A DNA stretch of 41,845 bases from Verrucomicrobiales bacterium. GTDB lineage: Bacteria > Verrucomicrobiota > Verrucomicrobiia > Methylacidiphilales > JAAUTS01. The stretch spans positions 1-41,845 of the forward strand of contig JAISBF010000144.1 in the NCBI GenBank assembly GCA_031266335.1, given 5' to 3'. Of the stretch, positions 1 to 41,845 are shown in pieces. The position numbers and the translations under genes were made by a program. The notes beneath the pieces are model-generated. The model had not been told where the DNA came from. It saw only the letters and a list, made by a program, of their open reading frames with translations, and searched no databases. Within the stretch, counting starts at the first letter, position 1, and the number at the start of each line of letters is the position of its first letter.

Positions 1-57
1 GCAGAGCCGCGGAGTTAATTTAATTAAAAAACTCTGCGGCTCCGCGTCTCTGCGCGA
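1..57. repeat. imperfect inverted repeat of the 'CTCCGCGTCTCTGCG' family
   Basis: The left arm (1-16) is imperfectly complementary to the segment at about 31-54, with an AT-rich loop between them. A related half-element with the same CTCCGCG words lies at about 32905-32932. Such short palindromes are typical interspersed repeats in this type of genome. No coding function is visible. It could also act as a transcript end for an upstream gene outside the window. Confidence 0.5.
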
Positions 58-114
58 GATAGTTGCGTTCCCAGCCATCGGTGAAATATAATTACAATAA
101 TTAAGATTTATCCC

Positions 115-142
115 TTGACTGGTCATATGGGATATTTATATT
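115..142 (+). promoter_or_regulatory. probable sigma70-type promoter of the surface protein gene
   Basis: TTGACT at 115-120 and TATATT at 137-142 are separated by 16 nt, in an AT-rich stretch that stands out in this GC-rich DNA. It faces the large surface protein gene and would give a leader of about 330 nt that contains the 7-bp tandem array. This is inferred from sequence alone. Confidence 0.5.
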
Positions 143-200
143 GGCGCTGATAATGAACGCAAAAATCAACGTCCCGATCATGCCTCGCTTTGCGCGCCAG

Positions 201-324
201 CGTTCCGCGTTCCGCGTTCCGCGTTCCGCGTTCCGCGTTCCGCGTTCCGCGTTCCGCGTTCCGCGTTCCGCGTTCCGCGTTCCGCGTTCCGCGTTCCGCG
301 TTCCGCGTTCCGCGTTCCGCGTTC
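201..324. repeat. 7-bp tandem repeat array (CGTTCCG), about 17.7 copies
   Basis: An uninterrupted, apparently perfect array of the 7-mer CGTTCCG fills 201-324. It lies between a probable promoter (115-142) and the surface protein start codon (483). Because 7 is not a multiple of 3, a change of copy number shifts any reading frame through the array and changes the leader length. Perfect short arrays upstream of surface protein genes are classic slipped-strand mutation sites, so copy-number variation is likely. An effect on expression is inference. Confidence 0.95.
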
Positions 325-482
325 TATAAATTTGCCAGTTTTAGCGTAAGCGGAACTGCAAGCGCTTTTTTCCCTGTTTTTCATGCTGGTGTTGCCGGCG
401 GTTGCCGCCCGGCTGTGCCTGATCTTGCCGTCGTGCCCGGCGCTGACGGTCTGTCTGCGGTAACTCAATCGGAGGAAGTATT

Positions 483-3400
483 ATGAGCACAAATAAAACC
501 ATCAAAGGGCTGGCCGTGGCGTTGTCACTGTCAGCGGTCTGTCTGGCCGGCTCACCGTCAGCGTGGGCGGCGGTGACTTGGGACAATGTCACCAAATATG
601 GCGACTGGTCGCTGGGCGGCACGGTGTATGAACTTGGTTCCGGTGAGACACCGCTGCCGGGCAGCAACGGCATCGTCGATCGCTACACTTATCCCGGCAC
701 CGGCGCGTATTATGACTCCGGCACGATACCGCTGAATGACATATACAATCTTAATATTCTCTCCTTCTATGACCAGCGTCATAATGGCGGCACGCCGCCC
801 GCGAATTATGTGCTTACGTTCGCCGGCACGGGCGCGATGATTTTCGGCGGCGGTAACGAACCGCTTTGGTCAACCAGCGGCATTATTCTTGGCGCGAGCA
901 TGAGTTATCGCAATCTCACGTATCAATTCAACACGGACATCTACGTCGGCGGCAATTTCAACGCCGCGAATTACTCCACGGTTTTCTTTGTCAACAACAG
1001 CGCGCCGTCGCAGAACAACACCTTGGTATTCGGCACGACGGCCGACCGCAAAACCATCGCCGGTCTGCAAACCAACGTCAGCGGCACGGTCGGCCTGCAA
1101 TTGTACGGACCGAGCGGCGGCGTCATCAACGACCACCTCGCTGACGGTGTCGGGCAGGGCGACCCCGAGGCTCCTTTGACCGGCGCGACGACGCTGGCGC
1201 TGACGATGTTTTCCTCCGCCACCTGGACGCTCACCGGCAGCGCCAGTTACACCGGCGCGACCCAGGTCATGGGCGGCGGCCGGCTGGTGCTCGATAACAC
1301 TTCGCTGAACGCGGAAAAAATTTCCAACCAGCTGGTGCTCGGCGGCACGATGTGGACCGGTAACAACTGGATTCTGGGCGGCGGCGGCGCGTCGGTCGAA
1401 CTCATCGGCAGCGCCGCGGCGGCCAGCGCGGAGACGCTGGACACGCTGACGGTGCTCAACGGCGCGAATCAAGTCATCGTCACGCCCGGCGCGGGGCAAA
1501 CGGCGGTATTCAACACCGGCAGCGTCACGCGCGGCAGCGCCTCGACCGGCGGCGCGACGGTGGATTTTCTGGTCAACGGCAGCGGCGGCAGTTTTACCAC
1601 GACGAACGCTGACGGTGATCTCGGCGCGTGGGCGACGTTGAATGGCGACGACTACGCCAGCGCCAGCAGCGGCAGCCTCGTCGCGGCGACGTACACGGCG
1701 GCGTGGGGCGCGGGCAACAACGTCAGTGTCAGCACGGACAGCGTCGCTGACGGCGCGACGGCGAAGAATTTGAAAATCAGCGCGCCGGCGACGCTGACGC
1801 TGACCGACAACAACACGCTGAGCGAAGGCGGCATCCTGTTCGCGGCCAGCGCGGGCGCGGACGACGCCGTGATCACCGGCGGCACGCTGACGGCGGGCGG
1901 CGGCGAGTTCATTATCCAGCAGCACAACACGGCCGCCGCGCTGGACATCGAATCCGCGCTGTCAGCGGCGATGCTGACCAAGACCGGCGCGGGCGACCTC
2001 ATCGTCAGCGGCACCAGCAACGCGAGCATCGTGAACATCAACCAGGGCGTGTTGCAACTGGGCGCTGACAATGTGCTGCTCGCCACCGGCACGATCAATT
2101 TGACCACCGCCGGCGCGACGCTGGACTTGAACGGCCACGACCTCACGACCTGGAGCATCCAGTCGCTGAACATGTATTCCGGCAAGGTCGCGCTGGATTA
2201 CGGCATGACCGCCGTGGTCGGCAACTTCGCGGCGGGCACCGAGGCGACGCTGACCGTCAATCGCGCCAATGACTGGACGGTGCAAACGGACGCGTTTTAC
2301 GGCGACTTGCAGACCGGCGACGGCGCGATATTGAATATTGTCAAAACCGGCGCCGGCGTTGCCAGACTGGCTTTTGTCCAGAACGGCGAGAACAATCGCG
2401 GGCAATACATCACCGGCAACTCGGTGTCGCAAGTCTATAATATCATCGCGGGCAACGTGAGCGTGGAACAAGGCACGCTGACCATCGGGCGCGACTTGTA
2501 TGTGTACGGCGGCCTGGACCTGGCGGCCGGCGCCTTGCTGGCGAACTGCGGTGCCGGGCAAAACGCGAATACCCTGCAAGCGTTCACCGGCCTGACCGGC
2601 GCGGGCAATTTGCAAAGCTGGGCGCGCGCGGGTTATATTTTCAACCTGGACGGCTCGTCGGAGATGGAGGTCTGGACCGGGCAGATCACGGGCGGCTCGC
2701 CGGTTGTATTCAACGGGGCCGGCACGCAGTATGTCGGCTTGCAAACCAACGTCGGCAACAACGGCCTGCTCGCGGCCGGCAACGCCGTGGTGATTACGCC
2801 GGGCTTCACGGTATCCCTCGGCATGGCGAACGACAACATCTTCTTCTCGCCGCTGAACGTGGCGGGTCAGGGCGTGATTAAAGTGACCGGCACCAGCGGC
2901 GTGGTGGCCGGTGTCGCTGGCGTGAACGCCATAATCGGCCTCACGCTGGCGGGCGGTACGATTTGGATTGCGCCGGAAGGCAGCGGGGAGAACATCACCG
3001 TCAGCGGCATGACCACCACTGCCGCCAGCGCCATTTCCTACGGTCGCGCGGCGCTTTTGAACGCTGCCAACATTACCCAGCTTGGCGGCAACAGCACGCT
3101 GTTGCTGGATCGCGGCGCGAACAACAGCCTGGACTTCCAACTGGGCAACGCGGCCTCGACCAACGCCAAGTTCGTCCGCAACCAGAACGGCACGCTGGTG
3201 CTCACCGCCGCGCACGGGTTGGGCGAGTTTGGCGGCGCGGAAAAACTCACCGTCTTCGGCAGTGAGTCGGCGCTGCCGGTGCTGACCAACGACATCATGA
3301 ATACCTCCATCGTCACCGCTGACGGTGTGACCGGCGCCGGCTCGTTCCTCACCACCAGTACCGCGGGTGTCACGAGCGGCGTGGTGTTGAAAGAAGCGAT

Positions 3401-5171
3401 CTACACCACTGACCTTGCCGCCGCCACCGGAACCTCGGTGGTCAAACACAGCGGCGACATCGCGCTGGCCGACAACACCGCGGTTTACGCCTTGCGCAAC
3501 GACGGCTCCATCGCCAACGATTACACGCTAACCGTGGGCACTGGCGCCGCCGGTTCGCAGGCCGGCTTGATCATGAACAACGCCGCCATCACCGGCAGCG
3601 GTACCATCACTGTTGGCGAGAGCGAGCTGACCGTCTATGTCAGCGGCAGCAACCGGCTGGAAAACAAACTCAACTACGCCAACAACAACAATTTCGTGGG
3701 GTTGACATTGTTCGGCGACGGCCTGCTGCAAATCACCTCGCCGCAAACTTTATGGCAGATGGTGTATCTCAACAGCGGCGTGCTGGAACTGAACGGGGTG
3801 GCGCAGGCGAACTGGGAGAGTCACAGCAGTTTTTGGTTGAAGGGCGGCGTGTTGCAAGCCAGCGGCAACTTCACGCGCACTTTCTCCAGTGCCAACAACA
3901 ATTCGTTCATGTGGTATGACGGCGGGTTTGCCGCTGGCAGTGAGGCGGGGCTGACGGTGAACGTGGGTGGCGACGGACGGACGCTGACCTGGCAAATCAC
4001 CAGCGGCTTCCTGAGCGATTACAGCGTGATGAAACTCGGCTCCCAATACGCCAAGGGCATGGTGACGCTGGTCAACAACATTGACCTGGGCGCGTCCACG
4101 TCGGCGGCCTTCACTGGCGAAGCGCAATACACCGGTCGTCAGGACGGCAGCGGCGGCAATTTGTTCCGCCAAATCGAGGTGGTTGACAACCCCGATTCGG
4201 GCGCCGACTACGCCATGATCAGCGGGGTGATCAGCAGCCAGATGGATTACAAGGGCATCCAGAAGAGCGGCGACGGCTTGCTGTTGTTGACCGGGGAAAA
4301 TACTTACACCGGCCCGACTTCCATTGCGGAAGGCGTGTTAGGCATTGTCGCTGACAGTGGTTTGGGCGCGGCACCGTCAGCGGCGGCGCCGATCACCGGC
4401 CACGTGAACCAGGGCACGGTGTTGATTAACGGCGGCGCGACGTTGCTGGCTTTCGGTAGCGTGACTCTCAGCGCCAACCGCAACATCCTGCTGGCCTCCG
4501 GCAGCGACGGCTCGCGCGGGGCGCGTATTGCCACGGCAGAGAACGGGATACTGACCTTCGGCGGTCAGCTGGGGGATTCGGTCGGTGAACAAGGCTCGCT
4601 GCTGGTCAACGGCGCGCTGCGGCTGACCGGCAGCTCCACCATCAGCGGCTTCACCGAAGTGGAAGAAGGCACACTGCTGGTGGACGGCGGCCTGAGCACC
4701 GCGCATGTTGTCGTTGATACCGGCGCGAAACTCGGCGGTTCCGGTCTGTTGACCACCAGCACCGGCGGCATCAGCGTCAGCGGCATTCTCGATGCCACTG
4801 AGGCGCTGACACTGGACTTGGCAGCGGACCAGAAATTGGAATTTCTTTCCGGCGCGACTTTGTTGGTGGACGCTAACAGTGCATTGACCTTCGCCAGCGA
4901 AGGTGACTGGCTCACCGGCAGCGGCAACGCGACGCTGGAGTTAACCGGCAACTTTGATTACGCCACGCAATACACCGTTTTGACCAACATCACCACCGAG
5001 GACTTCAGCTTCGCCACCATCAGCGGCTACGACACCGCGAACTACGAGGCGCAATGGGGATTGTCGGGCAACAGCTACATCCTGACCTTCGACGTCATCC
5101 CCGAACCGAGCACCTGGGCGCTGATCGTGACCGGTGTCGCCTTGTTGACCATACTGCGCCATCGCCGCTGA
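483..5171 (+). CDS. autotransporter-repeat (PATR) surface protein with PEP-CTERM sorting tail
   Basis: This is a 1562-residue secreted protein. The N-terminus is a signal peptide with a basic start, a hydrophobic core and an AWA-type cleavage site near residue 29. The body is a low-complexity Gly/Ala/Thr/Asn beta-solenoid-like passenger with autotransporter-associated strand repeats. Examples are near residue 500 (TKTGAGDLIVSGTSNA) and near 1258 (KSGDGLLLLTGENTYTG). The C-terminus is a PEP-CTERM signal: VIPEPSTWAL, a hydrophobic helix, then RHRR. No outer-membrane beta-barrel domain is visible, so anchoring probably depends on an exosortase encoded elsewhere. The start is supported by GGAGGAAG about 6 nt upstream. 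It stands alone between repeat-rich regions. The ligand or role is unknown; adhesion or envelope decoration is only inferred. Confidence 0.88.
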   Translation: MSTNKTIKGLAVALSLSAVCLAGSPSAWAAVTWDNVTKYGDWSLGGTVYELGSGETPLPGSNGIVDRYTYPGTGAYYDSGTIPLNDIYNLNILSFYDQRHNGGTPPANYVLTFAGTGAMIFGGGNEPLWSTSGIILGASMSYRNLTYQFNTDIYVGGNFNAANYSTVFFVNNSAPSQNNTLVFGTTADRKTIAGLQTNVSGTVGLQLYGPSGGVINDHLADGVGQGDPEAPLTGATTLALTMFSSATWTLTGSASYTGATQVMGGGRLVLDNTSLNAEKISNQLVLGGTMWTGNNWILGGGGASVELIGSAAAASAETLDTLTVLNGANQVIVTPGAGQTAVFNTGSVTRGSASTGGATVDFLVNGSGGSFTTTNADGDLGAWATLNGDDYASASSGSLVAATYTAAWGAGNNVSVSTDSVADGATAKNLKISAPATLTLTDNNTLSEGGILFAASAGADDAVITGGTLTAGGGEFIIQQHNTAAALDIESALSAAMLTKTGAGDLIVSGTSNASIVNINQGVLQLGADNVLLATGTINLTTAGATLDLNGHDLTTWSIQSLNMYSGKVALDYGMTAVVGNFAAGTEATLTVNRANDWTVQTDAFYGDLQTGDGAILNIVKTGAGVARLAFVQNGENNRGQYITGNSVSQVYNIIAGNVSVEQGTLTIGRDLYVYGGLDLAAGALLANCGAGQNANTLQAFTGLTGAGNLQSWARAGYIFNLDGSSEMEVWTGQITGGSPVVFNGAGTQYVGLQTNVGNNGLLAAGNAVVITPGFTVSLGMANDNIFFSPLNVAGQGVIKVTGTSGVVAGVAGVNAIIGLTLAGGTIWIAPEGSGENITVSGMTTTAASAISYGRAALLNAANITQLGGNSTLLLDRGANNSLDFQLGNAASTNAKFVRNQNGTLVLTAAHGLGEFGGAEKLTVFGSESALPVLTNDIMNTSIVTADGVTGAGSFLTTSTAGVTSGVVLKEAIYTTDLAAATGTSVVKHSGDIALADNTAVYALRNDGSIANDYTLTVGTGAAGSQAGLIMNNAAITGSGTITVGESELTVYVSGSNRLENKLNYANNNNFVGLTLFGDGLLQITSPQTLWQMVYLNSGVLELNGVAQANWESHSSFWLKGGVLQASGNFTRTFSSANNNSFMWYDGGFAAGSEAGLTVNVGGDGRTLTWQITSGFLSDYSVMKLGSQYAKGMVTLVNNIDLGASTSAAFTGEAQYTGRQDGSGGNLFRQIEVVDNPDSGADYAMISGVISSQMDYKGIQKSGDGLLLLTGENTYTGPTSIAEGVLGIVADSGLGAAPSAAAPITGHVNQGTVLINGGATLLAFGSVTLSANRNILLASGSDGSRGARIATAENGILTFGGQLGDSVGEQGSLLVNGALRLTGSSTISGFTEVEEGTLLVDGGLSTAHVVVDTGAKLGGSGLLTTSTGGISVSGILDATEALTLDLAADQKLEFLSGATLLVDANSALTFASEGDWLTGSGNATLELTGNFDYATQYTVLTNITTEDFSFATISGYDTANYEAQWGLSGNSYILTFDVIPEPSTWALIVTGVALLTILRHRR

Positions 5172-5173
5172 CC

Positions 5174-5425
5174 CACTGGGAGCGCCGGCTTCCAGCCGGC
5201 AACGAAGCGGGCGAGACGCCCGCGCTCCATAAGCCGGCAAGATGCCGGCGCTCCCAGTCATGCCGTGGTGTGACGCACTGGGAGTGGCAACTGCCAACGG
5301 ACGGGGAATGTCGGCAGGCGCCTATGGAGCGCGGGCGTCCCGCCCGCTGACACTGGGAGCGCCGGCTTCCAGCCGGCAACCGAGCGGGCGAGACGCCCGC
5401 GCTCCATAGGCCGGCAGACAACCGG
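5174..5425. repeat. GC-rich palindromic interspersed repeats (two main copies)
   Basis: Two similar blocks, about 5174-5265 and 5349-5418, contain nested hairpins. These include GCCGGC-TTCCA-GCCGGC and GCGGGCG-AGA-CGCCCGC, bounded by ACTGGGAGCGC-type ends and inverted GCGCTCC words. The intervening stretch (5266-5348) carries a rearranged partial copy. This looks like the REP-like intergenic family seen in many Verrucomicrobiota and relatives, whose translation yields spurious peptides such as RRLPAGNEAGETPAL. It may also end transcription of the surface protein gene. Confidence 0.8.
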
Positions 5426-5815
5426 CGGTTTATTAACGCAGTACTGTGGATCTTGCGCACCGGGGCGCCGTGGCGTGATTTGCCGCCGGATTACGGTGGC
5501 TGGAGCAACACCCACCGGCGCTTCATCCGGTGGCGGGACGCCGGGCGTTGGGAGCGTCTGCTGAATGCCTTGATCCAGGAGCCGGATTTCGAGTGGTTGA
5601 TGATTGACGCTTCGCACGTCAAGGTGCATCAGCATGGCACTGGGGCCAGGGGCGGCAATCAGGACATGGGCATGACCAAAGGGGGCGCAATTCCAAAATA
5701 CACCTGGCCGTGGATGCGCATGGTCTGCCGGTCCGAGTCCTTGTTACGGCAGGTCCCGTGGCAGATGGTACTAAAGCTGCGGACTTGACCGCAGGCTTTG
5801 CCGTCGAACATCTAA
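5417..5815 (+). pseudogene. IS5-family transposase remnant, truncated and frameshifted
   Basis: The frame from about 5417 gives an IS5-type N-terminal region (NRRFINAVLWILRTGAPWRD, then WLMIDASHVKVHQHG with the first catalytic-type Asp). Near 5680-5695, after MTKGG, the frame breaks. Homology continues in another frame (KIHLAVDAHGLPVRVLVTAG, then ADGTKAADLTAGFAVEHL) and fades at about 5815. The start is missing and the second half, with the remaining DDE residues, is absent, so it cannot encode an active transposase. It abuts the GC-rich repeats on the left and the glpX 3' end on the right. No terminal inverted repeats or target duplications could be seen. Confidence 0.85.
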
Positions 5816-5869
5816 GGCACGAAGTTGGGAGAACGGCGCTCCATGCCGGTGTCACGAGGTCAAGGTGAA

Positions 5870-6925
5870 TCAGATCACCGTATGGAATGTGGCATCGCTG
5901 CGCAGCCGGATGGTTTTGGCCTTGAGGTTATGCACCGCCTTGATGTAGCGGACGGTGCGGCTTTTGGCGCGCATCAGAATCGAGTGGGTGATGGCGGTCT
6001 CGCCGATGAGTTTCACGCCGGGCAGCATGGCGCTGTCGGTGATGCCGGTGGCGCAGAAAATCGCCCCGGCGCCCGGCACCAGGTCGCGGGCCAGGAAAAT
6101 ACGCCGCAGGTCGCGCGCCGCGACGGCCCCGGCGGTGGCGGCGCGCTGCCGCTCGTCCTTGAACCACATGCGCAGCTGGAGGTCGCCGCCCAGGCACTTC
6201 AACGCCGAGGCGGCCAGGATGCCTTCCGGCGCGCCGCCGATGCCGTGGAACAAGTCCACGCCGGAATCCGCCAGCGCCGGCGCCACCGCCGCGGTGACAT
6301 CGCCGTCGGCGATCATGCGCAGCGCCGCGCCCGCCCGGCGCACCGCGGCAATCAACGGCGCGGAGCGGGGGCGGTCGATGGTGGCCACCACCAGTTCGGG
6401 CACGCGCTTGCGCAGGGCGCGGGCGACGAAGTCCAGCAGCGGCCCGACCGGGGCGGCGAGGTGGACCGGGTGGGACGGGTGTTGGCGCATGGCGGCGACC
6501 ACTGGCGGGCCGTAGGCCAGTTTTTCCACGTAGAAGGCGGGGATGTTGATCATCGCCGGAACCTCCGGGTCATGGCGTTGTGAGGCGCTGATAACGGAAA
6601 TCGCGTTGGGCAGGCCCTTGCCGACGTTGGTGGTGCCGTCAATCGGGTCGAGCGCGATGTCGAAGCAGGGCGTGTCGGGCGCCCAGGTGCCGAGCTGTTC
6701 GCCGAGAAAGATGCCGGGGGCGTTGTCCTTGATGCCTTCGCCGATCATCACCGCGCCGCGCATGGGCACGGTGTCGAACACGCCGTAAATCGCGTCGCAG
6801 GCCGCCGCGTCGGCCAGTTCCTTTTCGCCGCGGCCGAGCCACTTGATCGTGTTGAGGGCGGCGTTCTCCGTGGCCCTGACAAATTCAAACTCGATGGTCC
6901 GCTCAAGATCCTGGCGCGTGGTCAT
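5870..6925 (-). CDS. glpX: class II fructose-1,6-bisphosphatase (GlpX)
   Basis: This 351-residue protein would hydrolyse fructose-1,6-bisphosphate to fructose-6-phosphate in cytosolic gluconeogenesis. It matches the GlpX family from end to end. It has an N-terminal helix with RATENAAL, the metal-site loop GEGIKDNAPGIFLGE at about residues 62-76, and the phosphatase signature DPIDGTTNVGKG at 93-104. The second Glu of the usual GEGE is Ile here, which is worth noting at a metal-site loop. Only 51 nt separate its start from the tsaB stop, so it is probably the last gene of the minus-strand operon. The 3' end sits against the IS5 remnant. Confidence 0.93.
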   Translation of the reverse strand: MTTRQDLERTIEFEFVRATENAALNTIKWLGRGEKELADAAACDAIYGVFDTVPMRGAVMIGEGIKDNAPGIFLGEQLGTWAPDTPCFDIALDPIDGTTNVGKGLPNAISVISASQRHDPEVPAMINIPAFYVEKLAYGPPVVAAMRQHPSHPVHLAAPVGPLLDFVARALRKRVPELVVATIDRPRSAPLIAAVRRAGAALRMIADGDVTAAVAPALADSGVDLFHGIGGAPEGILAASALKCLGGDLQLRMWFKDERQRAATAGAVAARDLRRIFLARDLVPGAGAIFCATGITDSAMLPGVKLIGETAITHSILMRAKSRTVRYIKAVHNLKAKTIRLRSDATFHTVI

Positions 6926-6976
6926 GGATTAAATATGACCGCTGCCGGCGGGGTTGCAACGCCGGCGGTCGCACGG

Positions 6977-7576
6977 TCAGCGGCGGGTGGGCGGGCCGCC
7001 CGGCGTCGCGTCGTGCAGGTAAATCGGCTCCAGCGCCAGTCCCGGCTCGGCGGGGAAACGCAGGAACGCCCGGCCCAGGTCCGCCGCCGACGGTGCTTCC
7101 GCGCGCATGGCGAACGGCAGCGGGCCGACGCTGACGCTGAGGCGGTGACGGGCGGCGAGCCGCCGCAGCTCATCGTCAGCGACCAGCCGCGTCGGCGCGA
7201 CCAGCTCGCCGCCGGCGTAGGCGGTGTGAAAAAATTTGCCGCGGCGCGCATCGGCGAAGATGCCCAGGTCGGGTTCGGCGCGGTGCCGCCACGCCAGCGC
7301 GCGCGTGCTGCGCATGGGAATCACGCGGCTGCCGAGCGCGGCGGCGAGTCCCTGCGCCGTGGCGATGCCGACGCGGATGCCGCTGAACGAGCCGGGGCCG
7401 ACGCCGACGATGATGGCGGCCGCGTCGCGCAGCGCGCCGCTGACGGCGCGCAACCCCGGCGCGAGGCCGCCGGAGGCCCGCCCGCTGACGGTGGCGCCGG
7501 CGATCCGCTCGCCGTCGGCGAATAACGCCCAACTGGCCGGCTCGGCGGAGGTTTCGATGACGAGGAATTTGTTCAT
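6977..7576 (-). CDS. tsaB: tRNA threonylcarbamoyladenosine biosynthesis protein TsaB
   Basis: TsaB is the non-catalytic partner of TsaD in making t6A37 on ANN-decoding tRNAs. The 199-residue protein begins MNKFLVIETSAEPASWAL, the ASKHA-type start typical of TsaB. It then carries the family segment VGVGPGSFSGIRVGIATAQG. The Met at 7576 was chosen over an upstream in-frame Met at 7678 because family homology starts there and it gives a 4-nt ATGA overlap with tsaE. The upstream extension only translates tsaE in another frame. TsaD and TsaC are not in this window. Confidence 0.93.
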   Translation of the reverse strand: MNKFLVIETSAEPASWALFADGERIAGATVSGRASGGLAPGLRAVSGALRDAAAIIVGVGPGSFSGIRVGIATAQGLAAALGSRVIPMRSTRALAWRHRAEPDLGIFADARRGKFFHTAYAGGELVAPTRLVADDELRRLAARHRLSVSVGPLPFAMRAEAPSAADLGRAFLRFPAEPGLALEPIYLHDATPGGPPTRR

Positions 7577-8004
7577 GGCGCGGGCGCCTCGATGCGCCGC
7601 CGGGTGGCGCCGCTGACGGTGATGGTGATGTCGCGGCAGTTTTTTTCCGGCCACGGGCCGGGGTAACGGTCGGGCCATTCGATGACCGTCACGCCGCGGT
7701 CGCCGGGCAGCTGTTCCGGCAGGTCGAGCAGCGACCAGTCAGTGTCAGCGCCGAGCCGGTACAAATCCCAATGAAAGACCGGCAGCCGGCCGTCGCGATA
7801 TTCATGCAGCAGGGCGAAAGTCGGGCTGGTGACCCTGGCCGTGGCGCCGAGCGCGGCGACGAATCCTTGCAGCCAGGTGGTTTTGCCCGCGCCAAGGTCG
7901 CCGCGCAGCCGCAGCACCGCGCCGGCGCCGATCCCGGCGGCCAGCCGCGCCGCGTGGGCGCGGGTGTCGGCGGGGGAACGGGAAAGAAACACCGGGGATG
8001 ACAT
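7573..8004 (-). CDS. tsaE: tRNA threonylcarbamoyladenosine biosynthesis ATPase TsaE
   Basis: TsaE is the P-loop ATPase that drives turnover of the TsaBD complex in t6A synthesis. The 143-residue protein has Walker A GDLGAGKTTWLQGF near residues 35-48. It also has the TSPTFALLHEY switch segment and the conserved HWDLYRL and VIEWPDR motifs, in family order. Length is normal for the family. It overlaps tsaB by 4 nt downstream and follows the TPR membrane protein gene by about 19 nt. Confidence 0.94.
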   Translation of the reverse strand: MSSPVFLSRSPADTRAHAARLAAGIGAGAVLRLRGDLGAGKTTWLQGFVAALGATARVTSPTFALLHEYRDGRLPVFHWDLYRLGADTDWSLLDLPEQLPGDRGVTVIEWPDRYPGPWPEKNCRDITITVSGATRRRIEAPAP

Positions 8005-8023
8005 AAGCCGGCCCGCCGCGCGA

Positions 8024-8671
8024 TTATTTTTTCCCGCTGTCTGTTGGCAGGGCGCGCAGCAATTGACCGGCCTCGGCCTGGTAGCTGCTGCCGAGGTCGC
8101 GCGCGAGAAAGTCGGTCAGCGTCTGGCGCGCCGCGCTGACGTTGTGCTCGGCCAGATACCCGCGGGCCAGGGCGACCGCCGCGCCGCCCGCGTAGGGGTT
8201 GGCCGGCTTGGCGCTGACGATGGCCAGGTAGGCGGCCTGGGCCTCGCTCTGGCGGCCGGCGGCGGCGAGGCATTGCGCGCGGGCGAATTGCGCGGGGGCG
8301 GCCAGCGGACTGTTAGCACGCTGTTGCGCGTAGCGCGCGTACAGTTCGGCGGCGGCAAGATAATCCTGCTGTTCCTGTTGGCCGGCGGCGGTGAACAGCA
8401 GCGCGGCGGCGCCGGCGGCGGTGGCGGGGTATTGGTCGGCGACCTGCTGGAATTGTTCCGCGCCGACGGCCTTGGCCAGCGCGGCGGCGGCGGTTTCCTC
8501 GGCGTGTTGCCGCTGGTGCCGATACCACAGCACGGCGGCCACGACGCTGACGATGACGAGCAGGCCGATGAGAATGCCCCGCACGGTCCGGCCCAAACTC
8601 TGGTCCTCGACCAGCACGGGCTGATCATTGAAAATGTTATTGCTAGGTTCTGCCATAAAACCATTGAGCAT
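8024..8671 (-). CDS. membrane-anchored tetratricopeptide-repeat protein (YfgM-like)
   Basis: About 215 residues long. A short cytoplasmic N-terminus is followed by one transmembrane helix (TVRGILIGLLVIVSVVAAVL) and an Ala/Gln-rich helical domain with TPR-like pairs, for example AGAAALLFTAAGQQEQQDYL and AQFARAQCLAAAGRQSEAQ. The architecture resembles YfgM/TPR_21 proteins that assist envelope protein handling, but sequence identity cannot be judged here. The start is uncertain. Met at 8671 has AAAGGA 12 nt upstream, Met at 8656 has no clear ribosome site, and 8701 is also open. It heads the minus-strand group that includes tsaE, tsaB and glpX. Confidence 0.75.
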   Translation of the reverse strand: MLNGFMAEPSNNIFNDQPVLVEDQSLGRTVRGILIGLLVIVSVVAAVLWYRHQRQHAEETAAAALAKAVGAEQFQQVADQYPATAAGAAALLFTAAGQQEQQDYLAAAELYARYAQQRANSPLAAPAQFARAQCLAAAGRQSEAQAAYLAIVSAKPANPYAGGAAVALARGYLAEHNVSAARQTLTDFLARDLGSSYQAEAGQLLRALPTDSGKK

Positions 8672-8701
8672 GGGAACAGTTTGTCCTTTAGACAAGCGCA
8701 A

Positions 8702-8911
8702 AGTTGCGCCGGCGGAGTTGGTCGATTCGCCACCAGCCCGGGCGGAGTCGAGGCAGCGGACGGCCCGGCGTCACGCTGACGATGAATCGGTTGTTATGAA
8801 ATTGCGGGCTTGACGCCGCTGACCGGCCGCCGCTGACACTGGCGAGGGTAAAATACTTTAACGGGATGAAATTTACGTAATCTGTTTATTTACAAAAAGT
8901 TTCGATAAAAA
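8702..8911. other. non-coding region between divergent gene groups
   Basis: No gene was recognised between the TPR protein gene and the mraZ promoter. The stretch holds two copies of the dispersed word CGCTGACRVTG (8774 and 8831). It becomes AT-rich from about 8850, as expected near promoters. No clear promoter for the minus-strand genes could be assigned. Confidence 0.6.
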
Positions 8912-8940
8912 TTGACCTTGGTGGGAGATTATGGTTTAAA
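8912..8940 (+). promoter_or_regulatory. sigma70-type promoter of the dcw cluster
   Basis: TTGACC (8912-8917) and TTTAAA (8935-8940) are spaced by exactly 17 nt, about 50 nt before the mraZ start. The element lies in the only AT-rich segment upstream of the cluster. Two of the four MraZ boxes fall inside it, which fits autorepression. Confidence 0.75.
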
Positions 8941-8956
8941 AGGGGACATTATGGCG
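8922..8956 (+). promoter_or_regulatory. MraZ-binding boxes: four direct repeats with 10-bp period
   Basis: TGGGA (8922), TGGTT (8932), GGGGA (8942) and TGGCG (8952) each begin 10 nt apart and are separated by 5-nt spacers. This is the TGGGN-N5 layout established for MraZ operators in enterobacteria, where three repeats are usual. Boxes 1 and 2 match or abut the -10 region and its spacer, and boxes 3 and 4 cover the likely transcription start. MraZ binding here would block RNA polymerase. Boxes 2-4 are degenerate, so the operator call rests on spacing and position. Confidence 0.75.
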
Positions 8957-8988
8957 GAAAAAACCGCGATAGGCAGGGAATTGTGACG

Positions 8989-9435
8989 ATGAGTGACGCG
9001 TTAAAATTGGTTTATACCGATACGTTTGAGCACGCCTTTGACGAAAAGGGACGCCTCACTGTGCCCAGGGAATGGCGGGGCGACGGGTTTGAAACCCGCC
9101 TGTACGTCATGCCGCCGGAACCCGGCTGCCTGAAAGTTTACCCTGGCAGTTGGCTGGGGGAAAAAATGCGGGCGCTGGCGGGGGCGGCCATTGATGATCC
9201 GCGGCGCAAGAGCTTTGAGCGCCTGGCCGCGCAGATTCAGGGCGTGGAGCTTGACCGGCAGCACCGCATTACCGTGCGCGAGCGCCTGCGCGCCGCCGCG
9301 CAACTGGGCCGCAACGCGGTACTGACCGGGCGGTTCGATCATTTTGAAATTTGGAGCCGGGAGAAATGGCGCGGCGACGCCGGCCAACTTGGCGCTTTGA
9401 CGGTTGATAGTGTATTGCGGGAGGCCGGCTTATGA
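8989..9435 (+). CDS. mraZ: transcriptional regulator MraZ
   Basis: This 148-residue DNA-binding protein autoregulates the dcw operon. It has two AbrB-like half-domains with the family DxKGR-type core. The first is HAFDEKGRLTVPREWR at about residues 15-30. The second is VELDRQHRITVRERLR, where the usual QGR has become RQH. ATG 8989 is preferred over GTG 8983 because AGGGAA lies 8 nt upstream of the ATG and only 2 nt upstream of the GTG. It is the first gene of the cluster, directly downstream of a promoter with MraZ-like boxes. Confidence 0.93.
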   Translation: MSDALKLVYTDTFEHAFDEKGRLTVPREWRGDGFETRLYVMPPEPGCLKVYPGSWLGEKMRALAGAAIDDPRRKSFERLAAQIQGVELDRQHRITVRERLRAAAQLGRNAVLTGRFDHFEIWSREKWRGDAGQLGALTVDSVLREAGL

Positions 9436-9560
9436 GCCGGTCGGCGCGGGAGCGGGCAGACCGGCGGCGGGCAAGGATCAGCCGTTGCCGGGATTGGCGG
9501 CGAAGAAAAACGGCGAGAGAACCAGGGCCGGACGAGCCGCCGGCTACCCGGTTGAGTTGA
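9432..9560 (+). CDS. possible 42-residue basic peptide between mraZ and rsmH
   Basis: An ORF starts in an ATGA overlap with the mraZ stop and ends 29 nt before rsmH. Its 42-residue product is extremely Arg-rich (about one third Arg). I recognise no family. The overlap style matches the rest of the cluster and a basic peptide could bind nucleic acid. A chance ORF in GC-rich DNA is at least as likely. Confidence 0.2.
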   Translation: MSRSARERADRRRARISRCRDWRRRKTAREPGPDEPPATRLS

Positions 9561-9589
9561 ATTGCCGGACGGGATGAACATTCAAGCGC

Positions 9590-10504
9590 ATGGCAGACGG
9601 GCACACACCGGTGTTGTTGGGGGAAGTCATGGAAGTATTGCAACCAGGCGAAGGCAGGCGAATGCTCGACGCGACTTTTGGGCGCGGCGGGCACAGCCGC
9701 GCCATGCTGGCGACCGGCGCGTCCGTGGTGGCGCTGGACCGGGACGCTGACGCCGAGGTCGCGGCCCAGTCGCTGACAGTGGAGTTTCCCGGCGCGTTCC
9801 GGTTCCGCCGCGCAAATTTTTCCGCACTGTCAGCGGTCGCGGAGGAATTGGGGCCGTTCGACGGCATTTTGCTCGACCTGGGCGTGTCATCGCCGCAACT
9901 GGACACGGCGGCGCGCGGCTTCAGTTTCCAGCAGGACGGGCCGCTGGACATGCGAATGGACCAGGCCGCCACGGTCAGCGCCGCCGAGTTGGTGAACCGC
10001 GCCGCTGAGCCGGAGCTGGCGGAGTTGATCTTTAAATTCGGCGACGAGCCGCGCGCGCGCCGCATCGCCCGCGCCATGGTCAGCGCCCGCGCGCGGGAAA
10101 AAATCACCCGCACCGCGCAACTGGCGGCGGTGGTCGAGGCCGCGGTCGGTGGCCGGCGCGGGGCGAAAATCCATCCCGCCACCAAGACCTTCCAGGCGCT
10201 GCGCATCGCGGTCAACGACGAGCTGGGCGCGTTGCGCGCGGCGCTGACGGCCGCGCCGGCGGCGCTGACAATGGGCGGGCGGCTGGGCGTCATCAGTTTT
10301 CACTCGCTGGAGGACCGCCTGGTGAAGCAGTTCATCGCCACCCGCAGCGAACCGGAATTGCGCGGCGAGGGCCAGGCCTTCGGTTGGCCGAATCCCGATT
10401 ATTGTTTCAGGAAAATCGGCCGCTGGCTGCCCGCTGACACTGAGGTGGCCGCCAATCCGCGCGCCCGCAGCGCCCGCTTGCGCGGCGCGGAAAGGATCGC
10501 ATGA
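9590..10504 (+). CDS. rsmH: 16S rRNA (cytosine-1402-N4)-methyltransferase RsmH (MraW)
   Basis: RsmH uses S-adenosylmethionine to methylate N4 of C1402 in the 16S rRNA P-site. The 304-residue protein starts with HTPVLLGEVMEVLQP and has the SAM loop LDATFGRGGHSRAML near residues 26-40. Further on are ILLDLGVSSPQLD, RGFSFQQDGPLDMRMD and the C-terminal ISFHSLEDRLVKQF, all hallmarks of the family. No good ribosome-binding site lies close to the start; a GGGA is 17 nt upstream. Its stop overlaps the next gene by 4 nt (ATGA). Confidence 0.96.
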   Translation: MADGHTPVLLGEVMEVLQPGEGRRMLDATFGRGGHSRAMLATGASVVALDRDADAEVAAQSLTVEFPGAFRFRRANFSALSAVAEELGPFDGILLDLGVSSPQLDTAARGFSFQQDGPLDMRMDQAATVSAAELVNRAAEPELAELIFKFGDEPRARRIARAMVSARAREKITRTAQLAAVVEAAVGGRRGAKIHPATKTFQALRIAVNDELGALRAALTAAPAALTMGGRLGVISFHSLEDRLVKQFIATRSEPELRGEGQAFGWPNPDYCFRKIGRWLPADTEVAANPRARSARLRGAERIA

Positions 10505-10872
10505 GCCGCAACCGCATCAAATCCGCCAACAGTTTGCGGCCTCGCTGGCTGGGATGGGTGATTGTCGTCACGATAGTGGCGGCCGGTCTCGGCGGTCTGT
10601 ACGTGTATTGGCAAAACAAAATCGATGTCCTCGCCAAGGATAACAAAAAACTGGAAGCGGAGCTGGCTGATTGGCAAAAGAAGAACGGCCGGTTGGCCCT
10701 GCAACGCCAGAGCTTGACCACGCCGAATTCGCTGGTCCGGCGGCTGGACTATTTTCATATCGAGATGGTGGCGTTGAACAAATTACCGGTGCTGGACGCG
10801 CAAAGTTTCCGCGCGACCGAACCCTCCATGCTGGCGCGCGGCCCCAGGCCGGGCGGGGAGAGTTATCCGTGA
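10501..10872 (+). CDS. ftsL: FtsL-like divisome protein
   Basis: This 123-residue bitopic membrane protein has a basic N-terminus, one transmembrane helix at about residues 19-36 (LGWVIVVTIVAAGLGGLYVY), and a periplasmic coiled coil at about 40-70 rich in Lys, Glu and Leu. A short tail with SLVRRLDYF follows. FtsL diverges so much that the call rests mainly on this topology and on its fixed place between rsmH and ftsI. FtsL normally works with FtsB and FtsQ to activate FtsW/FtsI. It overlaps both neighbours by 4 nt. Confidence 0.7.
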   Translation: MSRNRIKSANSLRPRWLGWVIVVTIVAAGLGGLYVYWQNKIDVLAKDNKKLEAELADWQKKNGRLALQRQSLTTPNSLVRRLDYFHIEMVALNKLPVLDAQSFRATEPSMLARGPRPGGESYP

Positions 10873-12641
10873 ACCACGCGTTGCAACTCCGGGCGGTGTG
10901 GGTGCTGCTGTTGTTCGCGGTCGGGTTCACCGTCGTGTCGGCGCGCCTGATTCAGTTGCAGATATTGCGCCATGCCAAATACCAGGAGGAGGCCATGCGC
11001 GCGCAATGCCGCGTGATTCCGGTGCCGGCGCTGCGCGGCCGCATCCTGGACTGTCAGCGGCGGATTTTCGCCCAGAGCGTGCCGGTGGTGGATTTGTACA
11101 TCGACGGCAAGCTGGCGACGGAAGATCCGGGCAGGCTGGACCAGGTGGCCCGGTTGCTCGGCCTGCCACCCGCAGAGTTGCGCGCCAGGCTGTCCCCGGT
11201 CAGGCGGAACGAATTGCTCCAGCCGGAACTGGATCCCGCGGTGGCCGACCAGTTGCGCGCCCTGACCCCGAAATACCGGCCGCTGATTTTCACCGACCGG
11301 ATCAAGCGGGTTTACCCGAACGGCTGGGAAGGCAGCCATGTCATCGGTTTCACCAACCAGGTGCCGCTGCAAATGGACGACTGGGAAAAAGCAATCAATA
11401 CCGAGCAGGGGATGCTAGGCATCGAGCAGGCGCTGGATTATTACCTGGCGGGCCGCGCCGGGGAACGCCGGGTGGTGCTGGACAAGACCGGCCGGGAAAT
11501 CCCGGCCTACCGGATGTCCGACCATCAGCCGCAGAACGGCTGCGACATCGTGCTGACCATCGACCAGGTGATCCAGCACGCGATTGAGGAGGAGGCGGAC
11601 CAATTGATGCGGCAATACACGCCGGCCACGGTGAGCATTCTGGTGCTGCGGCCCGCCACCGGGGAGGTGCTCGGCCTGACCAATCGCCCGACCTTCGACC
11701 CGGGCAACCGGCGGACGATGAGCGACCTCGCCAGTCTGCGCAATTGCACCCTGACGGATATTTATGAGCCAGGTTCGACCTTCAAGATTGTCACCGCCGC
11801 GGCGGTGTTGAGCGAGGGCGTCGCGACGCTGGAGACGCCGATTTATTGCGAGAACGGCGCCTTTTATTACGCCGGGACGACCTTGCGCGACACGCACGAG
11901 AACGGCACGCTGACCGTGCGCCGGGCGCTGGAAGTTTCCAGCAACATCGCGTTCGCCAAGCTGGGGCTGGCGCTGGGGCCGGACAAGTTGTACCGGCAAA
12001 TCCGGCTGATGGGCTTCGGCGAGCGCGCGCAGGAGACGAAATACGCGCTGCCCGGCGAGCAGAAGGGATTGCTGCGCCCGACCGACAAGTGGAGCAAAAT
12101 TTCGCTGACCCGGGTGCCGATTGGCTATGAAATCGGCGTGACGAATTTGCAGATGACCATGGCCATGGCCAGCGTCGCCAACGGCGGCCAACTGGTGCGG
12201 CCGCTGTTTATCAAGGCGATTGTTGATCCCAACGGCCGGGTGGTGCGGGAGTTTGCGCCGCAGGTGGTGCGGCGGGTGATTCCGGCCGACGTGGCGGCGC
12301 AACTTCGCCAGACGCTGGCCGGGGTGGTGTCCGACGAAGGCACCGCGCAGGGGGCGCAGGTCGAGGGCTGGACCGTGGCGGGCAAGACCGGCACCGCCAG
12401 GAAATTCATCAACGGTCATTACGAACACGGCGCCTACTACAGCTCGTTCATCGGTTTTGTGCCCGCCGACCAGCCGCAGTTCCTGATTTCCATCATGGTC
12501 AACCAGCCGCGCGGGCAGGTGTACGGCGGCAAAGTGGCGGGGCCGGCGTTCAGCAGCATCGCCACCAAGGTCGCGCAACAACTGAACATGATCGCCGGCG
12601 GGCCGCCGCGCGAGCTGGCGAAAGGAGCGGTCAGCCGATGA
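10869..12641 (+). CDS. ftsI: division-specific penicillin-binding protein FtsI (PBP3 type)
   Basis: This class B transpeptidase crosslinks septal peptidoglycan. The 590-residue protein has an N-terminal membrane helix (residues 9-25) and a pedestal domain beginning with RGRILD. The transpeptidase domain carries the active-site motifs STFK (303-306), SSN (357-359) and KTG (506-508) in normal order and spacing. The start is GTG 10869, which overlaps the ftsL stop by 4 nt (GTGA) and has GGGGAGAG about 6 nt upstream. An upstream in-frame start at 10671 would lie inside ftsL and is rejected. The strict form of the dispersed CGCTGACRVTG word is absent from this gene, unlike most neighbours. Confidence 0.95.
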   Translation: MNHALQLRAVWVLLLFAVGFTVVSARLIQLQILRHAKYQEEAMRAQCRVIPVPALRGRILDCQRRIFAQSVPVVDLYIDGKLATEDPGRLDQVARLLGLPPAELRARLSPVRRNELLQPELDPAVADQLRALTPKYRPLIFTDRIKRVYPNGWEGSHVIGFTNQVPLQMDDWEKAINTEQGMLGIEQALDYYLAGRAGERRVVLDKTGREIPAYRMSDHQPQNGCDIVLTIDQVIQHAIEEEADQLMRQYTPATVSILVLRPATGEVLGLTNRPTFDPGNRRTMSDLASLRNCTLTDIYEPGSTFKIVTAAAVLSEGVATLETPIYCENGAFYYAGTTLRDTHENGTLTVRRALEVSSNIAFAKLGLALGPDKLYRQIRLMGFGERAQETKYALPGEQKGLLRPTDKWSKISLTRVPIGYEIGVTNLQMTMAMASVANGGQLVRPLFIKAIVDPNGRVVREFAPQVVRRVIPADVAAQLRQTLAGVVSDEGTAQGAQVEGWTVAGKTGTARKFINGHYEHGAYYSSFIGFVPADQPQFLISIMVNQPRGQVYGGKVAGPAFSSIATKVAQQLNMIAGGPPRELAKGAVSR

Positions 12642-14110
12642 AACTCGCCGACTTGACGCAAGGGGTGACGATCAGCGGGCGTTACGACGCCGCTGACGGT
12701 GACGTGGAAATTTCGTCGCTGGCGTATGACGCGCGGCAAGTGACGCCGGGGGCGCTGTTCTGCACGTGGCGCGGGTTCAAATCGGACGGGCACCGTTTTG
12801 TCGCCGACGCCGTGCGGCGCGGCGCGGCGGCGCTGCTGGTGGAAAAATTGCCGGAACCGCTGCCGCGCATTCCGACGCTGTTGGTGGCGTCGGGGCGGCG
12901 GGCGCTGGCGCTGCTGGCGGCGAACTTTTACGGCCATCCGGCGCAAGCGCTGGATTTGACGGGCATCACGGGCACCAACGGCAAATCGTCCACCGGCTTT
13001 TTGCTGCATTATCTCAAGGAACAAGCGGGCCGCAAATGCGGGCTGCTCGGCACGGTCGAGTATCGCGCGGGGGACGAGAAAATCGCCGCGGCGCGCACCA
13101 CGCCGGAAAGTTCGGACTTGCAGGCGCTGCTGGCGCAAATCCGCGCCGCCGGCTGCCGGTCGGCGGTGCTGGAGGTGTCCTCGCACGCGCTGGAACTCGA
13201 CCGCGTGTACGGCGTGCCGTTCCGCGCCGCGGTGTTCACCAACCTGACGCGCGACCACCTGGACTTCCACGGCACCATGCAGGACTATGGCCAGGCCAAG
13301 CGCAAATTGTTCGCCACGCTGCCGGCGGGCAGCCTGGCGGTGATGAATCTCGACGACCGCTACAGCGCGCGCCTACTGGACGCGGTGCCGCTGACCGCGC
13401 GGACCGTGACCTACGGATTCGCGCCGCCGGCGAGCTATCGGGCGGAAAACATCCAATTGAGCGCCAACGGCAGCGTCTTCGACCTGGTCACGCCGAACGG
13501 CACGCTGCTGGCGCGCTCGCCGTGGTTGGGCCGCTACAACGTCGCCAACACGCTCGCGGCGCTGACGGTGATGGCCGCCGGCGGCGAGGCTTCGCTGGAG
13601 GAACTGGCCGACTGGCTGCCGGCCGCGCCGTATGTGCCGGGCCGGTTGCAAAAAGTGCCGCACGGCGGCGGGTTCACCGTGCTGGTGGATTACGCCCACT
13701 CGGACGACGCGGTGCGCAACGTGCTGCAAAGCCTGCGCCCGCTGTGCCGGGGCAAATTGAAAATCTTGCTCGGCTGCGGCGGCGACCGCGACTGCACCAA
13801 GCGCCCGCTGATGGCGCTGGCGGCCTGCGAGCTGGCGGACGAGGCGGTGTTCACCGCTGACAATCCGCGCAACGAGGACCCCGCGCTGATTTTGCGCGAC
13901 ATGCAGGTGGGCGTGGCGAATTTCAGCAATTACCGGGTGATTCCCGACCGGGCGCAGGCGATTGCCGCCATTCTCCGGCACGCCGCTGACGCTGACCTCA
14001 TCGTGCTGGCGGGCAAGGGGCACGAGACCACGCAGGAAATCAACGACGCGCGGCACCCGTTTGCCGACGCCGAGGTGGCTGCGCAAATCCTGAACGGAGG
14101 CGCCGCATGA
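12638..14110 (+). CDS. murE: UDP-MurNAc-L-Ala-D-Glu:meso-diaminopimelate ligase MurE
   Basis: MurE adds the third residue of the peptidoglycan stem peptide in the cytosol. The 490-residue Mur ligase has the ATP loop TGTNGKSS near 111-118; Ser replaces the usual Thr after the Lys. The FTNLTRDHLDFHGTM segment leads to the carbamylated-Lys region (QAKRKLF). DNPR at about residues 407-410 is the signature of the meso-diaminopimelate-adding subtype, so the wall is probably DAP-type. It overlaps ftsI and murF by 4 nt each. Confidence 0.96.
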   Translation: MKLADLTQGVTISGRYDAADGDVEISSLAYDARQVTPGALFCTWRGFKSDGHRFVADAVRRGAAALLVEKLPEPLPRIPTLLVASGRRALALLAANFYGHPAQALDLTGITGTNGKSSTGFLLHYLKEQAGRKCGLLGTVEYRAGDEKIAAARTTPESSDLQALLAQIRAAGCRSAVLEVSSHALELDRVYGVPFRAAVFTNLTRDHLDFHGTMQDYGQAKRKLFATLPAGSLAVMNLDDRYSARLLDAVPLTARTVTYGFAPPASYRAENIQLSANGSVFDLVTPNGTLLARSPWLGRYNVANTLAALTVMAAGGEASLEELADWLPAAPYVPGRLQKVPHGGGFTVLVDYAHSDDAVRNVLQSLRPLCRGKLKILLGCGGDRDCTKRPLMALAACELADEAVFTADNPRNEDPALILRDMQVGVANFSNYRVIPDRAQAIAAILRHAADADLIVLAGKGHETTQEINDARHPFADAEVAAQILNGGAA

Positions 14111-15522
14111 GGGCCATGCCGTTGGGAGCCGTGGCGGAACTGGCCGACGGCCGGCTGGCGAGCGGGCCGGCGGCGCGTCACGCGCTGCGCGTGACCACGG
14201 ACACGCGCGCGCTGCGGCCGGGGGATTTGTTCGTGGCCTTGCGCGGCGACCATTTTGACGGCCATGATTTTGTCGCGCAAGCGGCGCAACAAGGCGCGGT
14301 CGGCGTATTGGTGAGCCGGCCGGACTCAGCGTCAGCGGTGCCGGCCGGTTGCGCGGTCATTCGGGTCGAGGACACCCTGGCCGGGTTGCAGCGGCTGGCG
14401 AAAAATTACCGGCGGACGCTGACCGTGAAAATCGTCGCGGTCACCGGCAGCAACGGCAAGACCAGCACGAAGGAATTTGTCGCGGCGGTGCTGGGCGCGC
14501 GCTTCAAGGTGCATAAAACGGCGGGCAATTTGAACAACCACATCGGCGTGCCGCTGACGGTGCTCGGCATTGACGACACGCACGCCTACGCCGTGGTGGA
14601 GCTGGGCATGAATCATCCGGGCGAACTCGCGCCGCTGGTGGAGATTGCCAGGCCGGACCTCGGCATCATCACCAACATCGGCTGGGCGCACGTCGAGGCG
14701 TTCGGTGGGCGGGATGAAATCGCGCTGGAAAAGGCGCGGGTGTTCGCGGCGCTGCCCGCCGACGGTCTCGCCGTGGTGAACGGCGACGACGAGCTGTCGC
14801 TGACCGTGGCGCGGCCGCTGACGGTGGCGCGGGCCGTGACCGTTGGCACCGGCGCTGACGGTGATTACCAAATCGTGTTGAAAAACAGCTCGCCGGCGGC
14901 CACGGAATTTTGGTTCGGCCGTACCAGCGCCGGCGCTGGCGGGGTCGTGGTCGCCCTGCCGCTGGCCGGCTGGCACCTGGCGCGCAATGCGGCACTGGCA
15001 GCGGCGCTGGGCGCGGAACTGGGCGTGGCGTGGCCGTGCATCGCCGCGGCACTGGCCGCGGTGAAATTGCCGGGTAATCGTTTGTCGGTGAGAAAATTCC
15101 GCCGCGGCTGGCTGCTGGACGACACGTACAACGCCAGCCCCGATTCGATGCTGGCGGCGTTCGCGACGCTGCAAAACCTGCCCGGCGCGGGATTCCGGGT
15201 CGCGCTGCTCGGCTCGATGGGCGAACTCGGCGCTGACAGTGAGCGGTTGCACCGCGAGATTGGCGCGGCGGCGGCGCGGGCGGGATTCGAGATTTTGCTG
15301 GCGCTCGGCGACCACGCGCGGGATTTGGTCGCGGGCGCTGACGCCGAGAGCGGCGGCAAGGTCTGGGCGAAGCATTTCGCCGACCATCAGGCACTGTCAG
15401 CGGCGTACGCGCGGGTCGCGCGGGCGGACGACAAGATTTTGGTGAAAGGCTCGCGCAGTCAGCGGATGGAACTGGCGGTGCGGGAACTGGAACGATTGGA
15501 GCGGTCATGTTGTATTTCCTGA
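14107..15522 (+). CDS. murF: UDP-MurNAc-tripeptide:D-Ala-D-Ala ligase MurF
   Basis: MurF attaches D-alanyl-D-alanine to complete the UDP-MurNAc-pentapeptide. The 471-residue protein has the three-domain Mur ligase layout. The N-terminal domain contains TDTRALRPGDLFVALRG, the ATP loop VTGSNGKTSTKEF is at 112-124, and ELGMNHPGEL is typical of MurF. The C-terminal domain contains LLDDTYNASPDSM. It is rich in the dispersed CGCTGACRVTG word (for example 14552, 14817, 14853, 15231). Its 3' end overlaps mraY by 16 nt. Confidence 0.96.
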   Translation: MRAMPLGAVAELADGRLASGPAARHALRVTTDTRALRPGDLFVALRGDHFDGHDFVAQAAQQGAVGVLVSRPDSASAVPAGCAVIRVEDTLAGLQRLAKNYRRTLTVKIVAVTGSNGKTSTKEFVAAVLGARFKVHKTAGNLNNHIGVPLTVLGIDDTHAYAVVELGMNHPGELAPLVEIARPDLGIITNIGWAHVEAFGGRDEIALEKARVFAALPADGLAVVNGDDELSLTVARPLTVARAVTVGTGADGDYQIVLKNSSPAATEFWFGRTSAGAGGVVVALPLAGWHLARNAALAAALGAELGVAWPCIAAALAAVKLPGNRLSVRKFRRGWLLDDTYNASPDSMLAAFATLQNLPGAGFRVALLGSMGELGADSERLHREIGAAAARAGFEILLALGDHARDLVAGADAESGGKVWAKHFADHQALSAAYARVARADDKILVKGSRSQRMELAVRELERLERSCCIS

Positions 15523-16604
15523 GTTATTGGCAAGATGAGTTCGGCCCGCTGCGGATGTTCGAATACGTGACCTTCCGCGCCGTGATGGCCGCGTTGTGCA
15601 CCTTTGTGTTCACGCTGTGGGTGGGGCCGGCGGTGATCCGGGCGCTGACGCGCCTGAAGCTCGGCCAGCCGATTCGCGGCCGGGAGGAGGTGCGCGAACT
15701 GGCGGATTTGCACGGCGGCAAAAAAGGCACGCCGACCATGGGCGGGCTGCTGATATTGTGTTCGCTGACGATGGGGGCGCTGTGCTGGTGCCGCACTGAC
15801 AATCATTTCCTGTGGATGGTGTTGATACCTACATTATTGTTAGGTGTCCTGGGCTTCGTGGACGATTACCAGAAAATCCGCCAGAAGAAATCCGCCGGCA
15901 TCAGCAGCCGGCAGAAATTCCTGTGGCAAAGCGTCATCGCGCTCGCGGCGGGCGCGGCGCTGCTGTTGCATCCGGCGACCGCCGACGGCGCGCGGCTGTT
16001 GCAGGTGCCGTTTGTGAAACTGCCGGTGATTGACATGGGCTGGCTGGCGCTGGGGTTGTTCGCGCTGGTCATTGTCAGCGCGTCGAACGCGGTGAACCTG
16101 ACCGACGGGCTGGACGGGCTGGCGGCGGGCTGCACGCTGCCGGTGACGGTGTTTTACGGCGCGCTGGCGTATCTGGTCAGCCACAAGATTTCGGCGGATT
16201 ACCTGCTGCTGCCGCGCGTGCCGCAGGCCGAGGAACTGACGGTGTACGCGGCGGCGCTGGCGGGGTCCTGCCTGGGTTTTTTATGGTTCAACTGCCATCC
16301 GGCGAAAGTGTTCATGGGCGACACGGGGTCGCTGGCCATCGGCGGTTCCATCGCGCTGCTGGCGATTTGCGTGGGGCAGGAACTGCTGCTGGTGGTGGTG
16401 GGCGGCGTGTTAGTGATGGAAGCGGGGTCGGTGATTTTGCAGGTGGCGTCGTTCAAGCTGACCGGCCGGCGGATTTTCGCCATGTCGCCGATTCATCATC
16501 ATTTTGAACTGAAGGGATGGAGCGAAACCGCGGTGGTGGTGAGGTTCTGGATTTTGTGTCTGGTCTTCGCCGTCATCGGCCTGGCGACGTTGAAAATACG
16601 ATGA
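15507..16604 (+). CDS. mraY: phospho-MurNAc-pentapeptide translocase MraY
   Basis: This integral membrane enzyme links phospho-MurNAc-pentapeptide to undecaprenyl phosphate to form lipid I. The 365-residue protein has about ten transmembrane helices and the family motifs in order. FVDDYQKIRQKKSAGIS (about residues 115-131) holds the catalytic-region aspartates. NAVNLTDGLDGLAAG is at about 194-208 and FMGDTGSLAIGG at about 269-280. The C-terminal SPIHHHFELKGWSE contains the HHH motif. The start overlaps murF and the end overlaps murD by 4 nt. Confidence 0.96.
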   Translation: MLYFLSYWQDEFGPLRMFEYVTFRAVMAALCTFVFTLWVGPAVIRALTRLKLGQPIRGREEVRELADLHGGKKGTPTMGGLLILCSLTMGALCWCRTDNHFLWMVLIPTLLLGVLGFVDDYQKIRQKKSAGISSRQKFLWQSVIALAAGAALLLHPATADGARLLQVPFVKLPVIDMGWLALGLFALVIVSASNAVNLTDGLDGLAAGCTLPVTVFYGALAYLVSHKISADYLLLPRVPQAEELTVYAAALAGSCLGFLWFNCHPAKVFMGDTGSLAIGGSIALLAICVGQELLLVVVGGVLVMEAGSVILQVASFKLTGRRIFAMSPIHHHFELKGWSETAVVVRFWILCLVFAVIGLATLKIR

Positions 16605-17926
16605 AGGAAAATTTTGTCAGCGGCCGGCGGGTGGTCGTCATGGGACTGGGGGAAAGCGGCCGGGCCGCCGCCGAACTCTTGATACAGAAAGGAGCCAGCG
16701 TGATTATACGGGACAGTTATTTGAATGAGCGCATCGACCAGATGGCGCGGCAGTTGCAACTGCGCGGCGCGCGCGTGGAAACCCAGCCGGCGGGCTTCAC
16801 GCCCTGCCGCTTCGACCTGGGCGTGCTGTCGCCCGGCATTGATCCACAGGTGCCGCTGGTGCGGCAACTGCGGCGCGCGCGCGTGCCCGTGGTCGGCGAG
16901 GTCGAGCTGGCCGCCCGTTTCTGCGACACGCCGGTCGTGGCGGTCACCGGCACCAACGGCAAAAGCACCACCACCGAACTGGTGGCGGCGGCGCTGACCG
17001 CGGGCGGCCTGCGCACCACGGCCTGCGGCAACCTCGGCGTGCCGTTCAGCGACGTGGTGCGCGGCGGGGATTTTTACAATGTCATCACGCTGGAGGTGAG
17101 TTCGTTCCAACTGGAAACCATCGAGCACTTCCGCCCGCGGGTGGCGGTGTATTTGAATTTCACGCCCGACCATCTGGACCGTTACCCGACACTGGCAGCG
17201 TATCGCCAGGCGAAAATCCGCATTTTCATGAATCAGACGGCGGCGGATTTTGCGGTGGTGAATCCCGCTTGCGAGTTGCCGGCGCTGGCGGCGAAGAAAA
17301 TCACCATCAGCGCTGATCATGATGACGCGGATTACACTTTTCGTGACGGCGCGCTGTACGCGGGCGGGCAAAAAATCCTCATGCAGGAAGCCACCAACCT
17401 CCGTGGCCCGCACAACGCGGAGAACCAACTGGCGGCGCTGGCGGTGGCGGATCTTTACGGCGTGGCGCGGCCGGACGCGATCGCCGCGCTGCGCGCCTAC
17501 CGCGCGCTGCCGCACCGTTGTGAACTGGTGCGCGAACTGGACGGGGTGACTTACATCAACGACTCCAAGGCCACCAATATTGACGCGCTGGAGAAGGCGC
17601 TGGCCGGGCAGACGCGGCCGGTGGTGCTGATTGCGGGCGGCAAGGACAAAGGCTTTGATTTCGCGCCGCTCAAGGCGCTGATGGTGAAAAAAGCCAGGGC
17701 GGTGGTCGCCATCGGCGAGGTGCAAAACCAACTGGTGCGGGCGTGGGGCCAGCATGTGCCTTGCCATCGCGCGGCGGATCTTGCCGAGGCGGTCAGCCTG
17801 GGTCGCCGCCTGGCGAAGCCGGGGGACACGGTGCTGCTGTCGCCGGGCTGCTCCAGCTACGACATGTTCAAGAATTTTGCGGACCGGGGACAGCAATTCA
17901 AGGAACTGGTCGCCAAATTGTCCTGA
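16601..17926 (+). CDS. murD: UDP-MurNAc-L-alanine:D-glutamate ligase MurD
   Basis: MurD adds D-glutamate, the second residue of the stem peptide. The 441-residue protein begins MKENFVSGRRVVVMGLGESG, a Rossmann-like UDP-binding domain. It has the ATP loop TGTNGKSTTTEL at about 115-126, FTPDHLDRYPT, and the C-terminal YINDSKATNIDAL and LIAGGKDKGFDF. ATG 16601 is chosen because homology starts there and it forms an ATGA overlap with mraY. An upstream in-frame Met (16517) lies inside mraY. Confidence 0.95.
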   Translation: MKENFVSGRRVVVMGLGESGRAAAELLIQKGASVIIRDSYLNERIDQMARQLQLRGARVETQPAGFTPCRFDLGVLSPGIDPQVPLVRQLRRARVPVVGEVELAARFCDTPVVAVTGTNGKSTTTELVAAALTAGGLRTTACGNLGVPFSDVVRGGDFYNVITLEVSSFQLETIEHFRPRVAVYLNFTPDHLDRYPTLAAYRQAKIRIFMNQTAADFAVVNPACELPALAAKKITISADHDDADYTFRDGALYAGGQKILMQEATNLRGPHNAENQLAALAVADLYGVARPDAIAALRAYRALPHRCELVRELDGVTYINDSKATNIDALEKALAGQTRPVVLIAGGKDKGFDFAPLKALMVKKARAVVAIGEVQNQLVRAWGQHVPCHRAADLAEAVSLGRRLAKPGDTVLLSPGCSSYDMFKNFADRGQQFKELVAKLS

Positions 17927-17958
17927 AAACAACATCAAACCGATAAGGAGAACATACC

Positions 17959-18834
17959 ATGAATGAGGAAATGAATGAGCAAAACGCAAAGACCCTGGCC
18001 AGCCCGAAGTTGTCCAGGATGGCATTAATCGTGGTGCTGGGAGTGCATGTGCTGGCGATTACCGGCTTCATCGTTTATAGCCTGTTGAAGGGGAATGTCA
18101 GCGGCAAGGACCATGCCGAGATGATCGCCGGCCCGGAGGATAGCGGCGAGACTGCGACCGTTGCCGCCGGCGGCAGCCAGCCGACCATTGAAACCAATGC
18201 CGGTGAAGCCAATGTCAGCGCCCCGATGGCGGCGGACATGACCGTGTCCGCGACCGCGGCGCCGGTGGCGCCGCTGCCCGGCCCGCAGGAGCCGATTTGG
18301 CATCCGACCACCGGCAGCCCGTCGGTCCCCGCGCCCGCGCCGGCTCCGGTGACGGCAAACGCCGGCGTTGTCTATACGGTGCAAAAGGGGGATTCGTTAT
18401 ATAAAATCGCCCGCCAGAGCGGGATCACCGTGGCGGAACTGAAGCAGGCCAACGGGCTGGTCTCCGACGCGCTGCAACCCGGCCAGACGCTGAATCTGCC
18501 GGCCGCGCTGACGGTGCCCGCCGGCGGTCAAGTCGCGTCAGCGTCAGCGCCCGCGCAGTCCGCGGCGCGCGCCGTCGCGACCGGCAGCGCCGCGGCGTCG
18601 TTCCAGAGCTACAAGGTGGCGCCGGGTGACACGTTGTGGAAAATCGCCCGTCAGTTCAACACCAAGCCCGACGTGATTGCCAGGGCCAACAACATCAGCG
18701 ACCCGTCGAAATTGAAAGTCGGCATGGAAATCAAGGTGCCGGTGCCGGCCCGCGAGACCGCGCAACCGGCGGCGCAACCGCAGGCGGCGGTGCCCAACGT
18801 GGACGTGGCGGCGCTGCCGCAGATCCGGAGTTAA
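17959..18834 (+). CDS. membrane-anchored protein with two LysM domains
   Basis: This 291-residue protein has a cytoplasmic N-terminus, one membrane helix (about 21-44) and a Pro/Ala-rich linker. Two LysM domains follow at about 139-181 (YTVQKGDSLYKIARQSG) and 218-261 (YKVAPGDTLWKIARQFN), with a Pro/Gln/Ala tail. LysM domains bind glycan chains of peptidoglycan, so it probably tethers the inner membrane to the wall or marks the septum. No catalytic domain is present. AAGGAG lies about 8 nt before the start. Its place between murD and ftsW suggests a role in septal wall synthesis, but no standard dcw gene matches it. Confidence 0.88.
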   Translation: MNEEMNEQNAKTLASPKLSRMALIVVLGVHVLAITGFIVYSLLKGNVSGKDHAEMIAGPEDSGETATVAAGGSQPTIETNAGEANVSAPMAADMTVSATAAPVAPLPGPQEPIWHPTTGSPSVPAPAPAPVTANAGVVYTVQKGDSLYKIARQSGITVAELKQANGLVSDALQPGQTLNLPAALTVPAGGQVASASAPAQSAARAVATGSAAASFQSYKVAPGDTLWKIARQFNTKPDVIARANNISDPSKLKVGMEIKVPVPARETAQPAAQPQAAVPNVDVAALPQIRS

Positions 18835-18839
18835 ACCGC

Positions 18840-19982
18840 ATGGGCAAATTCAGCGCCATTATTCTGCTGGGAGCGGTGTCGGCCCTCGTCGCCATCGGCT
18901 TCGTGATTCTGACCAGTGTCAGCGCCTTCGCTTCCGCGAACAATGGTAACGCCTATTACTTTGTTATCCGCCAGGCGATTTTCCTGGGCGCGGGCGCGGG
19001 CGTTTGCTGGCTGGCCGCCAAGTGGGATTATCATCAGTGGAGCCGGTTTTCCCCGGCGCTGCTGGTGCTCGGGCTGGCGCTGATGGCGGCGTGTTTTTTG
19101 CCGCATTTCGGCGTGCGCGTCAATGGCGCCAACCGCTGGATTAACCTGGGCTTCATCCGGGCGCAACCGGTGGAGCTGGCCAAGTTCGGGTTGATGGCCA
19201 GCCTGGCCTGGTGGCTGGGGACGCGCGCCGGCCAGTTGAAAAATTTCCGGGTCGGCGTGCTGGCGCCGCTGGGCATGTTGGTGGCGCTGGCGGTGCTGTG
19301 CCAGTGGCAGGATGACATCGGCAGCGCGGCGCTGATGCTGATAGTGGCGCTGGGGCTGATGTTTGTCGCCGGCACCAGGCAACGCTACCTGGTCGTGATC
19401 CTGGCGCTGGGAGTTGGCGCCATTGGCTTGATGGCGTATGTCAAGCCGCAGAAATGGGCGCGGCTGACCGCGTTTACCAACGTCGAGCAGCTGACCGACG
19501 GCATCAACCTGCAACCGCACAACGCGCTGATCGCCTTCGGCTCCGGCGGCATCAGCGGGCGCGGCCTCGGCCAGGGGGTGCAAAAAATGAAGTATCTGCC
19601 CGAGGCGCACACGGATTTTATTTTTCCGAACATCGGTGAGGAACTGGGAGTGATTGCCACGCTGCTGGTGGTGCTGGCCTTTTTGCTGCTGGTGCTGGCG
19701 GGCTGGGAAATCGCCTGCCACGCGCCGGACCAGACCGGTTTGCTGCTGGGACTCGGCGCCACCTCGCTGATCGGCTTGCAGGGGCTGATGAACATGGCGG
19801 TGGTGACGGCGCTGATGCCGACCAAGGGCATCGGCCTGCCGTTCATCAGCTATGGAGGCTCCAATCTATTGTTATGCTTCCTGCTGGTCGGGATTTTGCT
19901 GAACATTCATTTTCAGGCGATTTACGAACCGCGCAAACGCCGGCCGGCCAGTCTGCCGGCGGCCATGACGGCGCGGATGTAG
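18840..19982 (+). CDS. ftsW: septal peptidoglycan glycosyltransferase FtsW (SEDS family)
   Basis: FtsW polymerises lipid II at the septum together with FtsI. The 380-residue polytopic protein has about ten membrane helices. Family markers are NGANRWI, QPVELAKFG, LPEAHTDFIFPNIGEELG and GLPFISYGGSNLL. The usual QPDLG before the catalytic-region loop reads QWQDDIG here. ATG 18840 was chosen; an upstream in-frame start lies within the LysM gene. It is followed by murG after 9 nt. Confidence 0.94.
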   Translation: MGKFSAIILLGAVSALVAIGFVILTSVSAFASANNGNAYYFVIRQAIFLGAGAGVCWLAAKWDYHQWSRFSPALLVLGLALMAACFLPHFGVRVNGANRWINLGFIRAQPVELAKFGLMASLAWWLGTRAGQLKNFRVGVLAPLGMLVALAVLCQWQDDIGSAALMLIVALGLMFVAGTRQRYLVVILALGVGAIGLMAYVKPQKWARLTAFTNVEQLTDGINLQPHNALIAFGSGGISGRGLGQGVQKMKYLPEAHTDFIFPNIGEELGVIATLLVVLAFLLLVLAGWEIACHAPDQTGLLLGLGATSLIGLQGLMNMAVVTALMPTKGIGLPFISYGGSNLLLCFLLVGILLNIHFQAIYEPRKRRPASLPAAMTARM

Positions 19983-19991
19983 GGACTGGTT

Positions 19992-21101
19992 ATGGCGAAA
20001 ATCGGCATAGCATGTGGGGGCACCGGGGGACATCTTTATCCCGGGCTGGCGGTGGCGGAGGCGCTGACGGCGCTGGGCCATGCCGTCCGGTTGTATGTTT
20101 CCGCCAAGGACCTCGACCGCGCGGTGCTGGCCGATTACCCGGCCTTCGACAGCGTGCCGCTGCCGGTCACCGGCTGGCCGGGTTACGGCCCGCGGCTGCC
20201 GAAATTTTTCCTGAACTTCTGGGCGGCCTGCCGCCTGGCCGGGCGCGAGACGCGCCAGCAGCGGCTCGACGCGGTGCTGGGCATGGGCGGGTTCACCTCC
20301 GCGCCGCTCATCATCAGCGCCGCGCGGCGGGGGGTGCCGACGCTGCTGCACGAGTCCAACGCCATCCCCGGCAAGGTGACCCGGCTGCTGGCCAGGCGGG
20401 TTGACGCGGTGCTGGTCGGGTTCAACGAATGCGCCCGGCACCTGCCGGGCATCAATGCCAGGCACACGGGCACGCCGATACGCCGCACGCTGCGCAAGCT
20501 GGCGCGGGAACAGGCGGCGAAGTTTTGGGGCCTGGCGGCGGCGCCGTTCACCGTGGCGGTCATCGGCGGCAGCCAGGGGGCGCGGGGGCTGAACCGGCTG
20601 GTGATTCAGGCGATGGCGGACTGGCCGCCGCTGCAACGTGACTTGCAATTCATCCACCTGGCCGGGCCGCAGGAAAGCGATTTATTAGTAGCCAATTATC
20701 AGCGCAACGGCTTGCGCGCCGCGGTGCGGCCGTATTGCCGCGCGATGGAAAATTTGTACAGCCTGGCCGATTTGGTGATCGCCCGCGCGGGGGCGGCGTC
20801 GCTGACCGAGCTCAGCTATTTCGGCCTGCCGTCGATTTTGGTGCCATATCCCGCCGCCGCCGAGGATCACCAGACCCGCAACGCGCGGATTTTTGTCAAG
20901 GCCGGCGCGGCGCTGATGGTGCCGGAAGGCAAGCGCGCCGCGCCGCAACTGGCGCTGATGGTGCCGGATTTGCTGGCCGATCGCGACCGGCTGGCGCGCA
21001 TGTCCGCCGCGGCGGCGGCGCTGAGCGTGCGCGACGCGGCGCGGCGCGTGGCCGAGGAAGTGCAACGGGCGCTGCCAGCGAATGACGGAGGGGGCGCGTG
21101 A
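19992..21101 (+). CDS. murG: UDP-GlcNAc:lipid I N-acetylglucosaminyltransferase MurG
   Basis: MurG converts lipid I to lipid II on the inner face of the membrane. The 369-residue GT-B protein has the G-loop GGTGGHLYPGLAVAE near residues 9-23. LHESNAIPGKVTRLL and GGSQGARGLN follow. The C-terminal donor site is SLTELSYFGLPSILVPYP, with AEDHQTRNA. AGGGA lies 6 nt before the start codon. The stop overlaps murC-murB by 4 nt. Confidence 0.96.
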   Translation: MAKIGIACGGTGGHLYPGLAVAEALTALGHAVRLYVSAKDLDRAVLADYPAFDSVPLPVTGWPGYGPRLPKFFLNFWAACRLAGRETRQQRLDAVLGMGGFTSAPLIISAARRGVPTLLHESNAIPGKVTRLLARRVDAVLVGFNECARHLPGINARHTGTPIRRTLRKLAREQAAKFWGLAAAPFTVAVIGGSQGARGLNRLVIQAMADWPPLQRDLQFIHLAGPQESDLLVANYQRNGLRAAVRPYCRAMENLYSLADLVIARAGAASLTELSYFGLPSILVPYPAAAEDHQTRNARIFVKAGAALMVPEGKRAAPQLALMVPDLLADRDRLARMSAAAAALSVRDAARRVAEEVQRALPANDGGGA

Positions 21102-23473
21102 ACACCGACCGGTCAATCGCCGCGGCCGCGGAGTTGTTGCGTCAGCCCGGCGCGCGGGTCCACCTCGTCGCGGTCAGCGGCAGCGGCATGATCGGCCTGG
21201 CCAAACTGCTGCTCGACGCCGGCGTCACCGTCAGCGGCTCGGACTTGCAGCGCGGGAAACAAATCGCCGCGTTGGAACAACTGGGCTTGAAATTTTACCA
21301 GGGCCACGCCGCGCGGCAGGTTGACGGCGCGACATTGCTGGGGTATTCGTCGGCGATTGGCGCTGACAATGTCGAGCGCCGGGCCGCCGCTGACGGTGGC
21401 ATCCCGCAATTCCGGCGCGCGGAAATTCTCGCGGCGCTGGCGCGGCGCAAGCGGCTGCTGACCGTCAGCGGCACGCACGGCAAGACGACGACGACGCTGA
21501 TGCTCACGCGCATTTTCCAGGCGGCGGGGCGCGACCCCGGTTTTTACATCGGCGCGGACGTGCCGGATTTCGAGTTCAGCGCGGGACTGGGCGCCGCGGA
21601 CGGCGACCTGATTATCGAGGCCGACGAGAGCGACGGGACGCTGGCCTGTTACGCGCCCGCCGCCGTGCTGGTGCTGAATATCGAGCCGGACCACCTCGAC
21701 CACTACGCCGATCTTGGGCACATCAAGGCGGCGTTCCTCGCGCTGGCGCGGAAATCCGGGACGCCGCCGGTGCTGTGCGCTGACGATGAGCGCTGCCGCG
21801 AGTTGGCGCAACAACTGCCGCTGGCGGTGACTTACGCGCTGGGGCACGACGCGGAATTTCGCGCGGAACAGCTCACCGTCAGCGCCGGCGTCTCGACGTT
21901 CGAGGTGACGCGGCGCGGGGAACAACTGGGCGCGCTGACCGTGACGCTGCCGGGCCGGCACAACGTCAGCAACGCGCTCGGCGCGGTGGCGGCGGCACTG
22001 TCAGCGGGCGTCAGCTTCGCGGACTGTCAGCGGGCGCTGGCGGCGATGCGCGGCGCGGCGCGGCGGTTTGAAATTTTGCATCGTGACGCGGATTATCTCG
22101 TGGTGGACGATTACGCCCATCACCCGTCGGAAATCCGCGCGACCCTGGCGGCGGCGAAAAATTGCGGCGCCCGGCGCGTGCTGGCGGCGTTCCAGCCGCA
22201 CCGATACTCGCGCTCGTTGCATTTGCAACACGAGTTCGCGGGCGCGTTCGCCGGCGCTGACCGTGTGTTCATCACCGACATTTACAGCGCGGGCGAGCCG
22301 CCGATTGACGGCGTGACGGGAGCGACATTCGCGGCGGCGGTTGGTGGGAAAGTGACTTACGCGCCGACGCTGGACGATTTGCGGACGGCGCTGACGCTGG
22401 CGTTGCAGCCGGGCGATTGCGTGCTGACGATGGGCGCGGGCGATATTTGCAAGGTCAGTGTCAGCGTGGCGCGCGACTTGCGGATGTTTCGCCGGCTCCA
22501 GCAATTACTGGTCGTGTCGCCCCGTCATCCTGAGCGGAGCAATGAAGTGGCGCAGTCGATGGATCGTGTTGACCAATCGCTCGCTGACGGTGAGCCGAAA
22601 GCGCCTGGCGGGTCGGTGGTGAAATTGTACGAGCCGCTGAGCAAACACACCACGCTGCGGGTGGGCGGGCCGGCGCAGTTCTGGGTTGAACCCGCTGACG
22701 ATGAGGCGTTGCGGCGCGTGGCGGATTTTTGTCGCGCGCAAAACCTGCCGCTGACAGTCATCGGGCGCGGCTCGAATTTGCTGGTGCGCGACCGCGGCAT
22801 TCGCGGCGTGTGCGTCCACCTCGGCGCGCCGGCGTTTGGCGCAATCACCGTCAGCGGCACTGACATCAAGGCCGGGGCCGGCGCGCGGTTGCGCGACCTC
22901 GTCCACGCGGCGAAGCGCGCGGGGCTGGGCGGGCTGGAATTTCTGGAAGGCATTCCGGGCAATCTCGGCGGGGCGCTGCGGATGAACGCCGGCGCGTTCG
23001 GCGGCGCGCTCGGCGAGGTCATCGTCAGCGCGCGCGCGCTGGCGCCCGACGGCAAAATCCTGGAACTTCCGCGCGCGGCGCTGCCGATGAACTACCGCGA
23101 CACGCCGTTGTTCGCCGACCATATCGCGCTCGGCGCGACCTTGCGCGGCGCTGCCGGTGACATCGCCGCCATCGGCGCGAAGCTTGACGACTATCGCGAA
23201 AAACGCCACGCCGCGCAGCCGAAGCAGCCGAGCGCGGGCAGCACGTTCAAAAACCCGCCGGCACTGTCAGCGGGGCGGTTGCTGGAGGAACTCGGCTTGA
23301 AGGGAAAAAAAATCGGCGGCGCGCGATTTTCGACTGTACATGCTAATTTTATTATCAATGATGGGAGCGCGACGGCCACGGACGCGCTGGCGTTGATTGA
23401 ACTGGCGCGCCGCGCGGCGCGGGAACAGCGCGGCGTGGAGCTGGCGCTGGAGGTGAAGGTGCTGGGTGATTGA
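21098..23473 (+). CDS. murC-murB: fused MurC-MurB: UDP-MurNAc:L-Ala ligase and UDP-GlcNAc-enolpyruvate reductase
   Basis: One 791-residue polypeptide carries two consecutive cytosolic steps. Residues 1 to about 470 are MurC: the UDP-site GSGMIGLAKLL, the ATP loop VSGTHGKTTTT (about 123-133), EPDHLDHY, DDYAHHPSEI and FQPHRYSR. Residues from about 504 are MurB: KHTTLRVGGPAQFWV, GRGSNLLVRDRG (FAD domain), the GIPGNLGGALRMNAGAFG signature, AGSTFKNP with the catalytic-type Ser, and a C-terminal HANFIIND. The reductase is downstream of the ligase although it acts first. The linker (about 475-490) is encoded by an interspersed repeat (22523-22565). A fused MurB/MurC enzyme is known from Verrucomicrobium spinosum. 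The gene has the densest run of the CGCTGACRVTG word. Confidence 0.95.
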   Translation: MNTDRSIAAAAELLRQPGARVHLVAVSGSGMIGLAKLLLDAGVTVSGSDLQRGKQIAALEQLGLKFYQGHAARQVDGATLLGYSSAIGADNVERRAAADGGIPQFRRAEILAALARRKRLLTVSGTHGKTTTTLMLTRIFQAAGRDPGFYIGADVPDFEFSAGLGAADGDLIIEADESDGTLACYAPAAVLVLNIEPDHLDHYADLGHIKAAFLALARKSGTPPVLCADDERCRELAQQLPLAVTYALGHDAEFRAEQLTVSAGVSTFEVTRRGEQLGALTVTLPGRHNVSNALGAVAAALSAGVSFADCQRALAAMRGAARRFEILHRDADYLVVDDYAHHPSEIRATLAAAKNCGARRVLAAFQPHRYSRSLHLQHEFAGAFAGADRVFITDIYSAGEPPIDGVTGATFAAAVGGKVTYAPTLDDLRTALTLALQPGDCVLTMGAGDICKVSVSVARDLRMFRRLQQLLVVSPRHPERSNEVAQSMDRVDQSLADGEPKAPGGSVVKLYEPLSKHTTLRVGGPAQFWVEPADDEALRRVADFCRAQNLPLTVIGRGSNLLVRDRGIRGVCVHLGAPAFGAITVSGTDIKAGAGARLRDLVHAAKRAGLGGLEFLEGIPGNLGGALRMNAGAFGGALGEVIVSARALAPDGKILELPRAALPMNYRDTPLFADHIALGATLRGAAGDIAAIGAKLDDYREKRHAAQPKQPSAGSTFKNPPALSAGRLLEELGLKGKKIGGARFSTVHANFIINDGSATATDALALIELARRAAREQRGVELALEVKVLGD
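21226..23272. repeat. densest cluster of the dispersed CGCTGACRVTG word (13 copies)
   Basis: Within murC-murB the word or its complement starts at 21226, 21361, 21388, 21778, 21874, 21996, 22389, 22456, 22582, 22693, 22846, 23020 and 23262, about one per 160 nt. Copies occur in both orientations. In the sense orientation it usually reads Ala-Asp-(Gly/Asn/Asp) with the Ala codon GCT, and in the antisense orientation (Leu/Val/Ser)-Ser-Ala with the Ser codon TCA. Both codons look uncommon elsewhere in these genes. About 70 copies lie in the whole window. Confidence 0.9.
22523..22565. repeat. 'TCATCCTGAGCGGAGC' interspersed repeat inside the MurC-MurB linker
   Basis: The segment resembles the widespread bacterial intergenic repeat that reads TCATCCTGAGCGNAGCGAAGG or similar and is often mistranslated as HPERSEG. 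Here it is in frame and encodes RHPERSNEVAQSMD between the two enzyme domains. It keeps the frame open, as expected for an insertion tolerated in a flexible linker. Confidence 0.7.
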
Positions 23474-23474
23474 C

Positions 23475-24368
23475 ATGGATTTACGTGCTAAACATACGCT
23501 GGTGCTGAAAGGCGGCGTGTCCGCCGAGCGGGCGGTGTCGTTGCGCAGCGGCGCGGCCATCGCGGCGGCGTTGCGGTCGCGTGGGTTCACGGTCAGCGAA
23601 CTGGATGTCACGACGCGGGATTTTCAATTGCCCGCTGACACTGACCTGGTGTTCATCGGCCTGCACGGCGTGTTCGGCGAGGACGGCGAGTTGCAGGAGC
23701 GGCTGGAGCGCGAAAAAATTCCCTTCACCGGCAGCGGGTCGGCGGCCAGCCGCAACGCTTTCGACAAATTACGCGCCAAAAGTTTGTTGCTGAAAAACGG
23801 CGTGAAGGTCGCGGCCGGCGAGTTGTGGAAGCCGGCGCTGCCGCTGACCGTGCCCTGCGTGCTGAAGCCGGTGGCCGAGGGGTCGAGCGTGGGCTTGTCA
23901 ATCGTGCGCGCCGCCGCCGATGTGCCGCGCGCGGTCGCGGCGTCGCTGGCGGTGAGCAAACCGATGTTAGTGGAGGAATTCATCGCCGGGCGCGAGGTGA
24001 CGGTCGGCATTCTGGGTGACGCGCCGCTGCCGGTGATCGAGGTGGAGCCAAAGGGCGGCGATTTTGATTACGCGCACAAATACACGGCGGGGCTGGCGGT
24101 GCACACCTGCCCGGCGAAGTTTGCCGCGGCGCTGACGGCGCGGATTCAACACGTCGCGCTGGCCGCGCACCGCGCGCTGGGTTGCGCGGTGTATTCGCGG
24201 GTGGATTTGATCGTGCCCGCTGACGGCGACCCCGTGGTGCTGGAGGTGAACACGCTGCCGGGGATGACCGAATTGAGTTTCATTCCCGAGGCGGCGCGCG
24301 CGGCGGGCCTTGAGTTCGCGGCGCTGTGCGAGAAAATTTTAACCTGGTCCGTGGAGGCGGCGCGCTGA
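23475..24368 (+). CDS. ddl: D-alanine:D-alanine ligase
   Basis: Ddl makes the D-Ala-D-Ala dipeptide used by MurF. The protein of about 297 residues is an ATP-grasp enzyme. It has the N-terminal LVLKGGVSAERAVSLRSG and GLHGVFGEDGELQ. The ATP-binding VLKPVAEGSSVGLSIV and VEEFIAGREVTVGIL follow, and the metal site is in VVLEVNTLPGMTELS. The start is either ATG 23475 or GTG 23466; the latter overlaps murC-murB and has AAGGTG 5 nt upstream. It ends in a TGATG junction with ftsQ. Confidence 0.95.
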   Translation: MDLRAKHTLVLKGGVSAERAVSLRSGAAIAAALRSRGFTVSELDVTTRDFQLPADTDLVFIGLHGVFGEDGELQERLEREKIPFTGSGSAASRNAFDKLRAKSLLLKNGVKVAAGELWKPALPLTVPCVLKPVAEGSSVGLSIVRAAADVPRAVAASLAVSKPMLVEEFIAGREVTVGILGDAPLPVIEVEPKGGDFDYAHKYTAGLAVHTCPAKFAAALTARIQHVALAAHRALGCAVYSRVDLIVPADGDPVVLEVNTLPGMTELSFIPEAARAAGLEFAALCEKILTWSVEAAR

Positions 24369-25231
24369 TGGCGAGATCCTGGCATACGGTTGGCGGCCGG
24401 CGGCGGAATGTGCTGCACGTCGAGGTGCAGAAACGCAGCCGGTCGAAAAAGGCGCGGTTGCTCGCGCTGAAATGGTGCGGCGTGCTGGCGCTGTCGGCGG
24501 CCTTTATCGCGGCGCTGTGGTTCGGCCTGTTGGCGGTGCTGGAACACGCGCTGTACCGCAACCCGGATTTTGCGTTGCGCGAGGTGGAGGTGCAGGTGCA
24601 GGGCGCGGTGTCGCGCGCGGAAGTGTTGCGGACGGCCGGGTTGCGGACGGGGCAGAACATCATGGCGCTGGACCTTGGGAGAATCCGCCAGAGTTTGCGG
24701 CAGATTTCCTATGTGGACACAGTGCGGGTGGAGCGGGCGCTGCCGTCGAGATTGAAAATCGTCATCGAGGAACGGCAGCCGGTGGCGCGCATTGATCCAC
24801 GGTCAGCGGACGGCAACGAGCTGGCGCAGGCGACTTATTACATCGACGCCGAGGGTTACATGATGCGGCCGAAGCCGGGCGAGGAGTTGAAACTCCTGCC
24901 GGTCATCAAGGGCGTGCCCGCCGACCAGGTGCAGGACGGTCAGCGGACCGACCGGCCGGAAATTCTCAGCGCGCTGAACCTGCTGCGGCTGGCCGATTAC
25001 GCGGCCTTGAAGGGCGATTTGGATTTGACCCAGATCGGCGTGGACAGCAAGGGCTATCTGGTGTTGAACACGCGCGACCAGGGGCGGATTCATTTTCGCA
25101 CGGATTTTCTGGCGGAGCAGGTGCGCCGCTTGAAAACCATCCTGGAATACGCGCATGAGCGCGGCCTGGTCATTCGGACGGTGGATTTGACGCCGGAACG
25201 GAACGTGCCGGTGGTGTTTGCCAATTTATAA
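24368..25231 (+). CDS. ftsQ: cell division protein FtsQ/DivIB
   Basis: FtsQ is a bitopic divisome protein that bridges early and late proteins through FtsL/FtsB. The 287-residue protein has a basic cytoplasmic tail and a membrane helix at about 33-55 (WCGVLALSAAFIAALWFGLL). A POTRA domain follows (LREVEVQVQGAVSRAEVLRTAG, with QISYVDTVRVERALPSRLKI). The beta domain contains YYIDAEGYMM. Met 24368 overlaps the ddl stop by 1 nt; an upstream in-frame Met (24326) lies within ddl. The order ftsQ-ftsA-ftsZ is the classic one. Confidence 0.92.
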   Translation: MARSWHTVGGRRRNVLHVEVQKRSRSKKARLLALKWCGVLALSAAFIAALWFGLLAVLEHALYRNPDFALREVEVQVQGAVSRAEVLRTAGLRTGQNIMALDLGRIRQSLRQISYVDTVRVERALPSRLKIVIEERQPVARIDPRSADGNELAQATYYIDAEGYMMRPKPGEELKLLPVIKGVPADQVQDGQRTDRPEILSALNLLRLADYAALKGDLDLTQIGVDSKGYLVLNTRDQGRIHFRTDFLAEQVRRLKTILEYAHERGLVIRTVDLTPERNVPVVFANL

Positions 25232-25242
25232 ACGGAGGCTGT

Positions 25243-26478
25243 ATGTTTTGGAAAAAGAAAGAAAGTTGCGCGATTACGGCGGTGGACGTGGGCACCAGCA
25301 AGATTGCGGTGGCGGTCGGCGAGCTGCGCCCGGACGGCTCGCTGGTGCTGCTGGGGGTCGGCGAGTCACCGTCAGCGGGCATTCGCAAGGGCGAAATCGT
25401 GGATTTTCAACTGGCGCAACAGGCGATTGAGCAGGCCCTGGCGGACGCGGAGGCCAAGACCGAATGCCTGATTGAGTATGTGTATCTCAGCCTGACCGGG
25501 ATGCATCTGGAGCCGAAAACCATCCGCCTGAAAACGCCGATTGACTCGGAAGACCATCGCATCACCGCGGCGCACGTTGAGCGCCTGGGCGAGCAAATGG
25601 AAAATTACGCCATCCCGGCGGAGCATGAAATCATCCACAGCGCGGTGCAGCATTACTATATCGACCGCAACGCGCCGACCGCCGACCCGATCGGGTTGAA
25701 CTCGCAGACCCTGGAGGCCAGTTATCATATCGTGCACGGCCTGCGCACGCGGCTGGAGACCCTGTTCCGTTGCGTGATGGAACTGGATATCAAGGTGGTG
25801 CATTACGCCCTGTCGTCGTACGCCAGTTCGCAGGCGATTCTGACCCGGCAACAAAAGGCGCTGGGCGCGGTGGTCATCGACATGGGGGCGGGAGTGACCG
25901 ATTACCTGGTGTACGCTGACGGTGCGGTGGCGCATACCGGCGTGCTGGCGGTGGGCGGCGACCATGTGACCCAGGATCTGGCCCTCGGCTTGAAACTGCC
26001 GTTCTCCAAGGCGGAGCAGTTGAAAATCAAGCACGGCAATTTATCCACCGGCGCGGAACGGCCCAACGCCCGGCTGACCATCGAAAAGGACATGAATTCC
26101 GACGAGCGCAGCGTGTACGTGGAGTCGCTCGGCAAAATCATGGATTTGCGCATCCGGGAAACCCTGGAACTGATTCGCGACGAAATTGACAGCAAGGGAT
26201 TGTGGGCGCGGGTGTCCGGCAACGTGTATCTCACCGGCGGCGCCTCGCAAGTGCCCGGCCTGCAACGGCTGGCCGGCGAAGTGTTTCCCGCGCCGGCGCG
26301 GCTGGCGCATGAGTTTTTGCTGGAGGGCGACCAGACCTATAACAAGCGCCCGGATTTGTCCACGGTGCTGGGGCTGTTGCGGTATGCGCAGCATTATGAC
26401 TTGCAGCACGAGCGCCTGACCGGCTGGGCGCGGTGGCGGCGGCGGGTGCAGGATTGGGTGCCGCTGCGGATTTTTTAA
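25243..26478 (+). CDS. ftsA: cell division protein FtsA
   Basis: FtsA is the actin-like membrane tether of the Z ring. The 411-residue protein begins with the phosphate-1 loop AVDVGTSKIAVAVGE. It has the SHS2/1C region (EYVYLSLTGMHLEP), the second phosphate motif VVIDMGAGVTDYLVY and the adenosine motif VYLTGGASQVPGLQ. It ends in a basic, Trp-rich amphipathic helix (WARWRRRVQDWVPLRIF), the likely membrane-targeting sequence. GGAGG lies 5 nt before ATG, the best ribosome site in the cluster. It is followed by ftsZ after 12 nt. Confidence 0.95.
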   Translation: MFWKKKESCAITAVDVGTSKIAVAVGELRPDGSLVLLGVGESPSAGIRKGEIVDFQLAQQAIEQALADAEAKTECLIEYVYLSLTGMHLEPKTIRLKTPIDSEDHRITAAHVERLGEQMENYAIPAEHEIIHSAVQHYYIDRNAPTADPIGLNSQTLEASYHIVHGLRTRLETLFRCVMELDIKVVHYALSSYASSQAILTRQQKALGAVVIDMGAGVTDYLVYADGAVAHTGVLAVGGDHVTQDLALGLKLPFSKAEQLKIKHGNLSTGAERPNARLTIEKDMNSDERSVYVESLGKIMDLRIRETLELIRDEIDSKGLWARVSGNVYLTGGASQVPGLQRLAGEVFPAPARLAHEFLLEGDQTYNKRPDLSTVLGLLRYAQHYDLQHERLTGWARWRRRVQDWVPLRIF

Positions 26479-26490
26479 CACGGAGACAAT

Positions 26491-27828
26491 ATGATTGATT
26501 TCAAAAACGACGGGGAATTTCAGGCGCCGACCGCGGCCAGCCTGGCCGGTCACGTCATCATCGGCCTGGGTTCCGCCGGGGTGAACATCGCGGATCAACT
26601 GGTGCTGGACCACCGCGAGCACGGCGCGGTGTTCGGCTTTGACACGGACGAGCAGGTCATTCGCGGCGCGGTCATGCCCGACAAGCTGCTGCTGGGCTGG
26701 CGGCGGATTCACGGGCTGGGCGCCGGCGGCGACCCGGCGCTGGCGGCGGAGATTGCGCGCGAGGAGCGCCGGGAAATCAGCGACCAGTTGCAGGGCACGC
26801 GCAGCGCGGTGCTGGTCACCGGCTTGGGCGGCGGCACCGGCAGCGGCATGGCGCCGGAGTTCTGCCGACTGCTGAAACAGCTCGACGCCACGGTGGTGGT
26901 GCTGGCGGTGACGCCGTTCGCGTTTGAGGGCCGGCGCCGGTTGCAGCAGGCGGCGGAGGCGCTGGCGAGTCTCCGGCGAGAAGCCGACGCGGTGCTGTGC
27001 CTGTCGAACAGCCGGTTGTTGGGATGTTTCGGCCCGGAACTGGACTTGCGCCAGGGATTTGCCGCGATGAACGGCCTGGTGGGGCGGGCCAGTGTGAATT
27101 TGCGCGCGGTGCTGCATCAGACCGGGCCGATGCAAATCCATCTGGCCGACTTGCGGAATGTGCTGGCGGAACATGCCGACGACGCGGCGACCCTGGAAAA
27201 CTGCTGGGCCGGGTGCGGCCTTGGCGCCGGCGCTGACCGTGCCCGCGCGGCGGTGGACGAGGTGCTGGGCGGCCCGTTGTTCGCGGATGGCTGCGCCTGG
27301 TCGAGCGGCACGGCGGTGATTGCCTGCCTCAGCGGCGGCGGGAACCTGTCCATCGGCGAGTTTCAGACGACCATCGAATATTTGCGACAGGAAATCCCGG
27401 TGGAGCTGCCGATTTTGGCAGGCATGGCGCTGGAACCCGGCGAAACCGATATGTTAGGGCTGACGCTGCTGGTGGTCGGCCAGACGGTTGCGGAGGGAGT
27501 GACAACCGAGTCGAAGGCGCGGGAAGAGTTGGCGCTTGAGCCGGCGCCGGCACACGCACCGTCAGCGGCGGCAAGCCCCCGCCGGCCGGTGGAAACGCCG
27601 CCGGTCGCCGGCCGGCCGGTCAGCGCCGGGGTGGAGGAGTTGCCCGCGCTTGCCGATGAACCCGGCAACCAGGGCACGGAGCAAAAATATTTCGTGCAGC
27701 AGGAGGAATTGCCGCTGGACCAGAAAATTTACCGGGGCCGGTTCGAGAAATCGGCGGCCACCATTTGCCACGGCGAGGATTTGGATCAGCCGACATTCAT
27801 GCGGCGCAATGTCAAAATCCGCTTATAA
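26491..27828 (+). CDS. ftsZ: divergent tubulin homologue FtsZ
   Basis: FtsZ is the GTPase that forms the Z ring. The 445-residue protein keeps the GTP-binding features: GLGSAGVN (25-32), GLGAGGDP (75-82), the T4 tubulin loop GLGGGTGSG (111-119) and TPFAFEG. It also keeps a conserved C-terminal tail, LDQPTFMRRN, for FtsA binding. The catalytic T7 loop, normally NxDFADV, reads QIHLADL (215-221). Thus the Asn and first Asp are replaced by Gln and His and only the last Asp (D220) remains. Divergent FtsZ is known in Verrucomicrobiota. A Pro/Ala-rich linker spans about 345-410. The stop overlaps the next gene (TAATG). Confidence 0.92.
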   Translation: MIDFKNDGEFQAPTAASLAGHVIIGLGSAGVNIADQLVLDHREHGAVFGFDTDEQVIRGAVMPDKLLLGWRRIHGLGAGGDPALAAEIAREERREISDQLQGTRSAVLVTGLGGGTGSGMAPEFCRLLKQLDATVVVLAVTPFAFEGRRRLQQAAEALASLRREADAVLCLSNSRLLGCFGPELDLRQGFAAMNGLVGRASVNLRAVLHQTGPMQIHLADLRNVLAEHADDAATLENCWAGCGLGAGADRARAAVDEVLGGPLFADGCAWSSGTAVIACLSGGGNLSIGEFQTTIEYLRQEIPVELPILAGMALEPGETDMLGLTLLVVGQTVAEGVTTESKAREELALEPAPAHAPSAAASPRRPVETPPVAGRPVSAGVEELPALADEPGNQGTEQKYFVQQEELPLDQKIYRGRFEKSAATICHGEDLDQPTFMRRNVKIRL

Positions 27829-29069
27829 TGCATCTCATGAAAAAACTGCTGGCCGGTCTCTGCCTGTGCGGCCTGCTGGGCGGGTGGTGCGCCGGCGCTC
27901 AGGCCAGGGTGCTGGTCGGCATTGACACCTTGCGGGCGCTGAACTTCCCCGGTTTGGCGGGCAAGCGGGTCGGGTTGGTGACCAATCCGGCCGGCGTGGA
28001 CGCTGACGGTGTGCCCACCTGGCAGATTTTGCGGGCCGCCAAGCAAGTGCGGCTGGTGGCCTTGTTCGGGCCTGAGCACGGCGTGTACGGCACCGTCAAG
28101 GCCGGCGCCAAGGTGGCCGACCAGCTTGACGCCAACACGGGGCTGCCGGTGTATTCGCTGCACGGCGTGACGCGGAAGCCGACGCCGGACATGCTGCGCG
28201 GCATCGACGTGCTGATTTACGACGTGCAGGACATCGGCGCGCGCAGTTACACCTACATCAGCACGCTGGGGCTGGTCATGCAGGCGGCGGCGGAGCTGGG
28301 GATTGAGGTGTACGTGCTGGACCGGCCCGATCCGCTGGGCGGGCTGCGGGTGGAAGGCGGCGGGGTCAGCCCGGATTACCGTTCCTTCGTCGGGCAATAC
28401 GACATCCCGTATGTGTACGGCCTGACGCCGGGCGAGCTGGCGTTGTGGATCAACGACCGCTGGCTGACGACGCCCTGCAAGTTGAAGGTCTTTAAGATGA
28501 ACGGCTGGACGCGGCGCATGACCTGGCGGGATACCGGGTTGCGCTGGGTGCCGACCTCGCCCAACATCCCCACCCCGCAGGCGGCGGTCGGTTACGCGGC
28601 GACGGGGTTGCTGGGCGACATCGGCGTGACCAACGGCGCCAATGTGACCGCTTACCCGTTCCAGGTCATCGCGGCGGAAAACCTGGACGCCGGCGGCATG
28701 ACCCGGCGGTTCAACGCCATCGGCCTGTCCGGCGTGACGGCGGATCCGTTCTCATTTTACCCCGCCGGGGGCAAATACGCCGGGGTGAGATACAGCGGCA
28801 TCCGGCTGGATTTGGATCCGCACGCCCGCGCCAACCTGCTGGCCATCAATTTCCGGGTGCTGGATGTGTTGCGGGTGATGACGCCGCAGAAGAATTACTT
28901 CAAGCGCGCCAGCGCCGACGGCATTAAAATGTTCGACAAAATCAACGGCGGCCCCGCCAACCGGACGGCCTGGCTGGCGGGCCGGAGCGGCGACCTGATT
29001 GCCCGCTCGTGGCAGGCCAGGGAAGCCAGTTGGCTGGCGGAGCGCAAGCCCTACTTGCTCTATCAGTGA
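27828..29069 (+). CDS. namZ: secreted exo-beta-N-acetylmuramidase, NamZ type (DUF1343)
   Basis: Members of DUF1343 include NamZ, which removes N-acetylmuramic acid from the non-reducing ends of peptidoglycan fragments. The protein of about 410 residues starts with a signal peptide (MKKLLAGLCLCGLLGGWCAG) and continues into the mature domain. That domain has family motifs KRVGLVTNPAGVD, ALFGPEHGVYG, DVLIYDVQDIGARSYTY, DRPDPLGG and PTSPNIPT. Start is ATG 27828, overlapping the ftsZ stop by 1 nt, or ATG 27837 for MKKLL. The tight coupling to ftsZ suggests wall turnover or recycling at division. It is the last gene of the long plus-strand series. Confidence 0.9.
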   Translation: MHLMKKLLAGLCLCGLLGGWCAGAQARVLVGIDTLRALNFPGLAGKRVGLVTNPAGVDADGVPTWQILRAAKQVRLVALFGPEHGVYGTVKAGAKVADQLDANTGLPVYSLHGVTRKPTPDMLRGIDVLIYDVQDIGARSYTYISTLGLVMQAAAELGIEVYVLDRPDPLGGLRVEGGGVSPDYRSFVGQYDIPYVYGLTPGELALWINDRWLTTPCKLKVFKMNGWTRRMTWRDTGLRWVPTSPNIPTPQAAVGYAATGLLGDIGVTNGANVTAYPFQVIAAENLDAGGMTRRFNAIGLSGVTADPFSFYPAGGKYAGVRYSGIRLDLDPHARANLLAINFRVLDVLRVMTPQKNYFKRASADGIKMFDKINGGPANRTAWLAGRSGDLIARSWQAREASWLAERKPYLLYQ

Positions 29070-29076
29070 GCGCGGG

Positions 29077-29113
29077 GGAATTGATTATTGATTATTGAAA
29101 ATTGATTATTTGG
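29077..29113. repeat. AT-rich TTGATTATTGATTATTGAAAATTGATTATT repeat
   Basis: Repeated TTGATTATTGA words fill the junction between the convergent namZ and ybeY genes. The repeat supplies the last few codons and the stop codon of ybeY. A short AT-rich palindromic repeat of this type recurs near other gene ends in the window. Confidence 0.7.
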
Positions 29114-29592
29114 TAACGGGCCGGCCGCGGGCGCAACACTTGGTTGCGGAGGCGGGTCTGCCGGCGGCGCAGGCGTTGGAAATCCCGCTCGGTGTGATCG
29201 TCGTAACCGCACAGGTGCAGGCAGCCGTGGATGATGTAGGTGAGCACTTCCGCTGCCAGTGACAGTTTTTCCAGGTGGCGCTGACGCTCGGCCACGGCGG
29301 GGCAGACGATGAGTTCGCCGTGGTCGAAGGTGATGACATCGGTGGCGGCGGGGTCGGCCAGAAACTCCCGGTGAACGCGGGCGCTTTCACGGGCGCTGAC
29401 CATGACCACGACCAATTCCCGCACGCGGCCCGGCCAGGCGCGGCCCAGCGCGGCGACGGCCAGTTCAGTTTGCCGGCGCAGCAGGCGCAGCGGCAGCCGG
29501 TGCCGCTTTTGCCGGTTGAGGATTCTTATCCTTGGCCCGGGCGGCGGGGTCCTGGTCTTTTTTGGGTTTGGCGGGGTATTCGGGGCGCGCAT
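29092..29592 (-). CDS. ybeY: endoribonuclease YbeY
   Basis: YbeY is a single-strand metallo-endoribonuclease for 16S rRNA 3'-end maturation and ribosome quality control. The zinc signature is HGCLHLCGYDDHT. The third ligand position, usually His in GYDH, is Asp followed by His, a variant that also occurs in other phyla. VSARESARVHREFL and DVITFDHGE also fit. Family homology starts near IRILNRQKRH (about 29530). The only ATG upstream is at 29592, inside the neighbouring HD-protein gene, so the true start is uncertain. ATA or ATC codons at the homology start follow an AAGGA. The C-terminal tail (YQIINFQ) is encoded by a repeat. Confidence 0.88.
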   Translation of the reverse strand: MRAPNTPPNPKKTRTPPPGPRIRILNRQKRHRLPLRLLRRQTELAVAALGRAWPGRVRELVVVMVSARESARVHREFLADPAATDVITFDHGELIVCPAVAERQRHLEKLSLAAEVLTYIIHGCLHLCGYDDHTERDFQRLRRRQTRLRNQVLRPRPARYQIINFQ

Positions 29593-31102
29593 GGAGCATG
29601 TTTTTCAGGGTGAAGATGAGCCGCTTGGTGATCAGGGAGATTTCGTTGAAGCTGAGTTGGGACTCGTCGAGCTGGCCTTCCTGCACCCGGCTCTTGATGA
29701 CTTCGCGCACCAGGTTCTCCACCCGCTGGGCGGTGGGGTTTTTCAGCGAGCGCGAGGCGCTTTCCACCGCGTCGGCCAGGGAGACGATGGCCGATTCCTT
29801 GGTTTGCGGGATGGGGCCGGGGTAGCTGAACGAGCGCGGGTCAACCTCAGGGATATCCTCCTCGCGCAGCCGCAGAATCTTGCCCCCCTCGCGGGCGTCC
29901 TGCTGCTGTTGCAGGGCGCGCTTGTAAAAATAATACACCAGCGAGGTGCCGTGATGCTCCTTGATGACGTCGATGATAGGCTGGCGCAGGCCGTGCTTGA
30001 GCGCGAGGTCGATGCCGTCCTTGACGTGGCTGATGATAACCAGCGCGCTCATCGAGGGGGTGAGCTGCGCGTGCGGGTCCTGGCCGGGGATGACGTTCTC
30101 GGTGAAATACTGCGGCTTGTCGAGCTTGCCGATGTCGTGGAAGTAGGCGCAGACGCGGCACTGGGTGGGATTGGCGCCGATGGCCTCGGCGGCGGACTCG
30201 GCGAGGTTGGCGACGTTCAGGCTGTGATGATACGTGCCGGGCGCCTCCTCGGCGAGTTGCTTGAGCAGCGGATGCTTCAAGTCGGCCAGCTCGACCCAGG
30301 AAATATCCGTGATGCGGTCAAACAGCCACTCGAACACCGGCAGCACCGCGGCGACGATGAACGAGGTGAGCACTCCCAGGACAATCGCCAGCACCCCCTG
30401 GGAGACCAGAAACAGCGTCTTGTTGGGAATACTGTTCGCGTTGCCCAAATCCAGCACCCCGCCCAGCAACAACGCGCAGGCCAGGCCGACCAAGCTGATC
30501 TTCACCCCGGCCATCAAGATGTCGGCACGGCGGCGGATGTGTTGGCTGAGTTGCGCGGCGGTCAGTCCGGTAATCAAACTGCTCAGGAACACCCCAGGGT
30601 CAGCGCCGATGAACAACATGCCGGACACCGACAGGATAAAAGCCGTGATGAACCCCGCCGCCGGCGAAATCAAAATAGTCAGCAACATCGGCGCCAACGC
30701 CGAGGGCAGCAGCAGCATCGGGATCTGCTCCCCGGTGATTTTCGTGACGTTGGTGTACAGGAAAATGTACTTGTTGACCGCCAGATTAATCACCAGGCAG
30801 AGCATCGTCAGCAGCAGCAACTGATTGCTCTTCCAGACCTCCTTCGACGACAGCGGCAGCAGGAACAGAAACAGCGTGAGAATCAGCACCGTCAGCACGA
30901 AAATCTCATACGCCGGCGCCTCGCTGGCCCACAACCCGATGCGCATCAGCACCGCGAAGAACGCCCCCAGCATCAGCCAGCGCGCCGCCGCGCTCTGCTC
31001 GAACCAGTCGCGCCAGTCCGTGTCCTTGTCCTGGCGGCGCGTCTTGCCGCAGGACAAGCCCTTGCGCTCGAGCGACTTTTTCTTGAGCCATTGTAAAATC
31101 AT
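29465..31102 (-). CDS. membrane HD-domain phosphohydrolase, PgpH/YqfF-like (7TM-HD)
   Basis: This 545-residue protein has about seven membrane helices (from WLMLGAFFAVLMRIGLWA) and a cytoplasmic HD domain. The HD domain contains GTYHHSLNVANLAESAA and CAYFHDIGKLDKPQYF, then DVIKEHHG. Related PgpH enzymes hydrolyse cyclic di-AMP. Unlike typical members of 700 or more residues, it lacks the large extracellular domain after the first helix. The tail is Lys/Pro/Ala-rich and overlaps ybeY. Met 31102 (MILQWLKKK) is chosen because it lies just after the phoH stop. The trio phoH-HD-ybeY is a common bacterial gene order. Confidence 0.9.
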   Translation of the reverse strand: MILQWLKKKSLERKGLSCGKTRRQDKDTDWRDWFEQSAAARWLMLGAFFAVLMRIGLWASEAPAYEIFVLTVLILTLFLFLLPLSSKEVWKSNQLLLLTMLCLVINLAVNKYIFLYTNVTKITGEQIPMLLLPSALAPMLLTILISPAAGFITAFILSVSGMLFIGADPGVFLSSLITGLTAAQLSQHIRRRADILMAGVKISLVGLACALLLGGVLDLGNANSIPNKTLFLVSQGVLAIVLGVLTSFIVAAVLPVFEWLFDRITDISWVELADLKHPLLKQLAEEAPGTYHHSLNVANLAESAAEAIGANPTQCRVCAYFHDIGKLDKPQYFTENVIPGQDPHAQLTPSMSALVIISHVKDGIDLALKHGLRQPIIDVIKEHHGTSLVYYFYKRALQQQQDAREGGKILRLREEDIPEVDPRSFSYPGPIPQTKESAIVSLADAVESASRSLKNPTAQRVENLVREVIKSRVQEGQLDESQLSFNEISLITKRLIFTLKNMLHARPEYPAKPKKDQDPAARAKDKNPQPAKAAPAAAAPAAPAN

Positions 31103-31109
31103 ACCGGTA

Positions 31110-32078
31110 TCACGCCTGCTCCCGCGTCCCGCGGTGTTGTTGGTACGCGGCGACAATCCTGCCGACCAGCGGGTGCCGGATCACATCCTGCTCCTGGAAA
31201 CGGTAAAAAGCAATCCCCGCCACCCGCTCCAGCGCCTGCGCCGCCTCCAGCAAGCCCGACTGCCGGTGCCGCGGCAAGTCCACCTGCGTCGGGTCGCCCG
31301 TCACCACGCAACGCGAATCCGGCCCGAGCCGGGTCAGGAACATGAACAGCTGCTCCGCCGTGGTGTTTTGCGCCTCATCGAGAATCACAAACGAATTGGC
31401 CAACGTCCGCCCGCGCATGTACGCCAGCGGCGCGATTTCAATGACCCCCTGTTCCAGGTGCCGCGCCACCTCCTCCGCGCCGAGCAATTCCTGCAACGCG
31501 TCATACAACGGCCGCAGATACGGAAAAATCTTCTCCTTTAAATCACCGGGCAAGAACCCCAGCGCCTCCCCCGCCTCCACCGCCGGCCGCGTCAGGATAA
31601 TACGGTGTACCGCCTCGCGCCGCAACGCCGCCACCGCCATCGCCACCGCGAGAAACGTCTTGCCCGTGCCCGCCGGCCCGAGGCCGAAACACAAATCATG
31701 GGCGCGGATCGCGTCGAGATAAGCCTTTTGCGCGAACGTCCGGGGCGTCAGCGCCGCCTGGCGCCCCGGCAGACTGATGCGAGACCGCCACAACTCCTCC
31801 AGCGCCGCCCCGCGCCCGTCCGCCACCGCGTTCAACGTGAACAGAAACTCATGCGCGCGAATCTTCACCCCGTGCCTGACCGCGTCCTGCAACCGGGCGA
31901 ACAACTCGGCGGTTTGCTCAAGCCCCTGGGGCGCCCCCGCCACCTTCAGCCACCCGTCGCGCGTCGTCACCTTGACCGCGCACCGTTGCTCCAACGCCTC
32001 CAGCAACCCGGCCTCACCGGCATACAACCCGGAGAGCACCCGCGCGTTTTCAAAGTTCAACACCTTGGCATGAGACAT
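31110..32078 (-). CDS. phoH: PhoH-like ATPase
   Basis: The PhoH family are P-loop ATPases often found beside ybeY and probably linked to RNA metabolism. The 322-residue protein has an N-terminal KH-like region and Walker A GLGPAGTGKTFLAVAMAV. ILTRPAVEAGEALGFLPGDL follows, then Walker B FVILDEAQNTT and VVTGDPTQVDLP. Met 32078 (MSHAKVLNF) is chosen. A longer frame to 32207 would translate an intergenic inverted repeat and is rejected. No strong ribosome site is visible. Confidence 0.93.
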   Translation of the reverse strand: MSHAKVLNFENARVLSGLYAGEAGLLEALEQRCAVKVTTRDGWLKVAGAPQGLEQTAELFARLQDAVRHGVKIRAHEFLFTLNAVADGRGAALEELWRSRISLPGRQAALTPRTFAQKAYLDAIRAHDLCFGLGPAGTGKTFLAVAMAVAALRREAVHRIILTRPAVEAGEALGFLPGDLKEKIFPYLRPLYDALQELLGAEEVARHLEQGVIEIAPLAYMRGRTLANSFVILDEAQNTTAEQLFMFLTRLGPDSRCVVTGDPTQVDLPRHRQSGLLEAAQALERVAGIAFYRFQEQDVIRHPLVGRIVAAYQQHRGTREQA

Positions 32079-32140
32079 CCAGAAGAAACTATCTTTTAAA
32101 CCATCCCTGTCAACAGGCCAGACCGTAAGGAGTACGAGGT

Positions 32141-32218
32141 TTAACCACGGATGGACACCGATGCACACGGATAAAACCAAAAAACATCCGTGTTCATCCG
32201 TGTCCATCCGTGGTTAAA
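32141..32218. repeat. 'CCACGGATGGACACGGAT' inverted repeat, short copy
   Basis: The left arm 32141-32172 and right arm 32185-32217 are near-perfect complements built from CCACGGATG and CATCCGTGG words, with a loop of about 12 nt. A longer copy lies at 34200-34353. It belongs to a repeat family common in Verrucomicrobiota and other phyla. It lies upstream of phoH and could form a strong hairpin in RNA. Confidence 0.85.
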
Positions 32219-32230
32219 GAAACGGAAGAG

Positions 32231-32745
32231 GCGGCGCGGTCGCCAAGCGCGGTGGCGCGGTCGCTGAGGGAGGTGGGCGCGGTCGCCAAGCGCGGCGGCG
32301 CGGTCGCTGAAGGAAGTGGGCGCGGTCGCCAAGCGCGGTGGCGCGGTCGCTGAAGGAAGTGGGCGCGGTCGCCAAGCGCAGCGGCGCGGTCGCTGAGGGA
32401 GGTGGGCGTAATCGCCAAGCGCGGCGGCGTGGTCGCTGAAGGAGGTGGGCGTGGTCGCCAAGCGCGGCGGCGTGGTCGCTGAAGGAGGTGGGCGTGGTCG
32501 TCAAGCGCGGCGGCGTGGTCGCTGAGGGAGGTGGGCGTAGTCGTCAAGCGCGGCGGCGCGGTCGCTGAGGGAGGTGGGCGTGGTCGTCAAACGCAGCGGC
32601 GCGGTCGCTGAGGAAGGTGGGCGTAGTCGCCAAGCGCGGCGGCGTGGTCGCCAAACGCGGCGGTGTTAATCGTCAAGCGCAGCGGTGTAGTCGCCAAACG
32701 CAGCGGTGTAATCGTCAAGCGCGGCGGTGTAATCGTCGAGAAAAG
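32231..32745. repeat. GC-rich minisatellite, 43-bp unit grading into a 21-bp unit
   Basis: GGTCGCCAAGCGC recurs at 32238, 32281, 32324 and 32367, exactly 43 nt apart. Each unit consists of two related halves, GGTCGCCAAGCGCGG-type (21) and GGTCGCTGAGGGAGG-type (22). About nine to ten units run to roughly 32640, with increasing GTCGTCAAGC/ATCGCC variants. Then only the 21-bp half repeats to about 32745. Because 43 is not a multiple of 3, all three minus frames stay open and give spurious repetitive ORFs. I see no gene in it. Confidence 0.92.
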
Positions 32746-32924
32746 CGCCTCTCCCGCTGAAAGATACGTCTCTCACGACAGAAGAAACTCCACTTTCAGC
32801 GCCCACCCCGTCATCCACAACCCCAACCCCCAACCCATCAACCAAGCGCCCCGGCCTACCCCCCGCGACACCTTCCTCCCCAACCAACCCAACCCTCCGC
32901 GCCTCCGCGTCTCCGCGGTTAAAT
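32746..32924. other. non-coding stretch after the minisatellite
   Basis: This segment is C-rich on the plus strand with CCCCAACCCCCAACCC-type runs. It ends in CCTCCGCGCCTCCGCGTCTCCGCGG (about 32897-32921), a half-copy of the repeat family seen at 1-57. No convincing coding frame was found on either strand. It may simply be eroded repeat DNA. Confidence 0.6.
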
Positions 32925-34187
32925 CTAACAACCCCCCGCCGCCGCCGCCGGCACAATGATCGCGTCACTCATGCCGTGGATGATTTTCTTGTCCGCCGGC
33001 GTAATCGTCACCAACACCCCCTTCAGCGCCGCCTGGCCGTCCTCGACGAAATAGTACGGGCACAGCCGCGCCCGCCCCGGCAGCACCGTCAGCGCCCGCG
33101 CCGCCTCGTCCCAGTACGGATGCTCGACCATGCGGCCCTTCACAAAACGCTGCATGATGCGCGGCGACTCCGCAAACTCCGCCAGCGCCCGCGTCACCGC
33201 CGCGCGCCACTCCTCCCCGCTCACGTCGAACCCCATCGTCACGCCGCGCGAACCCCACGCCAGCGGCGAAAACCCGGACACCTTCAACACCAGCGCGCGC
33301 TCCTTCTGCGAGAACGCCGCCACCTCGCGCCAGCTCTGCACCTCCAGGCCGGGCAGCACCGCCGACGGCGGCAACTCGGTCGGCTCCACCACCCAACTGG
33401 GCGGAATAATCGCCTGCAAATCGCGCCAATAACGGTCACCCAACTCCTGCCGCCAGAACTCGCGCAGCGGCCGCAGCCAAAACAGCGCGAGCCACAACTT
33501 TTCCTCCAGAAACGGCTTCAGCGGCGGGTCCATTCGCACCGTCGGCGAATAACTCGCTGACAGCGACGGCAAATTCCCCCAGTCGAAACACTCGAAGAAC
33601 CGGTACACCGGCTCCCCGCTGAACGTGTACCGTTCCGCCGCGCGCACCCGCCGCGCGCCGTAAAGCCACTCCATCTCCGGGCGATAATCGGCGGCCTCCG
33701 CGCTGATGACGACACTGCCGGCGGGAAAATGCCGGCGCGCCGCTGCCGTCATCCCCGTCGCGCCGCCGACGACCGGCTCGCCGAGCGCGGCGTAAGTCTC
33801 GTTCAACCACGCCGTCAGCCCCACCCCGCCGGGCACGGAATCAATCTCCGACAACGCGAACCCGCCGTCAGCGAGAATCAAATCGGGGCGGATAATCGTC
33901 GGCAAATCGTTCTTGACCGCCGCTGACCGTGCCAGCTCCACCAACTCGCGCGGCTTGCCGAGATCGAGCCATTCCGCGATCCACGCCGGCGCCCGGCCCT
34001 GCCAGCTCTTGCGGTACAACAGATTCGCCGCCTGCAGGAACTTGTGCAACCGCGGCCCGAGCCGGGCCAGAAACTCCACCGTCGCCGCGTCCAGCGGAAA
34101 CGCTGACGGCGCCACCCGCCAAGTCTTGCCCGCGAACAGGCCGCTCGCCGGCATGGCGCGCTTGATGTGTGCGATTCTCTCAATCAT
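32925..34187 (-). CDS. uncharacterised protein, possibly ATP-grasp-like
   Basis: About 420 residues, start MIERIAHIKRAMPASG (34187). I do not recognise the family with confidence. Two segments recall circularly permuted ATP-grasp (glutathionylspermidine-synthase-like) enzymes. One is RPDLILADGGFALSEIDSVP with an acidic ESD-type end. The other is LVLKVSGFSPLAWGSRGV followed by RIMQRFVKGRMV, like an ATP-binding Lys and lid region. It has no signal peptide or membrane helix, and the end is Ala/Gly-rich (IIVPAAAAGGC). It lies between a minisatellite and an inverted repeat, upstream of nothing obviously related. Ligase activity is only a hypothesis. Confidence 0.7.
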   Translation of the reverse strand: MIERIAHIKRAMPASGLFAGKTWRVAPSAFPLDAATVEFLARLGPRLHKFLQAANLLYRKSWQGRAPAWIAEWLDLGKPRELVELARSAAVKNDLPTIIRPDLILADGGFALSEIDSVPGGVGLTAWLNETYAALGEPVVGGATGMTAAARRHFPAGSVVISAEAADYRPEMEWLYGARRVRAAERYTFSGEPVYRFFECFDWGNLPSLSASYSPTVRMDPPLKPFLEEKLWLALFWLRPLREFWRQELGDRYWRDLQAIIPPSWVVEPTELPPSAVLPGLEVQSWREVAAFSQKERALVLKVSGFSPLAWGSRGVTMGFDVSGEEWRAAVTRALAEFAESPRIMQRFVKGRMVEHPYWDEAARALTVLPGRARLCPYYFVEDGQAALKGVLVTITPADKKIIHGMSDAIIVPAAAAGGC

Positions 34188-34199
34188 GGTCGGGTTTCG

Positions 34200-34353
34200 G
34201 TTAACCACGGATGGACACGGATGCACACGGATTTCTTTACCAGGAGGACATGGAGGAATTGGAGGGGGCCTTTGGTTGCCGCCAACCTTCCTCCAAGAAC
34301 TCCATGTTCTCTTTGTAAAAAAAATCCGTGTCCATCCGTGTCCATCCGTGGTT
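34200..34353. repeat. MITE-like inverted repeat (CCACGGATGGACACGGATG family), long copy
   Basis: Arms 34202-34233 and 34321-34353 are complementary. The interior of about 90 nt has its own inverted words (GGACATGGAG and CTCCATGTTC). It lies between the ATP-grasp-like gene start and the pdxA stop. The arms match those at 32141-32218. No transposase is encoded. Confidence 0.85.
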
Positions 34354-34357
34354 GAAA

Positions 34358-35236
34358 TTATTTCGTCAACAACCTCGCCGTCAACGTCAGCGCCGCCAGC
34401 AAACTGTCCGCCGAGGCCAGGTTTTTGCCAGCCAGCTCCGCCGCGGTCCCGTGGTCGGGTGAGGCGCGCCAGAACGGCAAGCCCAAAGTCAGATTAACAC
34501 CTTCCGCGAACGCCAGCAACTTGAACGGAATCAGCCCCTGGTCGTGATACAGGCACAGCACGGCGTCGAATTGGCCCGCGACAGCGGCGTTGAACACCGT
34601 GTCCGCCGGCCACGGGCCGCTGACGGTGGCGCCGCGCTTCTTGCGCAGGTGCCGGACCGCGGGCAGCACGATTTTTTGTTCCTCGTCGCCGAACATGCCG
34701 CCCTCGCCCGCGTGCGGGTTTAGGCCGCACACCGCCAGCCGCGGCCGCGCGACGCCGATTTTTCGCAACAGCGTCAGCGTCCGCTCCGCGTGCGTGATGA
34801 TCAGTTCCGGCGTCAGCAATTTAATCGCCGCTGACAATGAGCAATGCGTCGAGACCAGCGCCACGCGCAATTTTGGCGACTGCATGGTCATCGTCACCGC
34901 ATCGTCAGCGAGGCCGCCGGCGCGGGCGTAAAACTCCGTCTGGCCGGGACAATTGAAACCGACGCGCGCGAGGTTTTCCTTGCACACCGGCGCGTTGACG
35001 ACCGCCTGGATTTCGCCGTTGTGCAACAACCGCGCGGATTCGTGCAACGCCGCCAGCGCCGCTGCCGCTGACCGTTGGGAAAGTTTGCCCGGCGTGAACC
35101 CGGCGGCGCTGCCGATGACGCGGACGCTGACGCGGTGTCGCGACGGCCGGAACACCGTCAGCGCCTTGGCAATAATCTCCGGCCCGATGCCGCACGGGTC
35201 GCCGACAGTGAGACCGATGACGGGGAGTGGTTGCAT
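34358..35236 (-). CDS. pdxA: 4-hydroxythreonine-4-phosphate dehydrogenase PdxA
   Basis: PdxA oxidises 4-phosphohydroxy-L-threonine in pyridoxal phosphate synthesis. The 292-residue protein starts LPVIGLTVGDPCGIGPEIIAKAL. It has VNAPVCKENL and GQTEFYA, then the metal and substrate motifs LNPHAGEGGMFGDEE and CLYHDQGLIPFKLL, and ends with RASPDHGTA. It is somewhat shorter than the usual 320-330 residues; the shortening lies mostly in the N-terminal half. The stop codon borders the inverted repeat. Confidence 0.94.
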   Translation of the reverse strand: MQPLPVIGLTVGDPCGIGPEIIAKALTVFRPSRHRVSVRVIGSAAGFTPGKLSQRSAAAALAALHESARLLHNGEIQAVVNAPVCKENLARVGFNCPGQTEFYARAGGLADDAVTMTMQSPKLRVALVSTHCSLSAAIKLLTPELIITHAERTLTLLRKIGVARPRLAVCGLNPHAGEGGMFGDEEQKIVLPAVRHLRKKRGATVSGPWPADTVFNAAVAGQFDAVLCLYHDQGLIPFKLLAFAEGVNLTLGLPFWRASPDHGTAAELAGKNLASADSLLAALTLTARLLTK

Positions 35237-35265
35237 AGTGCCAAGTTACGCGGCGGGGGAGGGTT

Positions 35266-35440
35266 TGAGAACTCAAAACTCAAAACTCAAAGCTCAAAAC
35301 TCATAGCTCAAAACTCAAAACGCAAAACTCAAAACCACAAGGCAAAGCGCAAAACTACGCCTGAGGCGCCGGACATCGACATCAACTGGTTTTAAATTAA
35401 TCAGTTGTGGTTTTGCGTTTTGAGATTTGCGTTTTGCGTT
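35266..35440. repeat. CTCAAAA-type tandem array with an inverted copy
   Basis: ACTCAAA/GCTCAAA/CGCAAAA words repeat from about 35266 to 35340. A complementary block (TTGTGGTTTTGCGTTTTGAG and following) runs 35405-35440. Together they can fold into a long AT-rich hairpin between the surA-like stop and the pdxA start. The block reaches the stop codon of the surA-like gene. No gene is seen in 35237-35441. Confidence 0.8.
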
Positions 35441-35441
35441 C

Positions 35442-36452
35442 TCAAAAGAACATCTTGATGAACGCCTTGGCGCGCAGGCTGTCGATCCATTCCTGTTGCA
35501 GGCGCTCGCGCTCCTGTTGCAACAGCAGGTTCTCGATATTGTCGCGCACCTGGGAGAGGGCGATGACCGAGGATTTCTTCACCTCGTCCACCATCAGGAT
35601 GTGATAGCCGTCGTCGGTCGTGATAATCGGGCTGTTCTGGCCGGGGCGCAGCTTGAAGGCCGCGTCGGCCAGCTCCTTGCGCAGCGACGCGGCGGTCACC
35701 CACCCCAGGTCGCCGCCGTTGGCGGCTTGCGCGCCCTGCGAGTAGGACTTGGCCAGGTTGGCGAAGTCCGAGCCGGTGGCCACTTTGTTGAGGATTTCCT
35801 GCATTTGCAGATACTGCGGGTCCACCTCGATTTCCTTGCCGTCGGCGTCCTGGCGCTTCTCCTGGTACAATGCCTTGCGCATGAAGATGTCGCGCAACTT
35901 GACCTGCTCCGGCTGGACGAACTGCTTGATGTTGTCCTGGTAGTACTGCTCGATGTGGTAGGGCGAGACAATCACCGCCGAGTGTACGTGGAGATTGCGC
36001 ATGGATTGCGCGATGAGGCGGTTTTTGGTGAGTTCCTTGAAACTGTCCATGGAGATGCCGCGCGCTTGCAGGGTCTTGACGAACGCGGCGCGGTCCCCGC
36101 CGTAGCGCTCCTTGATGTCATTGGCAATCTGCGCGTCCACCACGTTGGGCGGCATGAAATAGTGGTTGGACTCGAAATCCTGGATAATCAACTGCTGCTC
36201 GATCAACGCCTTCAGCGCCCCGAGCCGCGCCTCCTGGATTTTTTCGTACAGCTCCAGTCCGTTATACAATTGCGCATACTGCTGTTCCTGCGGTTCGACT
36301 TCCTTGCGGATCTCGGAGAGGGTGATGACTTTGTCGTTGACCACGGCGGCCACGCCGTCAGTGACCGGCTGGGCGGCCCGGCACGGCGCCCAGGTCAGCA
36401 GGACGGATGCCAGCGCGGCGCCGGCCGTTAATTTTTTAGCGCGGTAATCCAT
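35442..36452 (-). CDS. periplasmic SurA/PpiC-type peptidyl-prolyl isomerase
   Basis: This 336-residue protein is probably exported as a chaperone for outer-membrane proteins. A signal peptide (residues 1-26, KKLTAGAALASVLLTWAPCRAA) is followed by a SurA N-terminal domain (VNDKVITLSEIRKEV, and LIEQQLIIQDFE). One parvulin domain lies at about 184-292 (VKLRDIFMRKAL, GGDLGWV, GYHILMVDEV). Classical SurA has two parvulin domains; only one is present here. The start at 36452 overlaps the mfd end by 25 nt, so both are probably co-transcribed. Confidence 0.9.
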   Translation of the reverse strand: MDYRAKKLTAGAALASVLLTWAPCRAAQPVTDGVAAVVNDKVITLSEIRKEVEPQEQQYAQLYNGLELYEKIQEARLGALKALIEQQLIIQDFESNHYFMPPNVVDAQIANDIKERYGGDRAAFVKTLQARGISMDSFKELTKNRLIAQSMRNLHVHSAVIVSPYHIEQYYQDNIKQFVQPEQVKLRDIFMRKALYQEKRQDADGKEIEVDPQYLQMQEILNKVATGSDFANLAKSYSQGAQAANGGDLGWVTAASLRKELADAAFKLRPGQNSPIITTDDGYHILMVDEVKKSSVIALSQVRDNIENLLLQQERERLQQEWIDSLRAKAFIKMFF

Positions 36453-39400
36453 TGTTCGATTTCCTGAAGTTTCGCTTTTATTTGGGTTTTGGCAAGCCGC
36501 GGAAATTTGCCGCTTACCATGATGTAATCATTGTTCCTGAACAGCATCAATTTGTTCTCTTTCACTTCCACTCCCGTTATGCCCGCCAGGGCGGCCTGCA
36601 CCCTGACCCGGTGGAACCACAAGAGCGCCTCCACCGCCGCCGGCCAGCGCCCGTAACGGTCCTTCCAGCCGGCCCGCAGGGCGGTCCATTGCGCCAGGCT
36701 TTGCAGTTCCGCCAGCTCGCGGTACGCGGCGATGCGCCAGCGCGCCTCCGTCATGTAAGCGGCCGGCACCTGCGCGCCGTCATCGTCAGTGCCGCCGCCC
36801 ACCGCCAGGAAGTCCAGCCGCAGCCTGACCTCTGGCAACTCATTATGTCGCTCGCCCCGGCAAGAGGCAATCGCTTTTTTTAGCAGGCGGCAATACAAGT
36901 CGAAGCCGACCGCCACGATGTGCCCGCTCTGCGCCGTGCCGAGCAGGTTGCCGGCGCCGCGGATTTCCAGGTCGCGCATGGCGATTTTGAACCCCGCGCC
37001 CAGCTCGGAGTACTGTTGGATGGCCTGCACCCGCTGATTCGCGTCGCCGCTGATCAGGTCGCGCGGCAGCAACAGCAGCGCGTAGGCCCGCGCCTGGCCG
37101 CGGCCGACCCGGCCCCGCAACTGGTACAAGTCCGCCAGCCCGAAGCGGTCGGCGCGGTCGATGATGATGGTGTTGGCGTTGGGAATATCAATGCCGCTCT
37201 CGATGATGGTGGTGGACACCAGCACGTCGGTCTGGCCGCTGACGAACCGGTGCATCACGTCCTCCAGCTGCTCGTCCGCCATCTGCCCGTGGCCGATGTC
37301 AATGCGGGCTTCCGGCGCCAGGCAGCCGATTCTTCTCGCGATGCTGTCAATGCTGGCCACGCGGTTGTGCAGGTAATACACCTGCCCGCCGCGCTGGAGT
37401 TCGCGCCGGATGGCGCTGACGATGAGCCGCTCGTCGTAGGCGCAAACGGTGGTGTCCACCGGCAGCCGGTTCGGCGGCGCGGTCTCGATGCCGCTCATGT
37501 CGCGCGCGCCCATCAGCGAGAAGTACAGGGTGCGCGGAATCGGCGTGGCGGACAACGTCAGCACGTCGATCAGCCGGAAATTCCGCTTGAACGCCTCCTT
37601 CTGCCGCACGCCGAAGCGCTGCTCCTCGTCAATGATCACCAGGCCGAGGTTCTTGAATTTGACATCCTTGGAAATCAGCCGGTGCGTGCCGACCACGATG
37701 TCCAGCTCACCGTCAGCGAGTCGCTGGATGACCTGCCGCTGCCGGCGCGCGGTCTGGAAACGGCTCAACAGGCCGATGTTGACGGGATAATCCGCCATGC
37801 GCTCGCGCAGCGTCTCGTAATGTTGCTGCGCCAGCACGGTGGTCGGCGCCAGGAAGCCGACCTGCTTGCCCGTCGTGGCCGCCTTGAACGCCGCGCGAAT
37901 CGCCACCTCGGTCTTGCCGAAGCCGACGTCGCCGCAAATCAGCCGGTCCATCGGCCGCGGACTCTCCATGTCGCGCTTGGTGTCCTCAATGGCCTGCAAC
38001 TGGTCGGCGGTCGGCCGGTATAGGAACGCCTCCTCGAACTCCCGCTGCCACTCACCGTCAGCGGGGAACGCCGTGCCGGGCAGGCTCTCGCGCTCGGCCT
38101 GGATTTTCAGCAATTCCGTGGCGTAATCCAGCACCGCCTGTTCCGCCTGGCGCTTGGCCCGTTCCCAGCGGTGGCCGCCCAGCGTGTCCAGCGCGGGATG
38201 CCGTTTGCCGACCCCGACGTAGCGCGACACCAGGTAAGCCTGCGCCAGCGGCACATACAGCTTGGCGTCACCGGCGAATTGCAGCGTCAGCATCGACTGC
38301 CGCCGGCCGCGCCGGTCACCGTCAGCGGGCAGCTCGCTCATGCCGCAATACAGCGCGATGCCGTGGTCGGCGTGCACGACGTAATCGCCGTCCCGGATGT
38401 CGGCGAAATCCAGCGGCGCGCGCCCCACCGGCCGCGGCCGGGGCCGCGCCGCGCGGCGCAAGGCGCGCAACGACTGGTAGCGCCCGAAAATCTCCGCGTC
38501 CGTCAGCACCGCGAGCCGTTGCGCCGTCCAGCCGAAGCCGCGCAGCAGCGGGCTTTGGCAAAACTTCACCGGCAGCGCGCCGTCCGCGGCCGCCAGCGCC
38601 AGCCGGCGTTCGCGGCACCATTCCTTGAGCCGCTGCTCCTCGCCCGCGTTGTTGCTGCTGATCCACACCTGCCAGCCGTGGTCAAACCAGTCGCGCAACT
38701 GCTGGGCCAGCAACTGATTCCGGGTTTCCAGCAACACGGGATCCGTCGTGGGCTGGTGCAGGAAATCGTGCTCGAAAAACTCCGCCACCGGCAGCGACTG
38801 CCCGGCGGCGGCGTTCGCGGCCAGGCTCACCGTCAGCGGCGGCGTCGCAAAATACGCCGCCAGCGGCGCCGTCTCCTCCTCCGGCCAGGGCCGGGCGCCC
38901 AGCGCGAGGTGCGCCGCCTCCAGCCGGGCCACCGAGCGTTGCTCCGCCAGCGCGAACTCGCGGATGGAGTCCACCGCGTCGCCGCTCCATTCCATGCGCA
39001 GCGGCGCCATGCCGCTCCACGAGAACACATCGACAATGCCGCCGCGCACCGCGTATTGCCCGCGCTGGCTCACCAGCCCCTCGCGCTGATAGCCGGCGCT
39101 GACGAGGCGCGCCAGGAACTCGGCCCGCGGCAGCGGCTGGCCGCGCCGGATTTCGTAACCTTGTTGCCGCAACGCCGCCGGCGCCGGCCAGCGGCGCTCC
39201 CAGCCCGCCTGGGTGACCAGCAGCAACTGGTTGGCGTTCACCAGCAGCGTCCCCAGCGTGTCCAGCATCTCCGCCTGCGTCTCGGGATCGGCACCGGTGC
39301 CCGCGCCCGCCGCGTCATCCGGCTCGGGCAGCGTCAGCGCGTCGCAACGCCAGGCCGCCAAATCGTTCGCCACCGCCTCCCGCGTCCGCGCGTCCGGCGT

Positions 39401-39556
39401 CAGCGCCACCAGCGGCTCCCCCGCCCGCCGCAGCCGCCAGGCCGCCAGCAACCAGGCTTGCGCGCTCACCGGCAGGCCGCCCAGTGACAGGTTGGCCTCG
39501 TCCTGGAGGAGTGCCGGCAGGGCCGGGTGGTGGAGCAGTTGCGGTAAATTGATCAT
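36428..39556 (-). CDS. mfd: transcription-repair coupling factor Mfd
   Basis: Mfd removes RNA polymerase stalled at DNA lesions and recruits UvrA. The 1042-residue protein has a UvrB-like N-terminal module and a CarD-like RNA-polymerase-interaction domain near 385 (DGDYVVHADHGIALY). The superfamily 2 motor has Walker A GDVGFGKTEVAIRA near 546, DEEQRFGVRQKE near 642 and VGRGQARAYALLLL. A TRCF C-terminal domain follows. It is slightly shorter than the usual 1100-1150 residues. The start MINLPQLLHHPAL (39556) is chosen because the frame above it translates an AT-rich repeat. Confidence 0.95.
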   Translation of the reverse strand: MINLPQLLHHPALPALLQDEANLSLGGLPVSAQAWLLAAWRLRRAGEPLVALTPDARTREAVANDLAAWRCDALTLPEPDDAAGAGTGADPETQAEMLDTLGTLLVNANQLLLVTQAGWERRWPAPAALRQQGYEIRRGQPLPRAEFLARLVSAGYQREGLVSQRGQYAVRGGIVDVFSWSGMAPLRMEWSGDAVDSIREFALAEQRSVARLEAAHLALGARPWPEEETAPLAAYFATPPLTVSLAANAAAGQSLPVAEFFEHDFLHQPTTDPVLLETRNQLLAQQLRDWFDHGWQVWISSNNAGEEQRLKEWCRERRLALAAADGALPVKFCQSPLLRGFGWTAQRLAVLTDAEIFGRYQSLRALRRAARPRPRPVGRAPLDFADIRDGDYVVHADHGIALYCGMSELPADGDRRGRRQSMLTLQFAGDAKLYVPLAQAYLVSRYVGVGKRHPALDTLGGHRWERAKRQAEQAVLDYATELLKIQAERESLPGTAFPADGEWQREFEEAFLYRPTADQLQAIEDTKRDMESPRPMDRLICGDVGFGKTEVAIRAAFKAATTGKQVGFLAPTTVLAQQHYETLRERMADYPVNIGLLSRFQTARRQRQVIQRLADGELDIVVGTHRLISKDVKFKNLGLVIIDEEQRFGVRQKEAFKRNFRLIDVLTLSATPIPRTLYFSLMGARDMSGIETAPPNRLPVDTTVCAYDERLIVSAIRRELQRGGQVYYLHNRVASIDSIARRIGCLAPEARIDIGHGQMADEQLEDVMHRFVSGQTDVLVSTTIIESGIDIPNANTIIIDRADRFGLADLYQLRGRVGRGQARAYALLLLPRDLISGDANQRVQAIQQYSELGAGFKIAMRDLEIRGAGNLLGTAQSGHIVAVGFDLYCRLLKKAIASCRGERHNELPEVRLRLDFLAVGGGTDDDGAQVPAAYMTEARWRIAAYRELAELQSLAQWTALRAGWKDRYGRWPAAVEALLWFHRVRVQAALAGITGVEVKENKLMLFRNNDYIMVSGKFPRLAKTQIKAKLQEIEQWITALKN

Positions 39557-39583
39557 GGGTGGTTGATTATTGGGTTGTAAATT

Positions 39584-39714
39584 CAAAATTAAAAATGAAA
39601 AGTGCAAAATTGCAGTTAAAAATTCAAAATTGGATGCAGGATTCCCTGCCGGAGTCGATAGCTGCATTTTGAATTTTGCATGGCAACTTTGCATTTTGCT
39701 TTTTGCGCTTTGAG
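39584..39714. repeat. AT-rich palindromic repeat, copy 1
   Basis: The arms AAAATGAAAAGTGCAAAATTG... and ...GCAACTTTGCATTTTGCTTTTTGCG are complementary around a GC-richer core (CGGAGTCGATAGCTGCATTTTG). A second copy lies at 41247-41373. It occupies most of the space between the divergent mfd and glycosyltransferase genes, so their promoters must lie in or beside it. Confidence 0.85.
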
Positions 39715-39734
39715 TTCCTCGGCTAACATCTCCC

Positions 39735-41246
39735 ATGCCCCGAACCCCCCTCTTCCTGGCCGCCATCGCGGCAGTAACAACCTCCCTATTCCTGACCGTC
39801 CCCCAGTTGCAGTTCCGCTGGGACTACCACAACGACGAGCCGACCAAGGTGAACCAAATCCGCGACCGGGCCTGGAACCTGCGCCACCCGCCGCTGATGC
39901 TGGAGCTGGCCGCCGGACTGAGCCGGCTCACCGGGCGCGCCGACCCCCAACAACTCGCCGCCTGCGGGCGGTTGCTGTCGGCGCTGGCCGTCAGCCTGAC
40001 CATCGCCGCCGCCATGTGGCTGGCCGCCTGGCGCGCCGGCACCGCGGCCGGGCTGGGCGCGGGCGCGCTGCTGCTGGCGCAACCGCAATTGTTCGAGGCC
40101 GCCCACTACTTCAAGGAAGACGCGCTGTTCCTGGCCGGCATCATGGCCGTGCTGCTCGCCCTGGCCGGCCGCGAGCGCCAGAAAATATTCAATCTGCAAT
40201 ATAAAATATTCAATTTATTCCTGGCCGTCGCCCTGGCGCTGACCGTTAGCATTAAGTATATCGGTTGGCTCATGCTGCCGCTGGTCGTCTTATGCTGGTG
40301 GCTGGAACGGGGGCCAGCCGGTGACCGGCGGCGGGCTGGTGACCGGCGGCGAGATTGGGTTTGGCCGCTGACCGTGTTCCTGGCGCTGACGCTGGCCGTC
40401 AACGCCCCGTTGCTGGCCGACTGGCACGGCTTTCGCGCGGCGCTGGGCGACGAGTGGTACCGGCTGGGGGCGGGCGACTACGGCCTGGCCGCGGCGCGTC
40501 CGCTGGCGCGCGATTACCTGCTCCTGCTGCTCTGGCGCCTGCCCCCGGCGCTGCTGGTCGGCTGGTTGTGCTACCTGGGGTGTCGGTTGGCGCGTTATCG
40601 CTCGACCGGCGCGGCGGAGTGGGCGTTCCTGGGGACGCCGGTGCTGGCCATGCTGCTGCTGGCGCTGACGGCGAAGTTCTCGGAGCGTTACCTCCTGCCG
40701 GTGGTGGTGTTGATCAGCGTGGCCGGCTGGTACGGGCCGCTGCTGCTGATTGGCGAGTGGGCCGGGGCGCGGCGGCGGCTGGCCGCCGCCGCGCTGCTGG
40801 CGTTCAGCGCGGGCGTAACGTGGGCGGGCCAGTGGCGCGGGATTCACCGGGGCTTCCAACACGACAGCCGGGCCGAGCTGACGGCGTGGATTTGCGCCCG
40901 CCTGCCCGCCGACGCGGTCATCGCCGCGGACACCTACGCCAAGCTCAACCCCTTCGCGCTGCGGGAGCGGGTGTTGTTGGACAATTTCTTCGTGGCGGAC
41001 ATCGGCACGCTAGAGGAACTGCGGCAACTGGGCGTGACGCACCTGGTCATCTCCTACGACGTGTATCACCGCTTCATCGACGGCAGCGTCGCGCCGGCGC
41101 CGAACCAGGCGGAGGACTTTCAACGCCGCCGGCAGTTCTACACCGCCGCCCGCGACCACTTGCGCGTCCTCTGGCAAGACGACAATGCGGACCCCAAGGC
41201 GTTGCATCCGGGGTTGCTGTTGCTGGAGGTGGCTTTGGAAAATTAA
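39735..41246 (+). CDS. polytopic membrane glycosyltransferase, GT-C/ArnT-PMT type
   Basis: This 503-residue protein has about ten membrane helices. The first extracytoplasmic loop carries the acidic motif DYHNDEPTKVNQIRD and then HPPLMLEL, as in ArnT/PMT enzymes that use polyprenyl-phosphate sugars. FKEDALFL is the next conserved loop. The C-terminal soluble part (AVIAADTYAKLNPFAL, VTHLVISYDVYHRF) resembles the periplasmic domain of such proteins. The acceptor is unknown. An AT-rich palindrome is embedded at 40183-40217 (encoding KIFNLQYKIFNL), and an 18-bp duplication lies at 40320-40355 (GDRRRAGDRRR). The gene is bracketed by two copies of one repeat. Confidence 0.82.
   Translation: MPRTPLFLAAIAAVTTSLFLTVPQLQFRWDYHNDEPTKVNQIRDRAWNLRHPPLMLELAAGLSRLTGRADPQQLAACGRLLSALAVSLTIAAAMWLAAWRAGTAAGLGAGALLLAQPQLFEAAHYFKEDALFLAGIMAVLLALAGRERQKIFNLQYKIFNLFLAVALALTVSIKYIGWLMLPLVVLCWWLERGPAGDRRRAGDRRRDWVWPLTVFLALTLAVNAPLLADWHGFRAALGDEWYRLGAGDYGLAAARPLARDYLLLLLWRLPPALLVGWLCYLGCRLARYRSTGAAEWAFLGTPVLAMLLLALTAKFSERYLLPVVVLISVAGWYGPLLLIGEWAGARRRLAAAALLAFSAGVTWAGQWRGIHRGFQHDSRAELTAWICARLPADAVIAADTYAKLNPFALRERVLLDNFFVADIGTLEELRQLGVTHLVISYDVYHRFIDGSVAPAPNQAEDFQRRRQFYTAARDHLRVLWQDDNADPKALHPGLLLLEVALEN
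40183..40217. repeat. intragenic AT-rich palindrome
   Basis: AAAATATTCAAT, a short spacer and ATATAAAATATTCAATTT sit inside GC-rich coding DNA and encode IFNLQYKIFNL in a loop between membrane helices. The composition is unlike its surroundings. It resembles the intergenic TTGAATATT-type repeats and looks like an in-frame insertion. Confidence 0.65.
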
Positions 41247-41373
41247 AAAAGCAAAAAGCAAAGTGCAAAATTGCAATTCAAAATTCAAAATTGAATGCGG
41301 ACCCCGTCGGAGTCGGTAGCTGCATTTTGAATTTTGAATTGCAATTTTGCACTTTGCTTTTTGCACTTTTAAT
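41247..41373. repeat. AT-rich palindromic repeat, copy 2
   Basis: The arms GCAAAAAGCAAAGTGCAAAA and TTTTGCACTTTGCTTTTTGC are exact complements around the core GTCGGAGTCGGTAGCTGCATT shared with copy 1. It lies between two converging genes and supplies the stop codon of the GH31 gene. It would also form a very stable hairpin that could end both transcripts. Confidence 0.9.
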
Positions 41374-41845
41374 TTTCCCCGTCAACAAACTCACGGTCAG
41401 CGCCGAGCGAGATTTTCGCACCGGCGCGGATGTATAACGGGATGCGGTCCAGCGGGCAGGCCACGTCCAGCCAGCGGCTGCCGCTGACGGTCTCGCCCGT
41501 CCACCAGTCCGTCCAGCCGCCCGGCGGCAGATACACGCGGCGGCGGTCGGCGGCGCTGAAGATGGGCGCGACGAGCAAATCCCGGCCGAATAAAAATTCG
41601 TCCTGGATGTTCCAGGTCGTCGGGTCGTCCTGGAAGTCCAGCACCAGCGGGCGCGCCAGCGGTTGACCACGGTCAGCGGCGTGTTTCGCCTCGGCCAAAA
41701 TGTAGGGCAGCAGCCGGTAGCGCAGTCGCAGAAACTCGCGGCAGATGCGCAGCGTTTCCGGGGCGAATTTGTACAGCTCGCGGTCGCCGACGCCGTGGAT
41801 GCGCGCGTGCGAGAGGAACACGCCGAGTTGCAGCCAGCGGATGAG
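41369..41845 (-). CDS. glycoside hydrolase family 31 (alpha-glucosidase-like), C-terminal part
   Basis: The frame is open to the window edge, so only the last 158 or so residues are seen. They begin LIRWLQLGVFLSHARIHGVG, the segment near the end of the GH31 barrel. LRYRLLPYILAEAKHAADRG and PLARPLVLDFQDDPTTWNI follow, then DEFLFGRDLLVAPIFSA and the proximal C-terminal domain VYLPPGGWTDWWTGE. These are standard GH31 landmarks. The catalytic residues lie outside the window, so substrate (alpha-glucoside or alpha-xyloside) cannot be judged. The last residues and stop come from the AT-rich repeat. Confidence 0.9.
   Translation of the reverse strand, partial: LIRWLQLGVFLSHARIHGVGDRELYKFAPETLRICREFLRLRYRLLPYILAEAKHAADRGQPLARPLVLDFQDDPTTWNIQDEFLFGRDLLVAPIFSAADRRRVYLPPGGWTDWWTGETVSGSRWLDVACPLDRIPLYIRAGAKISLGADREFVDGEN

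Follow-up and report, generated by a model that had tools for sequence, protein, structure and literature searches.

A perfect 7-bp tandem array in front of a giant surface protein gene belongs to a set of 25 array/leader copies that we found in two verrucomicrobial genomes, using the leader DNA, the protein and the repeat unit as queries. It lies in the window, the whole 41,845-nucleotide stretch of DNA analysed here, which is contig C61 of a 2.77-Mb genome in 222 contigs. We consider it probable that the array acts as a slippage switch within a near-leaderless upstream ORF (uORF), which would gate the translational coupling of surface proteins. The initial annotation had proposed a contingency array that switches translational coupling, and this core idea is strongly supported by the comparison of the 25 copies, in which the frame is kept open, the repeat periods are only 7 or 8 bp, and in-frame as well as out-of-frame loci occur. 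Its choice of start codon and its single-locus view needed revision, as the window array is one copy of a multi-locus device.

Anatomy of the array locus and its copies

TRF analysis revealed 17.9 copies of GCGTTCC with 100% matches and zero indels, and no array of such kind appeared in shuffled window sequence (0 arrays), confirming that the previously noted perfect array is real. The array is located 3' of a TTGACT-16-TATATT promoter and 5' of a PATR/PEP-CTERM gene (Table 1). The promoter candidate had also been pointed out before; it agrees at 10 of 12 positions and its box recurs in the two genomes. Within the window, Rfam gave zero matches, and the promoter scan found no second promoter between array and gene.

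Table 1 Features of the array locus in the window
Feature	Position	Strand	Basis
Promoter box TTGACT-16-TATATT, conserved as TTGACnnGTCATATGnGATATTTA	115..142	+	Scan, 10/12 matches
uORF starting at the conserved ATGAACGC and crossing the array; 58 aa in the assembled phase, TAA at 327-329; predicted OFF	153..329	+	
7-bp array, 17.9 copies of GCGTTCC, no stop in any sense frame	200..324	+	
Leader ORF frame (YKFASFSVSGTAS...TQSEEVL, then stop), TGA at 484-486 overlapping the gene start	325..486	+	Open in all copies
GC-rich hairpin-forming stretch within the leader (GCCGGCGGTTGCCGCCCGGC)	394..413	+	Read from sequence
GGAGGA, Shine-Dalgarno-like	471..476	+	Sequence
Surface protein gene, 1562 aa, PATR repeats and PEP-CTERM tail; proposed switch target	483..5171	+	

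The promoter box was found in 13 places across the two genomes, each before an ATG and, where assembled, an array; two further weak matches have neither ATG nor array. The ATG of ATGAACGC sits +36 or +38 from TTGAC in most copies and +55 once. In this element, which we term type I, ATGAACGC is followed by a short open stretch and then by the perfect repeats, and in every upstream flank that was read the frame is open from the ATG into the array. The position of the ATG relative to the promoter is fixed, even where ATGAACGC shrinks to a bare ATG touching the array. Such an ATG directly adjoins the array in C18 and G003 C243, an arrangement that points to the ATG itself as the important element. 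Since the ~10 nt between the -10 box and ATG153 leave no room for a Shine-Dalgarno site, we infer from the promoter-ATG spacing that the uORF is leaderless or nearly so. A similar promoter-to-ATG distance, 35 nt, was observed in an unrelated family with the uORF start ATGATTTCCGAGCTTGAC and CTCGCTCT-type units. The ORF from 190 to 486 that the initial annotation had described, with its ATGA overlap onto the surface gene start, does exist; its TTG190 is not the relevant start, as it has no Shine-Dalgarno site and the conserved start is ATG153.

The target is a surface-type protein, as had been proposed. Besides PATR repeats and a PEP-CTERM tail, the window protein has a signal-peptide-like N-terminus, and it matched TIGR02595 above the cut-off and Pfam PEP-CTERM below the cut-off. 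A PEP-CTERM-type tail is present in 23/23 type-I products with an assembled 3' end, and all have signal-peptide-like N-termini. The C-terminal PEP motif, the hydrophobic segment, the Arg-rich tail and an exosortase were all found, the last as one gene (PF09721). Sequence searches with the giant protein found no relatives of solved structure. The leader and signal-peptide cassettes are mosaic when G003:C251 (L098) is compared with L099 and L100: a 1107-aa protein has the MNTNKTIKGLAVALSLS signal peptide of the 1550-aa family, hinting at exchange between paralogues.

The 25 copies comprise nine loci in the window's genome, which holds one divergent copy (C92) in addition, and 16 in the sister species G003. 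The G003 contigs match the MAG Gx485_bin111 ('Verrucomicrobiales'), and sample Gx485 was taken from the lower termite Glyptotermes (PMC11707648). All share one layout, in which perfect 7- or 8-bp units precede a ~158-nt leader and then a PEP-CTERM gene. Type-I units are the 7-mers CGTTCCG, CGTTCAG and CGTTCGG and the 8-mers CGTTCCAG, CGTTCAGG and CGTTCAAG; the type-I leader carries a GGAGG-type site before the gene, and the array-to-gene distance is near-constant (155-163 nt in long leaders). The leader was not found in 60 other genomes of the order, no viral contigs carrying its motif were found, and the literature searched held no published account of this design in Verrucomicrobia. Many contigs have an end within such an array, often with 117-118 bp of it left, and the contig names carry k119, which suggests that an assembly at k=119 cannot pass arrays of ~119 bp or longer. 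Where an array is cut by a contig end, its copy number is thus a minimum, and all copy numbers derive from one assembly per species.

The leader frame and the phase of the array

In 25/25 copies one leader frame is open and runs up to the gene start or slightly beyond it; its stop lies in TTATGA in most type-I copies and a few nucleotides inside the gene in the remainder. All 24 aligned leader copies are open from the array to the gene start, and their indels are all multiples of 3. Under a neutral simulation, which started with an open ancestral leader and placed substitutions along the leader tree (one substitution model, one tree), a mean of 13.1 of the 24 stayed open, and none of the 1000 runs preserved all 24. 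In C146, the 25th copy, a T tract carries a frameshift; this copy is nevertheless open to the ATGA, as the blocking TAA of the newly used frame is TAT. Purifying selection on the leader peptide was unconvincing, with a pN/pS of 0.81. Taking this value and the even spread of substitutions across codon positions together with the simulation result, we conclude that it is the openness of the frame, not the peptide, that is kept; selection apparently acts on leader-frame openness, with the peptide hardly constrained. We also considered a direct in-frame fusion of uORF and gene. In 23 of the 24 copies scored, the array and the ATG are separated by stops in the gene's own frame, and a plain fusion is therefore excluded there.

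The arrays themselves are restricted in period. When arrays needed 3 or more copies and a length of 21 bp or more, 17/17 arrays in 242 kb of sequence (the window and 19 contigs) had period 7 or 8, and none had periods of 4-6 or 9-16. A wider set of 496 kb from the two genomes, in stretches partly picked for arrays, yielded 19 and 29 arrays when 4 copies or more were required, and here too the periods were only 7 and 8. All 13 unit types are stop-free in the sense direction, compared with 8/13 in antisense, where five units have TGA. The orthologous loci C126 and C223 carry unlike units, each internally perfect, as expected of rapid turnover in which arrays contract and regrow; several reciprocal-best-hit pairs between the species retain both unit type and leader.

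At five loci the sequence can be followed from ATGAACGC across the array. In the window, the distance from ATG153 to the leader stop is 331 nt (mod 3 = 1), so that the two are out of frame, as they are in C206, G003 C251a and G003 C223. The fifth locus, C202/C190, is in frame, and its 94 codons end at a TGA that lies 8 nt into the C190 gene; the two contigs were linked by a 20-nt leader start that C202 carries and that is otherwise seen only in C190. The assembled window state is thus predicted to be OFF and that of C202/C190 to be ON. The window would be in frame at 16.9 or 19.9 copies and is not at the assembled 17.9, which predicts that one unit lost or two gained would switch it ON. The in-frame share of the phased loci, 1/5, is also the chance expectation, and the two states occur at different loci.

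Proposed mechanism and its alternatives

According to our model, the transcript would begin at ATG153 or a few bases upstream of it, and ribosomes would read MNAKI... across the stop-free array. In one state out of three, ATG153 would be in frame with the leader ORF, and ribosomes would proceed ~160 nt further and terminate at the ATGA overlapping the gene start, allowing the surface gene to be translated by coupling. In the other two frames they would meet a stop ~0-8 codons past the array and leave the leader untranslated, and the surface gene would be poorly translated or its mRNA lost. Copy number would change via slipped-strand mispairing, and independent copies at many PEP-CTERM genes would give a population with mixed surface coats. 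The model builds on the observed anatomy, the conservation of the open frame, the 7/8-bp periods, the in-frame and out-of-frame loci and the association with PEP-CTERM genes; its transcription start, slippage, coupling and phenotype are inferred.

How expression would be lost in the OFF state was addressed by folding. The accessibility of the gene-start Shine-Dalgarno site was 0.415, versus 0.453 with shuffled upstream sequence, and was lower in 13/23 leaders. Sequestration of the start site by leader structure, being no greater than in shuffles, was thus rejected as the OFF mechanism, and the loss may instead come from weak independent initiation, decay of the untranslated RNA or polarity. 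Uncoupled initiation is possible, because a good Shine-Dalgarno site precedes the gene and the start is not additionally sequestered.

The main rival is attenuation, in which it would depend on the leader-ORF frame whether the ribosome blocks a transcription-stop structure, intrinsic or Rho-dependent, and the ATGA overlap is secondary. Its precedent is pil1 of S. gallolyticus, where the same overall logic is proven (PMC3894217) and which, judged by its logic, is the closest known system to ours. In pil1/pil3, the two loci known, GCAGA (5 bp) repeats lie in a short leader ORF between the promoter and a surface-structure operon, and slippage alters which stop the leader ribosome reaches, the target being a stem-loop terminator (PMC3894217). 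The locus described here likewise has, as read from sequence, a repeat unit not divisible by 3 inside an upstream leader ORF. Leader folding is also compatible with attenuation, the leaders being more stable than shuffles in 21/23 cases and containing a weak hairpin with a T-containing tail in 13/24. However, no terminator-like site was found in the window leader, the tails, TTGATCTT for example, are of poor quality and lack conservation, and most copies keep a stop-start overlap that pil1 does not need. We therefore do not file the device as a pil1-type attenuator, as the terminator that defines pil1 was not found in the window leader and has only weak candidates in the other copies, and regard attenuation as unlikely. 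Further differences from pil1 are that the leader frame here reaches the ATGA overlap, that the uORF looks near-leaderless, and that there are 25 copies in two species.

Three further alternatives were considered. In hmw1A/hmw2A of H. influenzae, heptamers upstream of giant adhesin genes lie between two promoters, involve no leader reading frame and tune the transcript gradually (PMC8262952), and a comparable spacing effect would make the frame irrelevant here. The likeness lies only in unit size and in the target, a giant surface protein gene. Our arrays are 3' of both promoter and ATG, and in the window the stretch from array to gene yielded no second promoter; their periods avoid multiples of 3, and the frame has been kept despite indels and, in one copy, a compensated frameshift, all of which make a spacing effect quite improbable. 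We hold in similarly low regard the notion that the arrays are dispersed satellite-like repeats that regulate nothing and simply accompanied the surface genes when these were duplicated. Heptamer arrays of several families are indeed scattered in the genome and the leader pN/pS is near neutral, but frame openness is apparently selected, the promoter-ATG geometry is fixed, the array-to-gene distance is near-constant, and the units are kept stop-free. Finally, the arrays could be recombination sites that swap promoters and leaders among paralogues. Arrays and near-identical flanks common to many loci, together with signal-peptide and leader cassettes that are mosaic relative to the mature proteins, fit such cassette switching; it leaves the open frame unexplained and sits poorly with the reciprocal-best-hit pairs that keep their unit type and leader between species, and we give it very little credence. 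Among these readings, slippage-gated coupling is the best supported.

Other repeat families and relation to known systems

Similar arrays were observed in other sequence contexts. A second dispersed family consists of ATGAGCAAGATAAGTCATAACGTAAGT, then CGCGCTCA octamers and then a conserved segment (TTTTACCC...CATTCCCCATCCGG). CGCGCTCA arrays occur at L051, L059, L068, L130, L131, L133, L137, L139 and L143, and several elements of this family precede secreted or PEP-CTERM genes. Two type-II arrays likewise precede PEP-CTERM genes, and at L051 (twice), L130 and L139 a long type-II frame extends from the array to within ~20 nt of the start of a secreted-protein gene or overlaps it; in several type-II/III elements, a clean leader ORF reaching a gene was not seen. 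AGAGCGAG / CCCTCGCT arrays are found at L055, L127, L129 and L136 and CGCGCAA arrays at L054, L056, L057 and L058, and these two families have their own conserved uORF starts (ATGATTTCCGAGCTTGAC and ATGAGCATCTTCCGACATAAC, respectively) before 7/8-mer arrays.

The window contains two more repeats. At 32233-32735, a 43-bp unit (43 mod 3 = 1) is repeated imperfectly ~10-11 times immediately upstream of a phoH gene (minus strand, 31110-32207); this could be a further frame-shifting repeat. At 35270-35356, degenerate AACTCAA heptamers lie directly upstream of pdxA (minus strand, 34358-35236).

Tetranucleotide loci of H. influenzae represent intra-ORF contingency, with the repeat in the protein gene itself (PMC2651432), and share with our proposal a frame switched by repeat slippage. 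This simpler layout is used by a congener, G002:C81 (L165:1-118), in which at least 14.8 copies of the 8-mer TCGGTCTG lie inside the ORF of a PEP-CTERM gene immediately before the signal peptide; by its position, this array is a classical intra-ORF contingency design. The TAACTGA heptamers of Beggiatoaceae are also abundant direct repeats before genes, being intergenic, with stops in all three frames, and abutting start codons (PMC4679880), whereas the units described here are stop-free and lie ~158 nt upstream of the gene. Coupling driven by uORFs has been reviewed, with a short ORF proposed to bring ribosomes to the next gene (PMC12548453). Unlike in our device, the frame there is not controlled by a repeat.

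Whether these elements form one system is, in our estimate, evenly balanced: they may constitute a multi-locus, perhaps genome-wide, combinatorial coat switch, in which several unrelated uORF families with 7/8-bp arrays would independently use stop-start coupling to gate the translation of many secreted proteins, exosortase-sorted ones among them, while selection would act on openness and not on the peptide. Slippage phase variation is known mostly from pathogens and mostly within a gene or its promoter. In the uncultured Verrucomicrobia studied here, one of which was sampled in a termite gut, slippage appears to have been moved into a dedicated upstream frame, which is repeated before about two dozen surface-protein genes and occurs in several element families. 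The 25 copies make up a natural replicate set, with selection on frame openness in the absence of clear peptide selection, and thereby offer a handle on coupling. The device would also explain why short-read assemblies of such genomes break at these loci. The findings also hint at stochastic switching as a way for gut symbionts to diversify their coats.

Follow-up and report, generated by a model that had tools for sequence, protein, structure and literature searches.

According to a 2025 paper (PMC12616744), only the Neisseriaceae and Pasteurellaceae, both proteobacterial families, are known to use short enriched motifs to select their own DNA when it is bound; these two families are also the ones named in a 2016 review (PMC5031613). 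In the Neisseriaceae, the DUS reaches up to 5918 copies in the 2.4 Mb of Kingella oralis, and DUS dialects are described as barring exchange between species (PMC3630211). The DUS of Neisseria was described as biased to genome-maintenance genes (PMC2346458), and surface-protein genes are said to contain few copies of it (PMC5031613).

The window analysed here is a whole stretch of 41,845 nucleotides from a Verrucomicrobiales bacterium (contig JAISBF010000144.1). Exact matching on both strands gave 74 copies of the word CGCTGACRVTG, 42 forward and 32 reverse, close to the roughly 70 (40 and 30) of the original prediction. The forward copies were located at 1139-1149, 1198-1208, 1444-1454, 1607-1617, 1792-1802, 2063-2073, 3317-3327, 4349-4359, 4804-4814, 5345-5355, 7129-7139, 7483-7493, 7611-7621, 8212-8222, 8545-8555, 8774-8784, 8831-8841, 9771-9781, 10263-10273, 10432-10442, 12691-12701, 13560-13570, 13984-13994, 14552-14562, 14816-14826, 14853-14863, 15231-15241, 15763-15773, 18506-18516, 21361-21371, 21388-21398, 21778-21788, 22389-22399, 22582-22592, 22693-22703, 23633-23643, 25914-25924, 28001-28011, 34618-34628, 34829-34839, 37414-37424 and 40384-40394. 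The reverse copies were located at 526-536, 553-563, 2000-2010, 2996-3006, 4372-4382, 4772-4782, 7171-7181, 7740-7750, 9825-9835, 14327-14337, 15392-15402, 16070-16080, 18539-18549, 18914-18924, 21226-21236, 21874-21884, 21996-22006, 22456-22466, 22846-22856, 23020-23030, 23262-23272, 25367-25377, 27557-27567, 33084-33094, 34769-34779, 34900-34910, 35153-35163, 37708-37718, 38053-38063, 38317-38327, 38828-38838 and 39329-39339. The copies at 4349 and 4372 form a convergent pair, and those at 14816 and 14853 sit within the same 18-bp degenerate tandem array. Twelve of the 13 example coordinates given in the original prediction were exact, while 7493 should have read 7483. The three copies that it had placed between genes were all true matches; those at 5345 and 8831 do lie between called genes, but that at 8774 overlaps the end of an ORF (7829-8779) without a Pfam match.

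The enrichment of the word is real and genome-wide. The assembly of the window (2.77 Mb in 222 contigs, 78% complete) contained 3683 copies of CGCTGACRVTG, about 1.3 per kb, divided between the strands as 1885/1798, whereas the reversed pattern, used as the whole-genome control, matched only 12 times, which bears out the claim of an enrichment far above chance. For the codon null, synonymous codons were shuffled inside each gene in genome samples: 266 called genes held 491 copies, as against 42.8 (sd 5.4) after shuffling. The 26 called genes of the window held 65 copies, where the same within-gene shuffle expects about 4.4. Counts thus departed from the codon-preserving null in the genome samples and the enrichment extended over the whole genome, so that the word withstood both refutation tests proposed for it. 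An oriented word in excess over a protein- and codon-preserving null is what an uptake sequence should display. The earlier reading, that the DNA word as such is selected for or gained in a biased way, is supported.

The predicted word was real but turned out to be a clipped form of the motif, which spans about 14 bp with the consensus GNCGCTGMCGGTGA and graded positions. Taking the first C as 0, G at -2 and A at +11 were also favoured, and C was tolerated at +5 or +7. Many single-base near-cognates of the word occurred in excess, such as CGCTGCCGGTG (67 observed vs 9.8 expected) and CGCTGACCGTG (76 vs 11.4). In genome G000, the flanks outside -2 to +11 carried at most 0.2 bits, and its motif information revealed no conserved sequence beyond the word of the kind that a mobile or interspersed repeat would carry. 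The 15 copies in one surface-protein gene and the two in one short tandem array could suggest an artefact that stems from a motif at the protein level, a family of mobile repeats or contaminant contigs. This explanation is extremely improbable and already contradicted: at least one copy was present in 115 of 207 genes, there is little information in the flanks beyond about 14 bp, and four separately assembled genomes agree on the word. Furthermore, five of the six codon phases were in use, in agreement with the claim of more than one reading frame; the sixth, which was empty, would set an in-frame TGA in the gene.

Most copies were genic. Among 409 sampled copies, 356 lay inside called genes, 206 of them on the coding strand vs 150 on the opposite one, and density was 1.41 copies per kb in called genes vs 0.75 in uncalled DNA, the gene calls being incomplete. 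GCT made up 72% of Ala codons inside the word vs 4.9% outside it, and TCA 22.6% vs 5.4% of Ser codons, so the remark that the word forces otherwise uncommon codons was correct. Word spacing was clumped (CV 1.40); the clumping and the richness of called genes over uncalled DNA were both counted against a role in uptake. On the coding strand the word showed no preference for the ends of genes, and no clear link to intergenic terminators was seen. In the window, the copies were distributed unevenly as predicted, with 15 in the surface protein, 13 in murC-murB, 6 in murF and none in ftsI, murG or the surA-like gene, but ftsW, thought to be empty, has one (18914-18924). Long word-free gaps include conserved genes, among them pilB and others that we take to be gyrA, gyrB and glnA, and these gaps were counted in favour of an uptake role; the gyrase genes are without the word and the repair gene mfd has 6 copies. 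Alternatively, a protein that organises the chromosome or nucleoid could bind the word, or a DNA-modification or defence system could read it as a mark of 'self', and selection for such a function along the chromosome would have multiplied it; genome-wide scatter and near-cognates would suit any sequence-specific DNA-binding protein. However, sites of this kind are usually fewer, intergenic or regional. The abundance of copies inside called genes, at the cost of rare codons, and the wholesale exchange of the word by a congener (see below) make this explanation unlikely.

In a genome sample, neighbouring copies formed 187 like-oriented pairs vs 202 unlike ones, and 25 loci contained 298 forward and 259 reverse copies with no excess dispersion (p=0.23). 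The word therefore occupies both strands without general orientation bias, as an uptake sequence would, on the local scale of a fragmented assembly. The co-orientation of Chi runs along the replication arms; what was observed here, among neighbours and over the 25 loci, is an absence of local strand coherence. A Chi-like site steering RecBCD/AddAB, or another replication-directed word such as KOPS, would likewise have an orientation and no palindromic symmetry, and the words that serve as Chi vary from lineage to lineage. Set against its orientation, mixed at the tested scales, and its graded motif of about 14 bp with excess single-base near-cognates, longer than known Chi words, such a role is quite unlikely.

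Among 384 genomes from the class, a pattern covering both dialects was enriched only in five genomes of one genus. Four of them (G000, G003, G004 and G005) carry CGCTGACRVTG (word A); in their samples word A far exceeded the number expected from codon shuffling, and CGCTAAYGRC (word B) stayed at that number or close to it. In the sample of the fifth, G002, word B was far above and word A at or near expectation, and its counts were 1415 for word B vs 74 for word A, with 7 for the reversed control of word A. Twenty-four of these 74 residual copies, which we counted against an uptake function, sit in four 20-kb stretches. The consensus of word B in G002 is about GNCGCTAAYGRCGA. In the two other genera of the family neither word exceeded the codon-shuffle expectation in samples, and whole genomes were counted too. 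CGCTGAC.. and CGCTAAY.. are thus nearly mutually exclusive in one genus, in the manner of uptake-sequence dialects round a constant core. When G000 sites were aligned to G002, CGCTAA was in place at 7/47 and word A was kept at 1/47. Copies also turn over: 45/56 aligned G000 dcw sites were identical in G003 (48/56 of the same class), and GC-matched windows predict 41.9 identical, so each single site is weakly held. Such turnover would suit a HIP1-like gain through biased mutation or repair, without a receptor. Nevertheless, coordinated change at two or more positions of an oriented 14-bp motif is hard for mutation bias, HIP1 is palindromic whereas the word is oriented, and G000 sites were kept in G004 above expectation (8 identical vs 4.2 among 41 sites, 12 of the same class). 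We consider biased gain very unlikely.

The dialect switch, the absence of strand coherence on the local scale and the finding of much of the competence machinery together favour an uptake sequence over Chi or nucleoid-protein roles. On this genomic pattern, the word is probably what we propose it to be, a candidate DNA uptake sequence with two dialects. ComEC, secretins and pilin-like N-termini were present in 7/7 genomes of the family, and DprA and PilT/PilU-type ATPases over the cut-off in 6/7 each. Of the competence genes suggested for checking (comEA, comEC, type IV pili), ComEC and pilin-like proteins were therefore present, along with DprA and secretins. In none of the family's genomes did a protein of ComEA size score over the family cut-off; below it there were two weak matches, which lie in frames of 316 and 324 residues from the genera without the word. 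PilT, the retraction ATPase, was not found over the cut-off in the window's own assembly, which is 78% complete. Among 130 pilin-like frames from fetched stretches of the seven genomes none was strongly basic (net charge reached at most +7, in a frame of 258 residues, if one fragment of 48 residues is set aside), and no frame clearly tracked the dialects. The machinery also occurs in the two genera without the word. That no receptor and no ComEA-sized protein over the cut-off were found, that word-free genera have the machinery and that the window's assembly showed no PilT over the cut-off were counted against a function in uptake.

We infer uptake, a receptor and a drive that multiplies the word, as follows. 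The oriented tag would occur thousands of times, enough for most few-kilobase fragments of the cell's own genome to bear it. Tagged fragments would be recognised by a surface receptor that belongs to an uptake machinery resembling a type IV pilus; they would then pass through a secretin and ComEC, and DprA would assist their recombination. Because tagged DNA would enter and recombine more frequently, tags would accumulate, and mutation would wear them away. The G002-type dialect, about GNCGCTAAYGRCGA, would separate the gene pool of one species, and the switch inside the genus may point to a barrier that now hinders species from exchanging genes. For this lineage we came across no result on uptake or transformation, which was counted against the proposal.

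It is likely, if a little less so than the identification of the word itself, that self-specific DNA uptake arose a third time, in Verrucomicrobiota, with an unrelated word, its own receptor and a dialect switch within a genus. If true, this third unrelated case in another phylum would indicate that self-specific uptake evolves repeatedly, and selection for the tag could be tested by comparison against a passive by-product of a biased receptor. It would also be sequence-only evidence that these uncultured bacteria transform naturally, and it would offer a practical handle: DNA given the word could be brought into members of this phylum, which resists manipulation. With two dialects in a single small genus, the origin of a bacterial sexual barrier would become directly testable.

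Like the 10-12-mer DUS of the Neisseriaceae (PMC3630211), the word forms thousands of oriented copies, many genic, and has dialects that vary among relatives while a core stays constant. It differs from the Neisseria DUS ATGCCGTCTGAA in word and phylum (PMC5031613). Unlike that DUS, it crowds a surface-protein gene with 15 copies and is absent from gyrase genes, a contrast that we counted against an uptake role. It has no clear tie to intergenic terminators, and no basic minor pilin like the DUS receptor ComP was found among the 130 frames. A neisserial DUS proper was rejected, the CTG core of word A (CGCTGAC) being lost in word B (CGCTAAY) and the 130 frames from fetched stretches holding no basic ComP-like pilin. 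The Pasteurellaceae USS, like the word, is an oriented short word without general orientation bias along the genome, has a differing motif in a subclade, and is commoner in one orientation in reading frames (PMC2346458); here the coding strand has 206 copies vs 150. A Pasteurellacean USS proper, AAGTGCGGT or ACAAGCGGT (PMC2346458, PMC5031613), does not match the motif GNCGCTGMCGGTGA. The USS word AAGTGCGGT is unrelated to ours, and we also list as a difference that ours has no gene-end bias on the coding strand. USS flanks are AT-rich, whereas the flanks here carry little information. Chi of RecBCD/AddAB is also an over-represented, oriented and lineage-specific word, but it is shorter and co-oriented with replication, and the word here is without local strand coherence. 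HIP1 of cyanobacteria resembles the word in its extreme over-representation, genes included; however, HIP1 is a palindromic octamer, whereas the word is oriented, longer and different between congeners.

The window has a GC content of 0.65 and carries exactly 74 copies of CGCTGACRVTG (42 forward, 32 reverse), close to the roughly 70 (40 and 30) of the original prediction. The excess over chance claimed there extends through the whole genome (G000) and is not limited to the window, which is contig C61 in an assembly of 2.77 Mb, 222 contigs and 78% completeness. In this genome the word was found 1885 times forward and 1798 times reverse, i.e., 3683 copies or 1.33 per kb, against only 7 and 5 copies (12 together) of the reversed pattern. 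When synonymous codons were permuted within each of the 207 called genes of a 320-kb sample (200 rounds), the 356 observed copies, spread over 115 of these genes, compared with 31.0 expected (sd 5.6, maximum 46). When the sample was enlarged to 266 genes, 491 copies compared with 42.8 expected (sd 5.4; 50 shuffles). This null is conservative because the copies themselves stock the pool of rare codons. The predicted forcing of such codons was evident: GCT accounts for 72% of alanine codons inside the word and 4.9% outside. Likewise, the several reading frames noticed at first proved to be five of the six codon phases, the empty phase being the one that would introduce a stop codon, indicating that the DNA word itself rather than a peptide is under pressure. 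A protein-level motif or a repeat family was ruled out by the codon phases, the spread over genes and the unconserved flanks.

The genes of the window include a cell-wall and division cluster (mraW, ftsI, two Mur ligases, mraY, murD, ftsW, murG, a fused murC-murB, ddl, ftsQ, ftsA and ftsZ), adjoined by a PATR-type surface protein and mfd. The closest matches of the fused MurC-MurB (best seven matches, 43-48% identity) were assemblies labelled Verrucomicrobia or bearing names from the phylum. FtsZ (26491-27828, 445 residues) scores 27.6 bits with the FtsZ C-terminal model, barely above its cut-off of 27 bits. Upstream of the gene for the surface protein, the 7-bp unit GCGTTCC is repeated perfectly 17.9 times (200-324). 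A 43-bp repeat of about 10 copies lies between phoH and the next gene (32233-32735), and murF contains a degenerate 18-bp tandem array (14798-14863) whose underlying unit, CGCTGACCGTGGCGCGGC, includes a near-cognate of the word.

An iterated weight matrix from the G000 sample gave the motif GNCGCTGMCGGTGA, in which the core CGCTG is almost invariant. Counting the first C as position 0, A is preferred over C at +5, followed by C at +6, G at +7, T at +9, G at +10 and A at +11, with at most 0.2 bits of information beyond -2 to +11. At a loose cut-off the matrix found about 5 sites per kb versus 0.2 when it was reversed. Single-base variants at the soft positions were also in excess: CGCTGCCGGTG occurred 67 times versus 9.8 expected, CGCTGACCGTG 76 versus 11.4 and CGCTGACGGCG 38 versus 6.8. 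Such a graded fringe of near-cognates is the trace that a putative tolerant receptor would leave.

When 62 genomes from the order were counted, thousands of copies were present in just four, and all belong to one genus: G000 (3683), G003 (4097), G004 (2668) and G005 (2520). The fifth member of this genus, G002, has 74 copies, against 7 of the reversed control; counts in the remaining 57 genomes range from 2 to 121. The over-represented words listed in the G002 sample were CGCTAACG and its kin. Its motif GNCGCTAAYGRCGA has the same frame as that of G000, with G replaced by A at +4 and T mostly by C at +9. This second dialect, CGCTAAYGRC (word B; the first is word A), has 1415 copies in G002, where the reversed control has 68. 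Each of the four congeners has 14 to 25, and none of the other 57 genomes exceeds 35. Codon shuffles of the samples agreed. For word A, 150 copies were observed versus 13.4 expected in G003, 93 versus 9.7 in G004 and 79 versus 6.6 in G005, and there was no excess in the G002 sample (3 versus 3.9). For word B, 133 versus 8.5 were obtained in the G002 sample, and no excess in the samples of G000, G003, G004 and G005 (0, 0, 1 and 0 copies). Samples from the family's other two genera showed no excess of either word. The G002 sample used for word listing, motif and shuffle excluded four stretches (L131, L132, L140 and L141; 80 kb) with 24 of the 74 A words. The biggest A-word cluster of G002 lies in L131:567-19139 (contig C2), a single open frame of 6191 codons; the 20-kb stretch with it has a GC of 0.62 versus 0.55 in the other G002 samples, 12 A words and 1 B word. 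This giant frame may encode a surface protein acquired from a species with the A dialect. Furthermore, when a pattern spanning much of both dialects was counted in 384 genomes drawn from the class, the five members of the genus had 1623 to 3721 copies. The highest count elsewhere was 470, in a 6.6-Mb genome with a reversed control of 163.

A tree of the genus from ComEC, MurG and DprA gave three lineages, {G000, G003}, {G004, G005} and {G002}, with weak support (57) for their branching order, so that either dialect may be the older; PilT, in which the rows of G005 and G006 (one of the two other genera) looked like a paralogue, was excluded. In G000, dprA is present twice, at L228:3001-4098 (contig C78) and L229:4862-5476 (C94), each beside a topA-like gene. 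The C78 copy shares 98% identity with the G003 gene. The C94 copy matches both of these at 81% and the G005 gene at 84%; it was either imported from the other sub-lineage or lies on a misbinned contig.

Site-by-site comparison was carried out on the aligned division cluster and comEC region, with expected values from GC-matched windows. In G003, 48 of 56 sites of the division cluster were kept as the same class (45 identical versus 41.9 expected; DNA identity 96.5%), and so were 19 of 22 in the comEC region (17 versus 15.4; 95%). In G004, at 77-78% identity, the numbers were 12 of 41 (8 identical versus 4.2 expected) and 4 of 9 (3 versus 1.0), respectively. Sites turn over almost neutrally between the two nearest species, so each one is weakly held, which fits a tag maintained by biased gain as much as by selection on each copy. 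In G002, only 1 of 38 sites in the division cluster and 0 of 9 in the comEC region were kept, and CGCTAA stood at the place and on the strand of the G000 site in 4 of 38 and 3 of 9. In the reverse view, G000 has CGCTGAC at 4 of the 15 division-cluster sites of G002; the comEC alignment of these two genomes contained no B sites. Judged from these swaps, some sites have been converted between the dialects, and the majority were gained or lost after the split.

Adjacent copies of word A in the G000 sample had like orientation in 187 cases and unlike in 202, and the orientation balance across 25 loci varied within chance (p=0.23). This speaks against a replication-directed word, at the local scale that an assembly in 222 contigs allows. 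In called genes, 206 copies lie on the coding strand and 150 on the opposite strand; coding-strand copies are uniform along the gene (p=0.54), and those on the opposite strand lean weakly to the 5' side (p=0.03; two tests made). Spacing was clumped (CV 1.40). The longest word-free gaps include pilB and what we take to be gyrB-gyrA and glnA, where silent changes would hardly admit the word. Another long gap, L099:8600-12826 on the comEC contig (C43), spans 4.2 kb at a GC of 0.40 in a genome sampled at 0.61. Convergent pairs at most 60 bp apart outnumbered divergent ones (25 versus 11; G000 and G003 samples pooled, some sites being counted in both). A role as transcription terminator was considered, but 23 of the 25 convergent pairs lie inside called genes and therefore this function looks minor.

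A second word, CTCACGCGCT, in G000 and G003 was traced to 8-bp tandem arrays of GTGAGCGC with up to about 13 units (L093, L096 and L097 in G000; L111 and L113 in G003), and no such arrays were found in samples of five relatives. Sampling of 13 further genomes from the order, and of both other genera in the family, revealed no comparable word; the samples comprised 20 to 134 kb of each genome, except for one of just 7.7 kb. The strongest 9-mers outside the genus were poly-C in G015 (z 13.5) and those of G001 (11.4) and G006 (11.1), the two other genera, compared with 15.8-37.5 for the best 9-mer at each of eight positive loci. Among the 80 named loci, the 74 with a length of 8 kb or more yielded no comparable word; the best 8-mer z, 10.4, is near that of the weakest positive locus, so a sparser word could escape. 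Among the matches listed, viral contigs with word A comprised at least 124 stretches (1.04 Mb), with one copy in at least 104, two in at least 14, three in at least 5 and four in at least 1. The densest of them (L453) had three A words in 1.9 kb, and no further near-cognates were seen in it; no clearly enriched virus was among these matches.

The search for competence genes proposed in the original prediction revealed comEC and pilin-like parts, as well as secretins, but no ComEA-sized protein over the cut-off. ComEC homologues were present in all seven family genomes (fragmented in G001) and, in a draw of 60 genomes from the order, in 52. DprA and PilT/PilU-type ATPases over the cut-off were each detected in six of seven family genomes, and pilin-type N-termini (15 in G000) and secretins in all seven. 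The secretins of G000 and G005 were closest to GspD, and one of G004 was closest to the type IV pilus family Amuc_1098, each scoring below its cut-off. G000 has PilB- and PilC-like proteins, with PilB under its NCBIfam cut-off. Three gaps weigh on the other side. First, no PilT passed the cut-off in this 78% complete assembly. Second, no ComEA-sized HHH protein exceeded the cut-off in the family genomes: the strong HHH matches, which look Tex-like, sit in frames 376 to 803 residues long, and the two weak ones, in G001 and G006, in frames of 316 and 324 residues. Third, we could not find a clear receptor candidate among 130 pilin-like frames; one pilin is common to three A-dialect genomes (L258, L268 and L299) and absent from the G005 stretches taken. 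Since the two word-free genera have the same machinery, it permits the word and does not predict it.

Uptake words are known from few bacteria. A passage of PMC12616744 gives Neisseriaceae and Pasteurellaceae as the only families known to bind their own DNA via such motifs, and part of PMC5031613 names the same two. Among the matches listed in our literature search, which covered neither subscription papers nor preprints and is no proof of absence, no title dealt with such a word outside these families. The word of this genus matches their uptake sequences (DUS and USS, respectively) in the main sequence features examined: it is oriented, numbers thousands of copies over the two strands, has a near-cognate fringe, is confined to one genus with near-exclusive dialects, and is accompanied by ComEC and pilus-like parts. 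The DUS dialects of Neisseriaceae are described in a section of PMC3630211 as barriers to interspecies exchange. However, the word belongs to neither of these two sets of words, because its letters differ, and whereas the neisserial DUS combines a CTG core with ComP, here the core is gone in dialect B and nothing ComP-like was found among the pilin-like frames. It also differs in detail from DUS and USS, which counts against the match: it is absent from the gyrase genes, though mfd has 6 copies, it is dense in the surface protein, and called genes are richer in it than the DNA outside.
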